Shown piece by piece: positions 1-64,000 of a DNA stretch of 64,000 nt. Origin of the DNA: Hymenobacter taeanensis (lineage in GTDB: Bacteria; Bacteroidota; Bacteroidia; Cytophagales; Hymenobacteraceae). Each line of letters starts with the position of its first letter. Position 1 is the first letter of the stretch. The notes under the pieces were generated by a model. The model saw only the letters and a program-made list of their open reading frames with translations. It had not been told where the DNA came from and did no database searches. The position numbers and the translations under genes are program-made. The stretch is taken from NCBI RefSeq assembly GCF_013137895.1, contig NZ_CP053538.1, positions 1,735,501 through 1,799,500 of the forward strand. The letters are read 5' to 3'.

Positions 1-414
1 GCGCGAGAGGTAGTCGTTCTCGGGAATGTCGGTGGTCAGGAAGAACATTGGCACGGTGCCAAAGGTCTCGGGGGCCAGGTACAGGGCCTTTACCAGCACC
101 TGCGCGTTGTGAATGTTGATGGGGAACACCAGGCCGGTATCCTGCAGAAAGCTGTACTGCTTGATGCGGAAATCAGCGCGCATGCTCATGTCCTCGTTAC
201 GGCCCTGGTCGTAGTACCCAAACGACCACAGAATGCCGATACCCACCAGGTTTTGCTTTAGCTCATAGGCTGAGCGCATGTGGGAGCCGGCCAAAAAGCC
301 CAGGCCCCCCGAGTAGGTTTTGAGCGCCTGATCCAGCGCAAATTCCATTGAAAAGTAAGCCGCCGGAGTGCTGAACTCGGGGGCAGTAGGGTACATCTGA
401 AAGTCAAATGCCAT
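1..414 (-). CDS. alpha-glucan phosphorylase, N-terminal part (runs off the window)
   Basis: Reading leftwards from an ATG at 414 the frame stays open to base 1 (138 codons), so only the N-terminus is present. The peptide begins MAFDFQMYPTAPEFSTPAAY and contains YFSMEFAL, then KTYSGGLGFLAGSH, the hallmark start of bacterial alpha-glucan (glycogen/maltodextrin) phosphorylases of the GT35 family. These cytoplasmic PLP enzymes release glucose-1-phosphate from alpha-1,4-glucans. The catalytic and PLP-lysine regions lie outside the window. It is divergent from the lipoprotein gene at 818 and near two GH13 enzymes and a sugar transporter, which fits a role in using imported or stored alpha-glucan. 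The family call is firm; the exact substrate (glycogen or maltodextrin) is not visible. Confidence 0.88.
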   Translation of the reverse strand, partial: MAFDFQMYPTAPEFSTPAAYFSMEFALDQALKTYSGGLGFLAGSHMRSAYELKQNLVGIGILWSFGYYDQGRNEDMSMRADFRIKQYSFLQDTGLVFPINIHNAQVLVKALYLAPETFGTVPMFFLTTDIPENDYLSR

Positions 415-817
415 TGGAGCACGAAAGGTCAAAGTGAGAAATGTGGCAGCAAGTCTGCCCTCGGAAACCGCGTACGGATTCTGGCCCAAAAAAAGCGGAA
501 AAGTGCAGACTGTTTGAGAGTGAGCCCTCTAGGAAGGCCAAAATGCTAACCTGCCACCAATAAAAGACAAAAAACCATCATTGGGGCACCCGCTGAATTT
601 CCAGGCCACTAAGCCGCCTCCCACAGCCAGCCCACCCCAACCCGCGGAACTAGTTGGCGGCTTTTGTCCTTCCCTTAGGCAACTCAGCAATTGATTGTCA
701 GACTGCGGTTTGATAACAAATCCGTAATGTAGTTGAGTCGTATCAGGGGCTACCTGCTGGGTAGCTTTGCCGGGCAGTAGTCCTTCCTTTTTTACCTCCA
801 CAACCAAAACCCTTCCC
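415..817. other. 403 bp divergent intergenic region, no gene seen
   Basis: This separates the leftward phosphorylase from the rightward lipoprotein gene and must hold promoters for both. I see no RNA gene, no clear -33/-7 pair and no repeat. The open frame on the minus strand over 529-975 has no recognisable protein features and runs into the lipoprotein gene antisense. Confidence 0.5.
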
Positions 818-2266
818 ATGCAAAACTCGTTGCGCTGGCTCACAGCCTCCCTACTGAGCCTTACTTTTTTGTCTTGCGCCAAGCAAGACCTCACTCCCAG
901 CTCGCCGGCCGCGGCCATCACCACCCAGCAGGATGTAAGCAGCGCCGGTTTCCCCGAGAGCTTCGATACGGGCACTAAAACGGCCTATACCACCGGCTCG
1001 GTTACGCTAGGCTCCGGCTCCTGGACCCTAAACGACGCCCTGCTGGGCAACACTACCGCCGACCATAAAACCGGGGCGCAGTCGGTGCGGGTGCGCAACG
1101 TGGGCACAGTAGGCATGAACTTCAACGCCACCACGGGCGCGGGCGTGGTAACGGTGCAGCACGCCGTATATGGCACCGATGGCAGCTCGCAATGGGAGCT
1201 GTGGGTAAGCCAGAATAGCGGCAGCAGCTACACCAAAGTGGGCAGCACCATCACCAGCAGCAGCACGGCCCTGAACACGGCCTCTTTCACGGTAAACCTG
1301 AGCGGCAACATTCGCCTGCAGATCCGCAAAACCTCGGGCGGCACCAACCGCATCAACTTCGATAACGTGACCCTGGAGCAGTACGGCTCGGGCACTACCA
1401 CCCCGCCCCCCACCACAGGCGGCAAGAAGTTCCTGTTTGATGGCTCGCACGCCGAGCTGGCCGGCAACGCCGACTGGGTACTGGATGTAGACAACGGCGT
1501 AGCCGTGCGCTACCCTTCGCCGGCCCAGAGCGGCATTACCAGCAGCACGCCGGAAACCTACTGGACGGGTGCTATCTCAGCTTGGGGCGTGGCCCTGGTG
1601 AAGCTAGGCCACTCCGTGGAGCAGTTGCCCGCAGGGGCCGCCATTACGTACGGCAACAGCTCCAACGTACAGGACCTGAGCAACTACAGCGTGTTTGTGG
1701 TGGATGAGCCTAACACCGTATTCTCGGCCGCTGAGAAAACCGCCATCCTGCAGTTTGTGCAGAACGGGGGCGGTTTGTTCATGATTTCTGACCACGACAT
1801 TTCAGACCGCAACAACGACGGCTGGGATTCTCCTGCCATCTGGAACGATCTGATGCAGAACAACTCCGTGAAGGCTAACCCCTTCGGCTTCTCGGTAAAC
1901 CTCGATAACGTGGTGGAAAACAGCACCAACGCACTGACTACTTCCACGAACCCCATCATGAACGGCTCGCAGGGCAAAGTAACCCAGCTCTCGTACCACA
2001 ACGGCGCCACCATGACGCTCAACCCCACCGCCAACTCTACGGTACAGGGCCTGATCTGGCGCACCTCCGCTACGCAGGGCAACAACAGCGTAATGGCGGC
2101 CAGCAGCACCTTTGGCACCGGCCGGGTGGTAATCATCGGCGACTCCTCACCGGCTGACGATGGCACCGGCTCGCCTGGCAACACCGTGTACGATGGCTGG
2201 AACGAGAACGTAAGTCACGCCCGTCTGCACCTGAACGCCTCGCTCTGGCTGGCTAAGCTGCAGTAA
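818..2266 (+). CDS. secreted lipoprotein: beta-sandwich domain plus glutamine-amidotransferase-like (ThuA/IFT52-type) domain
   Basis: The ATG at 818 is preferred over the upstream in-frame codon at 767 because it directly starts a lipoprotein signal (MQNSLRWLTASLLSLTFLSC, Cys at about residue 20). A Ser/Thr-rich linker leads into a beta-sandwich of about 130 residues, of the kind found N-terminal in Bacteroidota secreted nucleases and hydrolases (ends FDNVTLEQYG). After a Pro/Thr linker (TTTPPPTTGG), the rest (about 270 residues) resembles class-I-glutamine-amidotransferase-like folds: KFLFDGSHAE start, a VFVVDEPN strand, FVQNGGGLFMISDHD, and a C-terminal GRVVIIGDSSPADDG. A catalytic Cys typical of true amidotransferases is not evident, so the activity is unknown. 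Probably outer-membrane anchored. Possible alternative: carbohydrate- or nucleic-acid-binding surface protein. Confidence 0.7.
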   Translation: MQNSLRWLTASLLSLTFLSCAKQDLTPSSPAAAITTQQDVSSAGFPESFDTGTKTAYTTGSVTLGSGSWTLNDALLGNTTADHKTGAQSVRVRNVGTVGMNFNATTGAGVVTVQHAVYGTDGSSQWELWVSQNSGSSYTKVGSTITSSSTALNTASFTVNLSGNIRLQIRKTSGGTNRINFDNVTLEQYGSGTTTPPPTTGGKKFLFDGSHAELAGNADWVLDVDNGVAVRYPSPAQSGITSSTPETYWTGAISAWGVALVKLGHSVEQLPAGAAITYGNSSNVQDLSNYSVFVVDEPNTVFSAAEKTAILQFVQNGGGLFMISDHDISDRNNDGWDSPAIWNDLMQNNSVKANPFGFSVNLDNVVENSTNALTTSTNPIMNGSQGKVTQLSYHNGATMTLNPTANSTVQGLIWRTSATQGNNSVMAASSTFGTGRVVIIGDSSPADDGTGSPGNTVYDGWNENVSHARLHLNASLWLAKLQ

Positions 2267-2300
2267 GCCCTCCGGCCTCTTCGTAGGCCACTCCCTTCTC

Positions 2301-2342
2301 AAAGCCCCGTTGTCTGGATTTACCAGGCGGCGGGGCTTTTTT
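2301..2342 (+). terminator. rho-independent terminator
   Basis: AAAGCCCCG and CGGGGCTTT form a stem with a GC-rich base, followed by T residues, about 35 bp after the lipoprotein stop codon. Confidence 0.8.
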
Positions 2343-2432
2343 AATGAGCAAGGAGGAATGAGTAATGCTTTCAAGTTATGGAGTGCCGGATGGGTTGATC
2401 ACTCTTCATTGCTCACTGCCCATTGCCAAGTG
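2343..2432. repeat. imperfect inverted repeat (ATGAGCA...TTCATTGCTCA type)
   Basis: Short sequences of the AATGAGCAAGG / CTTCATTGCTCACTG type face each other. A similar arrangement (ATGAGCAGTGACCAATGA ... TCATTCTTCATTGTCCATTG) recurs at about 17281-17333, suggesting a dispersed intergenic repeat family. Only two diverged copies are in this window. Confidence 0.4.
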
Positions 2433-2501
2433 GCGTGCAATCAGCTAATACAGCACCAATTCCGCGCATTTTGGCATTAACTTAACCGATTGCGGAGGCT
2501 G

Positions 2502-2509
2502 TATCTTGC
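2502..2509 (+). promoter_or_regulatory. possible Bacteroidota -7 box (TATCTTGC)
   Basis: TATCTTGC matches TAnnTTTG at most positions and lies 30 bp before the GH13 start codon. A TTTG at 2470-2473 could be a -33 element, but the spacing (28 bp) is longer than usual. Confidence 0.35.
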
Positions 2510-2538
2510 AGTTCCGTCACTGAATTCCCACATTCCGT

Positions 2539-4443
2539 ATGATCTCAGCCCGATTTCTGCCTTTGTTGGCCGGCACGCTGCTGGCCGCGGCCGCTCCATC
2601 AGTAGCCGCCACTACCCCTACTGTTACTGAGCTGGTCGCGCCGGCCGCCAAAGCTGCTTCCGCCACCCGCATTGACCCTACTTTCTGGTGGGTGGGCATG
2701 AAGAACCCCAAGCTGCAGCTGCTGGTGCACAGCCCCGGTATTGCCGACAGCAAGCTGAACATGGCCGCCTACCCCGGCGTAACGCTGGAAGGCACCCAGA
2801 AACTGGAAAGCCCCAACTACCTGCTGGTTAACCTCACCATTGCGCCTGATGCCAAGCCCGGCAAGCTGAAGCTGGAGTTTAAAGGTGCTAAGAAGACGAC
2901 CGTTGCCTACGAGCTGCGCCAGCGCACTACCCCCGGCGACAAGCAGAAGGTACAGGGCCTGAATCAGCAGGACTTTATCTACTTCCTGATGCCGGACCGC
3001 TTCTCGAACGGCGACTCGAAAAACGACTACATCCCGGATATGCGCGCGCCCAAAGTGGCCCGCGACTCGATGTACTCTCGCCACGGCGGCGACCTGAAGG
3101 GCATCGAAAACCACTTCGACTACCTCAAGAGCATGGGGGCCACAGCCATCTGGATGACGCCGGTGGTGGAAAACGACATGCCCAAGGCTAGCTACCACGG
3201 CTACGCCCTCACCGACTACTACAACACCGACCGCCGCTACGGCACCCTGGAGGAGTACCGCCAGTTTGTGGACAAGGCCCACCGCAACGGCCTGAAAGTG
3301 GTGCACGACGTGGTGCTCAACCACATGGGCAGCAAGAACTACCTGTTCCTGGATCAGCCCGCCAAAGACTGGTTCAATCAGTGGCCGCAGTTCACGCGCA
3401 GCAACTACAACTCCCTGGCTCTCAACGACCCGTATGCCTCGGAGCTGGACCGCAAGCTCTACAACCGGGGCTGGTTTGATACCACCATGCCCGACGTGAA
3501 CCAGAGCAACCCGCTGGTAGCTACCTACCTGATTCAGAATTTCCTGTGGTGGGTAGAGTACACTGGCCTGGATGCTTACCGCATCGACACTTACCCCTAC
3601 TCCGACCCCAAGTTTCTGATGCAGTGGGGGCAGGCCCTCACTGATGAATTCCCGAACCTGTTCATGTTCGGCGAGGCCTGGGTGGGCAGCACGGCTCAGC
3701 AGGCTTTCTTCGCCCGCAACATCTTCCAGCCCGTCGATGGGTTCAAGTCCAACCTGGAGTCGGTGTTTGACTTCCAGTCGCAGGGCGCTATTCACGATGC
3801 CCTGCGCGGCGACCAGCCCAACATGAACCGCCTGTACGAGGCCCTGCAGGGCGACTGGATGTACCAGGACGCGACCCGCAACGTGACCTTCCTCGACAAC
3901 CACGACATGAGCCGCTTCTACTCCGTGATAGGGGAGGACTTTGCCAAGTACAAGATGGGCGTGGCTTGGCTGCTCACCATGCGTGGCATTCCGCAGTTGT
4001 ACTACGGAACTGAGGTGCTGATGAAGAACTTCTCCAACCCCGACGGCAAGGTGCGCGAGGACTTCCCCGGCGGCTTTGCTGGTGACAAGACCAACTACTT
4101 CACGGCCGCCGGCCGCACCGGGCAGGCTGGCGAGGCATTTACCTACCTCAGCACCCTGGCCAACTACCGCAAAACGCATCCGGTAGTAGCCACCGGCAAG
4201 CTCATGCAGTTCATTCCGCAGGACGGGGTGTACACCTACTTCCGCTATAACGACCAGGGCCAGACCGTGATGGTGATGCTCAACGGCAACAAGGACGAGA
4301 AGACGGTAGACGGCACTCGGTTTGCCGAGCGCACCGGTGGGTTTACATCTGGCACCGAGGTAGCTACCGGCGCCACGCTTTCCGACCTGAAATCATTTAA
4401 AATTCCTGGCCGCACGGCTTGGGTAGTAGAGATGAAGAAGTAG
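2539..4443 (+). CDS. secreted GH13 alpha-amylase / neopullulanase-type enzyme (SusA-like)
   Basis: 634 residues with a Sec signal (MISARFLPLLAGTLLAAAAP, cleavage near SVAAT). Residues 30-130 look like the cyclomaltodextrinase N-terminal immunoglobulin-type domain (DPTFWWVGMKNPKLQLL), followed by the GH13 barrel starting at DFIYFLMPDRFSNGD. Conserved region I is DVVLNHMG (residues 257-264). The catalytic triad is visible: nucleophile Asp350 (DAYRID), acid/base Glu379 (FMFGEAW), and Asp456 (LDNHD). A small all-beta C-terminal domain ends IPGRTAWVVEMKK. Such enzymes hydrolyse alpha-1,4 bonds of maltodextrin, cyclodextrin or pullulan in the periplasm. The SDR, second GH13 and SLC45-type transporter follow on the same strand, forming an alpha-glucan locus. 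Substrate preference cannot be told from sequence alone. Confidence 0.92.
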   Translation: MISARFLPLLAGTLLAAAAPSVAATTPTVTELVAPAAKAASATRIDPTFWWVGMKNPKLQLLVHSPGIADSKLNMAAYPGVTLEGTQKLESPNYLLVNLTIAPDAKPGKLKLEFKGAKKTTVAYELRQRTTPGDKQKVQGLNQQDFIYFLMPDRFSNGDSKNDYIPDMRAPKVARDSMYSRHGGDLKGIENHFDYLKSMGATAIWMTPVVENDMPKASYHGYALTDYYNTDRRYGTLEEYRQFVDKAHRNGLKVVHDVVLNHMGSKNYLFLDQPAKDWFNQWPQFTRSNYNSLALNDPYASELDRKLYNRGWFDTTMPDVNQSNPLVATYLIQNFLWWVEYTGLDAYRIDTYPYSDPKFLMQWGQALTDEFPNLFMFGEAWVGSTAQQAFFARNIFQPVDGFKSNLESVFDFQSQGAIHDALRGDQPNMNRLYEALQGDWMYQDATRNVTFLDNHDMSRFYSVIGEDFAKYKMGVAWLLTMRGIPQLYYGTEVLMKNFSNPDGKVREDFPGGFAGDKTNYFTAAGRTGQAGEAFTYLSTLANYRKTHPVVATGKLMQFIPQDGVYTYFRYNDQGQTVMVMLNGNKDEKTVDGTRFAERTGGFTSGTEVATGATLSDLKSFKIPGRTAWVVEMKK

Positions 4444-4448
4444 TCTGG

Positions 4449-4480
4449 CGAGGGACTGCGGGAACCTCCGCAGTCCCTCG
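4449..4480 (+). terminator. strong hairpin after GH13 gene
   Basis: A perfect 13 bp stem (CGAGGGACTGCGG / CCGCAGTCCCTCG, loop GAACCT) lies 6 bp after the stop codon. There is no T-run after it, so it may be a terminator of non-canonical type or an mRNA 3'-end stabiliser. Confidence 0.6.
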
Positions 4481-4539
4481 TAACTTATGCGAATAGCACT
4501 GGTTGCTTTTTCAGCATAAGCCCACTAAGCCTGATTCTT

Positions 4540-5247
4540 ATGACCGACCTAACCGACCAAGTAGCCATCGTAACGGGTGCCAGCCGCGGCATCGGGAAAG
4601 CCATTGCCCTGCTATTGGCCCTGCAGGGCGCCAAAGTGGTGTCCGTAGCCCGTAGCGCCGAGGAACTGGAAGAGCTCAACGCCAAAACCCAGGGCCTGGC
4701 CATTCCTGCCGACGTAGCCGACGCCGACGATGCCCAAAACGTGGTGGATGAAACCCTCAGCCGCTTTGGCCGCCTCGATATTCTGGTGTGCAACGCTGGC
4801 GTAGGCTCCTTTAACCTGCTCGAAAACGTTGAAGCCGCCGAGTGGGACCGGATTTTTGACGTGAATGTGAAGGGCACCTTCCTGATGTGCAAAGCCGTAG
4901 TGCCTCACCTGAAAGCGCAGAAGAAAGGCCACATTGTGGGCATAGCCTCCGATGTAAGCAAGCGCACCTTCGAGCACGGCACCGTGTATGGGGCCAGCAA
5001 GTATGCTCAGGACGCCATGCTTGGCTCTCTGCGCAAGGAGCTGCGGCCCTACGGCGTGAAGGTGAGCACCATTTACCCCGGCATGGTAGACACCTACTTC
5101 AACGACTCACACCCCGGCTCTCCGGAACTCGAAAAGACTCACCTCAAGCCCTCCGATATTGCCCAAGCAGTGCGTTACGTGCTGGAAGCGCCGCCCCACG
5201 TGGTAGTAGATGAGCTCATGATTCACCCCCTTACGCAGGAGTGGTAA
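4540..5247 (+). CDS. short-chain dehydrogenase/reductase (SDR) family oxidoreductase
   Basis: 235 residues, a normal length for a classical SDR. The Rossmann nucleotide motif TGASRGIG is at 12-19, the NAG motif at 85-87, the catalytic Ser at 137, and the YxxxK pair at Tyr150 and Lys154 (YGASK). The sequence resembles 3-oxoacyl-ACP-reductase-like SDRs (NADP-dependent; an Arg follows beta-2 in VSVARS). Cytoplasmic, no signal. It sits between the two GH13 genes, but a metabolic link to glucan use is not evident. Start ATG at 4540. Confidence 0.9.
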   Translation: MTDLTDQVAIVTGASRGIGKAIALLLALQGAKVVSVARSAEELEELNAKTQGLAIPADVADADDAQNVVDETLSRFGRLDILVCNAGVGSFNLLENVEAAEWDRIFDVNVKGTFLMCKAVVPHLKAQKKGHIVGIASDVSKRTFEHGTVYGASKYAQDAMLGSLRKELRPYGVKVSTIYPGMVDTYFNDSHPGSPELEKTHLKPSDIAQAVRYVLEAPPHVVVDELMIHPLTQEW

Positions 5248-5350
5248 GATGATGAAGTGGTGACGTGGTGAGTTTGATGGCGTACTGGCCTAGACCGCGC
5301 AAATAGCGCCGCATAAACGTCAAACTCACCACTTCACTACCTCATCATTT
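5248..5350. repeat. intergenic inverted repeat (GATGAAGTGGTGA type)
   Basis: The left arm (from GATGATGAAGTGGTGACG) and right arm (CTCACCACTTCACTACCTC and ATCATTT) are imperfect reverse complements of about 32 bp around a centre holding ACTGGCCTAG at 5285. Similar TGGTGAAG/CTTCACCA arms occur at 61348-61438, and related CTCAC/CATTACC-rich sequence lies at 7207-7345, so this is probably a dispersed hairpin family. Confidence 0.6.
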
Positions 5351-5369
5351 CACCTTTCCTTACTTGCCT

Positions 5370-7205
5370 ATGAAAAACCTGGTACTGCCGGTTGCCGTCC
5401 TTTCCCTAGGACTAGCTTCATTTTCTTTCTATCAGCAACCCCCAGCTCCCGTGGCAGAAACCATTTCCAGCTCGGACCCCAACACCACCGACGAAGTACC
5501 CCAGGACCACAAACTGGTAATTTACCAGCTCATGACGCGCCTGTTTGGCAACAAAACGGCCGTGAACAAGCACTATGGTACGCTCCAGGAAAACGGAGTG
5601 GGCAAGTTCAACGATATTAATACCACCGCGCTGCAGGCTATCAAGAAGATGGGCGTGAGCCACGTGTGGTTTACCGGTGTGCTGGAGCACGCCACCATGA
5701 CCAACTACACCAAGGACGGCATTACCCTCGATGATGCCGACGTGGTGAAGGGGCGGGCCGGCTCGCCCTACGCCGTGAAGGACTACTACGACGTGGACCC
5801 CGACTTGGCCGTGAACGTGAAGAACCGCATGCAGGAGTTTGAAGCCCTGGTAAAGCGGACCCACGACAACGACATGAAGGTGCTCATCGACTTCATTCCC
5901 AACCACGTAGCTCGCACCTATAAGTCGGATGCCCACCCGGCGGGCGTGGCAGACCTGGGGGAGAAGGACGACAAGACCAAGGCCTTTGCGCCCAACAACA
6001 ACTTCTACTACCTGCCCGGCAAAAGCTTTGTGGTACCGGCTGGCTACAACCCGCTAGGCCCCTTAACCGGCCCGAAAGAGGACAAGAAGTTTCAGGAAGT
6101 GCCCGCCAAGGCCACTGGCAACGACGTATTTTCGGAAGCACCCAAGGTAGACGACTGGTTTGAGACCATTAAGCTCAACTACGGGGTTGATTACCAGAAC
6201 GGCCGCGCCAAGCACTTCTCGCCCACCCCGGATACGTGGCTGAAAATGCGCGACATCCTCATCTTCTGGACCAGGAAGGACGTGGATGGCTTCCGTTGCG
6301 ACATGGCCGAAATGGTGCCCGTGGAGTTCTGGGCCTGGGTAATTCCGGAGCTCAAGAAGATCAAGCCCGACCTGATTTTCATTGGAGAGGCCTACGACGC
6401 CAAGACGTACAAAATGTACATTGAGCAGGGTCACTTCGACTACCTCTATGACAAGGTAGGCCTCTACGATGGCCTGCGCCGCCTCATGCGCGGCGAGGGT
6501 ACCACCGAGGACATTACCAAAGTATGGAGCGAGGAAAGCCGTGGCTTCGCAAGTCATATGCTGCGCTTTCTGGAAAACCACGACGAGCAGCGCATTGCCT
6601 CCAAGGACTTTGCCGGCAACCCCCGCGCCGCCATCCCGGCCATGACGGTGTCGGCTACGCTGGCTACGGGCCCCATCATGCTGTACTTCGGGCAGCACGT
6701 GGGCGAGCCGGCGCATGGTGCCGAGGGCTTCTCTAGCGAAGACGGCCGCACCACCATCTTCGACTACTGGGGCGTGCCGGAACACCAGAAATGGATGAAC
6801 GGCGGCAAGTTTGATGGCGGCAAGCTCAGCGACGAGCAGAAGCAGCTCCACAGCTTCTATACCCGCCTGCTCACACTCACCAGCCAGAGCGACGCCATCC
6901 GGCGCGGTAAGTTCTACGAGCTGCAGGACGCCAACAACCTCGATCAGCAATACAACCAGCGCCAGCTCTACACCTTCGTGCGCTACACCGATAAGCAGAA
7001 ACTGCTCATCGTGGCCAACTTCAGCCCCGACAAAACCTACAAGCCCACCCTGCGCATTCCGCCCAACGTGCTCCAGCTGATGGGCCTCAGTCCCACCCAG
7101 TTCTACACCTACACCGACCTTCTCAACCAGGCCCCCACCGTGCAGGCTCTCAACCTAACGCTGGCCCCACAAAGCGCCTACATCTTTGAAATCAAAGCCA
7201 AATAA
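5370..7205 (+). CDS. GH13 alpha-amylase family protein, exported
   Basis: 611 residues. The ATG at 5370 begins a signal or anchor sequence (MKNLVLPVAVLSLGLASFSF); an in-frame TTG two codons upstream is less likely. The barrel begins at KLVIYQLMTRLFGN. Region I is DFIPNHVAR, the nucleophile is Asp311 (DGFRCDMAE), acid/base is Glu340 (FIGEAYD), and the third acid is Asp405 (LENHDE), so the GH13 triad is intact. The C-terminal domain ends in the usual beta sandwich (LTLAPQSAYIFEI). It differs clearly from the GH13 at 2539 (no N-terminal cyclomaltodextrinase domain). It likely acts in the periplasm on maltodextrins next to the transporter at 7361. It could be a glucanotransferase rather than a hydrolase; sequence reading does not decide. 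Confidence 0.9.
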   Translation: MKNLVLPVAVLSLGLASFSFYQQPPAPVAETISSSDPNTTDEVPQDHKLVIYQLMTRLFGNKTAVNKHYGTLQENGVGKFNDINTTALQAIKKMGVSHVWFTGVLEHATMTNYTKDGITLDDADVVKGRAGSPYAVKDYYDVDPDLAVNVKNRMQEFEALVKRTHDNDMKVLIDFIPNHVARTYKSDAHPAGVADLGEKDDKTKAFAPNNNFYYLPGKSFVVPAGYNPLGPLTGPKEDKKFQEVPAKATGNDVFSEAPKVDDWFETIKLNYGVDYQNGRAKHFSPTPDTWLKMRDILIFWTRKDVDGFRCDMAEMVPVEFWAWVIPELKKIKPDLIFIGEAYDAKTYKMYIEQGHFDYLYDKVGLYDGLRRLMRGEGTTEDITKVWSEESRGFASHMLRFLENHDEQRIASKDFAGNPRAAIPAMTVSATLATGPIMLYFGQHVGEPAHGAEGFSSEDGRTTIFDYWGVPEHQKWMNGGKFDGGKLSDEQKQLHSFYTRLLTLTSQSDAIRRGKFYELQDANNLDQQYNQRQLYTFVRYTDKQKLLIVANFSPDKTYKPTLRIPPNVLQLMGLSPTQFYTYTDLLNQAPTVQALNLTLAPQSAYIFEIKAK

Positions 7206-7206
7206 G

Positions 7207-7345
7207 TAATGAGGTGATGGGGGTGACGTAGCGCGCAAGTGTCTCGTCCCAAACAGTGCAAACCTTAGGTGGCCTAGGCCACCTCATTACCCTCATAACT
7301 CCATTACCTTATCACCTCCTTACCTCTTCACTTCCTCACCTCTTT
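7207..7345. repeat. low-complexity intergenic segment with CTCATTACC/CTCAC repeats and a TGGCCTAGGCCA palindrome
   Basis: Stretches such as AATGAGGTGATGGGGGTGAC and then CTCATTACC, CTCCATTACC, TTATCACCTCC, CTCACCTCTTTACC alternate up to the start of the transporter gene. The palindrome TGGCCTAGGCCA is at 7270-7281. The segment resembles the arms of the 5248-5350 repeat but lacks a clean hairpin. Confidence 0.4.
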
Positions 7346-7360
7346 ACCATTTCCCACCAC

Positions 7361-8776
7361 ATGGCAACCAGCGTAGCGGCCGCTCCCACCAGCACCCGCG
7401 AAAAACCTCGCCTCAGCTTCTGGCAAATCTGGAACATGAGCTTCGGCTTCTTGGGCATCCAGTTCGGCTTTGCCCTCCAGAACGCCAACGTCAGCCGCAT
7501 CTTTGAAACCATGGGCGGCACCGAAATAGCCTTTTACTGGCTGGCGGCTCCGCTGACTGGCCTACTGGTGCAGCCCATCATCGGCTACATGTCGGATCGG
7601 ACGTGGAGCCCGCGTTGGGGTAGGCGGCGGCCGTTTTTTCTGGTAGGTGCCGTTTTAGCCTCGTTTGCTCTGCTGGTAATGCCCAACGTCACGGCGCTCT
7701 GGATGGCCGTGGGCATGCTCTGGATAATGGACTCCAGCATCAACATCAGCATGGAGCCGTTCCGGGCGCTGGTAGGTGACTTGCTGCCCTCCTCGCAACG
7801 TACCACCGGCTTTGCGGCGCAAACCTTCTTTATCGGGGTAGGAGCCGTGGTAGCATCGTCGCTGCCCTGGATGTTTACCAACTGGTTTAACGTATCGAAT
7901 ACGGCACCCGCCGGGCAAATTCCCCTGTCGGTGAAGTATGCCTTTTACATTGGTGGGGTGGTGTTCTTCCTGGCAGTACTCTGGACGGTGCTCCGCACCA
8001 AGGAGTATCCGCCGGAAAACATGGAGGAATTTGAGGCTGAGAAGCGCCAGAACGCTGGCTTTTTAAATGGCGTGCGGGAATCGTTTGCGGGTATCTTTCA
8101 CATGCCCAAAACCATGCGCCAGCTGGCTGTGGTGCAGTTTTTTTCTTGGCTGGCATTATTCTCCATGTGGATTTACACCACGCCCGCCGTAACCAGCCAC
8201 ATTTATCACACCACCGATACCACTTCCAAGCTCTACAATGAAGGGGCCGACTGGGTAGGCATTTGCTTTGCGGTGTATAATGGTATTTCGGCCATTGCCG
8301 CTCTGCTCCTACCAGTTATTGCCCGGGCTACCAGTCGCCGCATCACACACCTTCTGTGTTTGGTAGCAGGTGGCCTAGGCCTCATTTCCATCTATTTCAT
8401 TCAGGACCCCACTATGCTGTTGCTCTCCATGGTGGGCGTAGGTATTGCCTGGGCTTCTATTCTGAGCGTGCCATATGCGATGCTGGCCGGAGCTCTGCCC
8501 GCCAACAAAATGGGGTATTACATGGGCGTGTTCAACTTCTTTATTGTGATTCCGCAGGTAGTAGCCGGCCTGATTCTGGGCTTCTTCACGAAGAATGTCT
8601 TCGGGGGTGAATCCGTCTATACCCTTGTTCTCGGGGGCGCCTCCATGATTCTTTCGGGCCTGCTCACGCTGCTGGTCCACGATGAGGACGACATCCGGTT
8701 GCCAGCGGCAGCAGAAACCATCCATACCAGTTCACCCGGCTACGATGCGCCGGTTGAGTCTGATCCAAGGATGTAG
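7361..8776 (+). CDS. MFS sugar transporter, SLC45/GPH-like (maltose/sucrose type)
   Basis: 471 residues from the ATG at 7361; an upstream in-frame start at 7256 would add 35 residues encoded by the low-complexity leader and is unlikely. About twelve hydrophobic segments are visible. Marker stretches are MSFGFLGIQFGFALQNANV at the first helix and the MFS loop RTWSPRWGRRRPF between helices 2 and 3, both characteristic of the SLC45-type glycoside/proton symporters of Bacteroidota. A charged loop of about 30 residues lies between helices 6 and 7 (YPPENMEEFEAEKRQ). Being last in the GH13-SDR-GH13 run, it probably takes products of periplasmic glucan breakdown into the cytoplasm. Substrate (maltose, maltodextrin, glucose) is inferred from context only. 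Confidence 0.87.
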   Translation: MATSVAAAPTSTREKPRLSFWQIWNMSFGFLGIQFGFALQNANVSRIFETMGGTEIAFYWLAAPLTGLLVQPIIGYMSDRTWSPRWGRRRPFFLVGAVLASFALLVMPNVTALWMAVGMLWIMDSSINISMEPFRALVGDLLPSSQRTTGFAAQTFFIGVGAVVASSLPWMFTNWFNVSNTAPAGQIPLSVKYAFYIGGVVFFLAVLWTVLRTKEYPPENMEEFEAEKRQNAGFLNGVRESFAGIFHMPKTMRQLAVVQFFSWLALFSMWIYTTPAVTSHIYHTTDTTSKLYNEGADWVGICFAVYNGISAIAALLLPVIARATSRRITHLLCLVAGGLGLISIYFIQDPTMLLLSMVGVGIAWASILSVPYAMLAGALPANKMGYYMGVFNFFIVIPQVVAGLILGFFTKNVFGGESVYTLVLGGASMILSGLLTLLVHDEDDIRLPAAAETIHTSSPGYDAPVESDPRM

Positions 8777-8799
8777 TATTCGTCGCTTAACCGCCTCCG

Positions 8800-8834
8800 A
8801 AAGCCCTTTCTACTTGTGGTGGAAAGGGCTTTTC
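8800..8834 (+). terminator. rho-independent terminator
   Basis: AAAGCCCTTTC and GGAAAGGGCTTTTC form a stem-loop 24 bp after the transporter stop codon, ending the alpha-glucan gene run. Confidence 0.8.
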
Positions 8835-8990
8835 TGCGCTAGGCCTGTCCGTATTTATACTAGGCCAGAGAAGTTAAAATCAGCATTTACCCCTTCCTAC
8901 TAACTACCGCGCTGGCCGTATTCCCTAGATACTTAGTGCCGCATCTTTGCCCTCAGCTAAAGCGCGGTCTTTCAGCTAGACAGGCAGCGT

Positions 8991-10088
8991 ATGATAGTCG
9001 TAACCGTATTCTTTGGCATATTCTTCGGGCTCTTTCTGCTGATTTTACTGTTGCTGGTGTTACCTCGCCCCGCCCTGCATGACTCGGGCGCCCGGCCCCG
9101 GGTCAGCATCCTGATAGCGGCCCGCAACGAAGAAGCCACCATTGAGCGCTGCCTGCAGGCGCTGCTGCAGCTAAACTACCCCGCTGAGAAACTGGAAATC
9201 CTCATCGGCGACGATGCCTCTACTGATAATACCATGGCCGTGGTAGAGGCATTCATTAAGAATAAGCCTCAGTTTCGACTGCTGCCCGTCCGACACCGCC
9301 TGGGTACCTCCCGCGGGAAGAGCAACGTACTGGCCCACCTCTGCCGCGCCGCCACTGCTGATTACCTGCTGTTCACCGATGCCGACATGGCTCTGGCCCC
9401 CAACTGGGTGCAAACCATGCTGGCCGCGGCCCCAGAGGGGGTAGGTATTGTTACGGGCATTACCACCGCCAGCGGGAGCCTTTTCGGCCGCCTGCAGGGG
9501 CTTGACTGGCTGTTTGGCCTGAACCTGATACGGCTGCTCACCGACCTGGGCCTGCCCATTACGGCGGTAGGTAACAACATGCTTGTGACGCGGGCAGCGT
9601 ATGAGTCTATTGGCGGGTATGAGGCCTTGGCGTTTAGCATCACCGAAGACCTGCAGCTGTTTGAGCAGGTAGTAAACCAGGGGTGGGGCTTCCGCAATAT
9701 TATTACCCCCGACGCCTTAGGCGTATCAGTACCGCAGCCTACGGTGCGGCACCTGCTTCACCAGCGCAAGCGCTGGATGAAAGGGGCCAGCCGGTTGCCC
9801 TGGCAACTCACGCTGCTGTTCAGCTCTTACGGCTTTTTCTACACCGTATTGGGGTGGCCGGGCTTGCTGCCTTACCCTGTTATTGCCGCGCTTTATGCGG
9901 CCAAGGTGCTCTGCCAAACGTTGTTTTTGCTCATCACGCTCCGGCAGGTGGGCCGGCGGGAGTCTTGGCAGGTACTGTTATTCTATGAAGGCTACCTGCT
10001 GGTAGTGTCGGTGGCGGCCCTCGTCTACACGGTGTGGCCCTCTTATATTCAGTGGAAGGAGCGGCGCTACCGCTGGGCAGAGGGCTAG
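8991..10088 (+). CDS. membrane glycosyltransferase family 2
   Basis: 365 residues. One N-terminal membrane helix (residues 1-24), then a GT-A domain beginning RVSILIAARNEE, with GDDAS (first Asp pair), a DADM metal-binding DxD-type motif, EDLQL, and QRKRWMKG (QxxRW acceptor motif). Two or three helices follow near the C-terminus (residues 275-355). This layout is that of processive or polyprenyl-linked GT2 enzymes such as cellulose/hyaluronan-synthase-like proteins. It adds sugars from nucleotide donors on the cytoplasmic face of the membrane; the product is not predictable. Its TAG stop codon lies inside a copy of the iterated motif (CTAGGCCA at 10085). It is convergent with the small gene that follows. 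Confidence 0.88.
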   Translation: MIVVTVFFGIFFGLFLLILLLLVLPRPALHDSGARPRVSILIAARNEEATIERCLQALLQLNYPAEKLEILIGDDASTDNTMAVVEAFIKNKPQFRLLPVRHRLGTSRGKSNVLAHLCRAATADYLLFTDADMALAPNWVQTMLAAAPEGVGIVTGITTASGSLFGRLQGLDWLFGLNLIRLLTDLGLPITAVGNNMLVTRAAYESIGGYEALAFSITEDLQLFEQVVNQGWGFRNIITPDALGVSVPQPTVRHLLHQRKRWMKGASRLPWQLTLLFSSYGFFYTVLGWPGLLPYPVIAALYAAKVLCQTLFLLITLRQVGRRESWQVLLFYEGYLLVVSVAALVYTVWPSYIQWKERRYRWAEG

Positions 10089-10107
10089 GCCACTCTAAAT
10101 GCCGGGG

Positions 10108-10518
10108 CTAATTATTGCCGCTTTGTAGCCACTGCTGGGCGGGCATCTCCTCAGTAAACACCCGAATGTCAGTGCCGGTATTAGCTACCGTATCAAGCTC
10201 CGCAAGACGAGGGCGGAGCACCTCGGCGTGGTAGGGCGTGGTGAGGTAAGCCAAGCGGCGCGTGGTGGTGGGCAGTGCAACCTGAAAATCAGCCCGAAAC
10301 TCCTGCAGTACCCATTGTAAATCCTTTGGGTCGGCTAGCCCCCGGCTGCGCAAATCTATCAGCCAGCACCCCGCCTGCTCTTTCTGAGCAAGTTGCAGGG
10401 CCGCCTGATAGCCTGCCCGATGCTCAGCCGGTGAGGCCGGCCGGCGCCAACGCAGGAACAGCAACCGCAGGTCAGAGCGGTAGGAAAGGGCCATGTAGTC
10501 GGTTTCGGAGGGATGCAT
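10108..10518 (-). CDS. small hypothetical protein, possible STAS/SpoIIAA-like fold
   Basis: 136 residues, no signal or membrane segment. A run of beta (LRLLFLRWRRPAS), helix (GYQAALQLAQKE) and a CWLIDLRSRG strand/loop suggests the STAS-like alpha/beta proteins common as single genes in Hymenobacter-type genomes. A second protein of the same general build (34547-34954, with KLLLDLKRN in place of CWLIDLRSR) supports a small paralogous family. Function unknown. ATG at 10518; a second Met eight codons in is also possible. The tail-to-tail gap to the glycosyltransferase is only 19 bp. Confidence 0.65.
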   Translation of the reverse strand: MHPSETDYMALSYRSDLRLLFLRWRRPASPAEHRAGYQAALQLAQKEQAGCWLIDLRSRGLADPKDLQWVLQEFRADFQVALPTTTRRLAYLTTPYHAEVLRPRLAELDTVANTGTDIRVFTEEMPAQQWLQSGNN

Positions 10519-10607
10519 CAGGCAGAATAATGGCGGTAAAGATATAGGTTACTTTTCCCGTTGTGAGACTTGAAAAGTATTTTTGTATCATGATGTTTAT
10601 GTGAACC

Positions 10608-10655
10608 AGGCGGCAAAAAACAAAAAGGGAGCCGCTGGTGAGCGGCTCCCTTCTC
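10608..10655 (-). terminator. rho-independent terminator for the M28 peptidase gene
   Basis: Read on the minus strand, GGGAGCCGCT and AGCGGCTCCC form a 10 bp stem with loop CACC, followed by TTTTTGTTTTTTG. It lies about 20 bp downstream of the leftward peptidase stop codon. Confidence 0.88.
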
Positions 10656-10674
10656 AAGAGGTTTCTGTACTGGC

Positions 10675-12396
10675 CTAGGCTTTGGGTTTCTGGCCCATGC
10701 TTTTCCCCCGAATGGCCCGGAACTCAGAGCCCGGCTTCCAGTTGGGGAAGGTAGTTTCATTGGCTAGTCGTTGCCCTACCCGGAACAGCAGGCGCGCATC
10801 CTGTTCCATGCCGCGCAGGTCCCAATTAGGGTTGTACTCATCGGAGGGCTGGTGGTAGTGCTTCTCCTCAAACTCATTGTGCTGCTGCGTGATGTACTCC
10901 TTGCCCTTAGCCCGGCTATCAGCCGCCCCGCTGGCGTAGAGGGAGGGCACGCCTACTTTGGCAAAGTTGAAGTGGTCGGAGCGGTAATAGAATCCCTTCT
11001 CCGATTGGGCGTCGGGCTGAATGTAGCGGTCCTGCTCCTTGGCGGCTTCGCGGGCATAATCATCAAGGTCAGACTGGCCGAGGCCCACTACCGTTAAGTC
11101 ACGCATGGGCCCAAAAGAGGAGAGGGCGTCCATGTTGATGTCGGCCACCGTTTTGTTGAGTGGAAACAAGGGGTGGGCGGCGTAGTAGCCGGAGCCCAGC
11201 AGGCCCTGCTCTTCGCCCGTCACGGCCAGAAACACGATGCTGCGGGCGGGCGGCTGGGGTAGTTGGGTGAAGGCTTTGGCAATGCTGAGCAGGGCCGCGC
11301 AGCCGCTGGCATTATCTACCGCGCCGTTATAGATAGAGTCGCCGTTGATGGCGGGCCCGATGCCGAGGTGGTCCCAGTGCGCCGAGTAGATGATGTACTC
11401 ATTGGCGCGGGCCGCACCCGGCAGCACGGCCACCACATTTTTGGAGTTGCGGCGGCGCAGCTTGTTCTCCACGCTCACGCTCAGGGTCAGGCCCATGGGC
11501 TGGGCCTTGAAGCCTTTCTTGTTGGCGGCGGCGTAAAGCTGGTCGTAGTTGAGGTTGGCGGCCTGGAACAGCTTTTTGGTGGCATCCAGCGTTATCCAGC
11601 CCTCAATGGCACACTTGCTGGCCCCCTTATCAGTAGTTTGGGGGCGCAGCTTGGCACCGGAGTAGCTGCTCTGCACCACCGACCACGGGTAAGCGGCCGG
11701 CTTGGTGTCGTGCACGATGAGCAGGCCGGCAGCACCCTGGCGGGCAGCTTCCTCATACTTGTACATCCAGCGGCCATAGTAGGTCATGGCCTTGCCCTTG
11801 AACATGGTGGTGTCGTTGCCCGCGTTGCCGGGGTCGTTTACCAGCACCACCACGGTTTTGCCCTTCACGTCGAGGCCAGCGTAGTCGTTCCAGCCGTACT
11901 CGGGGGCTACCACGCCGTAGCCGGCAAACACCAGCTCAGAGTTCTTCAGGGCTACCGAGGGTACTTCCCGCTCGGTGAAGGCCATGAAGTCGGTTTTGTA
12001 GTTGAAGGTCAGGGGTTGGCCTTTGCCGGTTACCTGCATGGTGCTGGAGGGCGTGCCGGTAATTTCTACTAGAGGTACGTTTTGGAAGTAAGAGCCATCG
12101 GGACCGGGTTTGAGGCCTAGCTTCTTGAACTCATCTGCCAAGTAGGTAGTGGCCTTTTCCTCGCCAGCCGTGAAGGGCTTGCGGCCCTGAAACTCATCAG
12201 AAGCCAGCACCTTGATATGGTTGCCGATATCCGCCGTCGTGATGCCATCGGGCGGAGAGGTGATGGTGGTGTCAGAGGGGGCAGTGGCCGCGTTGGAGCT
12301 GGCGGTAGTGGTTGTGGAGGAGTTGCCCTGGCAGCCGGCCAAGAGGCCGAGCAGCAGAGCCGGACCCGCCAAAGCGGCGGTAGAAAGAACGCGCAT
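10675..12396 (-). CDS. secreted M28 family metallopeptidase with PA domain (lipoprotein)
   Basis: 573 residues from the ATG at 12396 (a TTG two codons upstream is less likely). The N-terminus is a lipoprotein signal ending LLAGC. A protease-associated insert (about residues 140-300) precedes the zinc aminopeptidase core. Metal-ligand motifs are visible: SAHWDHLG (about residue 340), DNASG, the VTGEEQGLLGS pair of Glu, NMDAL, and the final His in RSDHFNFAK. This is the pattern of M28 aminopeptidases/carboxypeptidase-Q-like enzymes that remove residues from peptides in the periplasm or outside. Its stop codon falls inside the motif TGGCCTAG (10671-10678). It is divergent from the M16 peptidase at 12869. 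Confidence 0.92.
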   Translation of the reverse strand: MRVLSTAALAGPALLLGLLAGCQGNSSTTTTASSNAATAPSDTTITSPPDGITTADIGNHIKVLASDEFQGRKPFTAGEEKATTYLADEFKKLGLKPGPDGSYFQNVPLVEITGTPSSTMQVTGKGQPLTFNYKTDFMAFTEREVPSVALKNSELVFAGYGVVAPEYGWNDYAGLDVKGKTVVVLVNDPGNAGNDTTMFKGKAMTYYGRWMYKYEEAARQGAAGLLIVHDTKPAAYPWSVVQSSYSGAKLRPQTTDKGASKCAIEGWITLDATKKLFQAANLNYDQLYAAANKKGFKAQPMGLTLSVSVENKLRRRNSKNVVAVLPGAARANEYIIYSAHWDHLGIGPAINGDSIYNGAVDNASGCAALLSIAKAFTQLPQPPARSIVFLAVTGEEQGLLGSGYYAAHPLFPLNKTVADINMDALSSFGPMRDLTVVGLGQSDLDDYAREAAKEQDRYIQPDAQSEKGFYYRSDHFNFAKVGVPSLYASGAADSRAKGKEYITQQHNEFEEKHYHQPSDEYNPNWDLRGMEQDARLLFRVGQRLANETTFPNWKPGSEFRAIRGKSMGQKPKA

Positions 12397-12868
12397 ACGC
12401 AAGTAGGGGAGATGGTGGAACGAACTGAGTGGCCTAGGCGCCGATTTTCGGCAGCTAGGCTACTCTGGCTCAAGGTGCTGAAAATCCCTTGGATTTATAT
12501 CTTACCCTATGAATACATTCAGGCACTGTAGCGCTGGTGGCTTGTTAGCTTGAATCAGTTTACCTCGGGCCCGCTGTAGTGACACCTACTCAGGTCTCCT
12601 CTATTAAACAACTGGCCTAGAACGACGCTGCTAAACAACAGTAGCGACGAGGATGCCTAAGTGAGTGTCTCCACAGTGGGCGCCGGTATCTTAAGCAACT
12701 CACACCAGACATTCTGCTTGTGCGTGGTATTTCGGCATGCTCCTTAGATCAGTTGGCTTGGCTTGGAATAAGCCTAGGCAATTACTTGCATCTTCCTGTT
12801 TTTTACTGTGTCTTTCACGGCGTAACTTCCGGGCTACTAAGCTTTCTTCATCCTCTATTTCCCCACTA
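12397..12868. other. 472 bp divergent intergenic region between two peptidase genes
   Basis: No convincing gene. It carries two copies of the iterated motif (TGGCCTAGG at 12430, TGGCCTAG at 12613) and a relaxed AGCCTAGGCA at about 12770. Frames that run through it (for example 12217-12531) are antisense to the M28 gene or lack protein-like composition. Promoters for both flanking genes must lie here, but I see no strong TAnnTTTG box. Confidence 0.45.
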
Positions 12869-15800
12869 ATGACTCGTAATCATTTGCTCTTGCTCGGGCT
12901 TGGTGCCTCTTTGGCCCTCAACCCGGCAATGGCCCAACAAAAGTCTACTCCCAAGCCGGCCACAGTAAAAAAGGCTCCTACCTCTACCATGGGTGGTGCT
13001 AAGCTGGTGGAGAAAGTAACCCGCAAGGGCAATGAGCTGGTTATTCCCTACGAGAAGTATGTGCTGCCCAACGGCCTCACGCTCATCGTGACCGAGGACC
13101 ACTCTGACCCGCTGGTGCACGTAGACGTGACCTACCACGTAGGCTCGGCCCGGGAGCAGATTGGGAAGTCGGGCTTTGCTCACTTCTTTGAGCACATGAT
13201 GTTCCAGGGCTCCGACCACGTAGGCGACCAGCAGCACTTCAAGCTGGTAACCTCGGCCGGTGGTAGCCTCAACGGCTCTACCAACCTTGACCGTACCAAC
13301 TACTACGAGACCCTGCCCAGCAACCAGCTGGAAACCGGACTGTGGCTGGAAGCCGACCGCATGGGCTTCCTGCTGGATGCCGTAAGTCAGAAGAAGTTTG
13401 AGATTCAGCGCTCTACGGTAAAGAATGAGCGTGGCCAGCGCGTGGATAACGCCCCTTACGGCCAGGCCAACGAGTACATCATCCGGACGCTCTACCCCTA
13501 TGGCCACCCCTACTCGTGGTCGACGATTGGCTACCTCGAAGACCTGGACCGTTCCGACGTGAACGACCTCAAGAACTTCTTCCTGCGCTGGTACGGCCCC
13601 AACAACGCCACCCTCACCGTGGGCGGCGACGTGAAGACCGCCGAGGTGGTGAAGATGGTGGAGAAGTACTTCGGCCCCATCAACCGCGGCCCGGCCGTGG
13701 CGAGCCAGAAGCTGGCCCCCGTGAAGCTAACCCAGGACCGCTACGTAAGCTACCAGGACAACGTGCGCTTCCCGATGCTGCGCATGGTGTTCCCAACGGT
13801 ACCCAACGGCCACCCCGACGAGGTGCCGCTGGCCGTGCTGGCCCAGATTATCGGGCAGGGCAAAAACTCCCTGATGTACAAGAACCTGACGAAGCCCCAA
13901 AAGGCCGTACAGGCTACTGCTTACAGCAGCACCAACGAGCTGGCCGGCGAGTTCTCGCTGATTGCGCTGCCCTTCCCCGGCAAAACCCTCGACTCTTTGG
14001 AGCTGACGGTGCGCAAGACCCTGAAGGAGTTTGAAACCCGCGGCGTAACCGACGAGGATATGCAGCGCTTTAAGGCTTCCGAAGAAGCTGACCTGATTAA
14101 TGGCCTAAGCAGCGTAAACGGTAAGGTAAACCAGCTGGCTGCCAACCAAACGTACTTCGGCAACCCCAACCGTCTGCCGCTCGACCTGAAGAACATTCGG
14201 GCCGTGACCAAGGCCGATGTGCAGCGCGTGTACAACCAGTACCTGAAGGGCAAATCGGCGGTAATCCTGAGCGTGGTGCCCAAAACGGGCGGCGTGCAGC
14301 CAGCCAAAGCCGACAACTTCACAGTATCGAAAGCCGGCTACGTAGCGCCTAAGGACGAGTACGCGGGCCTGAAATACGTGAAGGCTACTGATACCTTCGA
14401 CCGCAGCAAGCAGCCCGCTGCCGGGGCTAACCCGGTGGTGCAAGTGCCCACCATCTGGCAGTCATCCATGGATAACGGCCTGCGCATCATTGGCACCCGT
14501 AACCAGGAAATCCCGACGGTTACCATGCTGATGACCATCCGCGGGGGTCACCGCCTGGAGCAGACCATGCCGAACAAGGCCGGTATTGCTTCCCTCACGG
14601 CGGCCATGATGAATGAAGGCAGCCAGAAATACACCGGCGAGCAGTTCAGCTCTGAGCTCGATAAGCTGGGCAGCACCGTGCGCGTTTCGGCCGGCGACGA
14701 CAACACGACGGTGTACGTGCAGAGCCTGACCAAAAACATTCCCGCCACCATGAAGCTGCTGGAAGAGCGCCTCCTGCACCCGCGCTTCGATCAGGCCGAC
14801 TTCGACCGTATCAAGAAACAGACGCTGGAAGGTATTGCCAACCAGAACACGCAGCCCGTGCTTATTGCCGATAAGGCCTACTCACGCCTGCTCTACGGAC
14901 CGAGCAATGTGCTGAACACGCCCCTGAGCGGTACCGCCGCCACGGTGTCGGCCCTCACGCTGGACGACGTGAAGCAGTTCTACCAGCAGTATTACGCGCC
15001 TAATGTGAGCTACCTGGTGGCCGTAGGCGACGTGGATCAGAACGCCCTCACGCCACAGCTGGCGTTTCTGAAGGCTTGGCCGCAGAAGAACATCAGCCTG
15101 CCCGCTGGTGAAAACGCGCCCAAGCCCGACAAGACCCGCATCTACTTCGTGAACAAGGAAGGCGCTGCGCAGTCGGAAATCCGGGTGGGTTACCTCACCC
15201 CCATCACCTACGATGCTACCGGTGACTATTACCGTGCTACCCTCTCTAACTACCTGCTGGGTGGCGCCTTCAACTCGCGCATCAACCTGAACCTGCGCGA
15301 GGACAAAGGCTACACCTACGGTGCCCGCTCGGGCTTCCAGAGCACTCGCTACGTAGGCCCTTACACCGCTTCGGCTGGTGTGCGTGCTGATGCTACGGCC
15401 GCTTCGGTGAAGGAATTCATGAAGGAAATTCAGAACTACCGCAACGGTATTTCGGATGAGGAGCTGCAGTTCCTGAAGTCGTCGGTGGGCCAGAACGATG
15501 CCCTGCGCTACGAGACCGGCCAGCAGAAGGCCGCCTTCCTCTCGCGCCTAGTGGAGTACGACCTGCCCCAGGACTACGTGAAGCAGCAGAGCCAGATTCT
15601 GAATAGCCTGACCAAGGAAGATGTGCAAGCCAGCGCGCAGAAGTACCTGCCCGCCGACAACATGTACATTCTGGTAGTAGGTGACCGTGCGAAGTCGTTC
15701 CCCGGCCTCTCGGAGCTGGGCTACGAAGTAGTAGAGCTGGACACCGAAGGCATGCCCATCGCAGCCTCCATGCCCGCTGCCGCTCCGGCTCCTGTCACCG

Positions 15801-15919
15801 TAACACCGCCCGCCGACAATGAGAAGATGAAAATCAAGACCAAAGACGCGAACGGTAAGAAAGAGAAGCGCAAGGCTAAAGCCAAAGATGAGGCTAAGGC
15901 CGAAGCTAAGACCAACTAG
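12869..15919 (+). CDS. M16 family zinc metallopeptidase, two-half (pitrilysin-type), exported
   Basis: 1016 residues from the ATG at 12869, which begins a clean signal peptide (MTRNHLLLLGLGASLALNPA, AMAQQ cleavage); the longer frame from 12737 would bury it. The inverted zinc motif HxxEH is at 105-109 (HFFEH), with TNLDRTNYYETLP and KNERGQR downstream as in active M16 peptidases. A second M16 fold starts near residue 525 (IWQSSMDNGLRIIGTRNQEI) without its own HxxEH, as expected for the inactive half, and carries the conserved LREDKGYTYG stretch. The tail is lysine/alanine-rich low complexity (KAKAKDEAKAEAKTN). Likely degrades peptides in the periplasm, with the M28 enzyme as divergent neighbour. 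Confidence 0.93.
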   Translation: MTRNHLLLLGLGASLALNPAMAQQKSTPKPATVKKAPTSTMGGAKLVEKVTRKGNELVIPYEKYVLPNGLTLIVTEDHSDPLVHVDVTYHVGSAREQIGKSGFAHFFEHMMFQGSDHVGDQQHFKLVTSAGGSLNGSTNLDRTNYYETLPSNQLETGLWLEADRMGFLLDAVSQKKFEIQRSTVKNERGQRVDNAPYGQANEYIIRTLYPYGHPYSWSTIGYLEDLDRSDVNDLKNFFLRWYGPNNATLTVGGDVKTAEVVKMVEKYFGPINRGPAVASQKLAPVKLTQDRYVSYQDNVRFPMLRMVFPTVPNGHPDEVPLAVLAQIIGQGKNSLMYKNLTKPQKAVQATAYSSTNELAGEFSLIALPFPGKTLDSLELTVRKTLKEFETRGVTDEDMQRFKASEEADLINGLSSVNGKVNQLAANQTYFGNPNRLPLDLKNIRAVTKADVQRVYNQYLKGKSAVILSVVPKTGGVQPAKADNFTVSKAGYVAPKDEYAGLKYVKATDTFDRSKQPAAGANPVVQVPTIWQSSMDNGLRIIGTRNQEIPTVTMLMTIRGGHRLEQTMPNKAGIASLTAAMMNEGSQKYTGEQFSSELDKLGSTVRVSAGDDNTTVYVQSLTKNIPATMKLLEERLLHPRFDQADFDRIKKQTLEGIANQNTQPVLIADKAYSRLLYGPSNVLNTPLSGTAATVSALTLDDVKQFYQQYYAPNVSYLVAVGDVDQNALTPQLAFLKAWPQKNISLPAGENAPKPDKTRIYFVNKEGAAQSEIRVGYLTPITYDATGDYYRATLSNYLLGGAFNSRINLNLREDKGYTYGARSGFQSTRYVGPYTASAGVRADATAASVKEFMKEIQNYRNGISDEELQFLKSSVGQNDALRYETGQQKAAFLSRLVEYDLPQDYVKQQSQILNSLTKEDVQASAQKYLPADNMYILVVGDRAKSFPGLSELGYEVVELDTEGMPIAASMPAAAPAPVTVTPPADNEKMKIKTKDANGKKEKRKAKAKDEAKAEAKTN

Positions 15920-15950
15920 ACTGGCCTAGGCCACTAGTGGAGTGCCTGCA

Positions 15951-15989
15951 CGGCCCCGCCCGAATCATCGGGCGGGGCCGTTTTGTTTT
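15951..15989 (+). terminator. rho-independent terminator
   Basis: CGGCCCCGCCCG and CGGGCGGGGCCG form a perfect 12 bp stem with loop AATCAT, followed by TTTTGTTTT. It sits 31 bp after the M16 stop codon; a TGGCCTAGGCCA palindrome (15922-15933) lies in between. Confidence 0.92.
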
Positions 15990-16085
15990 CTGACCACCCG
16001 CCCGTACCATAGCCGTAAGGTATTAGGGGCACTTATTCGTCTAACTATTTCACCACTACCGGCGGAAGCTGATTCACCTGTATTT

Positions 16086-17207
16086 ATGCGTAAACCATTG
16101 AGATTCCTCGGCCGGCTGGTTGGCAGTAGTGTAGTTGTGTTGCTAATGGTAAGCGTAGCCTTCTCTAACCTGAGCCCCGAGCTGGGTGGCAAGCCCACCA
16201 AGGAGCAGCGACTGGCCTACGCGAAGTCAGGCCACTATGAGGATGGCGAGTTCAGGAACCTAGTGCCCACGGAGATGATGACGGGCGGTAGCACCTTCTC
16301 GGCGCTGTGGAAATTCCTGTTCGGCAAAACGCCCCATGCCATGCCCGATGGCCCCCTGCCTACCCGGCCCCTCACGGCCACCAGCATTCAGCAGAAAACG
16401 CCGGAAACCGTGCGGGCTACCTGGTTTGGGCACTCAGCCAGCCTGGTGGAAATAGCCGGCAAGAACATCTTCCTCGACCCCATGCTGAGTGTGAAAATGG
16501 GCCCAATTCCGTGGATTACGCCCAAGCGCTACAACCCGCAGCTGGCCATTACCGCCGAGGAGCTGCCGGCCATCGACGCCGTACTGATTTCCCACGACCA
16601 CTACGACCACCTCGACTACCAAACCATTCTGCGCCTCAAAGACAAAACCAGCAATTTCTACGTGCCACTGGGCGTGAGGGCCCACCTGCTGGCCTGGGGT
16701 GTAGCACCCACCAAAGTGCATGAGCTAGACTGGGGCGACTCGGTGAGGCTGCCCGGCCTGACCATCATTAGCACGCCGGCCCGCCACTTCTCCGGCCGCG
16801 GCCTCACCAACCGCAACTCCACCTCCTGGAGCTCCTGGGTACTGAAATCCGCCACCAAGCGCGTGTTCTACAGCGGCGACGGAGGCTATGGTCCGCACTT
16901 CCAGACCATCGGCCAGCAGCATGGCCCCTTTGATCTGGCCCTCATGGAGTGCGGCCAGTACGATGCCCAGTGGGCCAACATTCACATGCTGCCCGAGCAA
17001 ACCGTGCAGGCCGCTCTTGATGTGCAGGCCCAAGTGCTGCTGCCCGTACACTGGGGCGCTTTCACTGAGGCCCACCACCCCTGGAACGACCCGGTAAAGC
17101 GCGCCTCCGCCGAAGCCGCCCGCCGCCACCTACCCATGACCACCCCCGAGCTAGGCCAACCCGTAACGCTAGGCCAGCCCCTGCCCCAGATGCAGTGGTG
17201 GCAGTAG
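16086..17207 (+). CDS. MBL-fold metallohydrolase (NAPE-PLD / UlaG-like)
   Basis: 373 residues from the ATG at 16086. An N-terminal hydrophobic helix (FLGRLVGSSVVVLLMVSVAF) acts as anchor or signal. The metallo-beta-lactamase fold follows: WFGHSASLVEIAGKNIFLDP, the metal motif HDHYDHLD (170-177), TPARHFSGRG, FYSGDGGY, and a late His in LPVHWGAFTEAHH. This order matches the N-acyl-phosphatidylethanolamine phospholipase D-like branch of MBL proteins. Expected to be a two-metal phosphodiesterase or lactonase at the membrane; the substrate is unknown. Two copies of CTAGGCCA lie in the last 60 bp of the gene. Confidence 0.85.
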   Translation: MRKPLRFLGRLVGSSVVVLLMVSVAFSNLSPELGGKPTKEQRLAYAKSGHYEDGEFRNLVPTEMMTGGSTFSALWKFLFGKTPHAMPDGPLPTRPLTATSIQQKTPETVRATWFGHSASLVEIAGKNIFLDPMLSVKMGPIPWITPKRYNPQLAITAEELPAIDAVLISHDHYDHLDYQTILRLKDKTSNFYVPLGVRAHLLAWGVAPTKVHELDWGDSVRLPGLTIISTPARHFSGRGLTNRNSTSWSSWVLKSATKRVFYSGDGGYGPHFQTIGQQHGPFDLALMECGQYDAQWANIHMLPEQTVQAALDVQAQVLLPVHWGAFTEAHHPWNDPVKRASAEAARRHLPMTTPELGQPVTLGQPLPQMQWWQ

Positions 17208-17523
17208 GAACCCTACCCCCGGTCCCGCTGGCGTGATGCGCCACATCCTCCGGGAGAGGAGACGGGGCACTGAACACTACGTAATGAGCAGTGACCAATG
17301 ATTTGTTCGTCATTCTTCATTGTCCATTGCTTCCAGAATGCCCCCCTCTCCCAGAGGAGAGGGGCCGGGGGTGAGGTCCTACCAAGTCATAATCAAAACC
17401 CTACCTCCTCCAAAACGGAACATTTTACCCCTTCTGGCGCGTCCTTCCTATAAGGATATGGGTTGGTGCATCCTGCGCCCCTAAATCCGTATCTTTCCCA
17501 GGCCTGAAACTGGCTGAAGACCT
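17208..17523. repeat. 316 bp intergenic region with two nested inverted repeats
   Basis: Outer GC-rich arms (CCTCCGGGAGAGGAGACGGGG near 17246-17267; CCCCCTCTCCCAGAGGAGAG near 17341-17362, then GGGGCCGGGGGTGAGG) flank an inner ATGAGCAGTGACCAATGA / TCATTCTTCATTGTCCATTG repeat (about 17281-17333), a relative of the repeat at 2343. No gene seen. The end nearest the DUF4175 gene contains a promoter-like box. Confidence 0.5.
17490..17497 (+). promoter_or_regulatory. possible Bacteroidota -7 box (TATCTTTC)
   Basis: TATCTTTC is one base from TAnnTTTG, 26 bp before the DUF4175 start codon. A TTG at 17463 is a possible -33 element with 24 bp spacing. Confidence 0.4.
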
Positions 17524-20500
17524 ATGGTGGAGCGAGACCCTGCAACAACCCGGGCGCTAGACGATGTGCTGGCCCGGCTAGATGCCTTTAAGCGTAAATT
17601 TTATCTGAGTCTGCTGGTGCGGGGTGCGCTGGTGGCCGGCGGGCTGCTGCTTACCCTATTCCTGGTGGTTAACCTGCTTGAGTACTTCCTGTACCTGCCC
17701 ACCTGGGTGCGGGCCGGCCTGCTGTTTGGGTTCGTAGGCCTGTCGGTGTATGCGTTTGGGCGCTGGATCTGGCAACCCCTGGCCGCGCTTACCAACCTGC
17801 GCCGCATGCTGACCGATGAGCAGGCTGCGCGCCGGGTGGGTGAGCTGTTCCCCGATGTGCAGGACCGCCTGCTCAATGCACTGCAGCTGCGGGGCCAGGC
17901 CCAGACCAACGCTCTGCTGGCCGCCAGCCTCGACCAGCGCGCCGCCCAGCTGCGCGGCGTGGAGTTCAGCCAGGGCATCAACATCAAGAGCCAGACCAGG
18001 CCACTCTGGAAATACGTAGCTGTGCCCGCCGCCGTGGTCATGCTGGTGCTCCTGATTTACCCCGCCTTGTTCGTGCAGGGCACCGAGCGGATTCTGCACT
18101 ATAACAACAAGTACAGCCCGCCCGCACCGTTCCGGTTTGTGCTGGGCAATAAAGACCTCAAAGCCTTCAAGGGCGAAGATTTTACCTTGGATGTGGCCGT
18201 GGAAGGGGAGGCCCTGCCCAACGAAATCAGCATTGAGTATGGGGGGCGCACGCGCCGCCTCACCCGCAGCCAGGGCAACCGCTTCCAGTACCAGTTCCGG
18301 CAGCTGCAGCAGGATGTGAACTTCCAGCTTTCGGCCGCTAATGTTACCTCTACGGAGTACGACCTGAAAGTGCGGGAGCGGCCCAACCTCCGCGACTTTG
18401 CCGTGCGAGTGGCCTACCCGGCCTACATTGGCAAGCCCGCCGAAACCATCCGCAACTCTGGTAACCTCACCGTGCCCGAGGGTAGCACGGTGCAGTGGGA
18501 GTTCACTACCGCCGCCACTGATAAGCTGCAGCTGCAGTTCCGCAACCCCGACGAAACCGTGACGGCCGAGGCCAATGACGAGCTGTTTCGGGTGAGCCGC
18601 AAAGTAGTGCGCAGCCAGGACTACGCGGTGCAGCTGCAGAACAGCTTCAGCCCCAACCGCGACCCAATTCAGTACCAGCTCACCGTAATTCCGGACCAAG
18701 CGCCGGAGATTACGCTGGAGAGCTTTCAGGATACGACCTCACTTCGCTTCCTGGCTTTGGCCGGCAACGTGCGCGACGACTATGGCTTCTCGCGCCTGCA
18801 GCTGCACTACCGCGTGCTGAGCAAGGCCCGGCCTAACGCTGCTTACCAGACCCGCGCCCTGCCCCTGAGCAGCGGCCCCAATCAAAGCTACGCTCACCAG
18901 TGGGATATCCGGCCGCTAGGCCTCAAGCCCGGCGACCGGCTGGAGTACTTCGTGCAGGTGTGGGATAACGATGGCGTGCACGGGCCGAAGTCGGCGCGGA
19001 GCCGGGCGGCGGAGTTCCGGTTGCCCTCGCGCACGGAGATGCGCCAGCAGATGGCCTCACAGAGCCAAGCTGTGCAGAGCCAGCTGAGCCAGTCGAAGGA
19101 GCAGAGCAAGAAGATGGAACGCGAGCTGGCTAAGGCCGAGGATAAGCTCAAGGTGAAGCGCGACCTGAACTTCCAGGACCGCAAGCAGCTCAAGGACATG
19201 CTGGACCAGAAACAGCAGATGGACCAAGCCCTCGACGAGCTCAGAAAGCAGTTTGAGCAGCTCCAGGAGCAGCAAAACCAACTCAACCCCGAGAAAAACG
19301 ACGAGCTGGCCGAGAAGGCCAAGGAGTTGCAGAAGCTGATGGAAACCCTGCTCGACCCCGAGACCAAGAAGCTCTACGAGGAGCTGCAGAAGCTCCTGGA
19401 CCAGCAGAAGGACCAGAACCAGCCCGAAATGCAGAAACTGCTGCAACAGCTTGAAAACAAGGAAAACACTTTGCAAAAGGAGCTGGAGCGCGCCCTCGAA
19501 ATGTTCAAGCAGCTGCAGTTTGAGCAGAAGCAGGACCAAGCCATTGAGAAGCTGCAAGAGCTGGCTAAGGAGCAGGAGAAGCTAGCCGAGGAAACCCAGA
19601 AGAACGATAAGAACAGCTCTGAGGCACCCAAGGACAAAGCTCAGCAGCAACAAAAGCAGCAGGAGCTGCAGCAAAAGCAGGCCGAGCAGAAGCAGCAGTT
19701 TGAGGAGCTGAAGCAGGACCTCAAAGACATGAAGGACCTGGACAAGCAGCTCGACGACCAGAACGGGGCCGACGAGATGAAGCAGGAGCAGCAGGACGTG
19801 GACCAGCAGCAGCAGGAAAGCCAGGAGCAACTCTCGAAAAACCAGAACCAGAAAGCAAGCCAGAGCCAGAAGCAAGCCGCTGACAAGATGAAGCAGATGG
19901 CCCAGAAGATGCAGCAACAGCAGGAAGAGGAGGAGTCAGATCAGCAGCAACAGAATATTGATGACCTGCGCGACATTCTGGAAAACCTACTCAAGCTGAG
20001 CTTCGATCAGGAAGGCCTGATGAAGCAGTTTCGCACCGTTGACCAGAGTGACCCCCGCTTTGTGCAGCTCGGCCAGACCCAGCGCAAGCTCAAGGACGAT
20101 GCCCGCGTGGTGCAGGATTCCTTATATGCGCTGGCAAAAAAAGTCTTCCAGATTCAGAGTTTCGTGACCCGCGAGGTGGGCGAGATGAACGGCCGCATGG
20201 ACGAGAGCCTCGACCACATCCGGCAGCGCAACGTGGGCCGCGCCACCAGCAGCCAGCAGCTGGCCATGACCAGCATGAACAACCTTGCCCTGATGCTGAA
20301 TGATGCCCTGCAGCAAATGCAGGAGCAGCAGCGCCAGAGCCAGCAGCAACAGCAGGGTGGGGGAGGCAAAGGCAGCCGCAAAAAGAAAAAAGGCAGCGCC
20401 GCCGGTGAAGGGCAGCTGGGCCGCATGCAGCAGCAGCTTAATCAGCAGATTCAGCAGCTGCAGCAGAGCGGCAAGCAGGGCCGTGCCCTCAGCGAAGAGC

Positions 20501-20943
20501 TAGCCAAGCTAGCCGGGCAGCAGCAAATGCTACGGCAGGCCATGCAGGAGCTGGAGCGCATGCAGCAGAAAAGCGGCGGCAAGCCCGGCTCCAACAAAGA
20601 TGGCAAAGGCCAGGACGGCGCCGGGGGTCTCGGCGACGTCAAAAAAATGATGGAACAAACCGAAACCGACCTCGTAAACAAGCGGCTGACGGAGCAAACT
20701 GTTATGCGCCAGCGCCAAATCCTGACTCGTTTGCTGGAAGCTGAGAAATCGGCCCGGGAGCGAGACCAGGATGACAAGCGCGAAGCGCAGACAGCACAGA
20801 ACCGCCCGCCTGTTTTTCCGCCGGCATTTAATCAGTATAAACGCCAGCAAAACCGGCAAACGGAGTTGCTCCGGACTGTTCCGCCTGCCCTCACTCCGTA
20901 CTATCAGCGCGAGGTGAGTGAATATTTTCAGAAAATGAAGTAG
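17524..20943 (+). CDS. DUF4175 family membrane protein with very long Gln/Lys/Glu coiled coil
   Basis: 1139 residues. Three hydrophobic segments are clear near the N-terminus (about residues 33-53, 60-80 and 160-180), with a cytosolic helical part between the second and third. A beta-rich middle (about 200-490) looks like tandem Ig-type domains. From about 500 to 1090 the protein is almost entirely Q/K/E/D-rich coiled coil with runs of Gln, then a basic tail. This is the architecture of DUF4175 proteins, found across Bacteroidota and of unknown function. Its neighbours are an RsbW-like ATPase and YbeY, an arrangement that suggests a conserved but unexplained linkage. No enzymatic motif is visible. 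Start ATG at 17524. Confidence 0.85.
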   Translation: MVERDPATTRALDDVLARLDAFKRKFYLSLLVRGALVAGGLLLTLFLVVNLLEYFLYLPTWVRAGLLFGFVGLSVYAFGRWIWQPLAALTNLRRMLTDEQAARRVGELFPDVQDRLLNALQLRGQAQTNALLAASLDQRAAQLRGVEFSQGINIKSQTRPLWKYVAVPAAVVMLVLLIYPALFVQGTERILHYNNKYSPPAPFRFVLGNKDLKAFKGEDFTLDVAVEGEALPNEISIEYGGRTRRLTRSQGNRFQYQFRQLQQDVNFQLSAANVTSTEYDLKVRERPNLRDFAVRVAYPAYIGKPAETIRNSGNLTVPEGSTVQWEFTTAATDKLQLQFRNPDETVTAEANDELFRVSRKVVRSQDYAVQLQNSFSPNRDPIQYQLTVIPDQAPEITLESFQDTTSLRFLALAGNVRDDYGFSRLQLHYRVLSKARPNAAYQTRALPLSSGPNQSYAHQWDIRPLGLKPGDRLEYFVQVWDNDGVHGPKSARSRAAEFRLPSRTEMRQQMASQSQAVQSQLSQSKEQSKKMERELAKAEDKLKVKRDLNFQDRKQLKDMLDQKQQMDQALDELRKQFEQLQEQQNQLNPEKNDELAEKAKELQKLMETLLDPETKKLYEELQKLLDQQKDQNQPEMQKLLQQLENKENTLQKELERALEMFKQLQFEQKQDQAIEKLQELAKEQEKLAEETQKNDKNSSEAPKDKAQQQQKQQELQQKQAEQKQQFEELKQDLKDMKDLDKQLDDQNGADEMKQEQQDVDQQQQESQEQLSKNQNQKASQSQKQAADKMKQMAQKMQQQQEEEESDQQQQNIDDLRDILENLLKLSFDQEGLMKQFRTVDQSDPRFVQLGQTQRKLKDDARVVQDSLYALAKKVFQIQSFVTREVGEMNGRMDESLDHIRQRNVGRATSSQQLAMTSMNNLALMLNDALQQMQEQQRQSQQQQQGGGGKGSRKKKKGSAAGEGQLGRMQQQLNQQIQQLQQSGKQGRALSEELAKLAGQQQMLRQAMQELERMQQKSGGKPGSNKDGKGQDGAGGLGDVKKMMEQTETDLVNKRLTEQTVMRQRQILTRLLEAEKSARERDQDDKREAQTAQNRPPVFPPAFNQYKRQQNRQTELLRTVPPALTPYYQREVSEYFQKMK

Positions 20944-20994
20944 CGTTACGCTACTTTTACCGCCCCTACGCCGCTTTCCCTCTTTTTTCTTTTT

Positions 20995-21447
20995 ATGAAG
21001 CAGGTTAAAATTCAGATTCCTTCGCTGGTCGAAAATATCCGCGTGGTGGAGAGTTTCATCGACAACTCGAAGGATACCTTTCACATTGAAGATGACATCT
21101 ACGGTAACATCATGGTGGCCGTCACGGAAGCGGTAAACAACGCTATCCGGCACGGCAACAAGTTCGACAAGGACAAAAACGTGTTTCTGTCGTTGATAGT
21201 GGATACCGACCGCGTGAAGTTTGAAGTAGAAGACCAGGGCGAAGGTTTCGACTACACTAATCTTCTCGACCCTACCGCTCCCGAAAACATTGAGAACCCC
21301 GGTGGGCGTGGTATCTTCCTCATCCGCCACCTGGCCGACGAGGTGGAGTTCCAGAAAGATGGCCGCAACGTGCAGCTCACCTTTCTACTGCCTACTTCTC
21401 AGGAGCCCGCGCTGAACGGTGCTGAAAATGCTTCCGCTAGCAACTAA
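20995..21447 (+). CDS. RsbW-like ATP-binding protein (anti-sigma factor kinase fold)
   Basis: 150 residues, made of a single GHKL ATPase domain. The N box is EAVNNAIRHGN, the G1-type box is DQGEGFD, and the G2-type box is GGRGIFLI. Stand-alone domains of this type usually are serine kinases or binders that control anti-sigma-factor antagonists (STAS proteins). Cytoplasmic. The two STAS-like proteins in this window (10108, 34547) are possible but unproven partners. The gene overlaps nothing and ends 7 bp before ybeY, so the two are probably cotranscribed. Start ATG at 20995, 51 bp after the DUF4175 stop. Confidence 0.88.
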   Translation: MKQVKIQIPSLVENIRVVESFIDNSKDTFHIEDDIYGNIMVAVTEAVNNAIRHGNKFDKDKNVFLSLIVDTDRVKFEVEDQGEGFDYTNLLDPTAPENIENPGGRGIFLIRHLADEVEFQKDGRNVQLTFLLPTSQEPALNGAENASASN

Positions 21448-21454
21448 GTAGGGT

Positions 21455-21943
21455 ATGAGCGACTTTCCGCACGACCACGACGAGTTTGAGGACGACGATA
21501 CCACGCACGAGCACGAAGTACACGGTATTGAGTTTTTGGTGGAAGATGTCGAGTTTGAGCTAGGCGACGCTGAATCTCTGGTTTCCTGGATTGAGCAGGT
21601 AGCCAAAGTGCACGAGTACGAAATTGTGCAGCTCACCTATATCTTCTGCTCCGATGAGTACCTGCACAAGGTAAACATGGAGTACCTCGACCACGACACC
21701 TACACCGACGTCATCACCTTCGACAACGCCGATACATCGGATATCATCGAGGGCGACATCTTTATCTCGGTGGAGCGCGTGCGGGAAAATGCCGAAAAGC
21801 TGGGCGTGCCCTTCCGCGACGAGCTGCACCGCGTCATGATTCACGGCGTGCTGCACCTGCTAGGTTACGCCGACAAGGACCTGCTCAGCCAGACGGCCAT
21901 GCGCAAGAAAGAGGACTACTGCCTGTCACTGCGCACCTTCTAG
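21455..21943 (+). CDS. ybeY: rRNA maturation endoribonuclease YbeY
   Basis: 162 residues. The first 25 residues are an acidic His/Asp/Glu-rich extension (DFPHDHDEFEDDDTTHEHEV). The core has the family pattern LNxxYLxHDxYTDVITFD (here MEYLDHDTYTDVITFD), GDIFISVERV, and the metal motif HGVLHLLGY. In the usual HGxLHLxGYDH motif the third ligand is His; here the equivalent place reads ADKD, so Asp replaces it. I recall similar replacements in other Bacteroidota, so this may be a lineage trait. YbeY takes part in 16S rRNA 3'-end maturation and 70S quality control. The TAG stop lies within CTAGGCCT (21940). Confidence 0.92.
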   Translation: MSDFPHDHDEFEDDDTTHEHEVHGIEFLVEDVEFELGDAESLVSWIEQVAKVHEYEIVQLTYIFCSDEYLHKVNMEYLDHDTYTDVITFDNADTSDIIEGDIFISVERVRENAEKLGVPFRDELHRVMIHGVLHLLGYADKDLLSQTAMRKKEDYCLSLRTF

Positions 21944-21981
21944 GCCTATTGATTTTACATTGACTCTTCTGATAGTACTGA

Positions 21982-22010
21982 AAACGCCCGCCGAAACGCG
22001 GGCGTTTTTG
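21982..22010 (+). terminator. rho-independent terminator
   Basis: AACGCCCGC and GCGGGCGTT pair around CGAAAC and are followed by TTTTGGTTT, 39 bp after the ybeY stop codon. Confidence 0.88.
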
Positions 22011-22053
22011 GTTTAGGTGACCTAGTATGTGTAGCTTGTTCTACGCTAACTAT

Positions 22054-22168
22054 CGTCATGCTGAGCGAAGCCGAAGCATCTCTACCTCTGGCTAATCACT
22101 GGCCTAGGAATAACTCAACGAAGCGGTAGAGATGATTCGACAAGCGGACGCCAGATAAAGCATGACGG
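22054..22168. repeat. dispersed inverted repeat, family A, copy 1
   Basis: Arms CGTCATGCTGAGCGAAGC...GAAGCATCTCTACC and GGTAGAGATG...GCATGACG face each other around ACTGGCCTAGG. Right arm is more diverged (GATTCGACAAGCGGACGCC). Five further copies are at 25290, 28469, 37635, 42214 and 43431. Confidence 0.8.
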
Positions 22169-22229
22169 TCTTTATAAAGTGTATTACTATAGGCCACTTC
22201 TCCCTCACCGAACTACCCAAATACGCCGC

Positions 22230-22958
22230 ATGTCTGCTACTCCTTCTTACTTCCCCATTATCAGAGGCGACGCGCTAGATTATTATTTGAGCCAGGGCTA
22301 TTACCGGATGCACCAGGACCTGTTTACCTGCCGGTTCCTGCCCATCAACAACAACCTATACACTGTGCACTGGCTGCGGATAGTGCTTGCGGAAATGCAC
22401 TACGGCCCGGAGCAGCGCCGCCTGCTGCGCCTCAATGAGCGGTTCACGACCACCATCCGGCACTTTCAACTCACCGACGAACTAGAGAATCTGTACGCCC
22501 AGTACCGTAGCTCCATCACCTTCGATGCACCCGAAACGGTGGAGGCCTTCATGCTGGCTGGCGCTACCCACAACGTGTTTAACTCACAAGTACTCGAGGT
22601 GCGCGATGGTGACCAGCTGGTTGCGGCGGGCATCTTCGACAGCGGGGCCCGCACGCTGGCCGGCATCATGAACTTCTATCACCCCAGCTACCGCAAGCAC
22701 AGTTTGGGCAAGTACCTGATGCTGCTGAAAATAAAGCACGCCCTGGCCAAGCAACACGAATATTATTACCCCGGCTACCTGGTATACAACTATCCCAAGT
22801 TCGACTACAAGCTGTTTCCGTGCCTGGCGGCCACCGAGGCTTTTGACTGCGAGACTGGCCTATGGCTGCCGTTTTCCTGGGATACGGTGGCAGCTCAATC
22901 AACTCAGTTGATGAGGAATATGCCAGATGAGTACTTCGAGGAGTTCGACCTAGACTAG
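22230..22958 (+). CDS. arginyl-tRNA--protein transferase (Ate1/Bpt)-like GNAT-fold protein
   Basis: 242 residues from the ATG at 22230; the in-frame codon at 22179 would add 17 residues from the repeat-flanking leader. The segment FYHPSYRKHSLGKYLMLL and then YYYPGYLVYNYPKFDYK matches the C-terminal Ate1 pattern (SLGKY ... YYxGYYIxxCxKMxYK). N-terminal GYYRMHQDLFTC corresponds to the start region of Ate1-like proteins. The family transfers an amino acid from tRNA to protein N-termini as a degradation signal; whether this short relative does so is unknown. It is monocistronic, flanked on both sides by inverted repeats. Confidence 0.7.
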   Translation: MSATPSYFPIIRGDALDYYLSQGYYRMHQDLFTCRFLPINNNLYTVHWLRIVLAEMHYGPEQRRLLRLNERFTTTIRHFQLTDELENLYAQYRSSITFDAPETVEAFMLAGATHNVFNSQVLEVRDGDQLVAAGIFDSGARTLAGIMNFYHPSYRKHSLGKYLMLLKIKHALAKQHEYYYPGYLVYNYPKFDYKLFPCLAATEAFDCETGLWLPFSWDTVAAQSTQLMRNMPDEYFEEFDLD

Positions 22959-22985
22959 AGCATTTCTATAGGCAGTAAATAACAG

Positions 22986-23102
22986 AACGATGTAGAGACG
23001 CAATACTTTGCGTCTAGTCGTTGAACGACTGGCCTAGAACTCCCGCATTCTAAACAACGTCAGCAACAAAGAGACGCAAAATATTGCGCCTCTACATCGT
23101 TT
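22986..23102. repeat. dispersed inverted repeat, family C, copy 1
   Basis: Arms AACGATGTAGAGACGCAATA and TATTGCGCCTCTACATCGTT are near-perfect reverse complements, each continued by TTTGCGTCT / GAGACGCAAAATA. The interior has GACTGGCCTAGAAC. A second copy is at 45730-45846. Confidence 0.82.
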
Positions 23103-23146
23103 CACTCTACCTAAAAGGCTCTTATGTAAGGAAGCCATTAGCTGCG

Positions 23147-23154
23147 TATCTTTG
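23147..23154 (+). promoter_or_regulatory. Bacteroidota -7 box (TATCTTTG)
   Basis: Exact match to TAnnTTTG. It lies 50 bp before a rho-independent terminator and 240 bp before mnmG, so it may drive a short RNA (23161-23230) and/or mnmG. No clear -33 TTTG; TTATG at 23122 has roughly fitting spacing. Confidence 0.5.
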
Positions 23155-23160
23155 CGCACG

Positions 23161-23232
23161 TTTTGAGCGCGTTGCGTCCGGCTGCTGAACTTGTTTCTCT
23201 AGTAACGCCCGCCCAAACGCGGGCGTTTTTGT
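23161..23232 (+). ncRNA. candidate short RNA between a -7 box and a terminator
   Basis: A perfect TAnnTTTG box (23147) is followed about 50 bp later by a strong terminator (AACGCCCGC / GCGGGCGTT at 23203-23230, T-run) with no open frame of note in between. The predicted transcript would be about 70 nt with a second weak stem (GCGCACG/CGTTGCGTC region). It could equally be an attenuator-type leader of mnmG. No known RNA family recognised. Confidence 0.35.
23203..23232 (+). terminator. rho-independent terminator
   Basis: AACGCCCGC, loop CCAAAC, GCGGGCGTT and a run of T. The stem is the same as in the ybeY terminator at 21982. The nearest upstream gene ends 245 bp before it, so it probably ends a short transcript from the 23147 box. 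Confidence 0.75.
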
Positions 23233-23387
23233 TGGTATGCACATAGCACGCGGCACTAGCGGCGCACTATGTTGAACGACTAAGCCCCCAAGTGCTGTTT
23301 ACCCCGAACGAATTACCGTTAGCGACCCGCTAACTCAGAGTTCAACAACACGCGAAGCTCCCTGTTTCGCGCCTTTGCTACCCCGCC

Positions 23388-25256
23388 ATGTTTCAGCAAG
23401 AAGAGTACGACGTTATTGTAGTAGGAGCCGGCCACGCCGGATGTGAGGCGGCCGCCGCGGCTGCCAACATGGGCTCGAAGGTCCTGCTCGTGACGATGAA
23501 CATGAACACCATCGCGCAGATGTCGTGCAACCCGGCTATGGGCGGGGTGGCCAAAGGGCAGATTGTGCGCGAGGTAGATGCGCTGGGCGGGCAGTCGGGC
23601 ATCATCACCGACAAAACCATGATTCAGTTCCGGATGCTGAACCGCTCGAAAGGCCCCGCCATGTGGAGCCCGCGCGCGCAAAGTGACCGAATGCGCTTTG
23701 CCGAGGAGTGGCGCATGACCCTGGAGCAAACCCTGAACGTGGATTTCTGGCAGGAGGCCGTGACTGGCCTAGTGGTAGAAAACGACACGGTGGTGGGCGT
23801 AAAGACCCAGCTCGGCATTGAGTTCCGGGGCAAGTCGGTGGTCCTGACCAACGGTACTTTCCTGAACGGCCTTATCCACATTGGCGAGAAGCAGTTTGGC
23901 GGTGGCCGCGCCGCCGAGAGCAAGAGCACCGGCATCACGGAGCAGTTGAAGGAGTTGGGCTTTGAAGCGGGCCGCATGAAAACCGGTACCCCGCCCCGCG
24001 TGGATGGCCGTAGCCTCGACTACTCTAAAATGGAAGAGCAGTCGGGCGACGCCGAGCCGAGCAAATTCTCTTACCTCGACACGCCTACGCTCACCAAGCA
24101 GCGCCCCTGCTACATCACCTACACTAACCCCGAGGTGCACGAAATCTTGAAGGAGGGCTTCGAGAAGTCGCCGATGTTCCAGGGCCGTATTAAGGGTCTG
24201 GGGCCGCGCTATTGCCCTTCGGTAGAGGATAAAATCAACCGCTTCGCCGACAAGGACCGCCACCAGATTTTTGTGGAGCCCGAAGGCTGGAGCACAGTAG
24301 AGGTGTACGTGAACGGCTTCAGCAGCAGCTTGCCCGAGGATGTGCAATACCGCGCCCTGCGCAAAATTGCCGGTTTCGAAAACGCGAAGATGTTCCGCCC
24401 GGGCTACGCCATTGAGTACGACTTCTTCCCGCCTACGCAGCTGCACCTGACGCTCGAAACCAAGCGCATCAAGAACCTCTACTTCGCGGGCCAGATCAAC
24501 GGCACCACAGGCTACGAAGAAGCGGCGTGCCAGGGCCTGATGGCCGGCATCAACGCCCACAACCGAGTGCACGGCAAGGAGCCCTTCATCCTGAAGCGGA
24601 GCGAGGCCTACATCGGGGTGCTCATCGACGACCTCGTAAACAAAGGCACCGACGAGCCTTACCGCATGTTTACGAGCCGCGCCGAGCACCGCATCCTGCT
24701 CCGCCAGGACAACGCCGACCTGCGCCTCACGCCTCTAGGCCATTCCCTCGGTCTGGCGTCGGATGAGCGCATGGAGCGCGTGCGCGAAAAGCAGGAGCAA
24801 ACCGCCGAAATCGTGAAGCTGCTGAAGAACTTCGGTATTGAGCCCGCGGAAATCAACGGCTGGCTAGAGGAAATTGGCTCGGCTACTATTCACGAGAAAA
24901 CCCGCGCCGTGAACCTGCTGCGCCGCCCCAATGTGGAGCTGCCGGACCTCACGCGCGCCCTCCCCGCCCTCACGCTGGCCCTAGGCCAGTACCGCCCCGA
25001 TGCCCTAGAGCAAGCCGTGATTCTGGTGAAATACGAGGCGTACCTGGAGAAGGAGCACCAACAAGCCGCCCGCGTGCAGGAGCTGGAAGACTTCACCATC
25101 CGGGGCCGTCTCGACTACAAAGCCATGCCCGCCCTCTCGCACGAAGCCCGCGAGAAGCTGCTCAAGATTCAGCCCGAAACCCTAGGCCAGGCCAGCCGCA
25201 TTAGCGGCGTATCCCCCGCCGACGTATCGGTGCTGATGGTGTACCTGGGCCGGTAG
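23388..25256 (+). CDS. mnmG: tRNA uridine-5-carboxymethylaminomethyl modification enzyme MnmG (GidA)
   Basis: 622 residues, usual length. The FAD-binding dinucleotide motif GAGHAGCEAA starts at residue 12. Signature stretches include SCNPAMGGVAKG, RGPAMWSPRAQ-like (KGPAMWSPRAQSDR), RTGTPPR-like (MKTGTPPRVDGRS), LYFAGQINGTTGYEEAA and the C-terminal MPALSHEAREKL. With MnmE it installs the cmnm5 group at U34 of certain tRNAs. Cytoplasmic flavoprotein. In many bacteria mnmG lies near oriC, and a candidate origin is 3.7 kb downstream here. ATG at 23388; two copies of CTAGGCCA and one TGGCCTAG are inside the gene in different frames. Confidence 0.97.
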   Translation: MFQQEEYDVIVVGAGHAGCEAAAAAANMGSKVLLVTMNMNTIAQMSCNPAMGGVAKGQIVREVDALGGQSGIITDKTMIQFRMLNRSKGPAMWSPRAQSDRMRFAEEWRMTLEQTLNVDFWQEAVTGLVVENDTVVGVKTQLGIEFRGKSVVLTNGTFLNGLIHIGEKQFGGGRAAESKSTGITEQLKELGFEAGRMKTGTPPRVDGRSLDYSKMEEQSGDAEPSKFSYLDTPTLTKQRPCYITYTNPEVHEILKEGFEKSPMFQGRIKGLGPRYCPSVEDKINRFADKDRHQIFVEPEGWSTVEVYVNGFSSSLPEDVQYRALRKIAGFENAKMFRPGYAIEYDFFPPTQLHLTLETKRIKNLYFAGQINGTTGYEEAACQGLMAGINAHNRVHGKEPFILKRSEAYIGVLIDDLVNKGTDEPYRMFTSRAEHRILLRQDNADLRLTPLGHSLGLASDERMERVREKQEQTAEIVKLLKNFGIEPAEINGWLEEIGSATIHEKTRAVNLLRRPNVELPDLTRALPALTLALGQYRPDALEQAVILVKYEAYLEKEHQQAARVQELEDFTIRGRLDYKAMPALSHEAREKLLKIQPETLGQASRISGVSPADVSVLMVYLGR

Positions 25257-25289
25257 ATGGTCTGATTTTCAGGAACGAATTAATAAGAA

Positions 25290-25390
25290 CGTCATGCTGA
25301 GCGCAGCCGAAGCATCTCTACCTCTGGCTACTCAACTAGCCTAGCTTCGCAACAAAGCGGTAGATATGCTGCGCTGCGCTCAGCATGATG
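25290..25390. repeat. dispersed inverted repeat, family A, copy 2
   Basis: CGTCATGCTGAGCGCAGCCG with GAAGCATCTCTACC faces GGTAGATATGCTGCGCTGCG and CTCAGCATGATG. Lies 33 bp after mnmG. Confidence 0.8.
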
Positions 25391-25418
25391 GCTTTATAAC
25401 TTGTTCCTATTCATTCAA

Positions 25419-25456
25419 CAGCTGCCACAGATCCTTCCTGGAATTTGTGGCAGCTT
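25419..25456 (+). terminator. hairpin, probable terminator
   Basis: GCTGCCACA and TGTGGCAGC pair over a 19-base loop and are followed by TTCGTTTTGT. It may end the mnmG transcript read through the family A repeat. Confidence 0.55.
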
Positions 25457-25463
25457 CGTTTTG

Positions 25464-25471
25464 TACCTTCG
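25464..25471 (+). promoter_or_regulatory. possible Bacteroidota -7 box (TACCTTCG)
   Basis: TACCTTCG is one base from TAnnTTTG and lies 70 bp before the methyltransferase start. No clear -33 element. Confidence 0.35.
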
Positions 25472-25540
25472 CAACGAGGGCGGACTGGCCTAGGCCTACT
25501 TGTTCGTTCCGGCTTACAATAAATAAATTAGCACAACTCA

Positions 25541-26434
25541 GTGGTTTACGAACGTCTGGACAAATGCCCGGTGTGTGGCAAGACGGAGCTTCGCAACAAG
25601 CTCGTGGTGGAGGATAAATCGGTCAGCAAGGAAAGCTTCGCGATTCAGCAGTGCGCCGCCTGCTCGTTTCAGTTCACCAACCCGCGCCCCGATGCTGCCC
25701 ACATTGGGCGGTATTATGAGTCGGAGGAGTACGTATCGCACAACAGTGGGGCAGGGGGGGTTATCAACCAGGCCTACAAAGTAGCCCGCTTCTTCACCAT
25801 GCGCCGCAAGGTGGCGTTGCTCAATAAACAGGCGCCGCGCAAGGGCCGTTTGCTGGATTATGGCTGCGGCACGGGCCACTTTCTGGAGGCGGCCAAGTCT
25901 TCGGGCTGGAAGGTGAGTGGCCTAGAGCCCAACCCGCGGGCCCGCGAAGAAGCCAGCCAGCGCGTAGGCCAGCCCATCGGCTCCGACGACCTTACGGCCC
26001 TAGAGCCCGGCTCCTTCGATGCTATTACACTCTGGCACGTGCTGGAACACGTTCACACTCTGAACGAAACCCTGCAGCAGCTCATCAAGCTGTTGAAGCC
26101 TGATGGCGTGCTCATCATTGCCGTGCCTAACGTGGAGAGCCTCGACGCCCAGCACTACCGCCAGGACTGGGCCGCCTATGATGTGCCGCGCCACCTGTAC
26201 CACTTCAGCGCCAAAACCATGACCCAGCTGCTTAAAAAGCACAAAATGGGCGTGCGTGAGGTATTGCCCATGGCGCTGGATGCCTATTACGTAAGCATGC
26301 TCAGCGAGAAGCACCGCGCCGAGCGGGGCGGCGGGCTGCTTACAGTGCTCAAGGCTGGTTATAAATCAAATCAATACGCGGCCCAGCATGAAGGCCAGTA
26401 CTCCAGCTTAATCTACATTTCCACTCGGCGCTAA
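25541..26434 (+). CDS. class I SAM-dependent methyltransferase with N-terminal zinc ribbon
   Basis: 297 residues, starting with GTG at 25541; no ATG lies in frame nearby and the sequence right after (VYERLDKCPVCG) is already family-like. Two Cys pairs (CPVC at 9-12 and CAAC at 38-41) form a probable zinc ribbon. The Rossmann domain follows with motif I LLDYGCGTGHFLE (about 108), an acidic loop end in VSGLEPN, and LWHVLEHVHTL. Such proteins are annotated as methyltransferases acting on sugars, lipids or quinone-like molecules; the substrate here is unknown. Monocistronic, followed by a terminator at 26465. Confidence 0.85.
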   Translation: MVYERLDKCPVCGKTELRNKLVVEDKSVSKESFAIQQCAACSFQFTNPRPDAAHIGRYYESEEYVSHNSGAGGVINQAYKVARFFTMRRKVALLNKQAPRKGRLLDYGCGTGHFLEAAKSSGWKVSGLEPNPRAREEASQRVGQPIGSDDLTALEPGSFDAITLWHVLEHVHTLNETLQQLIKLLKPDGVLIIAVPNVESLDAQHYRQDWAAYDVPRHLYHFSAKTMTQLLKKHKMGVREVLPMALDAYYVSMLSEKHRAERGGGLLTVLKAGYKSNQYAAQHEGQYSSLIYISTRR

Positions 26435-26464
26435 CTTTCGGCTAGGCCAGTACTGTAATTTGGC

Positions 26465-26512
26465 AAGACCGTCTTTCTCAGCCATGCTCGGAGGGACGGT
26501 CTTCTGTTTTTT
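26465..26512 (+). terminator. rho-independent terminator
   Basis: AAGACCGTC and GACGGTCTT pair over a 21-base loop and are followed by CTGTTTTTT, 30 bp after the methyltransferase stop codon. Confidence 0.75.
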
Positions 26513-26803
26513 CCTGGAGCACCAAGTGCCTGCCAGGGTAGGGGAGAGGCTAGGTGCTAATGCTTCAGGGCAATACGTTTTTTACTCGTGGCCGCGGTGC
26601 GGCTATGCTGGTTCATTGGGCAGCATGCGGAGTAGGGTTGTACCTTCGCTTGGCAGTAGCGCCACCTACCGTTTCCTCACGCAATTGTTGTGGTTTGTCA
26701 GGCGTTGGTGGCCTGGCAGCTTCTGTTGCGCCTTTCTCGTTCTACCCGGCGGCGCTGCAAGTTGGTTGCGCTACTTTCCCCCTGACCTCAGTACTTCCTG
26801 TTG
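26513..26803. other. intergenic stretch before the Ig-like lipoprotein gene
   Basis: Together with the terminator this 369 bp gap has no convincing gene; overlapping open frames at 26460 and 26554 start in or beside the terminator hairpin and have no protein-like features. A promoter-like pair is visible: TTG at 26616 and TACCTTCG at 26641-26648, 22 bp apart. Confidence 0.45.
26641..26648 (+). promoter_or_regulatory. possible Bacteroidota promoter -7 box (TACCTTCG)
   Basis: TACCTTCG with a TTG 22 bp upstream fits the Bacteroidota -33/-7 spacing. It would give a 5' leader of about 150 nt for the gene at 26804. Confidence 0.4.
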
Positions 26804-28423
26804 ATGTTCGTTCGTGTTAGTTCTTTTCTATTGTTATCGGCAGTGGCTGGCCTGGCTGGATGCGCCGCGGTAAGCTCACCGGAAGGCGGCATCCGGGATA
26901 CCACGCCCCCGAAGCTGGTGAGCAGCGTACCTGAGAACGAGGCCCGCAACGTGCGGGGGCAGTCGGTGCGGCTGGTGTTCTCGGAGTCGATTCAGGTAAA
27001 GGACCTCCAGAAGAACCTGATTATTGCACCCTACATCAGCGACGACAACAAGTACAAAGTGCGCGAAGACCGCAACGCCGTTACGCTTACCTTCGACAAG
27101 CCATTCGCCCCAAATACCACCTACTCCTTCAACTTCGGCAACGCCATTTCCGACATTACGGAAAGCAACCCGGCCCCCGATGCGCGGTTGAGCTTTAGTA
27201 CCGGCGCGCAGCTAGACTCTGGTTCCGTGCGTGGCTCAGTTACGGAGCTGCTCTCGGGCAAGCCGGCGGCCGAAGCGGTGGTTATGCTGTATCAGGAAAG
27301 CGACACGGCCAATATTCGGCGCGGCCGGCCTTACTACTTGGCTCGCACCGATAAGCAAGGCCAGTTTTACCTGCAGTATCTTAAAGAGGGCCGCTACCAG
27401 CTCTATGCTCTGGCCGATAAAAACCAAAGTCTACGCTACGAGGAAGGGGAGCGAATTGCCTATCTGCCCACCTTGTACACGGTGCGGCCCAACGCCGACT
27501 CGCTGCAGCTTACCCTTACCCGGCCCGATAGCCGGCGCCCGAACGTAATCAGCCAGAAACCCGGCCCTACTGACTTCCAGGTAAGCTACAACGAGGGCCT
27601 GACCGCAGCTACCCTTTCGGCGCTGAGTGGCCCCACGCCGCCGGTGCTCAACGAGGCAGTGCAACTAACGGAGCGGGGCCGCAGCGTTGTGCTCTACCGC
27701 TTCCCTGATCTCACCGAAGGCCGCTACCTGCTGGCTGCCACTGACAGCGCCGGCAACGTGGGCCGCGACACCGTGAACGTGCGCTTCCAGGGTAACCCGC
27801 CCACCAAGCGCCCCGCTGCCTACACGGTAGAGGGTAGCCCCCGGGAGGTGTACCGCCAGGGCCAGGTGAGATTCAAATTCACGGAGCCTATTCGGCTGGT
27901 GGCCGGTAAACCCATCGGCACGTTGGTAGAAGACTCTCTGAAGCGCCGCCCGCTTCGGGTGCCCACCGACGCCGTGCTGAGCCCCGACCGCAGCACCCTC
28001 ACGGTTACCCTGAATACGCAAGCCAAGAAAACCGTAGGGATAATTCTCGACAGCACCGTGGTGCAAAGCGTAACCGGACAACGCCTCGGCCTGAAGCCGC
28101 TACTGCGCCTCCGCGTAACTGACCAAGCTACCACCGGCACCCTCAGTGGCACCATTACCACGAAGTATACCAGCTATCAGGTACAACTACTTGATGCCAA
28201 CAACCAGGTGGTAGCCACTTTGCTTAGCCCCAAAAACACTTACCGCTTCGACTATCTGGCACCCGCTACCTACACCCTGCGCGTGCTTATTGATACTAAT
28301 AAGGACGGCCGCTGGCAGGGCGGCGACCCACAGCTACGGGTACCCCCTGAGCCTATCTACTTTTTCCCTAAAAGCATTCAGATACGCGCCAACTTCGACA
28401 TTGTAGAGGCGCTGAGCTTCTAA
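26804..28423 (+). CDS. Ig-like-domain lipoprotein of Bacteroidota (SbsA-type Ig-like)
   Basis: 539 residues from the ATG at 26804 (the TTG just before is unlikely). Lipoprotein signal MFVRVSSFLLLSAVAGLAGC, then SPEGGIRDTTPPKLVSSVPE, the start of an Ig-like domain shared by a large family of Bacteroidota lipoproteins (residues about 30-130, ends ARLSFSTG). Next a carboxypeptidase-regulatory-like fold (GSVRGSVTELLSGKPAAEA ... YQLYALADKN), then further Ig-like parts. The gene context of this family often includes envelope or gliding genes, not seen here. Likely a periplasmic or surface structural/binding protein of unknown role. Confidence 0.83.
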   Translation: MFVRVSSFLLLSAVAGLAGCAAVSSPEGGIRDTTPPKLVSSVPENEARNVRGQSVRLVFSESIQVKDLQKNLIIAPYISDDNKYKVREDRNAVTLTFDKPFAPNTTYSFNFGNAISDITESNPAPDARLSFSTGAQLDSGSVRGSVTELLSGKPAAEAVVMLYQESDTANIRRGRPYYLARTDKQGQFYLQYLKEGRYQLYALADKNQSLRYEEGERIAYLPTLYTVRPNADSLQLTLTRPDSRRPNVISQKPGPTDFQVSYNEGLTAATLSALSGPTPPVLNEAVQLTERGRSVVLYRFPDLTEGRYLLAATDSAGNVGRDTVNVRFQGNPPTKRPAAYTVEGSPREVYRQGQVRFKFTEPIRLVAGKPIGTLVEDSLKRRPLRVPTDAVLSPDRSTLTVTLNTQAKKTVGIILDSTVVQSVTGQRLGLKPLLRLRVTDQATTGTLSGTITTKYTSYQVQLLDANNQVVATLLSPKNTYRFDYLAPATYTLRVLIDTNKDGRWQGGDPQLRVPPEPIYFFPKSIQIRANFDIVEALSF

Positions 28424-28468
28424 TCGCTTAGTAGGCTGTGTTTGAAAAGTCGTTTAAGGCTTGCTGCA

Positions 28469-28560
28469 CGTCACGCTGAGCTTGCCGAAGCATCTCTACC
28501 GCTTACTTATACGAGCTTACATGAAGCGGTAGAGATGCTTCGGCAAGCTCAGCATGACCG
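28469..28560. repeat. dispersed inverted repeat, family A, copy 3
   Basis: CGTCACGCTGAGCTTGCCG with AAGCATCTCTACC faces GGTAGAGATGCTTCGGCAAG and CTCAGCATGACCG; shortest interior of the family in this window (no TGGCCTAG motif inside). Confidence 0.83.
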
Positions 28561-28594
28561 TTTTGGAGTTTTCAGACACGGCCTAATTACACCA

Positions 28595-28632
28595 GAAATG
28601 CCCGGCTCTAACCAGCCGGGCATTTTGTTTTT
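28595..28632 (+). terminator. rho-independent terminator
   Basis: AAATGCCCGGCT and AGCCGGGCATTT pair around CTAACC, followed by TGTTTTT. It ends the lipoprotein transcript after the family A repeat. Confidence 0.88.
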
Positions 28633-28989
28633 GCTACGCTTTGACTACGGTAGTGTACTGACGCAAGACTTACCTGTGCCACCACTATGCGTTTCGTCTT
28701 TGTTGGTGCCGCAGGAATAGTGTCGTTTCAGGCTACTTTCCGTGTCACGAGATGCACGTCAGAGGCTGGTACAGCTCACTGCTGCACTTCGGCCCCCATT
28801 TACGGCCCGCCCATCAGATGCCACATGACCGTCCTCAACTGATTGCGCTGTGAAATGTGCCTGGCTTATCTCATTAGTCAGCCACTCGCTAAATCGAAAC
28901 TACCTTCTGCCCTGGTCTCTTTAACTCTTCTTTACACAAGTGGGGTAGCTGGGTTGGGATAGTGCTATTTTCCTCTATATATAGAATAG

Positions 28990-29830
28990 CTCATGCAGCT
29001 ATCCACATTCTATATCTGCGTTTCCAGCCCGATAGGCCAGATTTGCAGAGGTTCTCCTCACGCAATCCACAGAGTTTTCCACGCCTGTTTGCGCCCAGGG
29101 CATAATCTGTGGATAATGGTGGGGAAACCTGGGGATAACGCGTGGAGAAGTTGGGCACAAGTTTTTTTGGTTGCTACCTGACCGCTACAGCACAATTCAG
29201 CAGTGGATAAGGGTGGATAACTATCCCCCTTAAATTCTACAATCCACACACGACCCACCCTGTGAATTGTGGATTTGTTGACAAGGTATGTGGATTGTGA
29301 AAAACTGCATTAACCATCTAGTAATCTGTTGTTTACTATCCACACACCCTGTTGATACACGGTGCATAACTCTGTTCTTGTACACAAGTTATTAGTCGTG
29401 TTAATAACCCGTTCTTTTTATCCACTTATACACAGCCCCTATGACAGGGATTAAAAAGAGACTTTAAGAAAAAAATATTTTAAAAGTTATTAACCTGTGG
29501 AAAAGCGGACCGGGGTTTCGGTTTTGCAGAAAGGGTAGCCTAGCGGGTTGGGCTGCCTTGTAAACAGGAGACGTTGGTCAGGACATCGGGCAGGACGGGT
29601 TCTGGTGTAGTGCCCCGCGACACTTAACGGCTCATGCTGTTGCTGGGGAAACCTAGCGCTCTGTAAATGAACTGGCCTACAAATACGGGTATCACTTGTA
29701 GGCTTGATGCCCTTACCTGTTTTCTGTGCAACGCGGTAAAGCCCAAAGAATAGCGTAGTGTGTTTATAACTAGTTGGTTATCCACATAGTAAGCCGTTGT
29801 TATCCACTAACCGATGAGCCTTTTTATTTG
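28990..29830. other. oriC: candidate chromosomal replication origin (oriC): DnaA-box cluster and AT-rich tract
   Basis: The 1.28 kb from 28633 to 29909 has no gene. It holds many DnaA boxes close to TTATCCACA. Exact copies are at 29108-29116 (minus) and 29778-29786 (plus). Near matches (one or two changes) are at 28999, 29063, 29075, 29202, 29212, 29240, 29268, 29289, 29336, 29418, 29426, 29496 and 29800. A tract of 47 bases with almost only A/T (29449-29495, containing AAAAAAATATTTTAAAAG) is a probable unwinding element. One more exact box lies at 30957-30965 beyond the next two genes. mnmG, recF-dciA and a parS site are within 26 kb. dnaA itself is not in the window. The flanking genes do not show a clear strand switch. 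Confidence 0.8.
29449..29495. other. AT-rich tract, probable DNA unwinding element of oriC
   Basis: About 47 bases dominated by A and T inside a GC-rich genome, bordered by DnaA-box-like TTATACACA (29426) and TGTGGAAAA (29496). Confidence 0.6.
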
Positions 29831-29909
29831 AGGAGCAGCCAGGAAGTCGAAATGGGCGTATAGAGGCATCTAACCCATTTACTCACGCAGCGGTACTGGC
29901 CTAGCGCAT

Positions 29910-30401
29910 ATGCCCTTCAACTACGACCTCGATTTTCATTCTCTGGACTTCCGGAAGCATCCGGAGTACTACCGAGTGGGCAAAGGCGAGCAGGGGGTAC
30001 TGTTGGTAGAGCCCTATAAAGGCGAGATTCTGCCCCACTGGCGCTTCCGGACCCCTGAGGTGGCCCGGGAGTCTAGCGAAACCATTTACGGCTTGTTTGA
30101 GGCCTACTTAAAAGCCCAGGACTTTGTTGGGGCCGACATGGCCCGGAAGTTTCTGCAAATGGGGTTTACCCGCGCCCGGCGCTACGCTAACCACCGCGGT
30201 GGTAAGAAGTATGATGGCCCGGTGCCCGACGATAAAAAAGGCCAAAGCGGTGCCCACGGCCGCGAAGAATTACCCCGCTCCCCCGAAGACCCACTGAAAG
30301 CAGAGGCAGCGGCCATCTTCAAGCGCAAGTGGGACCAGGCCAAGCAACACCCCGAGTATGTGCGCCAGCGAGCCGAGTTTGAGGCCCAATACGGCAAGTG
30401 A
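29910..30401 (+). CDS. DUF4385 family protein
   Basis: 163 residues, no signal. Sequence blocks such as YRVGKGEQGVLLVEPYK, EILPHWRFRTPEVA and FLQMGFTRARRYANHRGG match the DUF4385 family, small cytoplasmic proteins of unknown function in many bacteria. The tail is charged (KRKWDQAKQHPEYVRQRAEF). It is the first gene right of the candidate origin, with a TGGCCTAG copy 5 bp before the ATG (29897-29904). Confidence 0.82.
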   Translation: MPFNYDLDFHSLDFRKHPEYYRVGKGEQGVLLVEPYKGEILPHWRFRTPEVARESSETIYGLFEAYLKAQDFVGADMARKFLQMGFTRARRYANHRGGKKYDGPVPDDKKGQSGAHGREELPRSPEDPLKAEAAAIFKRKWDQAKQHPEYVRQRAEFEAQYGK

Positions 30402-30458
30402 AGCACGAATACCTACCTTTAACCCTTCTACCATTTCCTGACACTCACCCTTACCAAT

Positions 30459-30950
30459 ATGGCTATGCAAACGCCCGCCAACCAATCGTCAAGCACTGAA
30501 GAAAACGAAATCACGCTCGGTGTCGGCATGGGGCCGCTCAAGTTCGGTGCCTCCATGGATGAAGTGCGCGCCCTGATGGGCGAGCCGGAAGAAATTGAAG
30601 AGTCGGAAGACGACGACGAATTTGAACACCAAGCCTGGAACTACTTGGAAGAAGGCTACTCCTTGTACTTCGACCGTGAGGACGACTACCGCCTGAGCTG
30701 CATTGAGACGGACCACCCCGGCATTCGTTTGTACGGCGAAGCCATTCATGGCAAATCCCCGGAGGAAATTCAGGACCTGATGCAGCGCCACGGCCACGAG
30801 CAAAGCGAGGTGGAGAAAATGGATACCGGCGAGATGCGCCTCTCCTACGAGAAGGAGATGATCGATATGTACTTCGATGAAGAGCAGCTGCAGTTCGTGA
30901 ACTTCGGGGTCTTCATTAACGACGATTTAGAAGTGCAGTGGCCTGCCTAA
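30459..30950 (+). CDS. acidic hypothetical protein
   Basis: 163 residues, very acidic (EPEEIEESEDDDEFEHQ). The opening NEITLGVGMGPLKFGASMDEV followed by ALMGEPE resembles a small repeat-like unit seen in several uncharacterised or immunity-type proteins (xxLGMSxxEVxxxLGxP pattern), where such proteins are single-domain and cytosolic. No catalytic motif recognised. Start ATG at 30459 (a second Met two codons later is equally possible). Follows DUF4385 by 57 bp, possibly cotranscribed. An exact DnaA box lies 7 bp after its stop codon. Confidence 0.65.
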   Translation: MAMQTPANQSSSTEENEITLGVGMGPLKFGASMDEVRALMGEPEEIEESEDDDEFEHQAWNYLEEGYSLYFDREDDYRLSCIETDHPGIRLYGEAIHGKSPEEIQDLMQRHGHEQSEVEKMDTGEMRLSYEKEMIDMYFDEEQLQFVNFGVFINDDLEVQWPA

Positions 30951-30956
30951 ACTGAG

Positions 30957-30965
30957 TTATCCACA
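30957..30965 (+). other. isolated exact DnaA box
   Basis: TTATCCACA, perfect match, 1.1 kb right of the main cluster and just after the acidic protein gene. Confidence 0.6.
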
Positions 30966-31089
30966 AAATCACACGATTTCAGTGTTGATAAGTTGATAAG
31001 TATTTGATAAACCGGACTTTTCACGCCTCAGATTATCCTGATGAGCCATACGCTCCACATTGAGAAGCGACGCGGTGAGAAATGCCCAT

Positions 31090-31123
31090 AAAAAAAGCCA
31101 CCCCAAACCGGGGTGGCTTTTTT
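31090..31123. terminator. bidirectional terminator
   Basis: AAAAAAGCCACCCC and GGGGTGGCTTTTTT form a perfect 14 bp stem around AAACC between two convergent genes, so it can end transcription from both sides. Confidence 0.92.
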
Positions 31124-31141
31124 GTGTAATTCAAAGGTGAC

Positions 31142-32548
31142 CTAAGAAGGCAGAATAGCCCGGAACAGCAGAAACAAGCCGCCGGCTAAGGCCATGGTTA
31201 CGGGCAGGGTAAGTACCCAAGCCAAAGCAATATTGCGCACCATCTGAGGATTAAGGTTCTTGATACCCCGGTTAGCCACCATAGAGCCAGCAATAGCCGA
31301 TGACAATACGTGCGTGGTGCTGCTAGGCAAGCCATAGGCCGTAGAGGCACCAATCATGGCTGCCGCTACCAACTCCGAGGAGGCACCCTGGGCGTAGGTC
31401 AGGTGCTCTTTACCAATACGCTCCCCAATGGTTTTCACAATGCGCTGCCAGCCAATCATGGTGCCTAAGCCCAGAGAAACGGACACGGCTACCAGCACCT
31501 GCCAAGGGGCGTAGTCAGTGAATTCCTTCATCTTGCTCAGGCTGGTTTTAAGCGTATCGCGGTCTTCGGTGCTCAGGCTTACCTTTTCGCTCGATTGAAT
31601 TTTCTTGGCCTGGTTGCCCAGTAACAGAATGGCCTTGCGGATCTCAAAGCGGGCGTTCTGCGGTAACTGCTTTACTTCCGTTTTTCCGGCAAAGATGCTG
31701 TCGAGGGCATTAGTCTGCGATTTGATGTAGGCCACCGACTCGCGGTCCTGCACGCTCAAATCACCAACGTTAACCTTCTGCATCACCTGCTCCACCTTCG
31801 TTAACGAGTCACGCATATCAAGTGGGTTCTTGGCGTGGTCGAGGGCGAAGTATGAGGGCACGATGCCAATCAGAATCAGCATCATGAGGCCTACGCCCTT
31901 CTGCCCGTCGTTAGAGCCATGGAAGTAGCTTACCAGCGTACAGGTAGCAATCAGAATCAGACGAATCCAGAGGGGTGGGGGCTTACGCTTGTGCGGCTCC
32001 TTAAAGATGGCCTTGTTGCGCACGAAACGCTTGAGCAGGAACATCATCACAATAGTGAGCGAGAAGCCGAACAACGGGCCAACCAGTAGGGCTAGGCCAG
32101 TCTCTCCGGCCTTGCCCCAGTTAACCGCCGCATTGTTGGAGCCCGGCAGGAAACTGAATGCAATGCCTACACCCAGGATGGAACCAATGAGGGCGTGTGA
32201 GGAAGAGGAGGGCAGGCCATAATACCAGGTGCCTACGTTCCAGATGATGGCCCCAATAATCAGAGCGCCCACCATGGCAATGCCGTGGTACACGTTCTGG
32301 TCGACGAGGCTCTCTACGGGGAGCAAGTACACGATGCCCATAGCCACGGCAATGCCACCCGTTAGAACTCCGATGAAGTTCCAGAACGCCGACCAGATGA
32401 CGGCTACCCACGGGCGCAGGGTGTTGGTGTAAATGACCGTGGCCACGGCGTTGGCCGTGTCATGGAAACCATTTACGAATTCAAAGGCGCAGGCTGCCAC
32501 CAAACAGGCAATCAGCAGCAACAGCACATGAGGCTCTAAGCCAAACAT
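31142..32548 (-). CDS. inorganic phosphate transporter, Pit family
   Basis: 468 residues with about ten membrane helices. The Pit signatures are present twice: GFHDTANAVATVIYTNTL in the N-terminal half and GSNDGQKGVGLMML / ASTAYGLPSSTTHV in the C-terminal half (GxNDxxN-like and SSSHA / SSTTHV). A cytosolic loop of about 120 residues (VEQVMQKVNVGDLS to KEFTDYAPW) separates helices, longer than in E. coli PitA. Expected to import phosphate with protons or cations through the inner membrane. Leftward, convergent with the acidic-protein gene, and not linked to a PhoU-like DUF47 gene. Confidence 0.93.
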   Translation of the reverse strand: MFGLEPHVLLLLIACLVAACAFEFVNGFHDTANAVATVIYTNTLRPWVAVIWSAFWNFIGVLTGGIAVAMGIVYLLPVESLVDQNVYHGIAMVGALIIGAIIWNVGTWYYGLPSSSSHALIGSILGVGIAFSFLPGSNNAAVNWGKAGETGLALLVGPLFGFSLTIVMMFLLKRFVRNKAIFKEPHKRKPPPLWIRLILIATCTLVSYFHGSNDGQKGVGLMMLILIGIVPSYFALDHAKNPLDMRDSLTKVEQVMQKVNVGDLSVQDRESVAYIKSQTNALDSIFAGKTEVKQLPQNARFEIRKAILLLGNQAKKIQSSEKVSLSTEDRDTLKTSLSKMKEFTDYAPWQVLVAVSVSLGLGTMIGWQRIVKTIGERIGKEHLTYAQGASSELVAAAMIGASTAYGLPSSTTHVLSSAIAGSMVANRGIKNLNPQMVRNIALAWVLTLPVTMALAGGLFLLFRAILPS

Positions 32549-32908
32549 AAGGGGGGGATTGGTGAGTATTCAGGTTTAGGCAACCAAAGGTAGGGCTGCC
32601 GTAAAGGGGCACAAGATTATGAAATTGTTACCGCTCTTGCAGAATAGGCTCCAGCTTGAGGCGCTTAACGTAGGTCAGCCCGCCGGGTTGGCCAGACCAG
32701 GAGCAAGTGTAGTAAATTGCTAATAAACAAAGGGCCAGCTGCATTTTAGCCGGAGGGTGTAGCCGACTAGCTAAAGCTTTGGCTACTTTTGCCCGTACTT
32801 TAGAACTGAGAGCTTAAAAGCGAGAGATAAGACCTGCTTTGGACATTAGAACCCCAAAGCAGGTATTCATCCGAGTTCTAAGCTCTACCTTCTCACCTCT
32901 CCTTTCAT
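32549..32908. other. 360 bp divergent intergenic region with hairpin and -7 box
   Basis: No gene seen. An 11 bp stem (ACCTGCTTTGG / CCAAAGCAGGT, about 32831-32864) sits inside a looser repeat of AGAACTGAGAGCTTA and GAGTTCTAAGCTCT, between a -7 box (TACTTTTG, 32784) and glyS. Position in the 5' leader of glyS would allow a regulatory role, but it does not look like a T-box. Confidence 0.5.
32784..32791 (+). promoter_or_regulatory. Bacteroidota -7 box (TACTTTTG)
   Basis: Exact TAnnTTTG match 118 bp before glyS. No convincing -33 TTTG upstream. Confidence 0.45.
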
Positions 32909-34426
32909 ATGAGCAACGAGCAGAAAGCCGCCGCCACGGCCGAAAACACCCTGGCTGATATCGTGTCGCACGCCAAAGAATACGGATTCGTATTCCCTTC
33001 TTCGGAAATTTACGACGGCTTGGCCGCCGTGTACGACTACGGCCCCAACGGCGTGGAGCTCAAAAACAACCTGAAGCAGCTCTGGTGGAAGGCCATGACC
33101 CAGCTCAACCAGAATGTGGTGGGTATTGACGCGGCCATTTTCATGCACCCGCTCACCTGGAAAGCCTCCGGCCACGTAGATGGCTTTTCTGACCCGATGA
33201 TTGACAACCTCGACAGCAAGAAGCGCTACCGCGCCGACGTGCTGCTCGAAGACAAGGCTGCCGAGTACGAAAACGCCGGCGACAATACCCGCGCCGACGC
33301 TCTGCTGGCCGAAATGGGCCGCCTGCTGACCGCCGAAGACCTGGCCGGCGTAAAGCAGCTCATCCTTGACGAGAAAATTATCTGCCCCGTAAGCAAAACT
33401 GGCAACTGGACGGATGTGCGCCAGTTTAACCTGATGTTCTCAACGCAGGTGGGCGCCGTAGCCGACGACTCCAGCAAGATTTACCTGCGCCCCGAAACGG
33501 CCCAGGGCATCTTTGTGAACTTCCTGAACGTGCAGAAGTCGGCGCGCCAGAAGGTGCCGTTTGGTATTGCCCAGATTGGTAAGGCCTTCCGCAACGAGAT
33601 TGTGGCCCGTCAGTTCATCTTCCGCATGCGGGAGTTTGAGCAGATGGAAATGCAATTCTTTGTGCGCCCTGGCACCGAAGGCGAGTGGTACAACCAGTGG
33701 AAAGAAACGCGCCGCCGCTGGCACGAGGCCCTAGGCCTGCCCGCCGACAAGCTCCGCTTCCACGACCACGACAAGCTGGCCCACTACGCGAAGGCTGCGG
33801 TAGACATCGAGTATGAATTCCCCTTTGGCTTCAAGGAAATTGAGGGTATTCACTCCCGCTCCGACTTCGACCTCATGCAGCACCAAGCGTTAAGCCGGAA
33901 GAAGCAGCAGTACTTCGACAACGACATCAACCCCGAGACGGGCAAGCCTTATGGCAACTACGTGCCCTACGTGGTAGAAACCTCCGTGGGCGCCGACCGC
34001 CTGTTCCTGGCCACGCTTTGCCAGGCCTATCAGGAAGAAACCATTACGGAAGGCGAAGGCGAGAAGCAGCAAACCAAAACCCGCAAGCTGCTGCGCCTGC
34101 ACCCGGCCGTGGCACCCATTAAGGCCGCCATTTTCCCGCTGGTGAAGAAGGATGGCCTGCCCGACAAAGCCAACGAAATCTACAACTCCCTGCGCCACGA
34201 TTTCCGGTTGGTAGTAGAGGAGAAGGACTCCATTGGTACGCGCTACACCCGCCAGGACCTCATCGGCACCCCCTTCTGCATTGCCGTCGACCACCAGACC
34301 CTGGAGGATAACACCGTGACCGTGCGCCACCGCGACTCCCGCGAGCAGACCCGCATGCCCATTTCGGAGCTGCGCAGCTACATTGGCGAGGCCGTGAGCC
34401 TGTCGCGCGTTTTTGAAAAGCTCTAG
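32909..34426 (+). CDS. glyS: glycyl-tRNA synthetase, eukaryote/archaea-type alpha-2 form
   Basis: 505 residues. The class II motifs are visible: YDYGPNGVELKNNL (motif 1 region), RPETAQGIFVNF and FRNEIVARQFIFRMREFEQME (motif 2), and the late GADRLFLATL (motif 3 region). This single-chain form differs from the alpha2/beta2 enzyme of many proteobacteria and is usual in Bacteroidota. Charges tRNA-Gly. The stop TAG lies in CTAGGCCA (34423). ATG at 32909 with a pyrimidine-rich leader. The hairpin upstream might act on its expression. Confidence 0.96.
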   Translation: MSNEQKAAATAENTLADIVSHAKEYGFVFPSSEIYDGLAAVYDYGPNGVELKNNLKQLWWKAMTQLNQNVVGIDAAIFMHPLTWKASGHVDGFSDPMIDNLDSKKRYRADVLLEDKAAEYENAGDNTRADALLAEMGRLLTAEDLAGVKQLILDEKIICPVSKTGNWTDVRQFNLMFSTQVGAVADDSSKIYLRPETAQGIFVNFLNVQKSARQKVPFGIAQIGKAFRNEIVARQFIFRMREFEQMEMQFFVRPGTEGEWYNQWKETRRRWHEALGLPADKLRFHDHDKLAHYAKAAVDIEYEFPFGFKEIEGIHSRSDFDLMQHQALSRKKQQYFDNDINPETGKPYGNYVPYVVETSVGADRLFLATLCQAYQEETITEGEGEKQQTKTRKLLRLHPAVAPIKAAIFPLVKKDGLPDKANEIYNSLRHDFRLVVEEKDSIGTRYTRQDLIGTPFCIAVDHQTLEDNTVTVRHRDSREQTRMPISELRSYIGEAVSLSRVFEKL

Positions 34427-34461
34427 GCCACTGAGCGGCTAAGGCTACAGGCCTAGAACGT

Positions 34462-34497
34462 AAAAACGCCCCCGGAGGAATCCGGGGGCGTTTTTAT
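34462..34497 (+). terminator. rho-independent terminator
   Basis: AAAAACGCCCCCGGA and TCCGGGGGCGTTTTT pair around GGAA. Read both ways it has T-runs; it lies between glyS and a convergent small gene and can serve both. Confidence 0.92.
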
Positions 34498-34546
34498 TTC
34501 GGAATAGGTGAAAAAGCAGGAATGGCGCTAAAAAAGTGCCGGATGC

Positions 34547-34954
34547 TTAGTTCTCGCTGAGCCAGGCAGTGGCGTCGCGGCGGGAGGTGAAGTAGTTGAA
34601 CTCTATGTGGGCCGGTGGCACGGTTTGGCTGGCCGCCGAAGAGTAAGAAGCAATCTGGTACTGGTACTGTCCTTCTGAAACCACCGCTGCAATAAAGAGT
34701 GGCCGACTGTGGTGCGCGGGCAGTGCCGTAATCAACGGCTGCAGCAAATGCTCCGTTTCGTCTTCAGTAGGGGGGGCATTCCGTTTAAGGTCTAAAAGCA
34801 GCTTATCGACGTTGTGCTCCAGCATTTCCTCTAGTGCCCGCTGGTAGGCCTGCCCGAAGGAGACCGACAATCGAGTGGCACTGTAGCTAAGATGCAGAGT
34901 CTGAGAAGCTGAGTTGAAAGTGAGGGTAGCTTCCGGGGATGAAAAGAGTGTCAT
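34547..34954 (-). CDS. small hypothetical protein, possible STAS-like fold
   Basis: 135 residues from the ATG at 34954; a longer frame to 34993 adds 13 residues lacking support. The order of elements (LTFNSASQTLHLSYSATRL, helix AYQRALEEMLEHNVD, strand KLLLDLKRNAPP, later LFIAAVV) parallels the protein at 10108 and is compatible with a STAS/SpoIIAA-like alpha/beta fold. No signal or catalytic residues. Function unknown; an interplay with the RsbW-like ATPase at 20995 is conceivable only by fold analogy. Confidence 0.6.
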   Translation of the reverse strand: MTLFSSPEATLTFNSASQTLHLSYSATRLSVSFGQAYQRALEEMLEHNVDKLLLDLKRNAPPTEDETEHLLQPLITALPAHHSRPLFIAAVVSEGQYQYQIASYSSAASQTVPPAHIEFNYFTSRRDATAWLSEN

Positions 34955-35153
34955 TAAGTCAAAATAAAACAACCAACACGCCTCAAAGTGCAATTTGTTG
35001 AACCCGCAACGTATTGATGTGCGGCTGTTTACGCTGTAAGCTACATAAGTTGTTGCCTATATTCTAAAAAATAGTAGAAACAGCTGGGTAAGCCGTTCAG
35101 TTAGACTATAGTTGAGCTAAAGGTTTAATGACCACGCCCAAGGAGTAGTTGCG

Positions 35154-35161
35154 TACCTTTG
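35154..35161 (+). promoter_or_regulatory. Bacteroidota -7 box (TACCTTTG)
   Basis: Exact TAnnTTTG match 17 bp before the RND transporter ATG, which implies a very short leader. -33 element unclear (TTTA at 35124). Confidence 0.5.
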
Positions 35162-35178
35162 CTGCATTTTAGCAGCCT

Positions 35179-37617
35179 ATGTGGAGAAACCTCGCTCTGT
35201 TTGTCATTAAGAACCGCCGCTTGCTTATCGGGCTGCTGGCTGTCATCACGGCGTTTATGGCCTGGGAAGCGCGTAAGGTGCAGATGACCTACGACTTTGC
35301 GCAGGTGGTGTCGCCCAACGACCCCGACATGGTGTACTTCCAGAAGTTCAAGCGCACGTTTGGGGAAGATGGCAACGTGCTCGTACTGGGCATGCAGGAC
35401 AGCTCCGTGTATAAGCTTGGTAATTTCAATGAGCTGCGTATGCTCACGGATACGCTCAGCAAGGTGGAAGGCGTAAACGGCATACTGGGTGTAACCCGCC
35501 TGCCGAAGCTGGAGAAAGATACCAGCAACCAAACCTTCCGGGCTGTTCCTATTTTCCGCCACTTCCCCCAAACCCAGCCCGAGCTCGATTCGCTGATGCG
35601 GGTAGTAAACGCGCAGGAGTTTTATAAGGGTCAGCTGATTTCTCCCACTACCGGGGCCACGCTCCTGGCCCTCACCATGGACCCCAAGTATTTGAATTCT
35701 AGCCGGAGAGAGGCTGTGATGCAAAAGATACTGGGCCACGCAGAGCGCTTTCAGAAGAAGACGGGCATCAGGATGCACTACGCCGGCCTGCCCTACGTGC
35801 GGGCCACCATGACCACCAAGGTAGCCTCCGAGATGAAGCTATTTGTAGGCCTCACCATTGTGATGATGGCCCTCACGCTGCTCATGTTCTTCCGGACGTG
35901 GTCGGCGGTGGTGTTCCCGCTGCTGATTGTGCTGATTGTAGTAACGTGGTGCATTGGCTCCATGGTACTGCTGGGCTATAAAATCAACCTGCTTACCGGT
36001 CTGATTCCCAGTATTATCATTGTTATTGGCATTCCAAACTGCACCTACCTGCTCTCGCGCTACCACTACGACTACCGCAAATCGGGTAACCAGGTGCTGG
36101 CCATGGCACGGGTGGTGCGCAAGATTGGCCTAGTGACCCTGATGAATAACACCACCACGGCCATTGGTTTTGTGGTGTTCTGCTTCACTAACATTGCCAT
36201 TCTGTACCAGTTCGGGCTGGTGGCTACCCTCAATATTTTTGTGGCGTTTGTGGTGTCATTTATTCTGATGCCCATCATCTTCACCATTCTGCCTCCGCCT
36301 ACCGCCAAGCAGCTGGAGCACCTGGAGGCTAAGCCCCTAACCAAGCTGCTGGAATTCTTCGACTACCTGGTGCTGGAGCGCCGCGGTACTGTGTACCTGG
36401 CGGCGTTGGCCTTTGTGGTGCTGGCCGCGTTTGGGGTTACGAAGGTGAAATCAGTGTCGTACATGGTCGATGACCTGCCCAAGGATTCGTCGGTAAACTC
36501 CGACCTGAAGTTTTTTGAGCAGCACTTCAACGGGGTTATGCCCCTGGAAATGGTAGTGGATACCGGCAAGCCCAAAGGCCTGCTGAAGCTCAAGAACCTG
36601 GAGCGGATTGACCGCTTGGAGAACTTCCTGCGCACCCAGCCCGTGCTAACTACGCCCGTGAGTGTGGTTACCTTCCTGAAGGCCTCTACCCAGGCCTTTT
36701 ATAACGGTAGCCCCGAGTATTATCGCCTCCCCGATAACTCTGAGAAGAACTACATTTTCAGCTACCTGGCCCACTCGCAGTCTACGAAAGGCAACGAGGG
36801 CCAGCTCACCAGTAAGCTGCTGCGCTCTTTCACCGACAGCACCATGCAGCGGGCGCGCATCTCCCTGAAGATTGCCGACATCGGCTCGCGCAACCTCGAT
36901 ACGCTGCTTAGCAACCAGATTCAACCCCAGATTCAGAAGATTTTCAACGGCACGGGCATGGATGTAAAGCTGACCGGCACTACCGTCATCTTCACCAAAG
37001 GCAACGAGTACCTCATTGGCACGCTCAAGGAAAGCCTGATTATTGCCTTCGTACTCGTAGGCTTGGTAGTGCTGATCCTGTTCCGCAGCATCCGGGCGGT
37101 GTTCTTTACGCTGCTGCCTAACTTCTTCACCCTGCTGCTCACGGGCGGTATTATGGGCTACTTTGGCATTCCGCTTAAGCCCAGCACGGCGCTTATTTTC
37201 AGCATTGCGCTGGGTATTGATGGCGACAACTCCATTCACCTGCTGGCCAAGTTCCGGCAGGAAATGGCCGCTAACGGCCGCCGCGTGAAGGCGGCCATCA
37301 GCACCACGCTTTCGGAGGCCGGCACCAGCATGATTTACACCAGCATTGTACTGTTTCTGGGCTTTTCGGTGTTTGCCTTCTCAGAGTTTGGTGGCACCAA
37401 GGCCCTGGGCCTGTTAATGTCGGCCAGCTTGTTAATAACCAACTTCTCCAACCTGATTCTGCTGCCCTGCCTGCTGGTTACCTTTGAGCACGGCAAGGAC
37501 GAGGATGTCATCGACCAGTCCAGTATTCGTCATTACGACGACAACTACCACGAGGAAGACGACGACCTGGAACTGAATCTGAACCGTATTCAGGTGCAGC
37601 CTAAATTGAACGGCTAA
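35179..37617 (+). CDS. RND/MMPL-type transporter (SSD-containing membrane permease)
   Basis: 812 residues. Two halves, each with one helix, a large periplasmic loop and a five-helix block: first block about residues 215-375 (FVGLTIVMMALTLLMFF ...), second about 615-775 (LIIAFVLVGLVVLILF ...). GIPNCTYLLSRYHYD and GIDGDNSIHLLAKFRQE are the conserved loop/helix-4 parts of MMPL/HpnN-like RND proteins, the second with Asp residues likely for proton coupling. A charged C-terminal tail (HEEDDDLELNLN) is cytosolic. This class moves lipids or hydrophobic compounds across the inner membrane. Neither a membrane-fusion protein nor an outer-membrane channel gene is adjacent, which favours the lipid-exporter branch over tripartite drug efflux. 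Start ATG at 35179. Confidence 0.9.
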   Translation: MWRNLALFVIKNRRLLIGLLAVITAFMAWEARKVQMTYDFAQVVSPNDPDMVYFQKFKRTFGEDGNVLVLGMQDSSVYKLGNFNELRMLTDTLSKVEGVNGILGVTRLPKLEKDTSNQTFRAVPIFRHFPQTQPELDSLMRVVNAQEFYKGQLISPTTGATLLALTMDPKYLNSSRREAVMQKILGHAERFQKKTGIRMHYAGLPYVRATMTTKVASEMKLFVGLTIVMMALTLLMFFRTWSAVVFPLLIVLIVVTWCIGSMVLLGYKINLLTGLIPSIIIVIGIPNCTYLLSRYHYDYRKSGNQVLAMARVVRKIGLVTLMNNTTTAIGFVVFCFTNIAILYQFGLVATLNIFVAFVVSFILMPIIFTILPPPTAKQLEHLEAKPLTKLLEFFDYLVLERRGTVYLAALAFVVLAAFGVTKVKSVSYMVDDLPKDSSVNSDLKFFEQHFNGVMPLEMVVDTGKPKGLLKLKNLERIDRLENFLRTQPVLTTPVSVVTFLKASTQAFYNGSPEYYRLPDNSEKNYIFSYLAHSQSTKGNEGQLTSKLLRSFTDSTMQRARISLKIADIGSRNLDTLLSNQIQPQIQKIFNGTGMDVKLTGTTVIFTKGNEYLIGTLKESLIIAFVLVGLVVLILFRSIRAVFFTLLPNFFTLLLTGGIMGYFGIPLKPSTALIFSIALGIDGDNSIHLLAKFRQEMAANGRRVKAAISTTLSEAGTSMIYTSIVLFLGFSVFAFSEFGGTKALGLLMSASLLITNFSNLILLPCLLVTFEHGKDEDVIDQSSIRHYDDNYHEEDDDLELNLNRIQVQPKLNG

Positions 37618-37634
37618 ACCACTATTCTTACCAC

Positions 37635-37737
37635 CGTCATGCTGAGCTTGCCGAAGCATCTCTCCCGCTTCGTTGAGTTGGTCCTAGGCCACTTAAATAG
37701 CTAGCCGTAGAGATGCTTCGGCAGGCGCAGCATGACG
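37635..37737. repeat. dispersed inverted repeat, family A, copy 4
   Basis: CGTCATGCTGAGCTTGCCG...AAGCATCTCTCCCGCTTCG faces GTAGAGATGCTTCGGCAGG and GCAGCATGACG; CTAGGCCA (37684) in the interior. Lies between the RND gene and ileS. Confidence 0.83.
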
Positions 37738-37761
37738 TTCTGATACAACGACCCCCACTCA

Positions 37762-40700
37762 ATGAACTACCCCGAATACAAGCAGCCGCTCAACTACGGC
37801 CAGGTCGGCACCGATATCCTGGCGTGGTGGAAGCAGAACGGCATCTTTGAGAAGAGCGTAAGCACCCGCGAAGGGCAGCCTACGTTCGTGTTTTATGAAG
37901 GCCCACCTTCGGCTAACGGTGCCCCCGGCATTCACCACGTGATGGCCCGGACGGTGAAGGACATCTTCTGTCGGTACCAGACCCTGCTGGGCAAGCAGGT
38001 GAACCGCAAAGGCGGCTGGGACACCCACGGCCTGCCCATTGAGCTGCAGGTAGAGAAGGAGCTGGGTATCACGAAGGAGGATATCGGCAAGAAAATCAGC
38101 ATTGAGGACTACAACCAGCGCTGCCGCGAAACCGTGATGCGCTTCAAAGCCCAGTGGGACGACCTCACCGAGAAAATGGGCTATTGGGTTGACCTCGATG
38201 ACCCCTACATCACCTTCGAGCCCGAGTACATTGAGAGCTGCTGGGCCCTGCTCAAGAAGCTCTACGACAAGGGCCTGCTCTACAAAGGCTACACCATCCA
38301 GCCCTACTCTCCCGCTGCTGGTACTGGCCTAAGCTCGCACGAGCTGAACCAGCCCGGCACCTACCGCGACGTGAAGGACACGACCATCGTGGCCCAGTTC
38401 AAGGTAAAGCGCGACGAGAAATCGGAGCAGTTGTTCAGCAATGTACAGGTAGACGAAGTGCCGTTGGCTGCCTTGTATGGCGATAGTGCCGCCGAACCAG
38501 ACGTGTACATCCTGGCCTGGACGACTACACCCTGGACCTTGCCCGCCAACACTGGCCTAGCAGTCGGGAAAAACATTCCGTACGTGCTGGTAAGCACCTT
38601 CAACCCCTACACCTACGCCCCCATTCGGGTGGTGCTGGCGGAAGCATTGGTAGGTCGCTACTTCTCGGAGAAAGGCAAAAACGCTTCGTTTGAAGACTTC
38701 AAGCCCGGCGACAAAGTGTTGCCCTGGCGCATCGAGAATACCTTCAAAGGCGCTGACTTAGTTGGCATCCGCTACGAACGTCTGTTTGGCCACGATAAAG
38801 GCTTCCCGGCGTTTGAAGGGGAGGAGCGCGCCTTCCGCGTAATTCCTGGCGACTTCGTGACTACCGAAGACGGTACCGGCATCGTGCACATCTCGCCTAC
38901 GTTTGGCGCCGATGACTTCCGGGCTGCCCAGCAGGCTGATGTGCCTGCGCTGATGGTAGCCGACGATGAGGGCAAGCTAGGCCCCATCGTGGACCGCACC
39001 GGCCGCTACGTGCAGCAAATGGGCGAGTTTGGCGGCCGTTGGGTGAAAAACTACGACGGCCACGACCAGAGCGGCGCCGACTACAAAACCCTCGACGAAA
39101 GCATTGCCATCCGCATGAAAGGCGACGGTACGGCCTTCAAAGTGGAGAAGTACGAGCACACCTACCCGCACTGCTGGCGCACCGATAAGCCCGTACTCTA
39201 TTACCCCCTGGACTCTTGGTTTATCAAGACCACGGCGGTAAAAGACCGGCTCATCGAGCTCAACAAAACCATTAACTGGCAGCCCGCCAGCACCGGTACC
39301 GGCCGCTTCGGCAACTGGCTCGAAAACCTGGTGGACTGGAACCTGAGCCGCTCGCGCTACTGGGGCACGCCCCTGCCCATCTGGCGCACCCAGGACGGTA
39401 CGGAGGAAATCTGCATCGGCTCGGTAGAGCAGCTAAAGCAGGAGATTGACAAGGCCGTAGCGGCTGAGGTTATGACCCACAACCCTTACGCCAACGGGGA
39501 GAAGATGGATCTGCACCGCCCCTACGTAGACGATATCTTCCTGGTATCGCCTTCGGGCCAGCCTATGTACCGCGAAACCGACCTCATCGACGTGTGGTTT
39601 GATAGCGGCGCCATGCCCTACGCCCAGTGGCACTACCCCCTGGAGAACAAAGAGAAGTTTGAGAAGAACTTCCCGGCTGATTTTATTGCCGAAGGCGTGG
39701 ATCAGACCCGCGGCTGGTTCTTCACCCTGCACGCGCTGGCCGTAATGCTGGAGGATTCAGTGGCCTACAAGAACGTGATGGCCAACGGCTTGGTGCTGGA
39801 TAAGAACGGCAACAAGATGAGCAAGCGCCTCGGCAACGCCGTGGATCCGTTTGCCACTATCCAGCAGTTCGGCCCCGACGCTACGCGCTGGTACATGATT
39901 GCCAACGCCCAGCCCTGGGACAACCTCAAGTTCGACTTGGCCGGCATTACGGAGGTGCAGCGCCGCTTCTTCGGCACGCTGTTCAACACCTACTCGTTCT
40001 ACGCCCTCTACGCCAACCTCGACGGCTTCCAGGCCCGCGAGTTTGACCGCGTGCCCTACACGGAGCTAAGCGAGCTGGACCGCTGGATTCTGAGCAAGCT
40101 GCAGTCGCTGATTGTGGAAGTGCGCGGCCACTACGATGGCTACGACCCCACGAAGGCCGCCCGCGCCATCCAGGATTTCGTTACCGATCAGCTCTCCAAC
40201 TGGCACGTGCGCCTCTCGCGCCGCCGTTTCTGGAAAGGCGAGCTGACCCAGGACAAGCGTGCCGCCTACGAAACCCTGCAGGAATGCCTGGTGGTGGTTT
40301 CGCAGCTCATGGCTCCTATTGCGCCCTTCTTCGCGGAGTGGCTCTATAAGAACATGACCGACGGCATGCGCGAGGAAGCCGTAGCGAAGAATACGCCGCT
40401 AGCCCCTGAATCGGTGCACCTCACGCTGCTGGTGCAGGCCGATGAAACCCGCATCGACAAGGCTCTGGAGGAGCGCATGGAGCTAGCCCAGCGCATTTCT
40501 TCGCTCACGCACTCCCTGCGGAAGAAGTCGGTGCTGAAGGTGCGTCAGCCCCTGCAGCGCATCCTGGTGCCGGTATTCAACGAAAGCACGCGCGAGCAGG
40601 TAGGCAAGGTGGAAGACCTGATCTGCGCCGAGGTGAACGTGAAGCACGTGGAGTTCCTCGATGATACCAGCGGTGTGCTGGTGAAGTCGGTGAAGCCCAA

Positions 40701-41208
40701 TTTCAAGCGCCTGGGCCAGCAGTACGGTGCCAAGCTGAAAGCCGTGGGTGCCCGCATCCAGCAGATGACCCCCGAGGAAATCAGCACCCTCGAAAAAACC
40801 GGTCAGCTGGCCGTAGAAGTAGATGGTGAAGCCCTCACGCTGGCCCCCGACGATGTGGAAATCCGCACCCAGGACCTGCCCGGCTGGCTCGTAGCCACCG
40901 ACGGCCCCCTCACGGTAGCCCTCGACGTGACCCTGACCGACGAGCTGCGCCAGGAAGGGGTAGCTCGCGAATTGGTGAACCGCCTCCAGAACCTGCGCAA
41001 AGACAGCGGCCTGGAAGTGCAGGACAAAATCCGGGTGACGCTGGGCCAGCAGCCCGAGCTACAAGCCGCCGTGCAGTCGTTCGGCGACTACATCCGCGAA
41101 GAAGTGCAGGCCCTGGCCCTGAACTTTGCCCCGGATTTGAATGGCGGTTCTGTCTTGGAGTTCGATGAGTACACCGTGCCTGTGCAGTTGGAAGTAGCCA
41201 ACAGCTAG
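37762..41208 (+). CDS. ileS: isoleucyl-tRNA synthetase, IleRS2-like, with swapped HIGH motif (GIHH)
   Basis: 1148 residues, longer than the E. coli type (about 940) and like the eukaryote-related IleRS2 class. The class I signature that normally reads HxGH is G-I-H-H at residues 56-59 (in GPPSANGAPGIHHV). The second motif is KMSKR at 685-689. GWDTHGLPIE, the editing (CP1) domain with GTGIVHISPTFGADD, and VDQTRGWFF are all present, so the enzyme looks complete. IleRS2 enzymes are naturally tolerant to mupirocin, and variants with GxHH in place of HxGH are reported as extremely resistant. Cytoplasmic; charges tRNA-Ile. No second ileS is seen in this window. Confidence 0.96.
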   Translation: MNYPEYKQPLNYGQVGTDILAWWKQNGIFEKSVSTREGQPTFVFYEGPPSANGAPGIHHVMARTVKDIFCRYQTLLGKQVNRKGGWDTHGLPIELQVEKELGITKEDIGKKISIEDYNQRCRETVMRFKAQWDDLTEKMGYWVDLDDPYITFEPEYIESCWALLKKLYDKGLLYKGYTIQPYSPAAGTGLSSHELNQPGTYRDVKDTTIVAQFKVKRDEKSEQLFSNVQVDEVPLAALYGDSAAEPDVYILAWTTTPWTLPANTGLAVGKNIPYVLVSTFNPYTYAPIRVVLAEALVGRYFSEKGKNASFEDFKPGDKVLPWRIENTFKGADLVGIRYERLFGHDKGFPAFEGEERAFRVIPGDFVTTEDGTGIVHISPTFGADDFRAAQQADVPALMVADDEGKLGPIVDRTGRYVQQMGEFGGRWVKNYDGHDQSGADYKTLDESIAIRMKGDGTAFKVEKYEHTYPHCWRTDKPVLYYPLDSWFIKTTAVKDRLIELNKTINWQPASTGTGRFGNWLENLVDWNLSRSRYWGTPLPIWRTQDGTEEICIGSVEQLKQEIDKAVAAEVMTHNPYANGEKMDLHRPYVDDIFLVSPSGQPMYRETDLIDVWFDSGAMPYAQWHYPLENKEKFEKNFPADFIAEGVDQTRGWFFTLHALAVMLEDSVAYKNVMANGLVLDKNGNKMSKRLGNAVDPFATIQQFGPDATRWYMIANAQPWDNLKFDLAGITEVQRRFFGTLFNTYSFYALYANLDGFQAREFDRVPYTELSELDRWILSKLQSLIVEVRGHYDGYDPTKAARAIQDFVTDQLSNWHVRLSRRRFWKGELTQDKRAAYETLQECLVVVSQLMAPIAPFFAEWLYKNMTDGMREEAVAKNTPLAPESVHLTLLVQADETRIDKALEERMELAQRISSLTHSLRKKSVLKVRQPLQRILVPVFNESTREQVGKVEDLICAEVNVKHVEFLDDTSGVLVKSVKPNFKRLGQQYGAKLKAVGARIQQMTPEEISTLEKTGQLAVEVDGEALTLAPDDVEIRTQDLPGWLVATDGPLTVALDVTLTDELRQEGVARELVNRLQNLRKDSGLEVQDKIRVTLGQQPELQAAVQSFGDYIREEVQALALNFAPDLNGGSVLEFDEYTVPVQLEVANS

Positions 41209-41231
41209 TGGCCTAGGCCACTATTGGAGCT

Positions 41232-41271
41232 AAAAAGGGCCGCGAAACATACGTTTCGCGGCCCTTTTGTT
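41232..41271 (+). terminator. rho-independent terminator
   Basis: AAAAGGGCCGCGAAAC and GTTTCGCGGCCCTTTT pair around ATAC, followed by GTTTG. It lies 23 bp after ileS and follows the palindrome TGGCCTAGGCCA (41209-41220). Confidence 0.92.
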
Positions 41272-41482
41272 TGTGCATAAATAGCTCAGCATGGCTCACC
41301 CGGAAAAACGTTTGTTTAGAGTAAGTTTGCCGTTGAAGGAGCGTTTGGCATAACACCGCACAAATCCTCAAAAAACGGGTTTATATCGGCACAAAAGCCG
41401 CCTCCGAACATATACTAACGACGCAGAGGCTGTAGTGGGGCGCCACGCAGCGGAGTCAAAAATTCTGCGTCACTTTGTGCTT

Positions 41483-42136
41483 ATGAAGTATTGGAAGTAT
41501 TACTTGGTGGCCCTGCTGGTCATCCTCATTGATCAGCTCTCAAAGTGGGCCGTGCACACCTACATGGACCGCTTCGATGAAATTCACCTCATCGGCGACT
41601 GGTTTAAGCTGCACTACACCCTGAATCCCGGCATGGCTTTCGGGGTGGAGCTGCCGCCTCCTTACGGTAAAATTCTTCTTACCAGCTTCCGGCTAGTAGC
41701 CGTAACAGGTATTGCTTACTACATCTACAAGCTCTGGCAGCGCCACGCGCCCAAAGGCCTTATCACCTGCGTTTCCCTAATTCTGGGCGGGGCCATCGGC
41801 AACCTGATCGACTCTATTTTCTACGGCATCATCTACGACAACGCCCCCATTACGGCGCCCACGCCATGGTTTCATGGGCAGGTGATTGATATGCTCTACG
41901 TGGATATCTACGAAGGCATCTTGCCCGCTTCCTGGCCCTTAGTTGGTGGTTCCCATGTATCCTTATGGCCCATTTTCAACATTGCTGACTCCGCTATCTT
42001 CATAGGTGTAGCCCTGATTCTAATCTTCCAGAACCGCTTTTTCAGCCACGACGAAGACGACGACCACCCCGTAGCCGCCGACGATGCCGCCGCGGCCCAA
42101 GCCCGCCTCGATGCCGAAGCCTCAGAAGTGGCCTAG
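41483..42136 (+). CDS. lspA: lipoprotein signal peptidase (signal peptidase II)
   Basis: 217 residues from the ATG at 41483; the frame from 41435 adds 16 non-hydrophobic residues before a perfect first helix (YYLVALLVILIDQLSKW). Four membrane helices. The conserved Asn-Pro of LNPGMAFG and the two catalytic aspartates are seen: Asp110 in GAIGNLIDS and Asp169 in FNIADSAIF. Relative to E. coli LspA it carries a longer loop (about residues 115-160) and an acidic Asp/Ala-rich C-tail. It cleaves signal peptides of prolipoproteins in the inner membrane, such as the several lipoproteins encoded in this window. The stop TAG lies in TGGCCTAG (42129). Confidence 0.95.
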   Translation: MKYWKYYLVALLVILIDQLSKWAVHTYMDRFDEIHLIGDWFKLHYTLNPGMAFGVELPPPYGKILLTSFRLVAVTGIAYYIYKLWQRHAPKGLITCVSLILGGAIGNLIDSIFYGIIYDNAPITAPTPWFHGQVIDMLYVDIYEGILPASWPLVGGSHVSLWPIFNIADSAIFIGVALILIFQNRFFSHDEDDDHPVAADDAAAAQARLDAEASEVA

Positions 42137-42152
42137 ACAAGCTTAAAAACCA

Positions 42153-42193
42153 TAAAAAAGGCCCGCTGGAACTGTTCCAGCGGGCCTTTTTTA
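42153..42193 (+). terminator. rho-independent terminator
   Basis: AAAAAAGGCCCGCTGGAAC and GTTCCAGCGGGCCTTTTTT pair almost completely, loop TGT-type, with a T-run. Confidence 0.93.
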
Positions 42194-42213
42194 TGCTTAA
42201 AAAGCAAACCAAG

Positions 42214-42326
42214 AGAACGTCATGCTGAGCGCAGTCGAAGCATCTCTACCGCTTCGTTGCTGATGTTCTAGGCCAGTTGAATAGCCAGAGGTAGAGATGC
42301 TTCGACTGCGCTCAGCATGACGTTCT
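42214..42326. repeat. dispersed inverted repeat, family A, copy 5 (most perfect)
   Basis: Arms of about 37 bp are perfect reverse complements, starting AGAACGTCATGCTGAGCGCA and ending TGCGCTCAGCATGACGTTCT. The interior has CTAGGCCA (42268). A second motif copy is 13 bp outside the right end (42339). Confidence 0.88.
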
Positions 42327-42352
42327 GGTTTGGTCGTTCTAGGCCACTCTTC

Positions 42353-43339
42353 TTACCACAGATTATGCACCAGCGGCTTGATGCGTTGCTCATATATGCT
42401 GCGGACGGCGTCCATTTGCTCACCTGACAGCGCGGGTAGCTCCGCGGCGTTGAGGTTGGACTCGAGCTGGCTAGGCTTGGAAGCGCCAGGAATTACGCAG
42501 CTCACTTCATCGAACATCAGCACCCAGCGCAGAGCAATGGGAGCGAGGTTGGGCTGATCGGGGAATACTTTTTTCAGCTCTTCCACGGCGGCTAGGCCAG
42601 TCTCGTAGTCAACGCCCGCGAAGGTTTCGCCTTTATCAAAAGCGGCGCCGTCGCGGTTGAATTGGCGGTGGTCGTCGGGGGAGAAGGTGGTTTGGGGGGA
42701 GAACTTGCCGGTAAGCAGGCCACTAGCCAGCGGCACGCGCACAATCAGGCCCACATCGTGGCGCTTGGCCTCGCGGAATAGCAGCTCCGTGGGGCGCTGC
42801 CGAAACATGTTGAAGATGAGTTGAATAGTGGTGACGTTGGAAAACGTGAGGGCTTTGAGTCCTTCTTCCACCTTTTCTACGCTCACGCCCAGGTTCAGAA
42901 TCTTGCCCTCGTCCTTGAGCCGGTCGAACACCTCGAAGATTTCGGGGCGGTAGTACACCTCCGTGGGCGGGCAGTGCAGCTGAATCAGATCGAGGGTTTC
43001 TAGCTGCATGTTGCGCAGGCTGGCCTCCACAAACTTCCGAATTGCCTCAGGCTGGTAGGCCTCATTCACGTGGGGCTGCAGCTGCCGGCCGCATTTGGTG
43101 GCCACGTACACGCGCTCAGAACGGCTACGGACTAAGCGGCCCACGGCCTTTTCGCTTTCACCGTCGCCGTACACGTCGGCGGTGTCAATGAAGTTGATGC
43201 CGCTATCCACGGCTTTGTTCAGGATGGAGTCGGCGGTTTCGTGGCTGAATGGGTCGCCCCACTTGCCACCTACCTGCCAGGTGCCAAGGCTGATTTCGGA
43301 AACGTTGAAGCCGGTTTTGCCCAGTTTGCGGTAGTGCAT
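42353..43339 (-). CDS. aldo/keto reductase family oxidoreductase
   Basis: 328 residues, normal length. The catalytic tetrad is visible: Asp52 and Tyr57 (IDTADVYGDG), Lys82 (YVATKCG) and His122 (DLIQLHCP). The C-terminal VIPGASKPSQLESNLNA is the cofactor-binding loop for NADP(H). The sequence start MHYRKLGKTGFNVSEISLGT is that of YhdN/Tas-like reductases (AKR families 11-13). Reduces carbonyl compounds in the cytoplasm; substrate unknown. Leftward and monocistronic, flanked by repeats on both sides. Confidence 0.93.
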   Translation of the reverse strand: MHYRKLGKTGFNVSEISLGTWQVGGKWGDPFSHETADSILNKAVDSGINFIDTADVYGDGESEKAVGRLVRSRSERVYVATKCGRQLQPHVNEAYQPEAIRKFVEASLRNMQLETLDLIQLHCPPTEVYYRPEIFEVFDRLKDEGKILNLGVSVEKVEEGLKALTFSNVTTIQLIFNMFRQRPTELLFREAKRHDVGLIVRVPLASGLLTGKFSPQTTFSPDDHRQFNRDGAAFDKGETFAGVDYETGLAAVEELKKVFPDQPNLAPIALRWVLMFDEVSCVIPGASKPSQLESNLNAAELPALSGEQMDAVRSIYEQRIKPLVHNLW

Positions 43340-43365
43340 ATGTGTTGGTTGAGTTGGGTTTGGGT

Positions 43366-43656
43366 TGTCATTTCGAGAGCCGCGAGGAATCTGGGGAGTG
43401 ACCTAGAGGTTGCTCATGCTCCTACAGGCCGTCATGCTGAGCTTGTCGAACCGAAGGTCGCCGTAGGCAAGCATCTCTACTGCTTCGTGCTTTCACTAGC
43501 CCAAGGTGTAAACCTTGGGTTATGGAGCGGGTACTGTTCTAGGCCAGTAGTTAGTCAGAGGTAGAGATGCTTCGGCTCCGCTCAGCATGACGTTCTAGAG
43601 AAATTCAAACAATGCCTAGGCCGGTCCCGAGATTCCTCGCGCCTCTCAGAATGACA
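43366..43656. repeat. dispersed inverted repeat, family B, split by a family A copy
   Basis: Outer arms TGTCATTTCGAGAGCCGCGA (then GGAATCT) and AGATTCCTCGCGCCTCTCAG (then AATGACA) are imperfect reverse complements 290 bp apart. Between them sits a complete family A repeat (43431-43596), suggesting that one element inserted into another. Confidence 0.75.
43431..43596. repeat. dispersed inverted repeat, family A, copy 6 (nested, longest)
   Basis: GTCATGCTGAGCTTGTCGAA ... GCATCTCTACTGCTTCGT faces GGTAGAGATGCTTCGGCTCC and GCTCAGCATGACGTTCT. The interior is longer than in other copies and includes TTCTAGGCCAGT (43537-43548). Confidence 0.8.
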
Positions 43657-43694
43657 TACGGGAGACTTGCGCCGCAAGCTACTGCCTGCCTGCC

Positions 43695-43702
43695 TATCTT
43701 TA
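43695..43702 (+). promoter_or_regulatory. possible Bacteroidota -7 box (TATCTTTA)
   Basis: TATCTTTA, one base from TAnnTTTG, 31 bp before the GTG start at 43733. Supports the shorter start for the ABC gene. Confidence 0.4.
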
Positions 43703-43732
43703 CTTTTTTCCGCTTCCTCCTTCGTCGCCGCC

Positions 43733-45733
43733 GTGTCCCAGCCCATTCTTTCCGTTCGTAACCTGACCATCGACTTCTCCAGCCACCGCGGCGATACGCG
43801 GGCCGTGGAGAACATTTCGTTTGATCTGCGGCGGGGCGAGACGCTAGCCATCGTGGGCGAGTCAGGCTCGGGCAAGTCCGTGACGTCGTTGGCCCTGATG
43901 GGACTGATTCCGCTGCCGCCCGGCCGCATCACATCGGGGGAGGCACAGTTTCAATCGGAAGCACTAGGGGAGGTGGACCTGCTGAAGCTTTCCGAGGAAC
44001 AGCTGCAGCGCGTGCGCGGCAACGACATCGGGATGATTTTTCAGGAGCCCATGACCTCGCTGAACCCGGTGTACACCTGCGGCAGTCAGGTGGTGGAAGC
44101 CCTGCGCCTGCACACCACCCTCAGCGCGAAGGAAGCGGAGGCGCGCACCGTGGAGCTGTTCCGCATGGCCCAGCTGCCGCGCCCCGAAAAGATATTCAGC
44201 AGCTACCCCCACGAAATCAGTGGGGGCCAGAAGCAGCGCGTGATGATTGCCATGGCCATGGCCTGCAACCCCGCCATCCTCATCGCCGACGAGCCCACCA
44301 CCGCCCTCGACGTGACGGTGCAGGCCCGCATGCTGCACCTCATCGACGACCTCCGTCGCCAGCACAACACGGCCGTCATCTTCATCACCCACGACCTGGG
44401 CGTGGTAGCCGAAATAGCCGACCGCATTATGGTGATGTACCGCGGCCGGGTAGTGGAGCAAGGCCCGGTGCTCGACATATTCACCAACCCCCAGCACCCC
44501 TATACCAAGGGCTTGCTGGCTTGCCGCCCAAAATTATCAGTTGGCAAAAAAAGATTGCCCGTAGTAGCCGATTTCATGCGTGAAACGGCCGATGGAAGCT
44601 TTGTTGCCACTGAAACTGTCCCTACACAACTCGTTGCTAATGAAATTGGTGAACAAGATGGCCTAGCCTCTCACAACAATAGTGAAATCACCAAAACGTT
44701 CCCCGTGGAACATCCTGTTTCACGCCCCGATGAACCGTTTTTCGGGCTAGAAACGGCTCCCAGCCTAGAATCTGGCCAGCCCTTACTGGATACTCCGGTG
44801 GTTGGGGTAAATGCGGTGTCGGAAATAGACGTGCCAACTACGGTAGCCTCGGAGTCGGCAGTGGTTTACGAAGCAGCGGAAGTACCAACAGAGCTCGTTG
44901 TCGGCGCTAGGCCACTACTAGAAGTCCGCGACTTGAACGTACACTTTCCCATTCGCAAAGGCTTCTTCAACCGCACCACCGAATACGTGCGGGCCGTGGA
45001 TGGCGTGAGCTTCGACATCTACCCCGGCGAGACGGTGGGACTGGTAGGAGAATCGGGCTGCGGCAAGACTACGCTAGGCCGGACGCTCTTGCGACTGGTG
45101 GAACCAACCTCGGGCAGTATCCTGTTTGAAGGGGTGGATTTGGCCAAGCTCCCAGCCGGGGAACTCCGCCGCCGCCGCCGTGAGTTTCAGATGATTTTCC
45201 AGGATCCGTACGCTGCCCTCAACCCGATGTTGACAGTGGGCGAGGCCATCCAGGAGCCCATGCAAGTGCACGGCGTAGGCGGTACCCGCCAACAGCAGAA
45301 AGCCCGCGTGATGGAGCTCCTCCGGACCGTAGGCCTCAAGGAAGAACACTACCTCCGCTACCCGCACGAGTTCAGCGGTGGCCAGCGCCAGCGCATTTGT
45401 ATTGCGCGGGCCCTGGCGCTCCAGCCCAAGTGCATCATCTGCGACGAGTCGGTTTCAGCTCTCGACGTATCGGTGCAGGCTCAGGTGCTCAACCTGCTTA
45501 ACGACCTCAAGCGCGAGTTCGGCATTACCTACCTCTTCATCACCCACGACCTCTCCGTGGCCCGCTTCATGTCGGACCGCTTGTTGGTTATGCGCCAGGG
45601 GCAGATCGTAGAAAGTGGCCTAGCGGCTGAGGTCTATGCCAACCCCCAGCACGAGTACACCCAGCAGCTGCTGGCCGCTATCCCGAAGGACGAACCCTCC
45701 GACATCCGGGCGGCCGTAGCCAGCCGGGCGTAG
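43733..45733 (+). CDS. fused two-domain ABC transporter ATPase, dipeptide/oligopeptide type (DppD-DppF-like)
   Basis: 666 residues, starting with GTG at 43733, which gives the usual [14 protein letters not shown] opening; the longer frame from a TTG at 43667 covers the promoter-like box. Two complete ATPase domains: Walker A GESGSGKS (near 42) and GESGCGKT (near 440), signatures ISGGQKQR and FSGGQRQR, Walker B ILIADEPT and IICDESVS. Each ends with the C-terminal extension typical of DppD/OppF ([20 protein letters not shown]). The domains are joined by about 120 residues (272-396) of unstructured Glu/Val/Thr/Pro-rich linker whose DNA looks less GC-rich than the rest. Powers import of peptides with permeases and a binding protein encoded elsewhere. 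The stop codon is in a family C repeat. Confidence 0.93.
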
Positions 45734-45846
45734 AGGCACAATATTTTGCGTCTCATCGGTGTTGATGTTGTTTGCGCCGGACCGTTCTGGGCTACTTGTT
45801 CTGATAGGACTGTTCAACGACGAGACGCAAAATATTGCGCCTCTAC
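45730..45846. repeat. dispersed inverted repeat, family C, copy 2
   Basis: GTAGAGGCACAATATTTTGC (then GTCTC) faces GAGACGCAAAATATTGCGCC (then TCTAC). The first bases contain the TAG stop of the ABC gene. Partner of the copy at 22986. Confidence 0.82.
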
Positions 45847-46067
45847 AACCGGGTGCCCGTTCTTTTTAACCACCCGCGTAACGCAACCGTAACCTTCCCG
45901 CTACCGGCGGAAATAGTTATTTGCCGATATATTCCGTATCATCTCTCAGAAGCGTCGATTAGCGCTTCCAGTACCTTACTTCGGAAGGCCTCGTATTGCT
46001 ACTAGCCTTCCTCATATCAACCCCGCCGCCTGCGAAAAAGACAACCACTGGCGGCTCTTATTTTCTG
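45847..46067. other. intergenic leader of the RNase R gene
   Basis: No gene seen. With the family C repeat it makes a 334 bp gap. The sequence GTACCTTACTT (about 45971) only loosely resembles a -7 box. Confidence 0.4.
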
Positions 46068-48581
46068 ATGAAAAGAAAAGACGATTCCGCCGCCCCCCGC
46101 GCACCTCGCGCGAAGGCGGCCCGTGGCGAAGAAGCCACCGCTGCCGCATCGGTATCCAAAGACCTCGTGTTTCGGATCTTCCGCGACAACCCCACCAAAG
46201 TACTGGCCTACCGCCAGCTCTCCCGCCGCCTCGGTGTCACTACCAAGCAGCAGCGCGAGGAGATATTCGACCACCTCAAAGCCCTCAAGAAAGCGGGCTT
46301 GATTACCCTCCTCCAGAACGACGAGTACCGCCTCACAGACCCCGGCATCACCGAATTTGCCACCGCTCCGGCTAGCAGCCGGCGGGCCCGCAACCCCGAG
46401 AATACGCCGGTGCCTGCGCGCCGCAGTGGCCGCCCCATCGAAACGGAATTTGGCCAAGACCCCGTGGTGCACCGTCGTCGCGAGGCGGGTTTCGACTTCC
46501 CCGATGCCGACGAGCCAGACACGCGCCGCCGGCCCGGTCGGGAGCACGATGCCCAGACTATCACGGGTACCGTTTCCCTGGCCACCGATCAGTTTGCTTT
46601 CGTCATCAGTGAGGAGAGCGAAACCGATGTGCGCGTGTTCACCGACCGCCTGAAGTTTGCCATGCACGGCGACACCGTGCGCTTGCGCCTGCGTGGCTCC
46701 CGCGACGGCCGCCCCGTGGGCGACGTGGTGGAGGTAATAAATCGGGTGCGCCCCGAGGTAGTGGGCCGCCTGTTTGTGCAGGGCGGCATCGGCTTCGTGA
46801 AGCCCGATAGCCGCAAGCTCTACTTCGATGTATTCGTGCCCTTCGAGAACCTACACGGCGCCAACCACGGCGAGAAAGTGCTGGTGCGCATCACCGAGTT
46901 TCCGGAGGGTGGTGAAGGCCGCTCACCAGTTGGAGAAGTGGTGCGGAGCTTCGGACAGGCCGGCGAAAACGAGGCCGAGATCAACGCCATCATGGCCGAG
47001 TTCGGGCTCCCCTTCGAGTTCCCCACGGACGTAGAAGCCGAGTCCGAATCCATCTCCGACGTCATCCCGCAGAGCGAGATTGAGCGCCGCCGCGACTTCC
47101 GCGACGTGACCACGTTCACCATTGACCCCGCCGATGCCAAGGACTTCGACGATGCCCTGTCCATCCGGAAGCTGGAGAACGACCACTGGGAGATTGGCGT
47201 GCACATTGCCGACGTGACCCACTACGTGCGGCCCGGCACCGAGTTGGAGCGCGAAGCCAAGTACCGGGCTACCTCAGTGTACCTCGTAGACCGGGTGATT
47301 CCCATGCTGCCCGAACGCCTCTCCAACGGTCTCTGCTCCTTGCGCCCCAACGAGGACAAGCTGACTTTCTCAGCGGTGTTTGAGCTCGACGAAAACGGCA
47401 AGCTCTACAACTCCTGGTTCGGTAAAACCATCATTCACTCCGACCGTCGCTTCGCCTATGAAGAGGCCCAGGAGCGCATTGAAGGGTTGGACTCCGACTA
47501 CACCGCCGAGATTCAGCTGATGAACAGCATCGCCAAGAAGCTGTGCGCGGCCCGCTTTAAGCAGGGCGCTATCAGCTTCGAAACGCAGGAGGTGAAGTTC
47601 AAGCTGGATGAAAATGGCAAGCCTCAGGGGGTGTATGTGAAGGAGCGCAAGGACGCCCATAAGATGATTGAGGAGTTCATGCTGCTGGCCAACCGTAAGG
47701 TGGCTGAGTTCGTGTTCAAGCTCAAGAACCGCAAGCCGCGCCTCACCATGGTGTACCGCGTGCACGAAGCCCCGGACCCCGACCGTTTGCAGAACTTCGC
47801 CCTCTTCGCAAAGAAGTTCGGCCACAACCTCGACCTCACCAACCCCAAAAAGCTGAGCACCGAGCTCAACGATTTGTCGGAGACGGTGATGGGCCGCCCG
47901 GAGCAGAACGTCATCCAGACGCTGGCCGTGCGCACCATGTCGAAGGCCATTTACACCACCGAGCCCCTAGGCCACTTCGGTCTGGCGTTCGAGCACTATT
48001 CGCACTTCACCTCACCCATCCGGCGCTACCCCGACATGATGGCGCACCGCCTCCTGGAGCACTATTTGGAGGGTGGCAAGAATGTGGAGGTCGGCCCCGT
48101 GGAAGAAGAGTGCAAGCACTCCTCCGAGCGGGAAAAATTAGCCGCCACCGCCGAGCGTGCCAGCATCAAATACAAGCAGGTAGAGTTCATGTCGGAGGTT
48201 ATCGGCGAGACCTTCACCGGCGTGGTGTCGGGCCTTACGGAGCGTGGGCTGTACGTGGAAATCGAGGAGAACAAGTGCGAAGGCATGGTTCGCCTCAACG
48301 AAATTCCTGGCGACTTCTTCGAGCTGGACCGCGACAACTACCGCATCGTGGGCCGCAACACCAAGCGCATTATCCAGTTCGGTGACGAGATGCAGGTGGT
48401 GGTAAAAGCCGCCAACCTGCTCGACCGCACCATCGACTTTGAACTGGTAGACGAGCGCCCCGACCACGTGAAGCGTCGCGAGCAGGAGGACCGCCGCCAA
48501 GGCAGCAAGCCCCGCGGCTACCGCCCCGAGCGCAGCAGCGGAGGAGGCCGCCCCGGCGGCAAAGGCGGCAAGCGCCGCTAG
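46068..48581 (+). CDS. rnr: ribonuclease R (RNB-type 3'-5' exoribonuclease)
   Basis: 837 residues from the ATG at 46068 (MKRKDDSAAPRAPRAK); the frame from a TTG at 45996 adds 24 residues without support. N-terminal basic stretch and winged-helix-like segment (residues about 25-100), cold-shock-type domains, then the RNB domain with TIDPADAKDFDDALSI (catalytic Asp cluster) and FTSPIRRYPDMMAHRLL. S1 domain near the C-terminus (GETFTGVVSGLTERGLYVEI), and a Gly/Arg/Lys-rich basic tail (GGGRPGGKGGKRR). Degrades structured RNA, including rRNA and mRNA. The stop TAG lies in CTAGGCCA (48578). Confidence 0.96.
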   Translation: MKRKDDSAAPRAPRAKAARGEEATAAASVSKDLVFRIFRDNPTKVLAYRQLSRRLGVTTKQQREEIFDHLKALKKAGLITLLQNDEYRLTDPGITEFATAPASSRRARNPENTPVPARRSGRPIETEFGQDPVVHRRREAGFDFPDADEPDTRRRPGREHDAQTITGTVSLATDQFAFVISEESETDVRVFTDRLKFAMHGDTVRLRLRGSRDGRPVGDVVEVINRVRPEVVGRLFVQGGIGFVKPDSRKLYFDVFVPFENLHGANHGEKVLVRITEFPEGGEGRSPVGEVVRSFGQAGENEAEINAIMAEFGLPFEFPTDVEAESESISDVIPQSEIERRRDFRDVTTFTIDPADAKDFDDALSIRKLENDHWEIGVHIADVTHYVRPGTELEREAKYRATSVYLVDRVIPMLPERLSNGLCSLRPNEDKLTFSAVFELDENGKLYNSWFGKTIIHSDRRFAYEEAQERIEGLDSDYTAEIQLMNSIAKKLCAARFKQGAISFETQEVKFKLDENGKPQGVYVKERKDAHKMIEEFMLLANRKVAEFVFKLKNRKPRLTMVYRVHEAPDPDRLQNFALFAKKFGHNLDLTNPKKLSTELNDLSETVMGRPEQNVIQTLAVRTMSKAIYTTEPLGHFGLAFEHYSHFTSPIRRYPDMMAHRLLEHYLEGGKNVEVGPVEEECKHSSEREKLAATAERASIKYKQVEFMSEVIGETFTGVVSGLTERGLYVEIEENKCEGMVRLNEIPGDFFELDRDNYRIVGRNTKRIIQFGDEMQVVVKAANLLDRTIDFELVDERPDHVKRREQEDRRQGSKPRGYRPERSSGGGRPGGKGGKRR

Positions 48582-48610
48582 GCCAGTACCAGCAAGTGGC
48601 CTAGGACAAC

Positions 48611-48790
48611 CTGTCATTGCGAGGAGGCACGACGAAGCAACCGCAGGACAGCGTAGCTAATCCTTCCTTGATTGTGCGCAAACCATTGACCTATTCAAAA
48701 GCCCTTACTTCCACTTGGGAGGTAAGGGCTTTTCTTTTGTTTAAGGCTTCACATGCTGAAATCGAAGGCTTGTTTCGCTCGCAATGACAG
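48611..48790. repeat. dispersed inverted repeat, family D, with a terminator inside
   Basis: CTGTCATTGCGAGGAGGCAC with GACGAAGCAA faces TTGTTTCGCTCGCAATGACAG. The interior carries a rho-independent terminator (48697-48739). Only one copy of this family is seen in the window. Confidence 0.72.
48697..48739 (+). terminator. rho-independent terminator
   Basis: AAAAGCCCTTACTTCC and GGGAGGTAAGGGCTTTT pair, followed by CTTTTGT. It lies inside the family D repeat, 115 bp after rnr. Confidence 0.85.
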
Positions 48791-48857
48791 TTTAAGCGGG
48801 CACGTTGTAGCCTGCCACCTGGCCTAGGCCACCCATCCATCCCAACCGACTCCTCCG

Positions 48858-48865
48858 TACCTTTC
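48858..48865 (+). promoter_or_regulatory. possible Bacteroidota -7 box (TACCTTTC)
   Basis: One base from TAnnTTTG, 24 bp before the GTG start of the polyprenyl synthase gene. Confidence 0.4.
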
Positions 48866-48888
48866 CCCTTCGAACCATATCCGTTTCT

Positions 48889-49860
48889 GTGGACCTGTCC
48901 CAACTCACCGACCGCCTCACTACTGGCCTAGGCCAGCTACGCTACGGCGAAGCGCCCGACGCGCTCTACGAGCCCATTCGCTACATCATGGCCCTCGGGG
49001 GCAAGCGCATCCGCCCTCTGCTCACGCTGCTAGGTGCCCATCTGTTTACCGATGACCTAGACCCCGTACTGAAGCCGGCTTTGGCTACCGAGGTCTTTCA
49101 TAACTTCACCCTCCTCCACGACGACCTGATGGACCAGGCGCCCCTGCGCCGGGGCAAGGCCACCGTGCACGAGAAGTGGAACCCCAACGTGGCTATCCTG
49201 AGCGGCGACGTGATGCTGGTGCGGGCCTATGAGCTGTTCCTGGACGTGAAGCCCGAGCTACTGGCCTACGTGCTGCGCCGCTTCTCCCAAACCGCCGCTG
49301 AGGTCTGCGAAGGCCAGCAGTGGGATATGAGCTTCGAGACAGAAACGCAGGTCAGCATTGACCAGTATCTCGACATGATCCGCCTGAAAACGGCCGTGCT
49401 CCTGGGCTTTGCCCTGGAGCTGGGTGCCCTGCTCGGCGGCGCTTCCCGTGAGGATGCCGACCACCTCCGCCAGTTCGGGGTAGGGATTGGCGTGGCCTTC
49501 CAGCTGCGCGACGATCTGCTGGACGTGTACGGCGACGCCGCCACCTTCGGCAAGCGTGTGGGCGGCGACATCGTATCCGACAAAAAGACTTTCCTACTGC
49601 TCACTGCCCAGGCTCAGGCCACGCCGGCCCAGCAAGCCACGCTAGCCCACCACGTAGGCCAGCCCGTGATAGATGCCGATGCTAAGGTGCAGGCGGTGCG
49701 GGCAATCTACGATGAGCTCGGAATACGCCCTCAGACGGAAGCTCTCATCAATACCTACTTCCTAGATGCCTTGCAGCACTTGGAGCGCGTGGCGGCCTCC
49801 GCAGAGCGTAAAAAGCCCCTGCATCAGCTGGCCCTCCAACTCATGGACCGCGAGCAGTAG
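48889..49860 (+). CDS. polyprenyl (trans-isoprenyl) diphosphate synthase
   Basis: 323 residues, GTG start at 48889 (DLSQLTDRL); no ATG is near in frame. First Asp-rich motif DDLMD at 78-82 (LLHDDLMDQAPLRRG) and second DDLLD later (QLRDDLLDVYGD), plus GGKRIRPLL, all typical of head-to-tail prenyl elongases. Makes C15-C40+ diphosphates for quinone side chains, carotenoids or other terpenoids; product length cannot be set from reading alone. Cytoplasmic. The first 50 bp carry a TGGCCTAGGCCA palindrome (48924), and another lies just before the gene (48820). The rhomboid gene follows after 66 bp. Confidence 0.93.
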   Translation: MDLSQLTDRLTTGLGQLRYGEAPDALYEPIRYIMALGGKRIRPLLTLLGAHLFTDDLDPVLKPALATEVFHNFTLLHDDLMDQAPLRRGKATVHEKWNPNVAILSGDVMLVRAYELFLDVKPELLAYVLRRFSQTAAEVCEGQQWDMSFETETQVSIDQYLDMIRLKTAVLLGFALELGALLGGASREDADHLRQFGVGIGVAFQLRDDLLDVYGDAATFGKRVGGDIVSDKKTFLLLTAQAQATPAQQATLAHHVGQPVIDADAKVQAVRAIYDELGIRPQTEALINTYFLDALQHLERVAASAERKKPLHQLALQLMDREQ

Positions 49861-49926
49861 ACATTCTCGGCCAGAAGCGGTTTCAGAAACCAGCTTCTGG
49901 CTCTCTTTTTCATCTCGCCTTTCTCT

Positions 49927-50565
49927 ATGCTCAATCTTAGCCCCACGCTGGTACTGGTTGCCCTTACCTGCGGTATCTCCATGTATGCCTGGTCTAGCCA
50001 GGAACTGATGGACAGCTGGATTCTCAGCCCCTACGAAGTGCGCCGCCGCAATGAGTGGTACCGGTTCGTCACCTCTGGTTTCCTGCACGCCGACTTCGGT
50101 CACTTGCTCTTCAATATGCTGGCGTTTTACTCCTTCAGCCAGATTGTGGAACAGGTCTTTGTGAACTTCTTCGGCACCACTACCGGTATCCTGTATTTCC
50201 TGCTGCTCTATATCGGGGGCATCATCGTCTCCGATATTCCCACCTACCTCCGCCACCGCGACGACCCTGGCTACCGCAGTTTGGGCGCTTCGGGTGGAGT
50301 AGCATCGGTTATCTTCTCAGCCATACTGTTTGCCCCCACCAACAAGATTGGCATATTCCCTCTGCCTCCCAGCCTCGGCATACCGGGCTTCATCTTCGGC
50401 TTCTTGTACTTGGCCTATTCCTACTATATGGGTCGCCGCCGTGGCGACAACATTAACCACGATGCACACTTCTATGGCGCTCTGTATGGCTTAGTAGTGA
50501 CCTTGATACTTATCCCTAAAGCTGGCCCATTTTTCTGGGATCAAATCAGAGGGTTTTTGAGTTAA
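49927..50565 (+). CDS. rhomboid family intramembrane serine protease
   Basis: 212 residues with six hydrophobic helices. HADFGHLLFNMLAF (residues 54-67) is the conserved helix-2 His/Asn region, the catalytic Ser is 122 in GASGGVAS, and the catalytic His is probably 181 (NHDAHFYGALYG). Cleaves membrane-spanning segments of other proteins in the inner membrane; substrates unknown. ATG at 49927, 66 bp after the prenyl synthase gene, so the two may share a transcript. Confidence 0.9.
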   Translation: MLNLSPTLVLVALTCGISMYAWSSQELMDSWILSPYEVRRRNEWYRFVTSGFLHADFGHLLFNMLAFYSFSQIVEQVFVNFFGTTTGILYFLLLYIGGIIVSDIPTYLRHRDDPGYRSLGASGGVASVIFSAILFAPTNKIGIFPLPPSLGIPGFIFGFLYLAYSYYMGRRRGDNINHDAHFYGALYGLVVTLILIPKAGPFFWDQIRGFLS

Positions 50566-50675
50566 GTGATTGATTATTAACAGTATAAACAAAAATATAT
50601 CAATGGCTGAATATCTATTTGCCAGAATGCGCGTAAAGAGTGTCTGAAATCCCTTTTCACTTACTCTCTTCCATC

Positions 50676-50957
50676 ATGAACAAGCTTGCTCCCTATATCA
50701 ATCGACTTTCGTTTGCAGCACCTCTACTGGCACTGTCACTGATTGTGTCTTCTTGTAGCCGCCCTAATTTGTATAAGAACAATGGTGCAGTAAGCCTATT
50801 TGGCGTCATTTATTACATATTAGCCGCTCTGACCATTCTAGATATTTTCAAACAGCCTTGGGGCATAATTAAAAAGTTGATCTGGACGTTGGTTGTATTG
50901 GTACCCTTTGGACTGATATTGTATTATCTGATTTCAGGTAGAAATAAGAAATCTTAA
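50676..50957 (+). CDS. small lipoprotein/membrane protein with PLDc_N-like domain
   Basis: 93 residues from the ATG at 50676; the frame from 50640 adds 12 residues ahead of a good signal. Lipoprotein-type N-terminus (FAAPLLALSLIVSSC), then two hydrophobic segments. The last part (IFKQPWGIIKKLIWTLVVLV ... FGLILYYLISGR) resembles the PLDc_N (phospholipase D N-terminal) membrane domain found alone in many Bacteroidota. Base composition is more AT-rich than most neighbours. Function unknown. Confidence 0.7.
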   Translation: MNKLAPYINRLSFAAPLLALSLIVSSCSRPNLYKNNGAVSLFGVIYYILAALTILDIFKQPWGIIKKLIWTLVVLVPFGLILYYLISGRNKKS

Positions 50958-50978
50958 CAGGAAGTGTTCCTCTTTTGT

Positions 50979-51025
50979 AGAAGCAAAAAGGCCCGTCGCA
51001 GAAATGCGACGGGCCTTTTTGCTTC
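50979..51025 (+). terminator. rho-independent terminator
   Basis: AGAAGCAAAAAGGCCCGTCG and CGACGGGCCTTTTTGCTTCT form a near-perfect 22 bp stem around CAGAAATG. It lies between convergent genes and can serve both strands. Confidence 0.93.
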
Positions 51026-51044
51026 TATAAGCATGCTGGGAAAT

Positions 51045-51671
51045 CTATTTACTTCCCACCAGCCGCTGCTTCTCAAGGCGGGCTACATTCTTGATCAGAG
51101 CTCCGGCATTGGCAATCTCGGTAGCCTGCCAATGGTCGCCGCGTTTCCGCATTTTCACTTCTACTACCAGCGTAGTATCGTACCGGGGCTGGCTTATCTC
51201 CAGCCCGATGCTAGCCTGTTCGCCTTCCTCCCGGGTGTACTTGATGCCCTTGAACTGGCTACCAGGTCCGGCTACTGTTCCTACCATACCCCCTAGCACA
51301 GACAAGTTCAAGGAGCCCATCGATTGAGCATTGAGTGGGGTTTCGATGGAGCCGGTCTCAATATAGCGCTGTATTTCCTTCCGGACGGCTTGCGTGAGCT
51401 GAGGTTTCAACAGCGGCAATGTTTGCTTAAAGGCGAAGCCACGAGGAATTACGTTGTCCAGTGTTTCGCTCTGATCAGCAACCTGATCAATCAGATTGCC
51501 CACTACGCTTTTGATATCTACATAGCGCTCAAACTCCGTCATGCTGTGCGTTTGAGTGGCCTTTGCAGCCTGCATCAGAGAATACGTAGGGCCGGCACTC
51601 AGGCTGCGGTAATAGAAGTAGCCACCTACAGCCAGGCTAAGTAGCAGCAAAAGAAGAATGATTCTTTTCAT
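51045..51671 (-). CDS. DUF2939 family protein, membrane-anchored
   Basis: 208 residues. N-terminal helix (IILLLLLLSLAVGGYFYY) and then GPTYSLMQAAKATQTHSMTE, with FERYVDIKSVVGNLIDQ, the typical start of DUF2939 proteins, which are periplasmic-facing and of unknown function. The C-terminal half has an all-beta look (LEISQPRYDTTLVVEVKMRK) ending in a helix. Leftward, divergent from the GDPD gene at 51787. Confidence 0.82.
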   Translation of the reverse strand: MKRIILLLLLLSLAVGGYFYYRSLSAGPTYSLMQAAKATQTHSMTEFERYVDIKSVVGNLIDQVADQSETLDNVIPRGFAFKQTLPLLKPQLTQAVRKEIQRYIETGSIETPLNAQSMGSLNLSVLGGMVGTVAGPGSQFKGIKYTREEGEQASIGLEISQPRYDTTLVVEVKMRKRGDHWQATEIANAGALIKNVARLEKQRLVGSK

Positions 51672-51786
51672 CAGGTAGGTAAAGGTGATGTAGCGAGTAA
51701 AAGTACCTCGATTTATAGGCTCTGCACGCCTTTGGGTGCGCTAGGCCAGTCTTTGCACGTATAGTTGGGAAATAAGTCCAACACAC

Positions 51787-52620
51787 ATGCCTCAGAACTC
51801 ATTCCCCGCCATTCATGGCCACCGTGGCTGCCGTGGCCTACGCCCCGAAAATACGTTGCCTGCCTTCCGCCATGCCCTTGCCCTGGGCGTAGATGTGCTG
51901 GAGCTCGACGTAGTTGTTTCTGCAGATCGGCAAGTGGTAGTCTCCCACGAGCCGTGGTTTTCCGGTACTATTTGTCGTACTCCGGCGGGGTTACCTATAG
52001 AGTTGGCAACGGAGCGCCAGCACAACCTGTATGAGCTCCCGTACGACGTAATTCGGCAATATGACTGCGGCCTCACGCGCCACCCAGGCTTCCCTGAGCA
52101 GCACTCTGAACGTGCATACAAGCCCCTGCTGAGCGAGGTGTTTCAGGACGCTGAAAGCTATGCAGAATCACTGGGCCGCTCCCCCGTGGGGTACAGCATA
52201 GAAGTGAAAAGCTCAGTCCTTGGTGATGGAGTTTTTCACCCTGCCCCACCTGAGTTTCTTGCTTTGGTTCTGGCTGAGATTTCTGCTGCGGAGGTAGGGG
52301 AGAGGGTTACGCTTTTGAGCTTTGATAAACGCATTCTGCAGGTAGCCCGAGAGCTGTTTCCGCAACTGCCGCTGTGCCTCCTGGTGGAGGATGAGCGCCC
52401 CGCCGAAGAGCACCTGCAGGAGCTTGGTTTTTTACCCACGGTATATGGCATGCACCACCCGTTACTCACTTCACAGTTGGCCAAATTTCTCCGTGACCGA
52501 GGAGTAGCCAGCGTGCCCTGGACCGTGAATGAACTCACCGACATGCACCGCATTCTTACCCTTGAGCCGGCCGGTATAACCACCGACTACCCGGACCGTT
52601 TGCTTGCCTTGCGGCATTAG
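51787..52620 (+). CDS. glycerophosphodiester phosphodiesterase (GDPD)
   Basis: 277 residues, no signal peptide, so probably cytoplasmic (UgpQ-like). The family pattern HRG...ENT is present as HGHRGCRGLRPENTLPAF, with His12 and Arg13, Glu21, Glu39 and Asp41 (LELDVVV), and His54 (VVSHEPW). C-terminal PWTVNELTDMHRIL and GITTDYPDRLLAL close the TIM barrel. Hydrolyses glycerophosphodiesters to glycerol-3-phosphate and an alcohol. The usual insert after the HRG region is present. Start ATG at 51787. Confidence 0.93.
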   Translation: MPQNSFPAIHGHRGCRGLRPENTLPAFRHALALGVDVLELDVVVSADRQVVVSHEPWFSGTICRTPAGLPIELATERQHNLYELPYDVIRQYDCGLTRHPGFPEQHSERAYKPLLSEVFQDAESYAESLGRSPVGYSIEVKSSVLGDGVFHPAPPEFLALVLAEISAAEVGERVTLLSFDKRILQVARELFPQLPLCLLVEDERPAEEHLQELGFLPTVYGMHHPLLTSQLAKFLRDRGVASVPWTVNELTDMHRILTLEPAGITTDYPDRLLALRH

Positions 52621-52730
52621 CTCAGCAGCTAGAACAGGGCACACTCAGTTCTTAGGTCACCCCTGATAAGAACACTACCAAGTTCATAAGGGAGAGCTAC
52701 CACCTGCCCCTTCCTTTACTAAGCCTCTTT

Positions 52731-52769
52731 ACGGCTGAAATGGCTTTTCTGAGCTATTTCAGCCGTTTT
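52731..52769 (+). terminator. rho-independent terminator
   Basis: ACGGCTGAAAT and ATTTCAGCCGT pair over an 17-base loop, followed by TTTCT, 110 bp after the GDPD stop codon. Confidence 0.8.
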
Positions 52770-52779
52770 CTATTGTATC

Positions 52780-53237
52780 TGTTACACCTTCTGTACATGT
52801 TTTTCATTTGTGTATCGTTACATAGTGTTGTATGTAACATGCAATTAATGTATCATTTTTGCATTGTTACAGTGTTACACTTGTATATTGTTACGTAAAG
52901 GTGTTTGGTTGTTTGGAACACTTTTTACATATTTACACTACGAATAGTAACACCCTCCCTGAATGCCAAACCAAGGCGAAATCCTGCAAGAAGCTATTAA
53001 AAACAGCGGTATTTCCATCACTAGGATAGTGGAGGAGCTGGGTATTACACGTCCTACCATATACCGTAAATTCAAAGAAGATACACTTGATTACGCATTT
53101 GTAAAGCGAGTTGGTGATGTAATTGGTCACGATTTTTCTCAGGACTTTACATCGTTACAACAAGCTGCTTTGCCTTTTGTAACATCAGTTGTAACACCGT
53201 TCGCGTCTCACAGTGTATCATCAAAGAGTGTTACACC
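52780..53237. promoter_or_regulatory. cluster of TGTTACA-type sites upstream of and inside a helix-turn-helix gene
   Basis: GTTAC or GTAAC occurs at least 11 times in 460 bp: 52780 (TGTTACACC), 52817, 52833 (as TGTAAC), 52865, 52873 (TGTTACAC), 52889, 52947 (GTAACACC), 53154, 53178, 53190 (TGTAACACC), 53229 (TGTTACACC). The part before the gene is AT-rich and unlike its surroundings. Sites inside the gene read as Val-Thr codons in one frame. They may be operators for the encoded protein. Confidence 0.55.
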
Positions 53238-53349
53238 CCAAACGCCTGAAGTAGACTGCACAAAGCAACTTCTGGCCCTACAGGCTAAGTATATCTCCCT
53301 GCTAGAGGCCTACAATGAACTGCTGTTACGGGTGTATGGTCCTAAGTGA
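52963..53349 (+). CDS. small helix-turn-helix DNA-binding protein
   Basis: 128 residues. Residues 6-60 form a compact helical domain: EILQEAIKNSGISITRIVEE, then LGITRPTIYRKFKEDTLDY, a clear helix-turn-helix of the Cro/C1 or Fis-like kind (SITRIVEELGITRPTIYRKF). The middle (70-100) is Ser/Thr/Val/Pro-rich linker, and the C-terminus (TKQLLALQAKYISLLEAYNE) is a coiled-coil helix, suitable for dimerisation. No known family recognised beyond the HTH. The gene is AT-rich relative to the rest of the window and surrounded by TGTTACA sites; a parS site starts 7 bp after its stop codon. Likely autoregulated, but this is inference. Confidence 0.7.
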   Translation: MPNQGEILQEAIKNSGISITRIVEELGITRPTIYRKFKEDTLDYAFVKRVGDVIGHDFSQDFTSLQQAALPFVTSVVTPFASHSVSSKSVTPQTPEVDCTKQLLALQAKYISLLEAYNELLLRVYGPK

Positions 53350-53355
53350 CAAATT

Positions 53356-53371
53356 TGTTCCACGTGAAACA
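53356..53371. promoter_or_regulatory. parS: parS centromere-like site (ParB binding)
   Basis: TGTTCCACGTGAAACA matches the conserved bacterial parS consensus TGTTnCACGTGAAACA at every fixed position. ParB-CTPase clamps load at such sites to segregate the origin region. It lies in an intergenic gap 24 kb from the candidate oriC; parS sites normally cluster around the origin. Confidence 0.88.
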
Positions 53372-53566
53372 TTTTTGTTCTTATCTAGGTAGCGGCCACG
53401 AAACATTGACAGCTGTAAAGGCTGCTTAGAAGAAGCTACAGTAAGGGTAGGTAACGCCCTGAAAGCGCACAGAGGTAATAGAGCGAGCATAAGAGTCTGC
53501 CCCTCAAATAGAGGTCGGTGACCAGCCCACAGCCAAGCAAAACACCACCCTTTATAAGCAGTAATA

Positions 53567-54130
53567 ATGGCGTCGCAACTGGCCCCTGAATTTCGATCCG
53601 TCTCCTATTCCAGAGTCACGCTCACTGAGCTGATGATACCTTCCTATGCCAACTTTGGGGGTAAGATTCACGGCGGAATTCTTCTCTCCTTAATGGACAA
53701 AGTGGCCTACGCAGCAGCCTCCAAACATGCCGGAAATTACTGCGTGACAGTAAGCGTGGATGGAGTCAATTTCCTGCAGCCAGTAGAGGTGGGCGAGCTG
53801 GTTTCCTTGCTTGCTTCCGTGAACTATGTCGGGCGTACTTCGCTGCTCGTCGGCATCAAAGTAATAGCCGAAGATGTACGTACCGGACTGGTAAAGCATA
53901 CCAACACATCTTACTTCACAATGGTGGCAAAAGACGATGCGGGTAAGCCCACGCTGGTACCAGGCCTACGCCTGGAAAATGAAGAAGACACGAGGCGCTT
54001 TCTAGAAGCCATAAAGCGCCGAGAGTTCAATGCCCAGTACCGGAAAGAGTTTGATAATGCCCGGACCGAACTAGCCGTTGATGGACAATTGCACCTGCTA
54101 CAAGAGGAGCGATGCGAGATTGGGTATTAA
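53567..54130 (+). CDS. acyl-CoA thioesterase, hotdog fold (YciA/ACOT-like)
   Basis: 187 residues. The single hotdog domain has the family pattern ANFGGKIHGGILLSLMDKVAY (catalytic region with Gly-Gly-Lys and Asp), AGNYCVTVSVDGVNFLQPVE and VGRTSLLVGIKVIAEDVRTG. Hydrolyses acyl-CoAs to free acid and CoA in the cytoplasm. The C-terminal 45 residues (ENEEDTRRFLEAIKRREFN) are helical and acidic/basic, a common extension. ATG at 53567; leader contains no clear promoter. Confidence 0.9.
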   Translation: MASQLAPEFRSVSYSRVTLTELMIPSYANFGGKIHGGILLSLMDKVAYAAASKHAGNYCVTVSVDGVNFLQPVEVGELVSLLASVNYVGRTSLLVGIKVIAEDVRTGLVKHTNTSYFTMVAKDDAGKPTLVPGLRLENEEDTRRFLEAIKRREFNAQYRKEFDNARTELAVDGQLHLLQEERCEIGY

Positions 54131-54391
54131 GCTGAGTCTGTCTACTACTTTGCTCAGTCTGGAAGAGGGAATTGGGTAAGGCTATAGCAGGTGAAATGAA
54201 TACTAAGCTGCTACACCAAAAAAGCCAATTGTAGATGCTGAGCTTACCCAGAGAACCGGAACTGCTGTCAAACGCCAAAAGACACCTGGGCAAGCAGCCC
54301 AAAGATATGAGCACGGATATGTGAGCCTATTAAAAAACAGCTAAGTGACCTAACGCGCAGAAAGGCGGAGGAAAGGTTGAGCGAGGCAGGC
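54131..54391. other. intergenic between thioesterase and dciA genes
   Basis: No gene seen; the leftward frame reaching 54314 runs 100 bp into the thioesterase gene antisense and is rich in Ser/Leu without family features. The motif AGGCCTAG lies at its right edge (54388-54395). Confidence 0.45.
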
Positions 54392-54715
54392 CTAGAGGAA
54401 CACTACCTCTTTAATCACTTCCTCACCCACCTCCGCGTTGATGATTTCCAGAACGCGAGTCTTAGCCATAAAGAGCTCATGCTTTAGTGGAGCCGAGGAT
54501 AGACGTACGAAGAGCTTGCCATGACTAACGTATACTTCCTGCGTCTTCATGGCAACGGCCTTGCCCATCACCCGCTCCCAGCTAGCTACCACTACTACCT
54601 CATTGAGCTTTCCCTGAAGCCGGTATGCTTTCAACAAAGCCTTAATACCATCCTTCAGCGGCACTATGTCCGACTGACGGGAATTTTCAGGTGAATAAGG
54701 TTTTTTAAAAGCCAT
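54392..54715 (-). CDS. dciA: DciA-type (DUF721) helicase-loading factor
   Basis: 107 residues from the ATG at 54715 (MAFKKPYSPENSR); a longer frame to 54745 adds ten residues without support. LKDGIKALLKAYRLQGKLNE, VVVASWERVMGKAVAMKT and VSHGKLFVRLSSAPLKHEL are the conserved DUF721 blocks. DciA proteins interact with and load the replicative helicase DnaB. Adjacent to recF on the same strand with a 77 bp gap, the common recF-dciA arrangement near replication genes; dnaA and dnaN are not next to them here. Stop TAG in the motif AGGCCTAG. Confidence 0.88.
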   Translation of the reverse strand: MAFKKPYSPENSRQSDIVPLKDGIKALLKAYRLQGKLNEVVVVASWERVMGKAVAMKTQEVYVSHGKLFVRLSSAPLKHELFMAKTRVLEIINAEVGEEVIKEVVFL

Positions 54716-54792
54716 TTTGGTATAATAACGCGCGAGAAAAAGCAACTAACCTAGGGCCAGCAAGCTCATGACAAAGATAGCCTGAAGGTGGC

Positions 54793-55905
54793 CTACAGTA
54801 GCGTTACCTTACCCGAATCAACACTAAAACGACGGATGTCATCAGAAAGGGAGGAGAGTATTCGGTCGGTGCGTTCGAGATGGGTATCGGTAAGAAAGAT
54901 TTGCCCAAAGGTTTGATTCGCGACAAGCTGCATAAGCCGGGTTATGCGCTTTTCATCTAAGCGGTCAAAAATATCGTCAAGTAGGAGTAAAGGCTTGTGC
55001 TGCTTACGAGCAGCAAGTACTTCAAACTGGGCTAGCTTAAGCGCAATAGCGAACGACTTCTGTTGCCCCTGGGAGCCGTAGCCTTTCACGGCTAGGCCAT
55101 CCATCAGAAAGGTAACATCGTCGCGGTGGGGGCCAAGAGTGGTGCGCTGTAGGGTAATATCCTTGCGCTCCTGAAGGCGGAGGAGCTTAAGAAAATCGGC
55201 ACCGGGAAGCTCACTCTTATAGGTAAGCGTGACTACCTCGCGGGCATCAGCCAGCTGCTCATAATGGCGCTGAAACACGGGCTCAAACTCCTGAAGAAAC
55301 ACCTGCCGGCGCTGAGCTAACTGCTCACCTAATGGGGCCAACTGTTCGTCCAGTACTAATAGGTAGTCGCGGTCGTAGCCACCCTGCCGGTCGGCGGCCA
55401 GCTTAAGGAGGGAGTTGCGCTGCTTAAGAAGGTGCGAGTACTTAATCAGAACTTCCAGGTACTCGTGGTCGAGCTGGGAGATGAGACTATCAAAGTACTT
55501 GCGCCGTTCCTCACTGCCCTGCCGAATGAGGTCAGTATCGTACGGGGAGATAAGTACTACCGGGAAGCGCCCAATGTGGTCAGATATTCTATCGTAAGCC
55601 TGCTTGTCGTGCAGCACTGATTTCTTCTGACTGGTGCGCAGGCTGCACTGAATAATCTCGCCCTTGTCATCAGCTGAAAGTTTAAAACGGCCTCTCACCA
55701 CAAAGAACTCTTCTCCTTGTTTTATGCTTTGTGCATCAGAAGATGTGAAGGCACTTTTAGTAAGCGATAGGTAATGGATGGCATCCAGCAGGTTAGTCTT
55801 GCCACTACCATTATCGCCTACAAAGCAATTGATGTGAGGGGAGAGTAAAAGGTTTGCCTCGTCGTAGTTCTTGAAGAACAATAAATGCAGGTTTTCTAGA
55901 ATCAT
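54793..55905 (-). CDS. recF: DNA replication and repair protein RecF
   Basis: 370 residues. Walker A GDNGSGKT at 30-37 in CFVGDNGSGKTNLLDAIHYL, the ABC-type signature GSQGQQKSFAIALK, and Walker B LLLDDIFDRLD, then the D-loop region; all typical SMC-like RecF. Binds gaps with RecO and RecR and helps load RecA. Leftward, upstream of dciA and divergent from the PDH gene (66 bp gap). Located 26 kb from the candidate oriC. Confidence 0.96.
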   Translation of the reverse strand: MILENLHLLFFKNYDEANLLLSPHINCFVGDNGSGKTNLLDAIHYLSLTKSAFTSSDAQSIKQGEEFFVVRGRFKLSADDKGEIIQCSLRTSQKKSVLHDKQAYDRISDHIGRFPVVLISPYDTDLIRQGSEERRKYFDSLISQLDHEYLEVLIKYSHLLKQRNSLLKLAADRQGGYDRDYLLVLDEQLAPLGEQLAQRRQVFLQEFEPVFQRHYEQLADAREVVTLTYKSELPGADFLKLLRLQERKDITLQRTTLGPHRDDVTFLMDGLAVKGYGSQGQQKSFAIALKLAQFEVLAARKQHKPLLLLDDIFDRLDEKRITRLMQLVANQTFGQIFLTDTHLERTDRILSSLSDDIRRFSVDSGKVTLL

Positions 55906-55934
55906 GCGCGGTTCGGAATTGCAATCCTTTTACG

Positions 55935-55942
55935 TACTTTCG
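55935..55942 (+). promoter_or_regulatory. possible Bacteroidota -7 box (TACTTTCG)
   Basis: One base from TAnnTTTG, 30 bp before the pdhA ATG, in the 66 bp gap to recF. -33 unclear. Confidence 0.4.
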
Positions 55943-55971
55943 CATCCCAAACGCGAACAACCGAGAGCAAG

Positions 55972-57141
55972 ATGGCGGAGACGAAAGTAAAGGCTGCCTC
56001 CAAGGCTTCCAATTCGACGAAAAAATCGTCGACCCCTAAAGCTGCATCCTCTAAGGACACCAAAACGGTGAAGCAGCCCGATTCGGTATTGCCCCCAGCG
56101 AATGCTGAGGCAAAAGCCGCAACCGGCGCCCCCAAGGCTACCACGCCGGCTACCCCTGAGTTTCCGAAGGAGACTTACCTGCAGTGGTATGAGCAAATGC
56201 AGCTCATGCGCAAATTCGAAGAGAAGGCAGGTCAGCTCTACGGTCAGCAAAAGATCAAGGGCTTCTGCCACCTCTACATTGGCCAGGAGGCCTGCGTAGC
56301 GGGTGCCGTATCGGCCCTGACCAAAGATGACAAGTGGATTACGGCTTACCGTGACCACGCACATCCGCTGGCCCTGGGTACTTCTCCTAACGCTATTATG
56401 GCGGAGTTGTTTGCGAAAGCTACCGGTTGCTCAAAAGGCAAGGGTGGCTCTATGCACATCTTTGACAAAAACGTAAACTTCATCGGCGGCCACGGTATTG
56501 TGGGCGGCCAGGTTCCGCTGGGAGCTGGTATTGCCTTCGCTGAGAAGTACAACAAGACCGGCAACCTCTGCATTTGCTACATGGGTGATGGCGCCGTGCG
56601 TCAGGGTGCCCTGCACGAGGCTTTCAACATGGCTATGCTATGGAAGCTGCCCGTGATCTTCGTAGTAGAGAACAACGGTTACGCAATGGGTACCTCAGTG
56701 CAGCGTTCTTCCAACGTAACGGAACTCTACACCATGGGTGAGAGCTACGACATGCCATCGGAGCCAGTGAATGCCATGAACGTTGAGGACGTGCACAATG
56801 CTGTAGCTCGCGCTGCGGAGCGTGCTCGCGCTGGCGAAGGCCCTACGTTCTTGGAGTTCAAAACCTACCGCTACAAAGGCCACTCCATGAGTGACCCCGC
56901 TAAGTACCGCACCAAAGAGGAGCTGGAAGATTATCGTTCCCGCGACTCCATCGAGTCAGTACGCCACACCATCCTAACCAATAATATGGCTACGGAAGAG
57001 GAGCTGGCTGCTATCGATGAGAACATTAAAGCCCAGGTTCAGGAGTCAGTGGAGTTTGCAGAAACTTCCCCTTACCCTACCGCCGACGAGCTGTACAAAG
57101 ACGTGTACGTGCAGCAGGACTATCCTTACATCCGCGACTAG
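55972..57141 (+). CDS. pdhA: pyruvate dehydrogenase E1 component, alpha subunit
   Basis: 389 residues. The first 65 residues are a Lys/Ala/Ser/Pro-rich disordered extension (KVKAASKASNSTKKSSTPKA). The catalytic domain starts QMQLMRKFEEKAGQLYGQQK and carries GGHGIVGGQVPLGAGIAFA, the thiamine-diphosphate motif GDGAVRQG (residues about 205-212) ending in ENNGYAMG, and the phosphorylation-loop-like RYKGHSMSDPAKYR. It pairs with an E1 beta subunit not encoded in the window to decarboxylate pyruvate. The TPR protein gene follows by 49 bp. The charged N-extension may bind the complex core. Confidence 0.94.
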   Translation: MAETKVKAASKASNSTKKSSTPKAASSKDTKTVKQPDSVLPPANAEAKAATGAPKATTPATPEFPKETYLQWYEQMQLMRKFEEKAGQLYGQQKIKGFCHLYIGQEACVAGAVSALTKDDKWITAYRDHAHPLALGTSPNAIMAELFAKATGCSKGKGGSMHIFDKNVNFIGGHGIVGGQVPLGAGIAFAEKYNKTGNLCICYMGDGAVRQGALHEAFNMAMLWKLPVIFVVENNGYAMGTSVQRSSNVTELYTMGESYDMPSEPVNAMNVEDVHNAVARAAERARAGEGPTFLEFKTYRYKGHSMSDPAKYRTKEELEDYRSRDSIESVRHTILTNNMATEEELAAIDENIKAQVQESVEFAETSPYPTADELYKDVYVQQDYPYIRD

Positions 57142-57190
57142 TCAGCGGAAACTAACCAGCCTCACGTAGCTGCCTTTTTGAGCTAAACCC

Positions 57191-57964
57191 ATGTCGAAGA
57201 TTCCTTTTACGGGCAAGAGTCCCCAGGCTCGCCAGCAGCAGCAAGTAGTGTCCTCGGACCCCTTGCAGCCGGCCGAAGCCTATAACCCGGAGCATCCGCT
57301 CCTGGAAGACCCAGACGCGCTGGCTATTCGCCTGGCTGAGTCAGAGGACTTCCTGCGTCGTAATAAGAATGTATTGCTGGGCTTGGCTGCTGTGGTAATA
57401 CTAGCCGTTGCGGGTGCCTTTGGGTACTACCTGTGGCGCTCATCTCAGGATGAAAAAGGGCAGGCTGCCATGTTCCGGGCTGTTAGCTATTGGGAGGCCG
57501 ACTCACTGCAGAAGGCAATGAAAGGCGACGGCCGCAACTTGGGGCTGGAGCGCGTAGCTTCAGAGTACAGTGGTACGGCGGCAGGTAACCTAGCTAACTT
57601 CTACGCGGGCGTAGGTGCTCTCAAGGAAGGCAAGTACCAGCAAGCAGTAGATTACCTGGAGGACTTCAGTTCCGATGATTTGCTGGTGCAGGCTCGGGCA
57701 TACGCCCTGCTCGGGGATGCTCACTTGGAGCTCAACCAGCCGAAGGAAGCCGCCGACTTCTATAGCAAAGCTGCTAACCACAATGCCAACGAGTACTTCT
57801 CGCCCGGCTACCTGCTGAAAGAGGCCATGGCCCGTGAGTTAACGAAGGACTACACCGGTGCGGTGACAGCTTACGACAAGATCTTAACTGACTACCCCAC
57901 TGCTGCTGAAGCCAGCGAGGCAAAGCAATACAAAGCACGTGATGAGGCTATGGCTGGTAACTAG
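57191..57964 (+). CDS. single-pass TPR membrane protein (YfgM-like)
   Basis: 257 residues. A cytoplasmic N-terminal part of about 60 residues (KIPFTGKSPQARQQQQVVSS) leads into a helix (VLLGLAAVVILAVAGAFGYY) and then periplasmic TPR-like helical pairs (GKYQQAVDYLEDF, PKEAADFYSKAANHN, KDYTGAVTAYDKILTDYP). The architecture resembles YfgM/TPR tethers of Bacteroidota; partner and role unknown. Cotranscription with pdhA is likely by spacing (49 bp) but functional link unclear. Confidence 0.8.
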   Translation: MSKIPFTGKSPQARQQQQVVSSDPLQPAEAYNPEHPLLEDPDALAIRLAESEDFLRRNKNVLLGLAAVVILAVAGAFGYYLWRSSQDEKGQAAMFRAVSYWEADSLQKAMKGDGRNLGLERVASEYSGTAAGNLANFYAGVGALKEGKYQQAVDYLEDFSSDDLLVQARAYALLGDAHLELNQPKEAADFYSKAANHNANEYFSPGYLLKEAMARELTKDYTGAVTAYDKILTDYPTAAEASEAKQYKARDEAMAGN

Positions 57965-57984
57965 CTGTACCTCCTCATCAGGAA

Positions 57985-58016
57985 CAGAAAAGGTGGCCTA
58001 GGCCACCTTTTCTGTT
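57985..58016. terminator. perfect 32 bp palindromic terminator with TGGCCTAGGCCA core
   Basis: ACAGAAAAGGTGGCCT and AGGCCACCTTTTCTGT are exact reverse complements with no spacer; the centre is the palindrome TGGCCTAGGCCA. It follows the TPR gene and can act both ways. Confidence 0.85.
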
Positions 58017-58134
58017 TATAAATAGCCTTCAAAAAAACAAAGCGAAGCTAAAATAGTAGGTAGGCAAACTACTACATACCTCCGGCGCACTGCTATACGC
58101 GCTAGGCCACCTCGTACCAAATACCAAAAACCAC

Positions 58135-58611
58135 ATGGCAACCGCACTAAAAAATCTCAGCGACTACACCTCCGATAACTTCATTGATATTTCTGACAAG
58201 CGCTTTGGATTAGTAGTAGCCGAGTGGAACCGCGAAATAACCGACACCTTAGCGCGCGGGGCGTATGAAACGCTACTTAAGCACGGAGCCAAGCCCGAGA
58301 ATATCTTCCGCAATACGGTACCTGGCAGCTTTGAGCTTACCCTAGGAGCGCAACTGCTAGCCCAGCACGAGGAAATAGATGCGGTAATCTGTTTAGGTGT
58401 AGTAATCAAAGGGGAAACCAAGCACGATGATTATATCTGCCATGCTGTGGCCAGTGGCATCACTAACGTAGGACTGAAGTTTAACAAGCCCGTGATATTT
58501 GGATTAGTGACTACCAACACGTTAGAGCAGGCCTGGGACCGGGCAGGCGGAAAGCACGGCAACAAGGGGGTAGAAGGAGCAGTTGCCGCCATCCACATGC
58601 TCGGTTTTTAA
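58135..58611 (+). CDS. ribH: 6,7-dimethyl-8-ribityllumazine synthase
   Basis: 158 residues. The family motifs are clear: RFGLVVAEWNREITDTL (start region), VPGSFELTLGAQLLA (substrate phosphate region), GVVIKGETKHDDYI (catalytic His97) and NKGVEGAVAAIHML. Last-but-one step of riboflavin synthesis, condensing 5-amino-ribityl-uracil with 3,4-dihydroxybutanone phosphate; assembles as pentamers or 60-mers. CTAGGCCA lies 26 bp before the gene. ATG at 58135. Confidence 0.96.
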   Translation: MATALKNLSDYTSDNFIDISDKRFGLVVAEWNREITDTLARGAYETLLKHGAKPENIFRNTVPGSFELTLGAQLLAQHEEIDAVICLGVVIKGETKHDDYICHAVASGITNVGLKFNKPVIFGLVTTNTLEQAWDRAGGKHGNKGVEGAVAAIHMLGF

Positions 58612-58705
58612 GAGCTATTGCAGATAAGCAAACTGGCTTAGCTAAAGAAACTGGTGTCAGCTAGGCTAATCAAGCTGAAGTATAGCTCAATAAGCTACAA
58701 AACCG

Positions 58706-58713
58706 TAGCTTTG
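58706..58713 (+). promoter_or_regulatory. Bacteroidota -7 box (TAGCTTTG)
   Basis: Exact TAnnTTTG match in the 278 bp gap between ribH and the DksA-like gene; leader about 170 nt. -33 unclear. Confidence 0.42.
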
Positions 58714-58889
58714 CGGCCAGAAATACTGCGCCGGAAGCCACTGCGAAACCTGGTAATCCTACAGCCTCAGAAAATCCTAAACTAATTTTCTGAGCATACT
58801 GTTGGGATGCATAACGAGTTGAGTTGCTCTCTAGCAGTAGTAGCTGCCAACTTTTTTTAATATCCCCCCCTTAATCTCCCTGCACCAAC

Positions 58890-59273
58890 ATGAGTGACGA
58901 ATCCCTACGCTATTCCAGGGAAGAACTGGCCGAGTTTGAGCAAATCATTCAGGATAAGCTCACGGCTGCCCGCAAGGAAGTAGCGTTTATCAAAGAAACG
59001 CTGAGCCGCAAAAACGATTCAGGTACCGATAACACTGCTTCTTCCTCGAAAGTATTAGAAGATGGTGCGGATACAGCTGAGAAAGAAAGCCTGAACCAGC
59101 TGGCCTCGCGTCAGATGAAGTTCATCCAGCAGCTGGAAAATGCCTTGGTGCGCATCAAGAATGGTACCTATGGGGTTTGCATCGGTACTGGTAAACTGAT
59201 TCCCAAAGAACGCCTGCGCGCTGTGCCCCACACGCAGCACTCAATTGAGGCTAAAATGGCCCGTCGCGACTAA
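58890..59273 (+). CDS. TraR/DksA-type transcription regulator with degenerate zinc finger
   Basis: 127 residues. N-terminal helices (REELAEFEQIIQDKLTAARK and KESLNQLASRQMKFIQQLEN) form the DksA-type coiled coil, and the C-terminal part reads TYGVCIGTGKLIPKERLRAV then HTQHSIEAK, the DksA zinc-finger region. Only one Cys (YGVC) is left where C4-type proteins have four, a state I recall for Bacteroidota homologues. Such proteins bind the RNA polymerase secondary channel and adjust rRNA and stress-gene transcription with ppGpp. Single gene with its own promoter box. Confidence 0.85.
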   Translation: MSDESLRYSREELAEFEQIIQDKLTAARKEVAFIKETLSRKNDSGTDNTASSSKVLEDGADTAEKESLNQLASRQMKFIQQLENALVRIKNGTYGVCIGTGKLIPKERLRAVPHTQHSIEAKMARRD

Positions 59274-59426
59274 ACCCGCGATAGATGATATTTCTGCCCG
59301 GACCCACGGCCGGGGCTCTTGCCAGAGCCGCGCCGCTGGTCCGGGCACTGTTTTCTGCCGCCTGTGGTTTCCATGGTTCGGCAGCATTAATTGAATTTTC
59401 ACTCGTACCGTAGCGATACGGAACAC

Positions 59427-61316
59427 ATGCTTTTACTCATGGGTAAGCAACACAACTCCGGCGAAACGCCAGGCCGCAGCGGCCGCTCAAGTTATCGTCC
59501 TTCGGGCAGCTCCAGCAGCCCTGAGGGCTTCCGCAAATCTGGTGGCGCGGGTCGCAACCGCGACGACCGCCCCACCGGCGGTAACCCACGCTTTGGCGAC
59601 GCCCCCCGTGGCAACAGCTACGGCGGCCCCAAGAAATTTGGCAACAGTGGCTCTGGCTTTGGCGGGCCCAAGAAGTTTAACTCAACGGGAGGCAATGGGG
59701 GCTTTAACCGCGGCGGCGAAGGCCGGCCCAGCGGTGGCGGCTCTCGCCCATATGGTAACCGTGAGTACGGCAACGACCGCCCCCAACGGTCTTTTGACCG
59801 CGATGCCCCGCGCCGTTTTGATGACCGCCGCGAAGGTCGCTTTGAGCGTGATAATGACCGCCGTGATGAGCGGCCGGCCCGCGCCTATGAGCCCAAGGCT
59901 AACTGGCCTGGCCAGCCTTACCGCCAGGAAGGCAAGCCCACCGTACCCCGTGGCGGAGCTGGGGAGCGTAACCGCAAGTTTAACAAGAAAAGCCCCTTCG
60001 AGCAGGATGCCCCGCAGGCTGACCGCTTCCAGCCGCGTGAAGAGCCAGCGGCTCCTACCCGCGACTATGGCAGTGGCCCTGACCGGGAGATACGTCCTGC
60101 TCGTCCGTTCGATTTCCGTGGCCGCCCCGATGAGCTAGACTCGGAAGAGCGGGCACCCCGCCGCGAAGGCTTTGCTCCGCGGGAAGAGCGCTCGGAGCCG
60201 CGCCGCGAGGGCGGCTTTAGCCAGCGCCCTTACGGTGAGCGGAAAGAAGGTGGCTTTGGTGGTGGCAGCTTCGGAGAGAAGCGCACCGCCCGCCCCAGCA
60301 GCTTCAACGCTGACCGCCGCGATGAACGGCCCGCTAGGCCAGGTAGCTTCGGTGACCGGGACAACCGCGGGGCCGGTGAGAAGCGTTTCAACGACCGTCG
60401 GGAAGAACGCCCAGCCCGGCCTTATGGCGACCGTTCGGAGCGCACGACCAACAAGCGTACCGGCCGCGAGTTAGACTCGAACCAGGCTGGCAAGCGCAAG
60501 TGGGGAGAGGTAGCCGGCCAGGCTCCCGACTATAAGAATCTGAAGTTCTATGAGGAAGACAAAACCCGCGGCAACAAGCGCCGTCGGGAAGAGGACGACT
60601 CGCAGAATGATGAGACGCGCCTGAACCGCTACATCGCCAATGCAGGCATCTGCTCGCGCCGGGAAGCCGACTCGCTGATTGCAGCCGGTGAGATTAAAGT
60701 GAACGGAGAAGTAATAACCGAGATGGGTTACAAAGTGAAGCCCACCGATACGGTGCAGTATGGCAAGACCAACCTCAACCGTGAGAAATTGGTATACGTG
60801 CTGCTCAATAAGCCCAAAGACTTTATCACCACCACGGAGGATCCAGAAGGCCGCCGGACGGTGATGGAGCTGGTGGCAGGTGCTTCCAAAGAGCGTATTT
60901 TCCCCGTAGGCCGCCTTGACCGCAACACCACGGGCCTGATCCTCTTCACCAATGATGGTGAGGTGGCGCAGAAGCTTTCGCACCCATCGCACCGCAACAA
61001 GAAAATTTACCAGGTAGAGCTCGATAAGCCTTTGACCGAAGAGCACCTTGGGCAGATTGCTGCTGGCTTGGAGCTGGAAGATGGGAGAGTAGAGGTAGAT
61101 GACGTAGCTGTAGTAGCCGGCAATCCACACTTCGTGGGCATTGAAATCCACATTGGCCGGAACCGCATTGTGCGCCGCATCTTTGAGCACTTAGGATACG
61201 ATGTAGTTTCTCTGGACCGGGTGCAGTACGCTGGCCTGACCAAGAAAGACCTGCCCCGTGGTAAATGGCGCTTCCTTTCTGAGAAAGAAGTAATTCGTCT
61301 GAAGTATTTTATGTAA
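59427..61316 (+). CDS. RluB/RsuA-type pseudouridine synthase with about 395-residue low-complexity N-terminus
   Basis: 629 residues from the ATG at 59427 (a Met four codons later is also possible; the TTG at 59391 is unlikely). Residues 1 to about 390 are almost wholly Gly/Arg/Ser/Asp/Phe/Tyr-rich disordered sequence with repeated RPARP, DRRDE and RRFDDRR-like units. Then an S4 RNA-binding domain (TRLNRYIANAGICSRREADS, about 396-440), and the catalytic domain with FPVGRLDRNTTGL (Asp498) and HPSHRNKKIYQVELD. Makes pseudouridine in the large rRNA (family RluB/RsuA/TruA-like group). The long charged FG/RG-rich arm, typical of Hymenobacter-type genomes, may help RNA binding or condensation; that part is inference. 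Confidence 0.9.
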   Translation: MLLLMGKQHNSGETPGRSGRSSYRPSGSSSSPEGFRKSGGAGRNRDDRPTGGNPRFGDAPRGNSYGGPKKFGNSGSGFGGPKKFNSTGGNGGFNRGGEGRPSGGGSRPYGNREYGNDRPQRSFDRDAPRRFDDRREGRFERDNDRRDERPARAYEPKANWPGQPYRQEGKPTVPRGGAGERNRKFNKKSPFEQDAPQADRFQPREEPAAPTRDYGSGPDREIRPARPFDFRGRPDELDSEERAPRREGFAPREERSEPRREGGFSQRPYGERKEGGFGGGSFGEKRTARPSSFNADRRDERPARPGSFGDRDNRGAGEKRFNDRREERPARPYGDRSERTTNKRTGRELDSNQAGKRKWGEVAGQAPDYKNLKFYEEDKTRGNKRRREEDDSQNDETRLNRYIANAGICSRREADSLIAAGEIKVNGEVITEMGYKVKPTDTVQYGKTNLNREKLVYVLLNKPKDFITTTEDPEGRRTVMELVAGASKERIFPVGRLDRNTTGLILFTNDGEVAQKLSHPSHRNKKIYQVELDKPLTEEHLGQIAAGLELEDGRVEVDDVAVVAGNPHFVGIEIHIGRNRIVRRIFEHLGYDVVSLDRVQYAGLTKKDLPRGKWRFLSEKEVIRLKYFM

Positions 61317-61324
61317 GCACGCAA

Positions 61325-61343
61325 CCACCCGCTCAGCGGGTGG
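61325..61343 (+). terminator. hairpin after the pseudouridine synthase gene
   Basis: CCACCCGCT and AGCGGGTGG pair around one base, 9 bp after the stop codon; no T-run, so a weak or factor-dependent terminator. Confidence 0.6.
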
Positions 61344-61347
61344 CTCT

Positions 61348-61438
61348 AAATGGTGAAGTTGTGAAGTATGGTAGGAGAGAAGTTGTAGTTCAGCCTGAAC
61401 GCCACCTTTCTCCTGCCGTGCATCATAGCTTCACCATT
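61348..61438. repeat. intergenic inverted repeat (AATGGTGAAG type)
   Basis: AATGGTGAAGTTGTGAAG with GGTAGGAGAGAA faces TTTCTCCTGCC and AGCTTCACCATT. The arms resemble the repeat at 5248-5350. Confidence 0.6.
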
Positions 61439-61476
61439 TTTGTGAATTAGCCTAATCCAACCCACACCACTCCTCC

Positions 61477-62220
61477 TTGCGTACCTTTTCCCTAGATATT
61501 GGCAACACGGCTGTGAAGTATGGATGCTTCCAGGAGGATGTGCTGGTGGAAACGGCCACGCATCAAACGCCAGATCAGGTGCGGGCAGCACTTAAGCGTT
61601 TGCAGCCCGAACACGCCATTGTGGCCTCGGTGGCAGAACCTACTGCTGCTTGGGCAGCTGAGTTGCAAGCATTGCTACCTGGCCTAGCACTGGAGTTTCT
61701 CCCGGCTACCACCCCGCTTCCCATCCAGAATGGGTATGCCACGCCGCAGACGCTGGGCGCCGACCGGCTGGCGGCGGCCGTAGGCGCGGCGTGGCTGTTA
61801 CCAGGCCGCAACGTGCTCATTGTGGATGCTGGCACCGCCATTAAGTGCGACTTAGTGGAAGCGGCGGGTATTTTCCGGGGTGGAAGCATCTCGCCGGGTT
61901 TGGCCATGCGGTTTCAGGCCTTGCACACGTTTACCGGCCGCCTGCCGTTAGTAGAGCGGCCCGCTGACCCTACATTACCTATTACCCTCACCGGCGACGA
62001 CACTTTGTCGGCGATACGAAGCGGCGTGCTGAACGGCGCGGCGGCAGAAGTCAGGGGAATGGTGGAGGAATATCGAGCTCACTACCCGGGCCTGGCGGTG
62101 GTCTTGGCCGGGGGCGATGCGGCTTTTTTCCATGCCCGGCTGAAAGGCTCTATCTTTGTCATACCGGAGCTCGTGCTAATGGGGCTTCACCGAATTTTAG
62201 TACACCATGTCTCAACCTAA
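61477..62220 (+). CDS. coaX: type III pantothenate kinase
   Basis: 247 residues, starting with TTG at 61477; no in-frame ATG precedes the essential first motif, LDIGNTAVKYG, at residue 6, and CoaX proteins normally begin 4-6 residues before this Asp. Other motifs: TLGADRLAAAVGAAWL and VDAGTAIKCDLV (ASKHA ATPase fold). Phosphorylates pantothenate in CoA synthesis; this form does not respond to CoA feedback. Its last 14 bases overlap the start of the outer-membrane protein gene at 62207, so both are translated from one mRNA. Confidence 0.92.
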   Translation: MRTFSLDIGNTAVKYGCFQEDVLVETATHQTPDQVRAALKRLQPEHAIVASVAEPTAAWAAELQALLPGLALEFLPATTPLPIQNGYATPQTLGADRLAAAVGAAWLLPGRNVLIVDAGTAIKCDLVEAAGIFRGGSISPGLAMRFQALHTFTGRLPLVERPADPTLPITLTGDDTLSAIRSGVLNGAAAEVRGMVEEYRAHYPGLAVVLAGGDAAFFHARLKGSIFVIPELVLMGLHRILVHHVST

Positions 62221-63553
62221 TTTCGCCGGCCTCGCTGGTGGTCTTTCGCTGCTCGGCCTCCTGGCAGCTTCGTCGGTACACGGGCAGGGCCTCGGGAACT
62301 CGCCGTATTCACGCCTCGGCCTCGGCGATGCGAACAGCAACCTGGGCGGCGTCCGGCAGCTGAGCATGGGCGGAGTAGGTATTGCCGCTCCCAACAATGT
62401 TAACGTCAACGAGCTAAACCCAGCCCTGCTGTTCTATACTTCTCGTACTACGTTTGAGGCAGGCTACTCGGCTCAGGTAAAAACCCTGCGCAACGCAGTT
62501 AGCTCCCAGCGAACAGGCTCTGCCAACTTAGGCTACCTGGCATTATCACTACCAATTAACAGCCGGTGGGCTGGTGCTGTAGGCCTCAAACCCTACAGCA
62601 CCGTTGATTACGAATCGAACACTACGGCCACGGTAGAGGGTGAGCCGACTGCATTAGCGCAGAACCAGTACAAGGGCAGCGGTGGCCTGGCAGAAGCATA
62701 TACCAGCCACGCGGTTAAGATTGCCAAGGGGCTTACCCTGGGGGCCTCAGCAGGCTATGTTTTTGGCAGCATTGATCAGCAGGCAGGCACCGTAATCCTT
62801 AGCTCAACTTCTACTACCTCAAACACCGACCGCAACATTTATCTGCAGCATGTGCATTACTCCGACTTTACGTTTCGGGGGGCGGCGCACTACCGGGGCA
62901 AGATTACGGATAAAGTGAATTTCAACTTAGGTGGGGTATATAGCTTCCAGTCTAACATCGATGGCGAGCGGACTATTTCGCTGAACCGTGAGACCATAGA
63001 AGGAGTGGCGGTTTCTTCGCTGCAGGTTGAGACCGAAAAGAAGGGCAAAGCTACCGTGCCTGCTCTAACGCAGGTAGGCATCAGCCTCGACAACAACAAA
63101 AATTGGAGCGTGAACCTCGATGGCTCACGGCAGGAGTGGTCGAAGTTCCGGGCCTTCAACGAGGCCGGCGGCTCTTCGGGCGTGCTGCTCAGCGACACCT
63201 ACCGGGTAGGCCTGGGCGGTGAGCTAACCCCCGATGCCACCGCGGTAGACAATTACTTTAGCCGGGTAACCTACCGCATGGGCCTGAACATGGCTCAACT
63301 GCCTTACCGGCCCGGTGGCAAAACACTCTATGATCGTTCCGTGAGCTGGGGGTTTGCCTTACCGCTGCCTACTGCCACTCCGCTTGAGGCTACAACTATC
63401 AGTCTGGGCTTCCAGTATGGGCAGCGCGGCAACACCGACTCTCGTACGCTGGCCGATGGCAACGTAGAGCGTAACGTAAAGGAAAACTACGTGAAGATGC
63501 AGTTGGGCGTAACGCTCAACAACCGCTGGTTCCTGAAGCGCAAGATTGAGTAA
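62207..63553 (+). CDS. outer-membrane beta-barrel protein, FadL/OmpP1-like
   Basis: 448 residues with a signal peptide (LAGGLSLLGLLAASSVHGQG). The mature start GNSPYSRLGLGDANSNLGGV and then MGGVGIAAPNNVNVNELNPA is a typical opening of Bacteroidota barrels (NPA motif). Alternating beta strands with aromatic ends run throughout and the chain ends NNRWFLKRKIE. Possibly a transporter of hydrophobic compounds; not shown by sequence. It overlaps coaX by 14 nt and precedes lptC by 7 nt, a gene order seen commonly in Bacteroidota. Confidence 0.85.
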   Translation: MSQPNFAGLAGGLSLLGLLAASSVHGQGLGNSPYSRLGLGDANSNLGGVRQLSMGGVGIAAPNNVNVNELNPALLFYTSRTTFEAGYSAQVKTLRNAVSSQRTGSANLGYLALSLPINSRWAGAVGLKPYSTVDYESNTTATVEGEPTALAQNQYKGSGGLAEAYTSHAVKIAKGLTLGASAGYVFGSIDQQAGTVILSSTSTTSNTDRNIYLQHVHYSDFTFRGAAHYRGKITDKVNFNLGGVYSFQSNIDGERTISLNRETIEGVAVSSLQVETEKKGKATVPALTQVGISLDNNKNWSVNLDGSRQEWSKFRAFNEAGGSSGVLLSDTYRVGLGGELTPDATAVDNYFSRVTYRMGLNMAQLPYRPGGKTLYDRSVSWGFALPLPTATPLEATTISLGFQYGQRGNTDSRTLADGNVERNVKENYVKMQLGVTLNNRWFLKRKIE

Positions 63554-63560
63554 CCGAGGT

Positions 63561-64000
63561 ATGAAACGGCTGGGAAAACAACTACTGGCCTACAGTCTGG
63601 TAGTTGGCGGACTGATGAGCTGTCAGAAGCAGGAGGAGGAAATTCAGAAGAAAAAGGTCAAGTATGAAGGGCCCATGTTGGAAACAACCAACGTGCTCAC
63701 CCTCATGAGCGACTCAGCCCAACTGCGCCTGCGGCTGAAGGCCCCGCTGGAGCAGATTTTTGAGAATGGCGACCAGGTGTATCCTAAAGGGGTAAACCTC
63801 ACTTTTCTCGCTAAGGATGGCAGCACAGTAGTAAACACCATCAAGGGCAACTACGGCAAGCTGGATAAAACCAAAAACCTCTACATCGTGCGGGGTGATG
63901 TGCAGGTCACCAACGTAGAGAAGCAGCAGCGGATGAACACCGAAGAAGCGTTCTACGACAAAAACAGAGCACTGATTTACACGGAGAAAGAAACGGAAGT
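63561..64000 (+). CDS. lptC: LptC-like LPS export protein (truncated by the window end)
   Basis: 146 codons are visible from the ATG at 63561 before the window ends; the 3' part is missing. Lipoprotein-type signal MKRLGKQLLAYSLVVGGLMS followed by Cys. The body (QKKKVKYEGPMLETTNVLTL, then SDSAQLRLRLKAPLEQIFE, GVNLTFLAKDG, TEEAFYDKNRALIYTE) matches the LptC fold with its beta-jellyroll (OstA-like) strands. It links the LptBFG exporter to the periplasmic LPS bridge. Third gene of the coaX-barrel-lptC run. The partial sequence leaves little doubt about family, some about exact role. Confidence 0.85.
   Translation, partial: MKRLGKQLLAYSLVVGGLMSCQKQEEEIQKKKVKYEGPMLETTNVLTLMSDSAQLRLRLKAPLEQIFENGDQVYPKGVNLTFLAKDGSTVVNTIKGNYGKLDKTKNLYIVRGDVQVTNVEKQQRMNTEEAFYDKNRALIYTEKETE

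What the first reader, a model, noticed from the sequence alone, without database searches (positions are those of the whole stretch)
1604..61687. Highly iterated motif TGGCCTAG (palindrome TGGCCTAGGCCA): possible new uptake, Chi-like or HIP1-like sequence
Seen: copies of TGGCCTAG (+) or CTAGGCCA (-) at 1604, 5286, 7270, 8371, 8860, 10085, 10671, 12430, 12613, 15922, 17151, 17169, 22100, 23030, 23765, 24735, 24981, 25182, 25486, 25918, 26442, 29897, 32092, 34423, 36126, 37684, 38553, 41209, 42129, 42268, 42339, 42592, 43539, 44659, 44907, 45616, 47967, 48578, 48597, 48820, 48924, 51741, 55092, 57994, 58102, 60334, 61680: 47 by eye. At about 60% GC a random 8-mer of this composition would be expected about 2-3 times in 64 kb over both strands. 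Most copies have A and then C or G in front (ACTGGCCTAG or AGTGGCCTAG). They lie in genes in several frames, between genes, in repeat centres and in one terminator. Known parallels are HIP1 in cyanobacteria, DNA uptake sequences and Chi. CTAG is usually avoided, so strong enrichment needs selection, a copying process or a bound protein. Copies are sparse in 49-51.7 kb, 52-54.4 kb and 61.7-64 kb.
Basis: partly seen in the sequence, partly recalled or inferred. Interest (0 to 1): 0.88.

Follow-up and report, generated by a model that had tools for sequence, protein, structure and literature searches.

The report
Species-specific DNA tags across Hymenobacteraceae genomes
This bacterium repeats one short DNA word thousands of times, and its relatives repeat different but related words, as if each lineage tagged its own DNA, most likely to recognise it during DNA uptake and recombination; the searches made here found no description of such tags in this branch of bacteria.

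Summary
TGGCCTAG occurs 53 times in the window (47 places; shuffles 3.1) and 2,587 times in the 4.88 Mb genome (reversed control 60) of an inferred Hymenobacter. The word is asymmetric, A-S-W-GGCCTA-S. One sibling (G018, 4,554) shares it; 35 other congeners lack it at that level. Sites are conserved far above their surroundings (51/70 vs 25%), permissively placed, without leading-strand bias (139:136 of 275 sampled). Other Hymenobacteraceae carry other dense words: CCTAGG, CTACCCCC, AGGTATAG, AAGTATAA, AACTATAG. At retained Pontibacter sites the word itself has switched, by a transversion about ten times commoner than in controls. So something reads the word and changed specificity. This works like the uptake-sequence dialects of Neisseriaceae, but G000 has no type IV pilus ATPase hit, so membership fails one feature. 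Chi-like polarity is not seen; three methyltransferase families give no hit in G000. No reader was identified: uptake is inferred at about even odds; that the word is read and maintained is well supported.

The parts
1604..1611 (-). motif TGGCCTAG
5286..5293 (+). motif TGGCCTAG
7270..7281 (.). palindrome TGGCCTAGGCCA (two overlapping motifs)
8371..8378 (+). motif TGGCCTAG
8860..8867 (-). motif TGGCCTAG
10085..10092 (-). motif TGGCCTAG
10671..10678 (+). motif TGGCCTAG
12430..12437 (+). motif TGGCCTAG
12613..12620 (+). motif TGGCCTAG
15922..15933 (.). palindrome TGGCCTAGGCCA, just after the stop of the M16 peptidase ORF (ends 15919)
17151..17158 (-). motif TGGCCTAG
17169..17176 (-). motif TGGCCTAG
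22100..22107 (+). motif TGGCCTAG
23030..23037 (+). motif TGGCCTAG
23765..23772 (+). motif TGGCCTAG, at a Gly-Leu pair also present in outgroups
24735..24742 (-). motif TGGCCTAG
24981..24988 (-). motif TGGCCTAG; LGQ in G000/G018, LAP in three outgroups
25182..25189 (-). motif TGGCCTAG
25486..25493 (+). motif TGGCCTAG
25918..25925 (+). motif TGGCCTAG
26442..26449 (-). motif TGGCCTAG
29897..29904 (+). motif TGGCCTAG
32092..32099 (-). motif TGGCCTAG
34423..34430 (-). motif TGGCCTAG, over the stop of the class II tRNA synthetase ORF (ends 34426)
36126..36133 (+). motif TGGCCTAG
37684..37691 (-). motif TGGCCTAG, inside an intergenic repeat (37624-37741)
38553..38560 (+). motif TGGCCTAG
41209..41220 (.). 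palindrome TGGCCTAGGCCA, directly after the stop of ORF 37762-41208
42129..42136 (+). motif TGGCCTAG whose TAG is the stop codon of ORF 41435-42136
42268..42275 (-). motif TGGCCTAG, inside an intergenic repeat (42218-42330)
42339..42346 (-). motif TGGCCTAG
42592..42599 (-). motif TGGCCTAG
43539..43546 (-). motif TGGCCTAG
44659..44666 (+). motif TGGCCTAG
44907..44914 (-). motif TGGCCTAG
45616..45623 (+). motif TGGCCTAG
47967..47974 (-). motif TGGCCTAG, Leu-Gly-His in G000, G018 and three outgroups
48578..48585 (-). motif TGGCCTAG over the stop of the RNB-domain ORF (ends 48581), left arm of an inverted pair
48597..48604 (+). motif TGGCCTAG, right arm of the inverted pair
48820..48831 (.). palindrome TGGCCTAGGCCA
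48924..48935 (.). palindrome TGGCCTAGGCCA
51741..51748 (-). motif TGGCCTAG
55092..55099 (-). motif TGGCCTAG
57994..58005 (.). palindrome TGGCCTAGGCCA, about 30 bases after the stop of ORF 57191-57964
58102..58109 (-). motif TGGCCTAG
60334..60341 (-). motif TGGCCTAG
61680..61687 (+). motif TGGCCTAG

Best explanation
TGGCCTAG is the core of a lineage-specific recognition word (A-S-W-GGCCTA-S) that a sequence-reading protein of this Hymenobacter binds throughout the chromosome. It is one 'dialect' of a family of such words in Hymenobacteraceae. Shown: genome-wide density, asymmetry, conservation, permissive placement, lack of strand polarity, several dialects, dialect change at orthologous sites. 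Inferred: that a protein reads it, that the process is DNA uptake, and the drive.
For: Density and controls: 2,587 vs 60 reversed; extended word ASTGGCCTAS 2,302 vs 15 in G000 and 3,506 vs 16 in G018. Conservation: 51 of 70 alignable G000 sites identical in G018 against 204 of 814 flanking 8-mers (Fisher P 2e-15); 0 of 20, 22 and 24 in three outgroups. Placement: non-coding 1.33/kb vs coding 0.33/kb in G000, 2.45 vs 0.57 in G018 (simple ORF predictor); coding copies mostly at Gly-Leu/Leu-Gly pairs, several already present in outgroups. Dialects: CCTAGG in G021/G033, Solirubrum L024, G073/G086; CTACCCCC 1,152-4,668 in 5 of 43 genomes of the genus, G000 included; AGGTATAG 2,823-5,222 in 11 of 43 genus-g24 genomes; AAGTATAA leading in 12 of 22 g24 stretches, AACTATAG in 2, both in 2. 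Dialect switch at retained sites: of 319 site comparisons 61 keep the other positions, and among these the third base is G in 30 (18 distinct sites) against 4.7% in controls; AAGTATAA to AGGTATAG at 3 distinct sites, 18-24 times control. ComEC is present in 21 of 21 genomes tested. Riemerella, also Bacteroidota, transforms with ComEC, DprA, ComF, RecA and four unknown proteins (PMC8459023, abstract and two sections), and R. columbina prefers its own DNA (PMC7965970, passages and one section).
Against: No receptor was found. A full-length PilB/PilT-type ATPase (PF00437, E about 1e-120) is in only 3 of 120 genomes, none of them G000 or an AGGTATAG- or CTACCCCC-rich one (G018, G021 and G033 were not in that draw), so the Neisseria/Haemophilus route is unlikely for G000. 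ComEC does not distinguish genomes with and without a word. A Riemerella transformation domain (DUF5689) has no hit in G000 and hits in only 5 of 11 AGGTATAG-rich genomes. Inverted pairs 8-30 nt apart are only slightly above chance in G000 (10 vs about 8) and G018 (16 vs about 10.5), and in Pontibacter they are fewer than direct pairs (2 vs 12). Dialects in Hymenobacter differ more than Neisseriaceae dialects do. Spacing is not significantly more even than random (P 0.13 and 0.21). Competence of these species is untested. Only half of the third-base comparisons switched, and comparisons share sites and relatives.
Confidence: 0.5

Rival explanations
1. HIP1-like: the word is made and kept through a DNA methyltransferase coupled to repair (Elhai's model for cyanobacteria).
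For: CCTAGG is a perfect palindrome and TGGCCTAG contains GGCC; HIP words also have sporadic alternates (PMC4390886, abstract and passages). G018 has one C5 methyltransferase hit, and all 6 AGGTATAG-rich genomes tested have PF01555 and PF02384 hits, as do most of the non-rich g24 genomes tested beside them.
Against: No PF00145 hit in G000, G021, G033, G014, Solirubrum and 4 of 6 AGGTATAG-rich genomes tested; no PF01555 hit in G000, G018 and G021; no PF02384 hit in G000 and G014. Most words are asymmetric. Not excluded: Dam/D12, Eco57I-type or other families, which were not searched, or recent loss of an enzyme.
Confidence: 0.12
2. Chi-like: the word is where a RecBCD/AddAB-type enzyme stops degrading and starts recombination.
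For: Chi differs between lineages (recalled) and would be dispersed genome-wide.
Against: Known Chi sites favour the leading strand (recalled); here 139 leading vs 136 lagging of 275 sampled copies with the origin placed at window 29.4 kb, and none of 60 origin placements tried gives a significant bias (best 55%, P 0.48). A non-polar variant is not excluded.
Confidence: 0.13
3. Binding site of a chromosome-organising or widespread regulatory protein whose specificity drifts between lineages.
For: Accounts for conservation, both orientations, intergenic preference and dialect switching without competence.
Against: Thousands of near-randomly spaced copies, about half inside genes, and the lack of any obvious word in near relatives are odd for a housekeeping chromosome protein.
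Confidence: 0.15
4. Mutation or repair bias alone creates the word (as very-short-patch repair shapes CTAG).
For: A directional CTAGG to CCAGG bias is visible between G018 and G000 (41 vs 4).
Against: That bias destroys the word rather than making it. Outgroup states differ at one to five or more positions, some with gaps, and non-synonymous examples exist; a single-step bias does not explain this.
Confidence: 0.04
5. The copies are one transposed or copied repeat family.
For: Two copies (37684, 42268) lie in ~110-120 bp intergenic repeats.
Against: Little shared flank beyond about three bases in 252 copies; 139 of 275 copies are inside predicted genes, in preferred reading phases.
Confidence: 0.01

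Closest known systems
DNA uptake sequence (DUS) dialects of Neisseriaceae (Frye et al. 2013, PMC3630211, passages read)
   Same: Roughly one copy per kb or more, both strands, short asymmetric word, dialects between close relatives with a shared short core (there CTG; here the words contain TAG or TAA at or near one end), genomes with two dialects, relatives with none, some inverted pairs, intergenic and permissive sites.
   Different: No type IV pilus ATPase hit in G000; receptor unknown; dialects diverge more; inverted pairs much less marked; uptake untested; different phylum.
USS of Pasteurellaceae (recalled; named in the papers seen)
   Same: Dense asymmetric word spread through the core genome.
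   Different: Type IV pilus-linked uptake there; several quite different words within one family here.
HIP1 and alternate HIPs of cyanobacteria (Elhai 2015, PMC4390886, abstract and passages)
   Same: Highly iterated word, sporadic replacement by other words between relatives.
   Different: HIPs are palindromes tied to matching methyltransferases; here mostly asymmetric, and three methyltransferase families have no hit in G000.
Chi sites
   Same: Short over-represented word.
   Different: No strand polarity here.

Membership tests
DUS/USS | Short asymmetric word at about one per kb in the whole genome | tested here: met
   0.53/kb exact TGGCCTAG in G000, 0.75/kb in G018; one per 1.0 and 0.65 kb with two near variants
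DUS/USS | Copies conserved beyond their surroundings and placed permissively | tested here: met
   conservation replicated in Pontibacter
DUS/USS | No replication-strand polarity (recalled) | tested here: met
   139 vs 136 of 275 sampled copies
DUS/USS | Dialects among relatives | tested here: met
DUS/USS | Inverted pairs used as terminators | tested here: inconclusive
   Inverted vs direct pairs 8-30 nt apart 26:8 in G000 + G018 but 2:12 in Pontibacter; 20 of 25 palindromes lie outside or across the edge of predicted genes; one hairpin is followed by TTTTT; terminators not tested as such
DUS/USS | Type IV pilus with a minor-pilin receptor (ComP) | tested here: not met
   no PF00437 hit in G000; pilins themselves were not searched
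DUS/USS | ComEC present | tested here: met
   21 of 21, enriched or not
DUS/USS | Word raises uptake or transformation | not testable with these tools
   needs the bench
HIP | Palindromic word | tested here: not met
   G000 word A-S-W-GGCCTA-S, and AGGTATAG, AAGTATAA, AACTATAG, CTACCCCC are asymmetric; only CCTAGG is a palindrome
HIP | Matching DNA methyltransferase in the genome | tested here: inconclusive
   three families without a hit in G000; D12/Dam and Eco57I types not searched
Chi | Leading-strand preference | tested here: not met
   best of 60 origins 55%, P 0.48

The most novel reading that the evidence does not exclude
Hymenobacteraceae have a DNA self-recognition system for transformation that works without type IV pili, whose unknown receptor has changed specificity several times, each time rewriting thousands of genomic tags; six words were seen here, all containing TAG or TAA at or near one end when read in the right orientation.
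Probability: 0.45. Interest if true: 0.93.

Novelty: new variant of a known kind. Interest (0 to 1): 0.85.

Why it matters
Uptake-tag systems with dialects are known from two groups of Proteobacteria that use type IV pili (recalled, in line with the passages read). A third, pilus-independent case in Bacteroidota would show that DNA self-recognition evolved again. It would also give a route to the unknown DNA receptor of Bacteroidota competence, because the dialects let genomes be sorted by reader specificity. And it makes the origin of such tags testable: the same orthologous site can be seen before and after a change of word.

Tried and rejected
Looked for the word in the 80 loci near the RNB gene: at most 2 copies in any; other dialects appeared instead. 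Strand polarity: none. Spacing: not significantly even. Sparse islands: not remarkable. Rufibacter CGTTTAGC and H. qilianensis GGGGGGCAAA were set aside as possible longer repeats; Spirosoma ACGTAGY is only weakly raised. L004 and L032 show GGGGTAG with weak flanks, so their assignment to the CTACCCCC dialect is tentative. Literature: ten searches of the open PMC library; in the rows listed (2 to 15 per search) I saw no description of these words or of uptake sequences in Hymenobacteraceae. The motif strings themselves (five strings, 2 papers) occur only in papers unrelated by title; AAGTATAA and AACTATAG were not searched. Subscription papers and preprints were not searched.
Full report
OBSERVATION. 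TGGCCTAG occurs 53 times on the two strands of the window against 3.13 in shuffles. It is the top 8-mer under a third-order Markov model. The window is C1:1735501-1799500 of a single-contig 4,879,662-base genome, which holds 1291 + 1296 copies against 38 + 22 of the reversed word.

ORGANISM. An RNB-domain protein of the window matches Hymenobacter records best.

THE WORD. In 464 kb of G000 (window plus 20 stretches) the consensus around 252 copies is A(58%)-S(92%)-TGGCCTAG, with only faint preferences further out. Enriched one-step variants are AGGCCTAG (7.8 times expectation), TGGCCTAC (4.1) and TAGCCTAG (2.8); the other 21 lie at 0.6 to 1.7. The word is asymmetric; the palindrome makes up 12 places. 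The extended word ASTGGCCTAS counts 2,302 (control 15) in G000 and 3,506 (control 16) in G018.

DISTRIBUTION AMONG RELATIVES. Of 37 genomes of the genus (G000 and 36 others), two hold thousands of TGGCCTAG, G000 (2,587) and its close sibling G018 (4,554); G033 (540), G021 (409), G014 (202), G023 (163) and G028 (158) are mildly raised and the rest lie between 20 and 111. In G033 and G021 stretches the word is near its Markov expectation (17 vs 11.7; 11 vs 13.3), so the mild rise there probably reflects another word.

DIALECTS. G033 and G021 repeat CCTAGG (372 vs 120 in 120 kb; 460 vs 128 in 180 kb, both strands counted); so do Solirubrum and two of three g26 genomes sampled. H. ginkgonis (G014) repeats CTACCCCC: 4,668 copies, with 4,351, 1,624, 1,213 and 1,152 in four others of 43 genomes of the genus (G000 included; G018, G021, G033 were not in this draw), all others at most 313. 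In g24, AGGTATAG occurs 2,823 to 5,222 times in 11 of 43 genomes and 173 to 833 times in the others. Of 22 g24 stretches from genomes not rich in AGGTATAG, AAGTATAA leads in 12, AACTATAG in 2, both words occur in 2 (G089, G111), one is weak (G140) and 5 show none. Every dialect examined is denser outside genes than inside (1.7 to 5 times), and the reversed words are nearly absent. The words contain TAG or TAA at or near one end, which may be a shared core; this is a description, not a test.

CONSERVATION. 144 kb around the window aligns to 140 kb of G018 at 84% identity. Of 70 alignable G000 sites 51 are identical in G018, against 204 of 814 flanking 8-mers; of 119 alignable G018 sites 54 are identical in G000, against 351 of 1,358 (P 2e-15 and 1e-5). 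The enriched variants AGGCCTAG and TGGCCTAC are also well kept (17 of 23, 26 of 41). Other variants used as controls are kept less, with small numbers: TGGCCTGG 4 of 33, TGGCCCAG 4 of 16, TGGCCAGG 3 of 14, AGGCCAAG 2 of 9, TGGCCGAG 5 of 10, TGGCGTAG 4 of 8. In three outgroups none of 20, 22 and 24 alignable sites carries the word. Pontibacter repeats the result: AGGTATAG 16 of 29 against 80 of 343, and 21 of 33 against 124 of 389.

REWRITING AT RETAINED SITES. AAGTATAA sites of one Pontibacter (L029) are AGGTATAG in three AGGTATAG-type relatives in 3 of 15, 3 of 16 and 2 of 15 cases (three distinct sites), a double change 18 to 24 times commoner than for other 8-mers. AACTATAG sites of G136 and G075 were compared with 14 genomes that have AAGTATAA (two of them have both words): 319 comparisons, of which 61 keep the other positions. 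Among these the third base is G in 30, C in 30 and A in 1 (18 distinct sites with G). For other such Cs it is G in 4.7%, and T, the commonest change, in 11%. In five genomes without a word the count is 2 G, 2 C, 1 T of 61 comparisons, too few to read. The reverse comparison gives C in 6 of 21 (4 distinct sites) against 5.5%. Comparisons share sites and relatives, so the P values are too small, but the direction is clear: the site persists while the word changes. A plain mutational process does not do this; a reader with changed specificity does.

PLACEMENT. By a simple ORF predictor, 275 G000 copies in 524 kb are 139 coding, 110 intergenic, 26 across a gene end; densities are 0.33/kb coding and 1.33/kb non-coding (0.57 and 2.45 in G018). 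Coding copies use mainly two phases that read Gly-Leu or Leu-Gly (117 of 139). Several of these pairs exist in outgroups without the word, so the word arose there by synonymous change; some, such as LGQ against LAP, changed the protein. Palindromes lie mostly outside or across the edge of predicted genes (11 of 13 and 9 of 12). Pairs 8-30 nt apart are inverted rather than direct in 10 vs 6 (G000) and 16 vs 2 (G018) cases, with about 8 and 10.5 of each kind expected; in Pontibacter it is the other way round, 2 vs 12. So inverted pairs are not a general feature.

POLARITY. A cluster of DnaA-box-like sites at 28999-29808 marks a probable origin. With it, 139 of 275 sampled copies are leading and 136 lagging; none of 60 origin placements gives a significant bias.

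CANDIDATE MACHINERY. ComEC is in 21 of 21 genomes with and without a word. A full-length pilus-type ATPase is in 3 of 120 genomes, not in G000 nor in AGGTATAG- or CTACCCCC-rich genomes; weaker hits cover well under a third of the profile. DUF5689, from a Riemerella transformation protein, does not track the word. G000 has no hit for PF00145, PF01555 or PF02384; G018 has PF00145 and PF02384 hits, and all six AGGTATAG-rich genomes tested have PF01555 and PF02384 hits. Other methyltransferase families were not searched.

READING. The evidence fits a DNA word read by a protein, driven or selected to high density, with lineage dialects. The closest working parallel is the uptake sequence: Frye et al. 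describe eight Neisseriaceae dialects with a CTG core, a genome with two dialects, relatives with none, and inverted pairs at terminators (PMC3630211, passages); Treangen et al. report conserved copies in permissive places of the core genome (PMC2397512, passages). Bacteroidota can transform with a machinery partly unknown (PMC8459023), and R. columbina prefers its own DNA, though the frequent words its authors list are A+T-rich (PMC7965970, section 16). The pilus part of the parallel fails here and the inverted pairs are weak, so I do not file it as a DUS, only as working like one. I put the uptake mechanism at 0.5 and the weaker claim, that the word is read and maintained, at about 0.9.

Noticed in passing
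window 28999-29808: Probable replication origin: eleven DnaA-box-like sites (TTATCCACA with at most one mismatch) in about 800 bases of an A+T-rich stretch (46% G+C) without a long ORF; GC skew differs weakly between the two arms.
   Followed up: partly
L139 9863-12013 (G014, H. ginkgonis): A similar cluster of 17 TTATCCAC sites (GTGGATAA search), probably the origin of that genome.
   Followed up: no
window and neighbours against G018: G000 seems to be losing the word in one direction: CTAGG to CCAGG 41 vs 4 and CTTGG to CCTGG 67 vs 34, like very-short-patch repair, although G000 has no C5 methyltransferase hit; the commonest altered state of G018 sites in G000 is TGGCCTGG (13 of 65).
   Followed up: partly
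window 25281-25388, 37624-37741, 42218-42330, 48612-48731: Intergenic repeat of about 110-120 bases, also in G018; the window also holds 12-mers such as AAGCATCTCTAC and AGCATGACGTTC repeated 5-9 times.
   Followed up: no
L062, L074, L080 (Spirosoma, Fibrisoma): ACGTAG, mostly followed by C or T, is raised about three to four times (28-36 vs 8-11), possibly a weak word in a neighbouring family.
   Followed up: partly
G009, G065, G165 (L184, L183, L185): Three Hymenobacteraceae genomes carry a full-length pilus or secretion ATPase hit; the other 117 sampled have short weak hits or none.
   Followed up: no
L009, L011, L012, L013: CCCCTCTC or AGAGGGGG repeated 6-12 times in several Hymenobacter loci, perhaps a dispersed element.
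   Followed up: no
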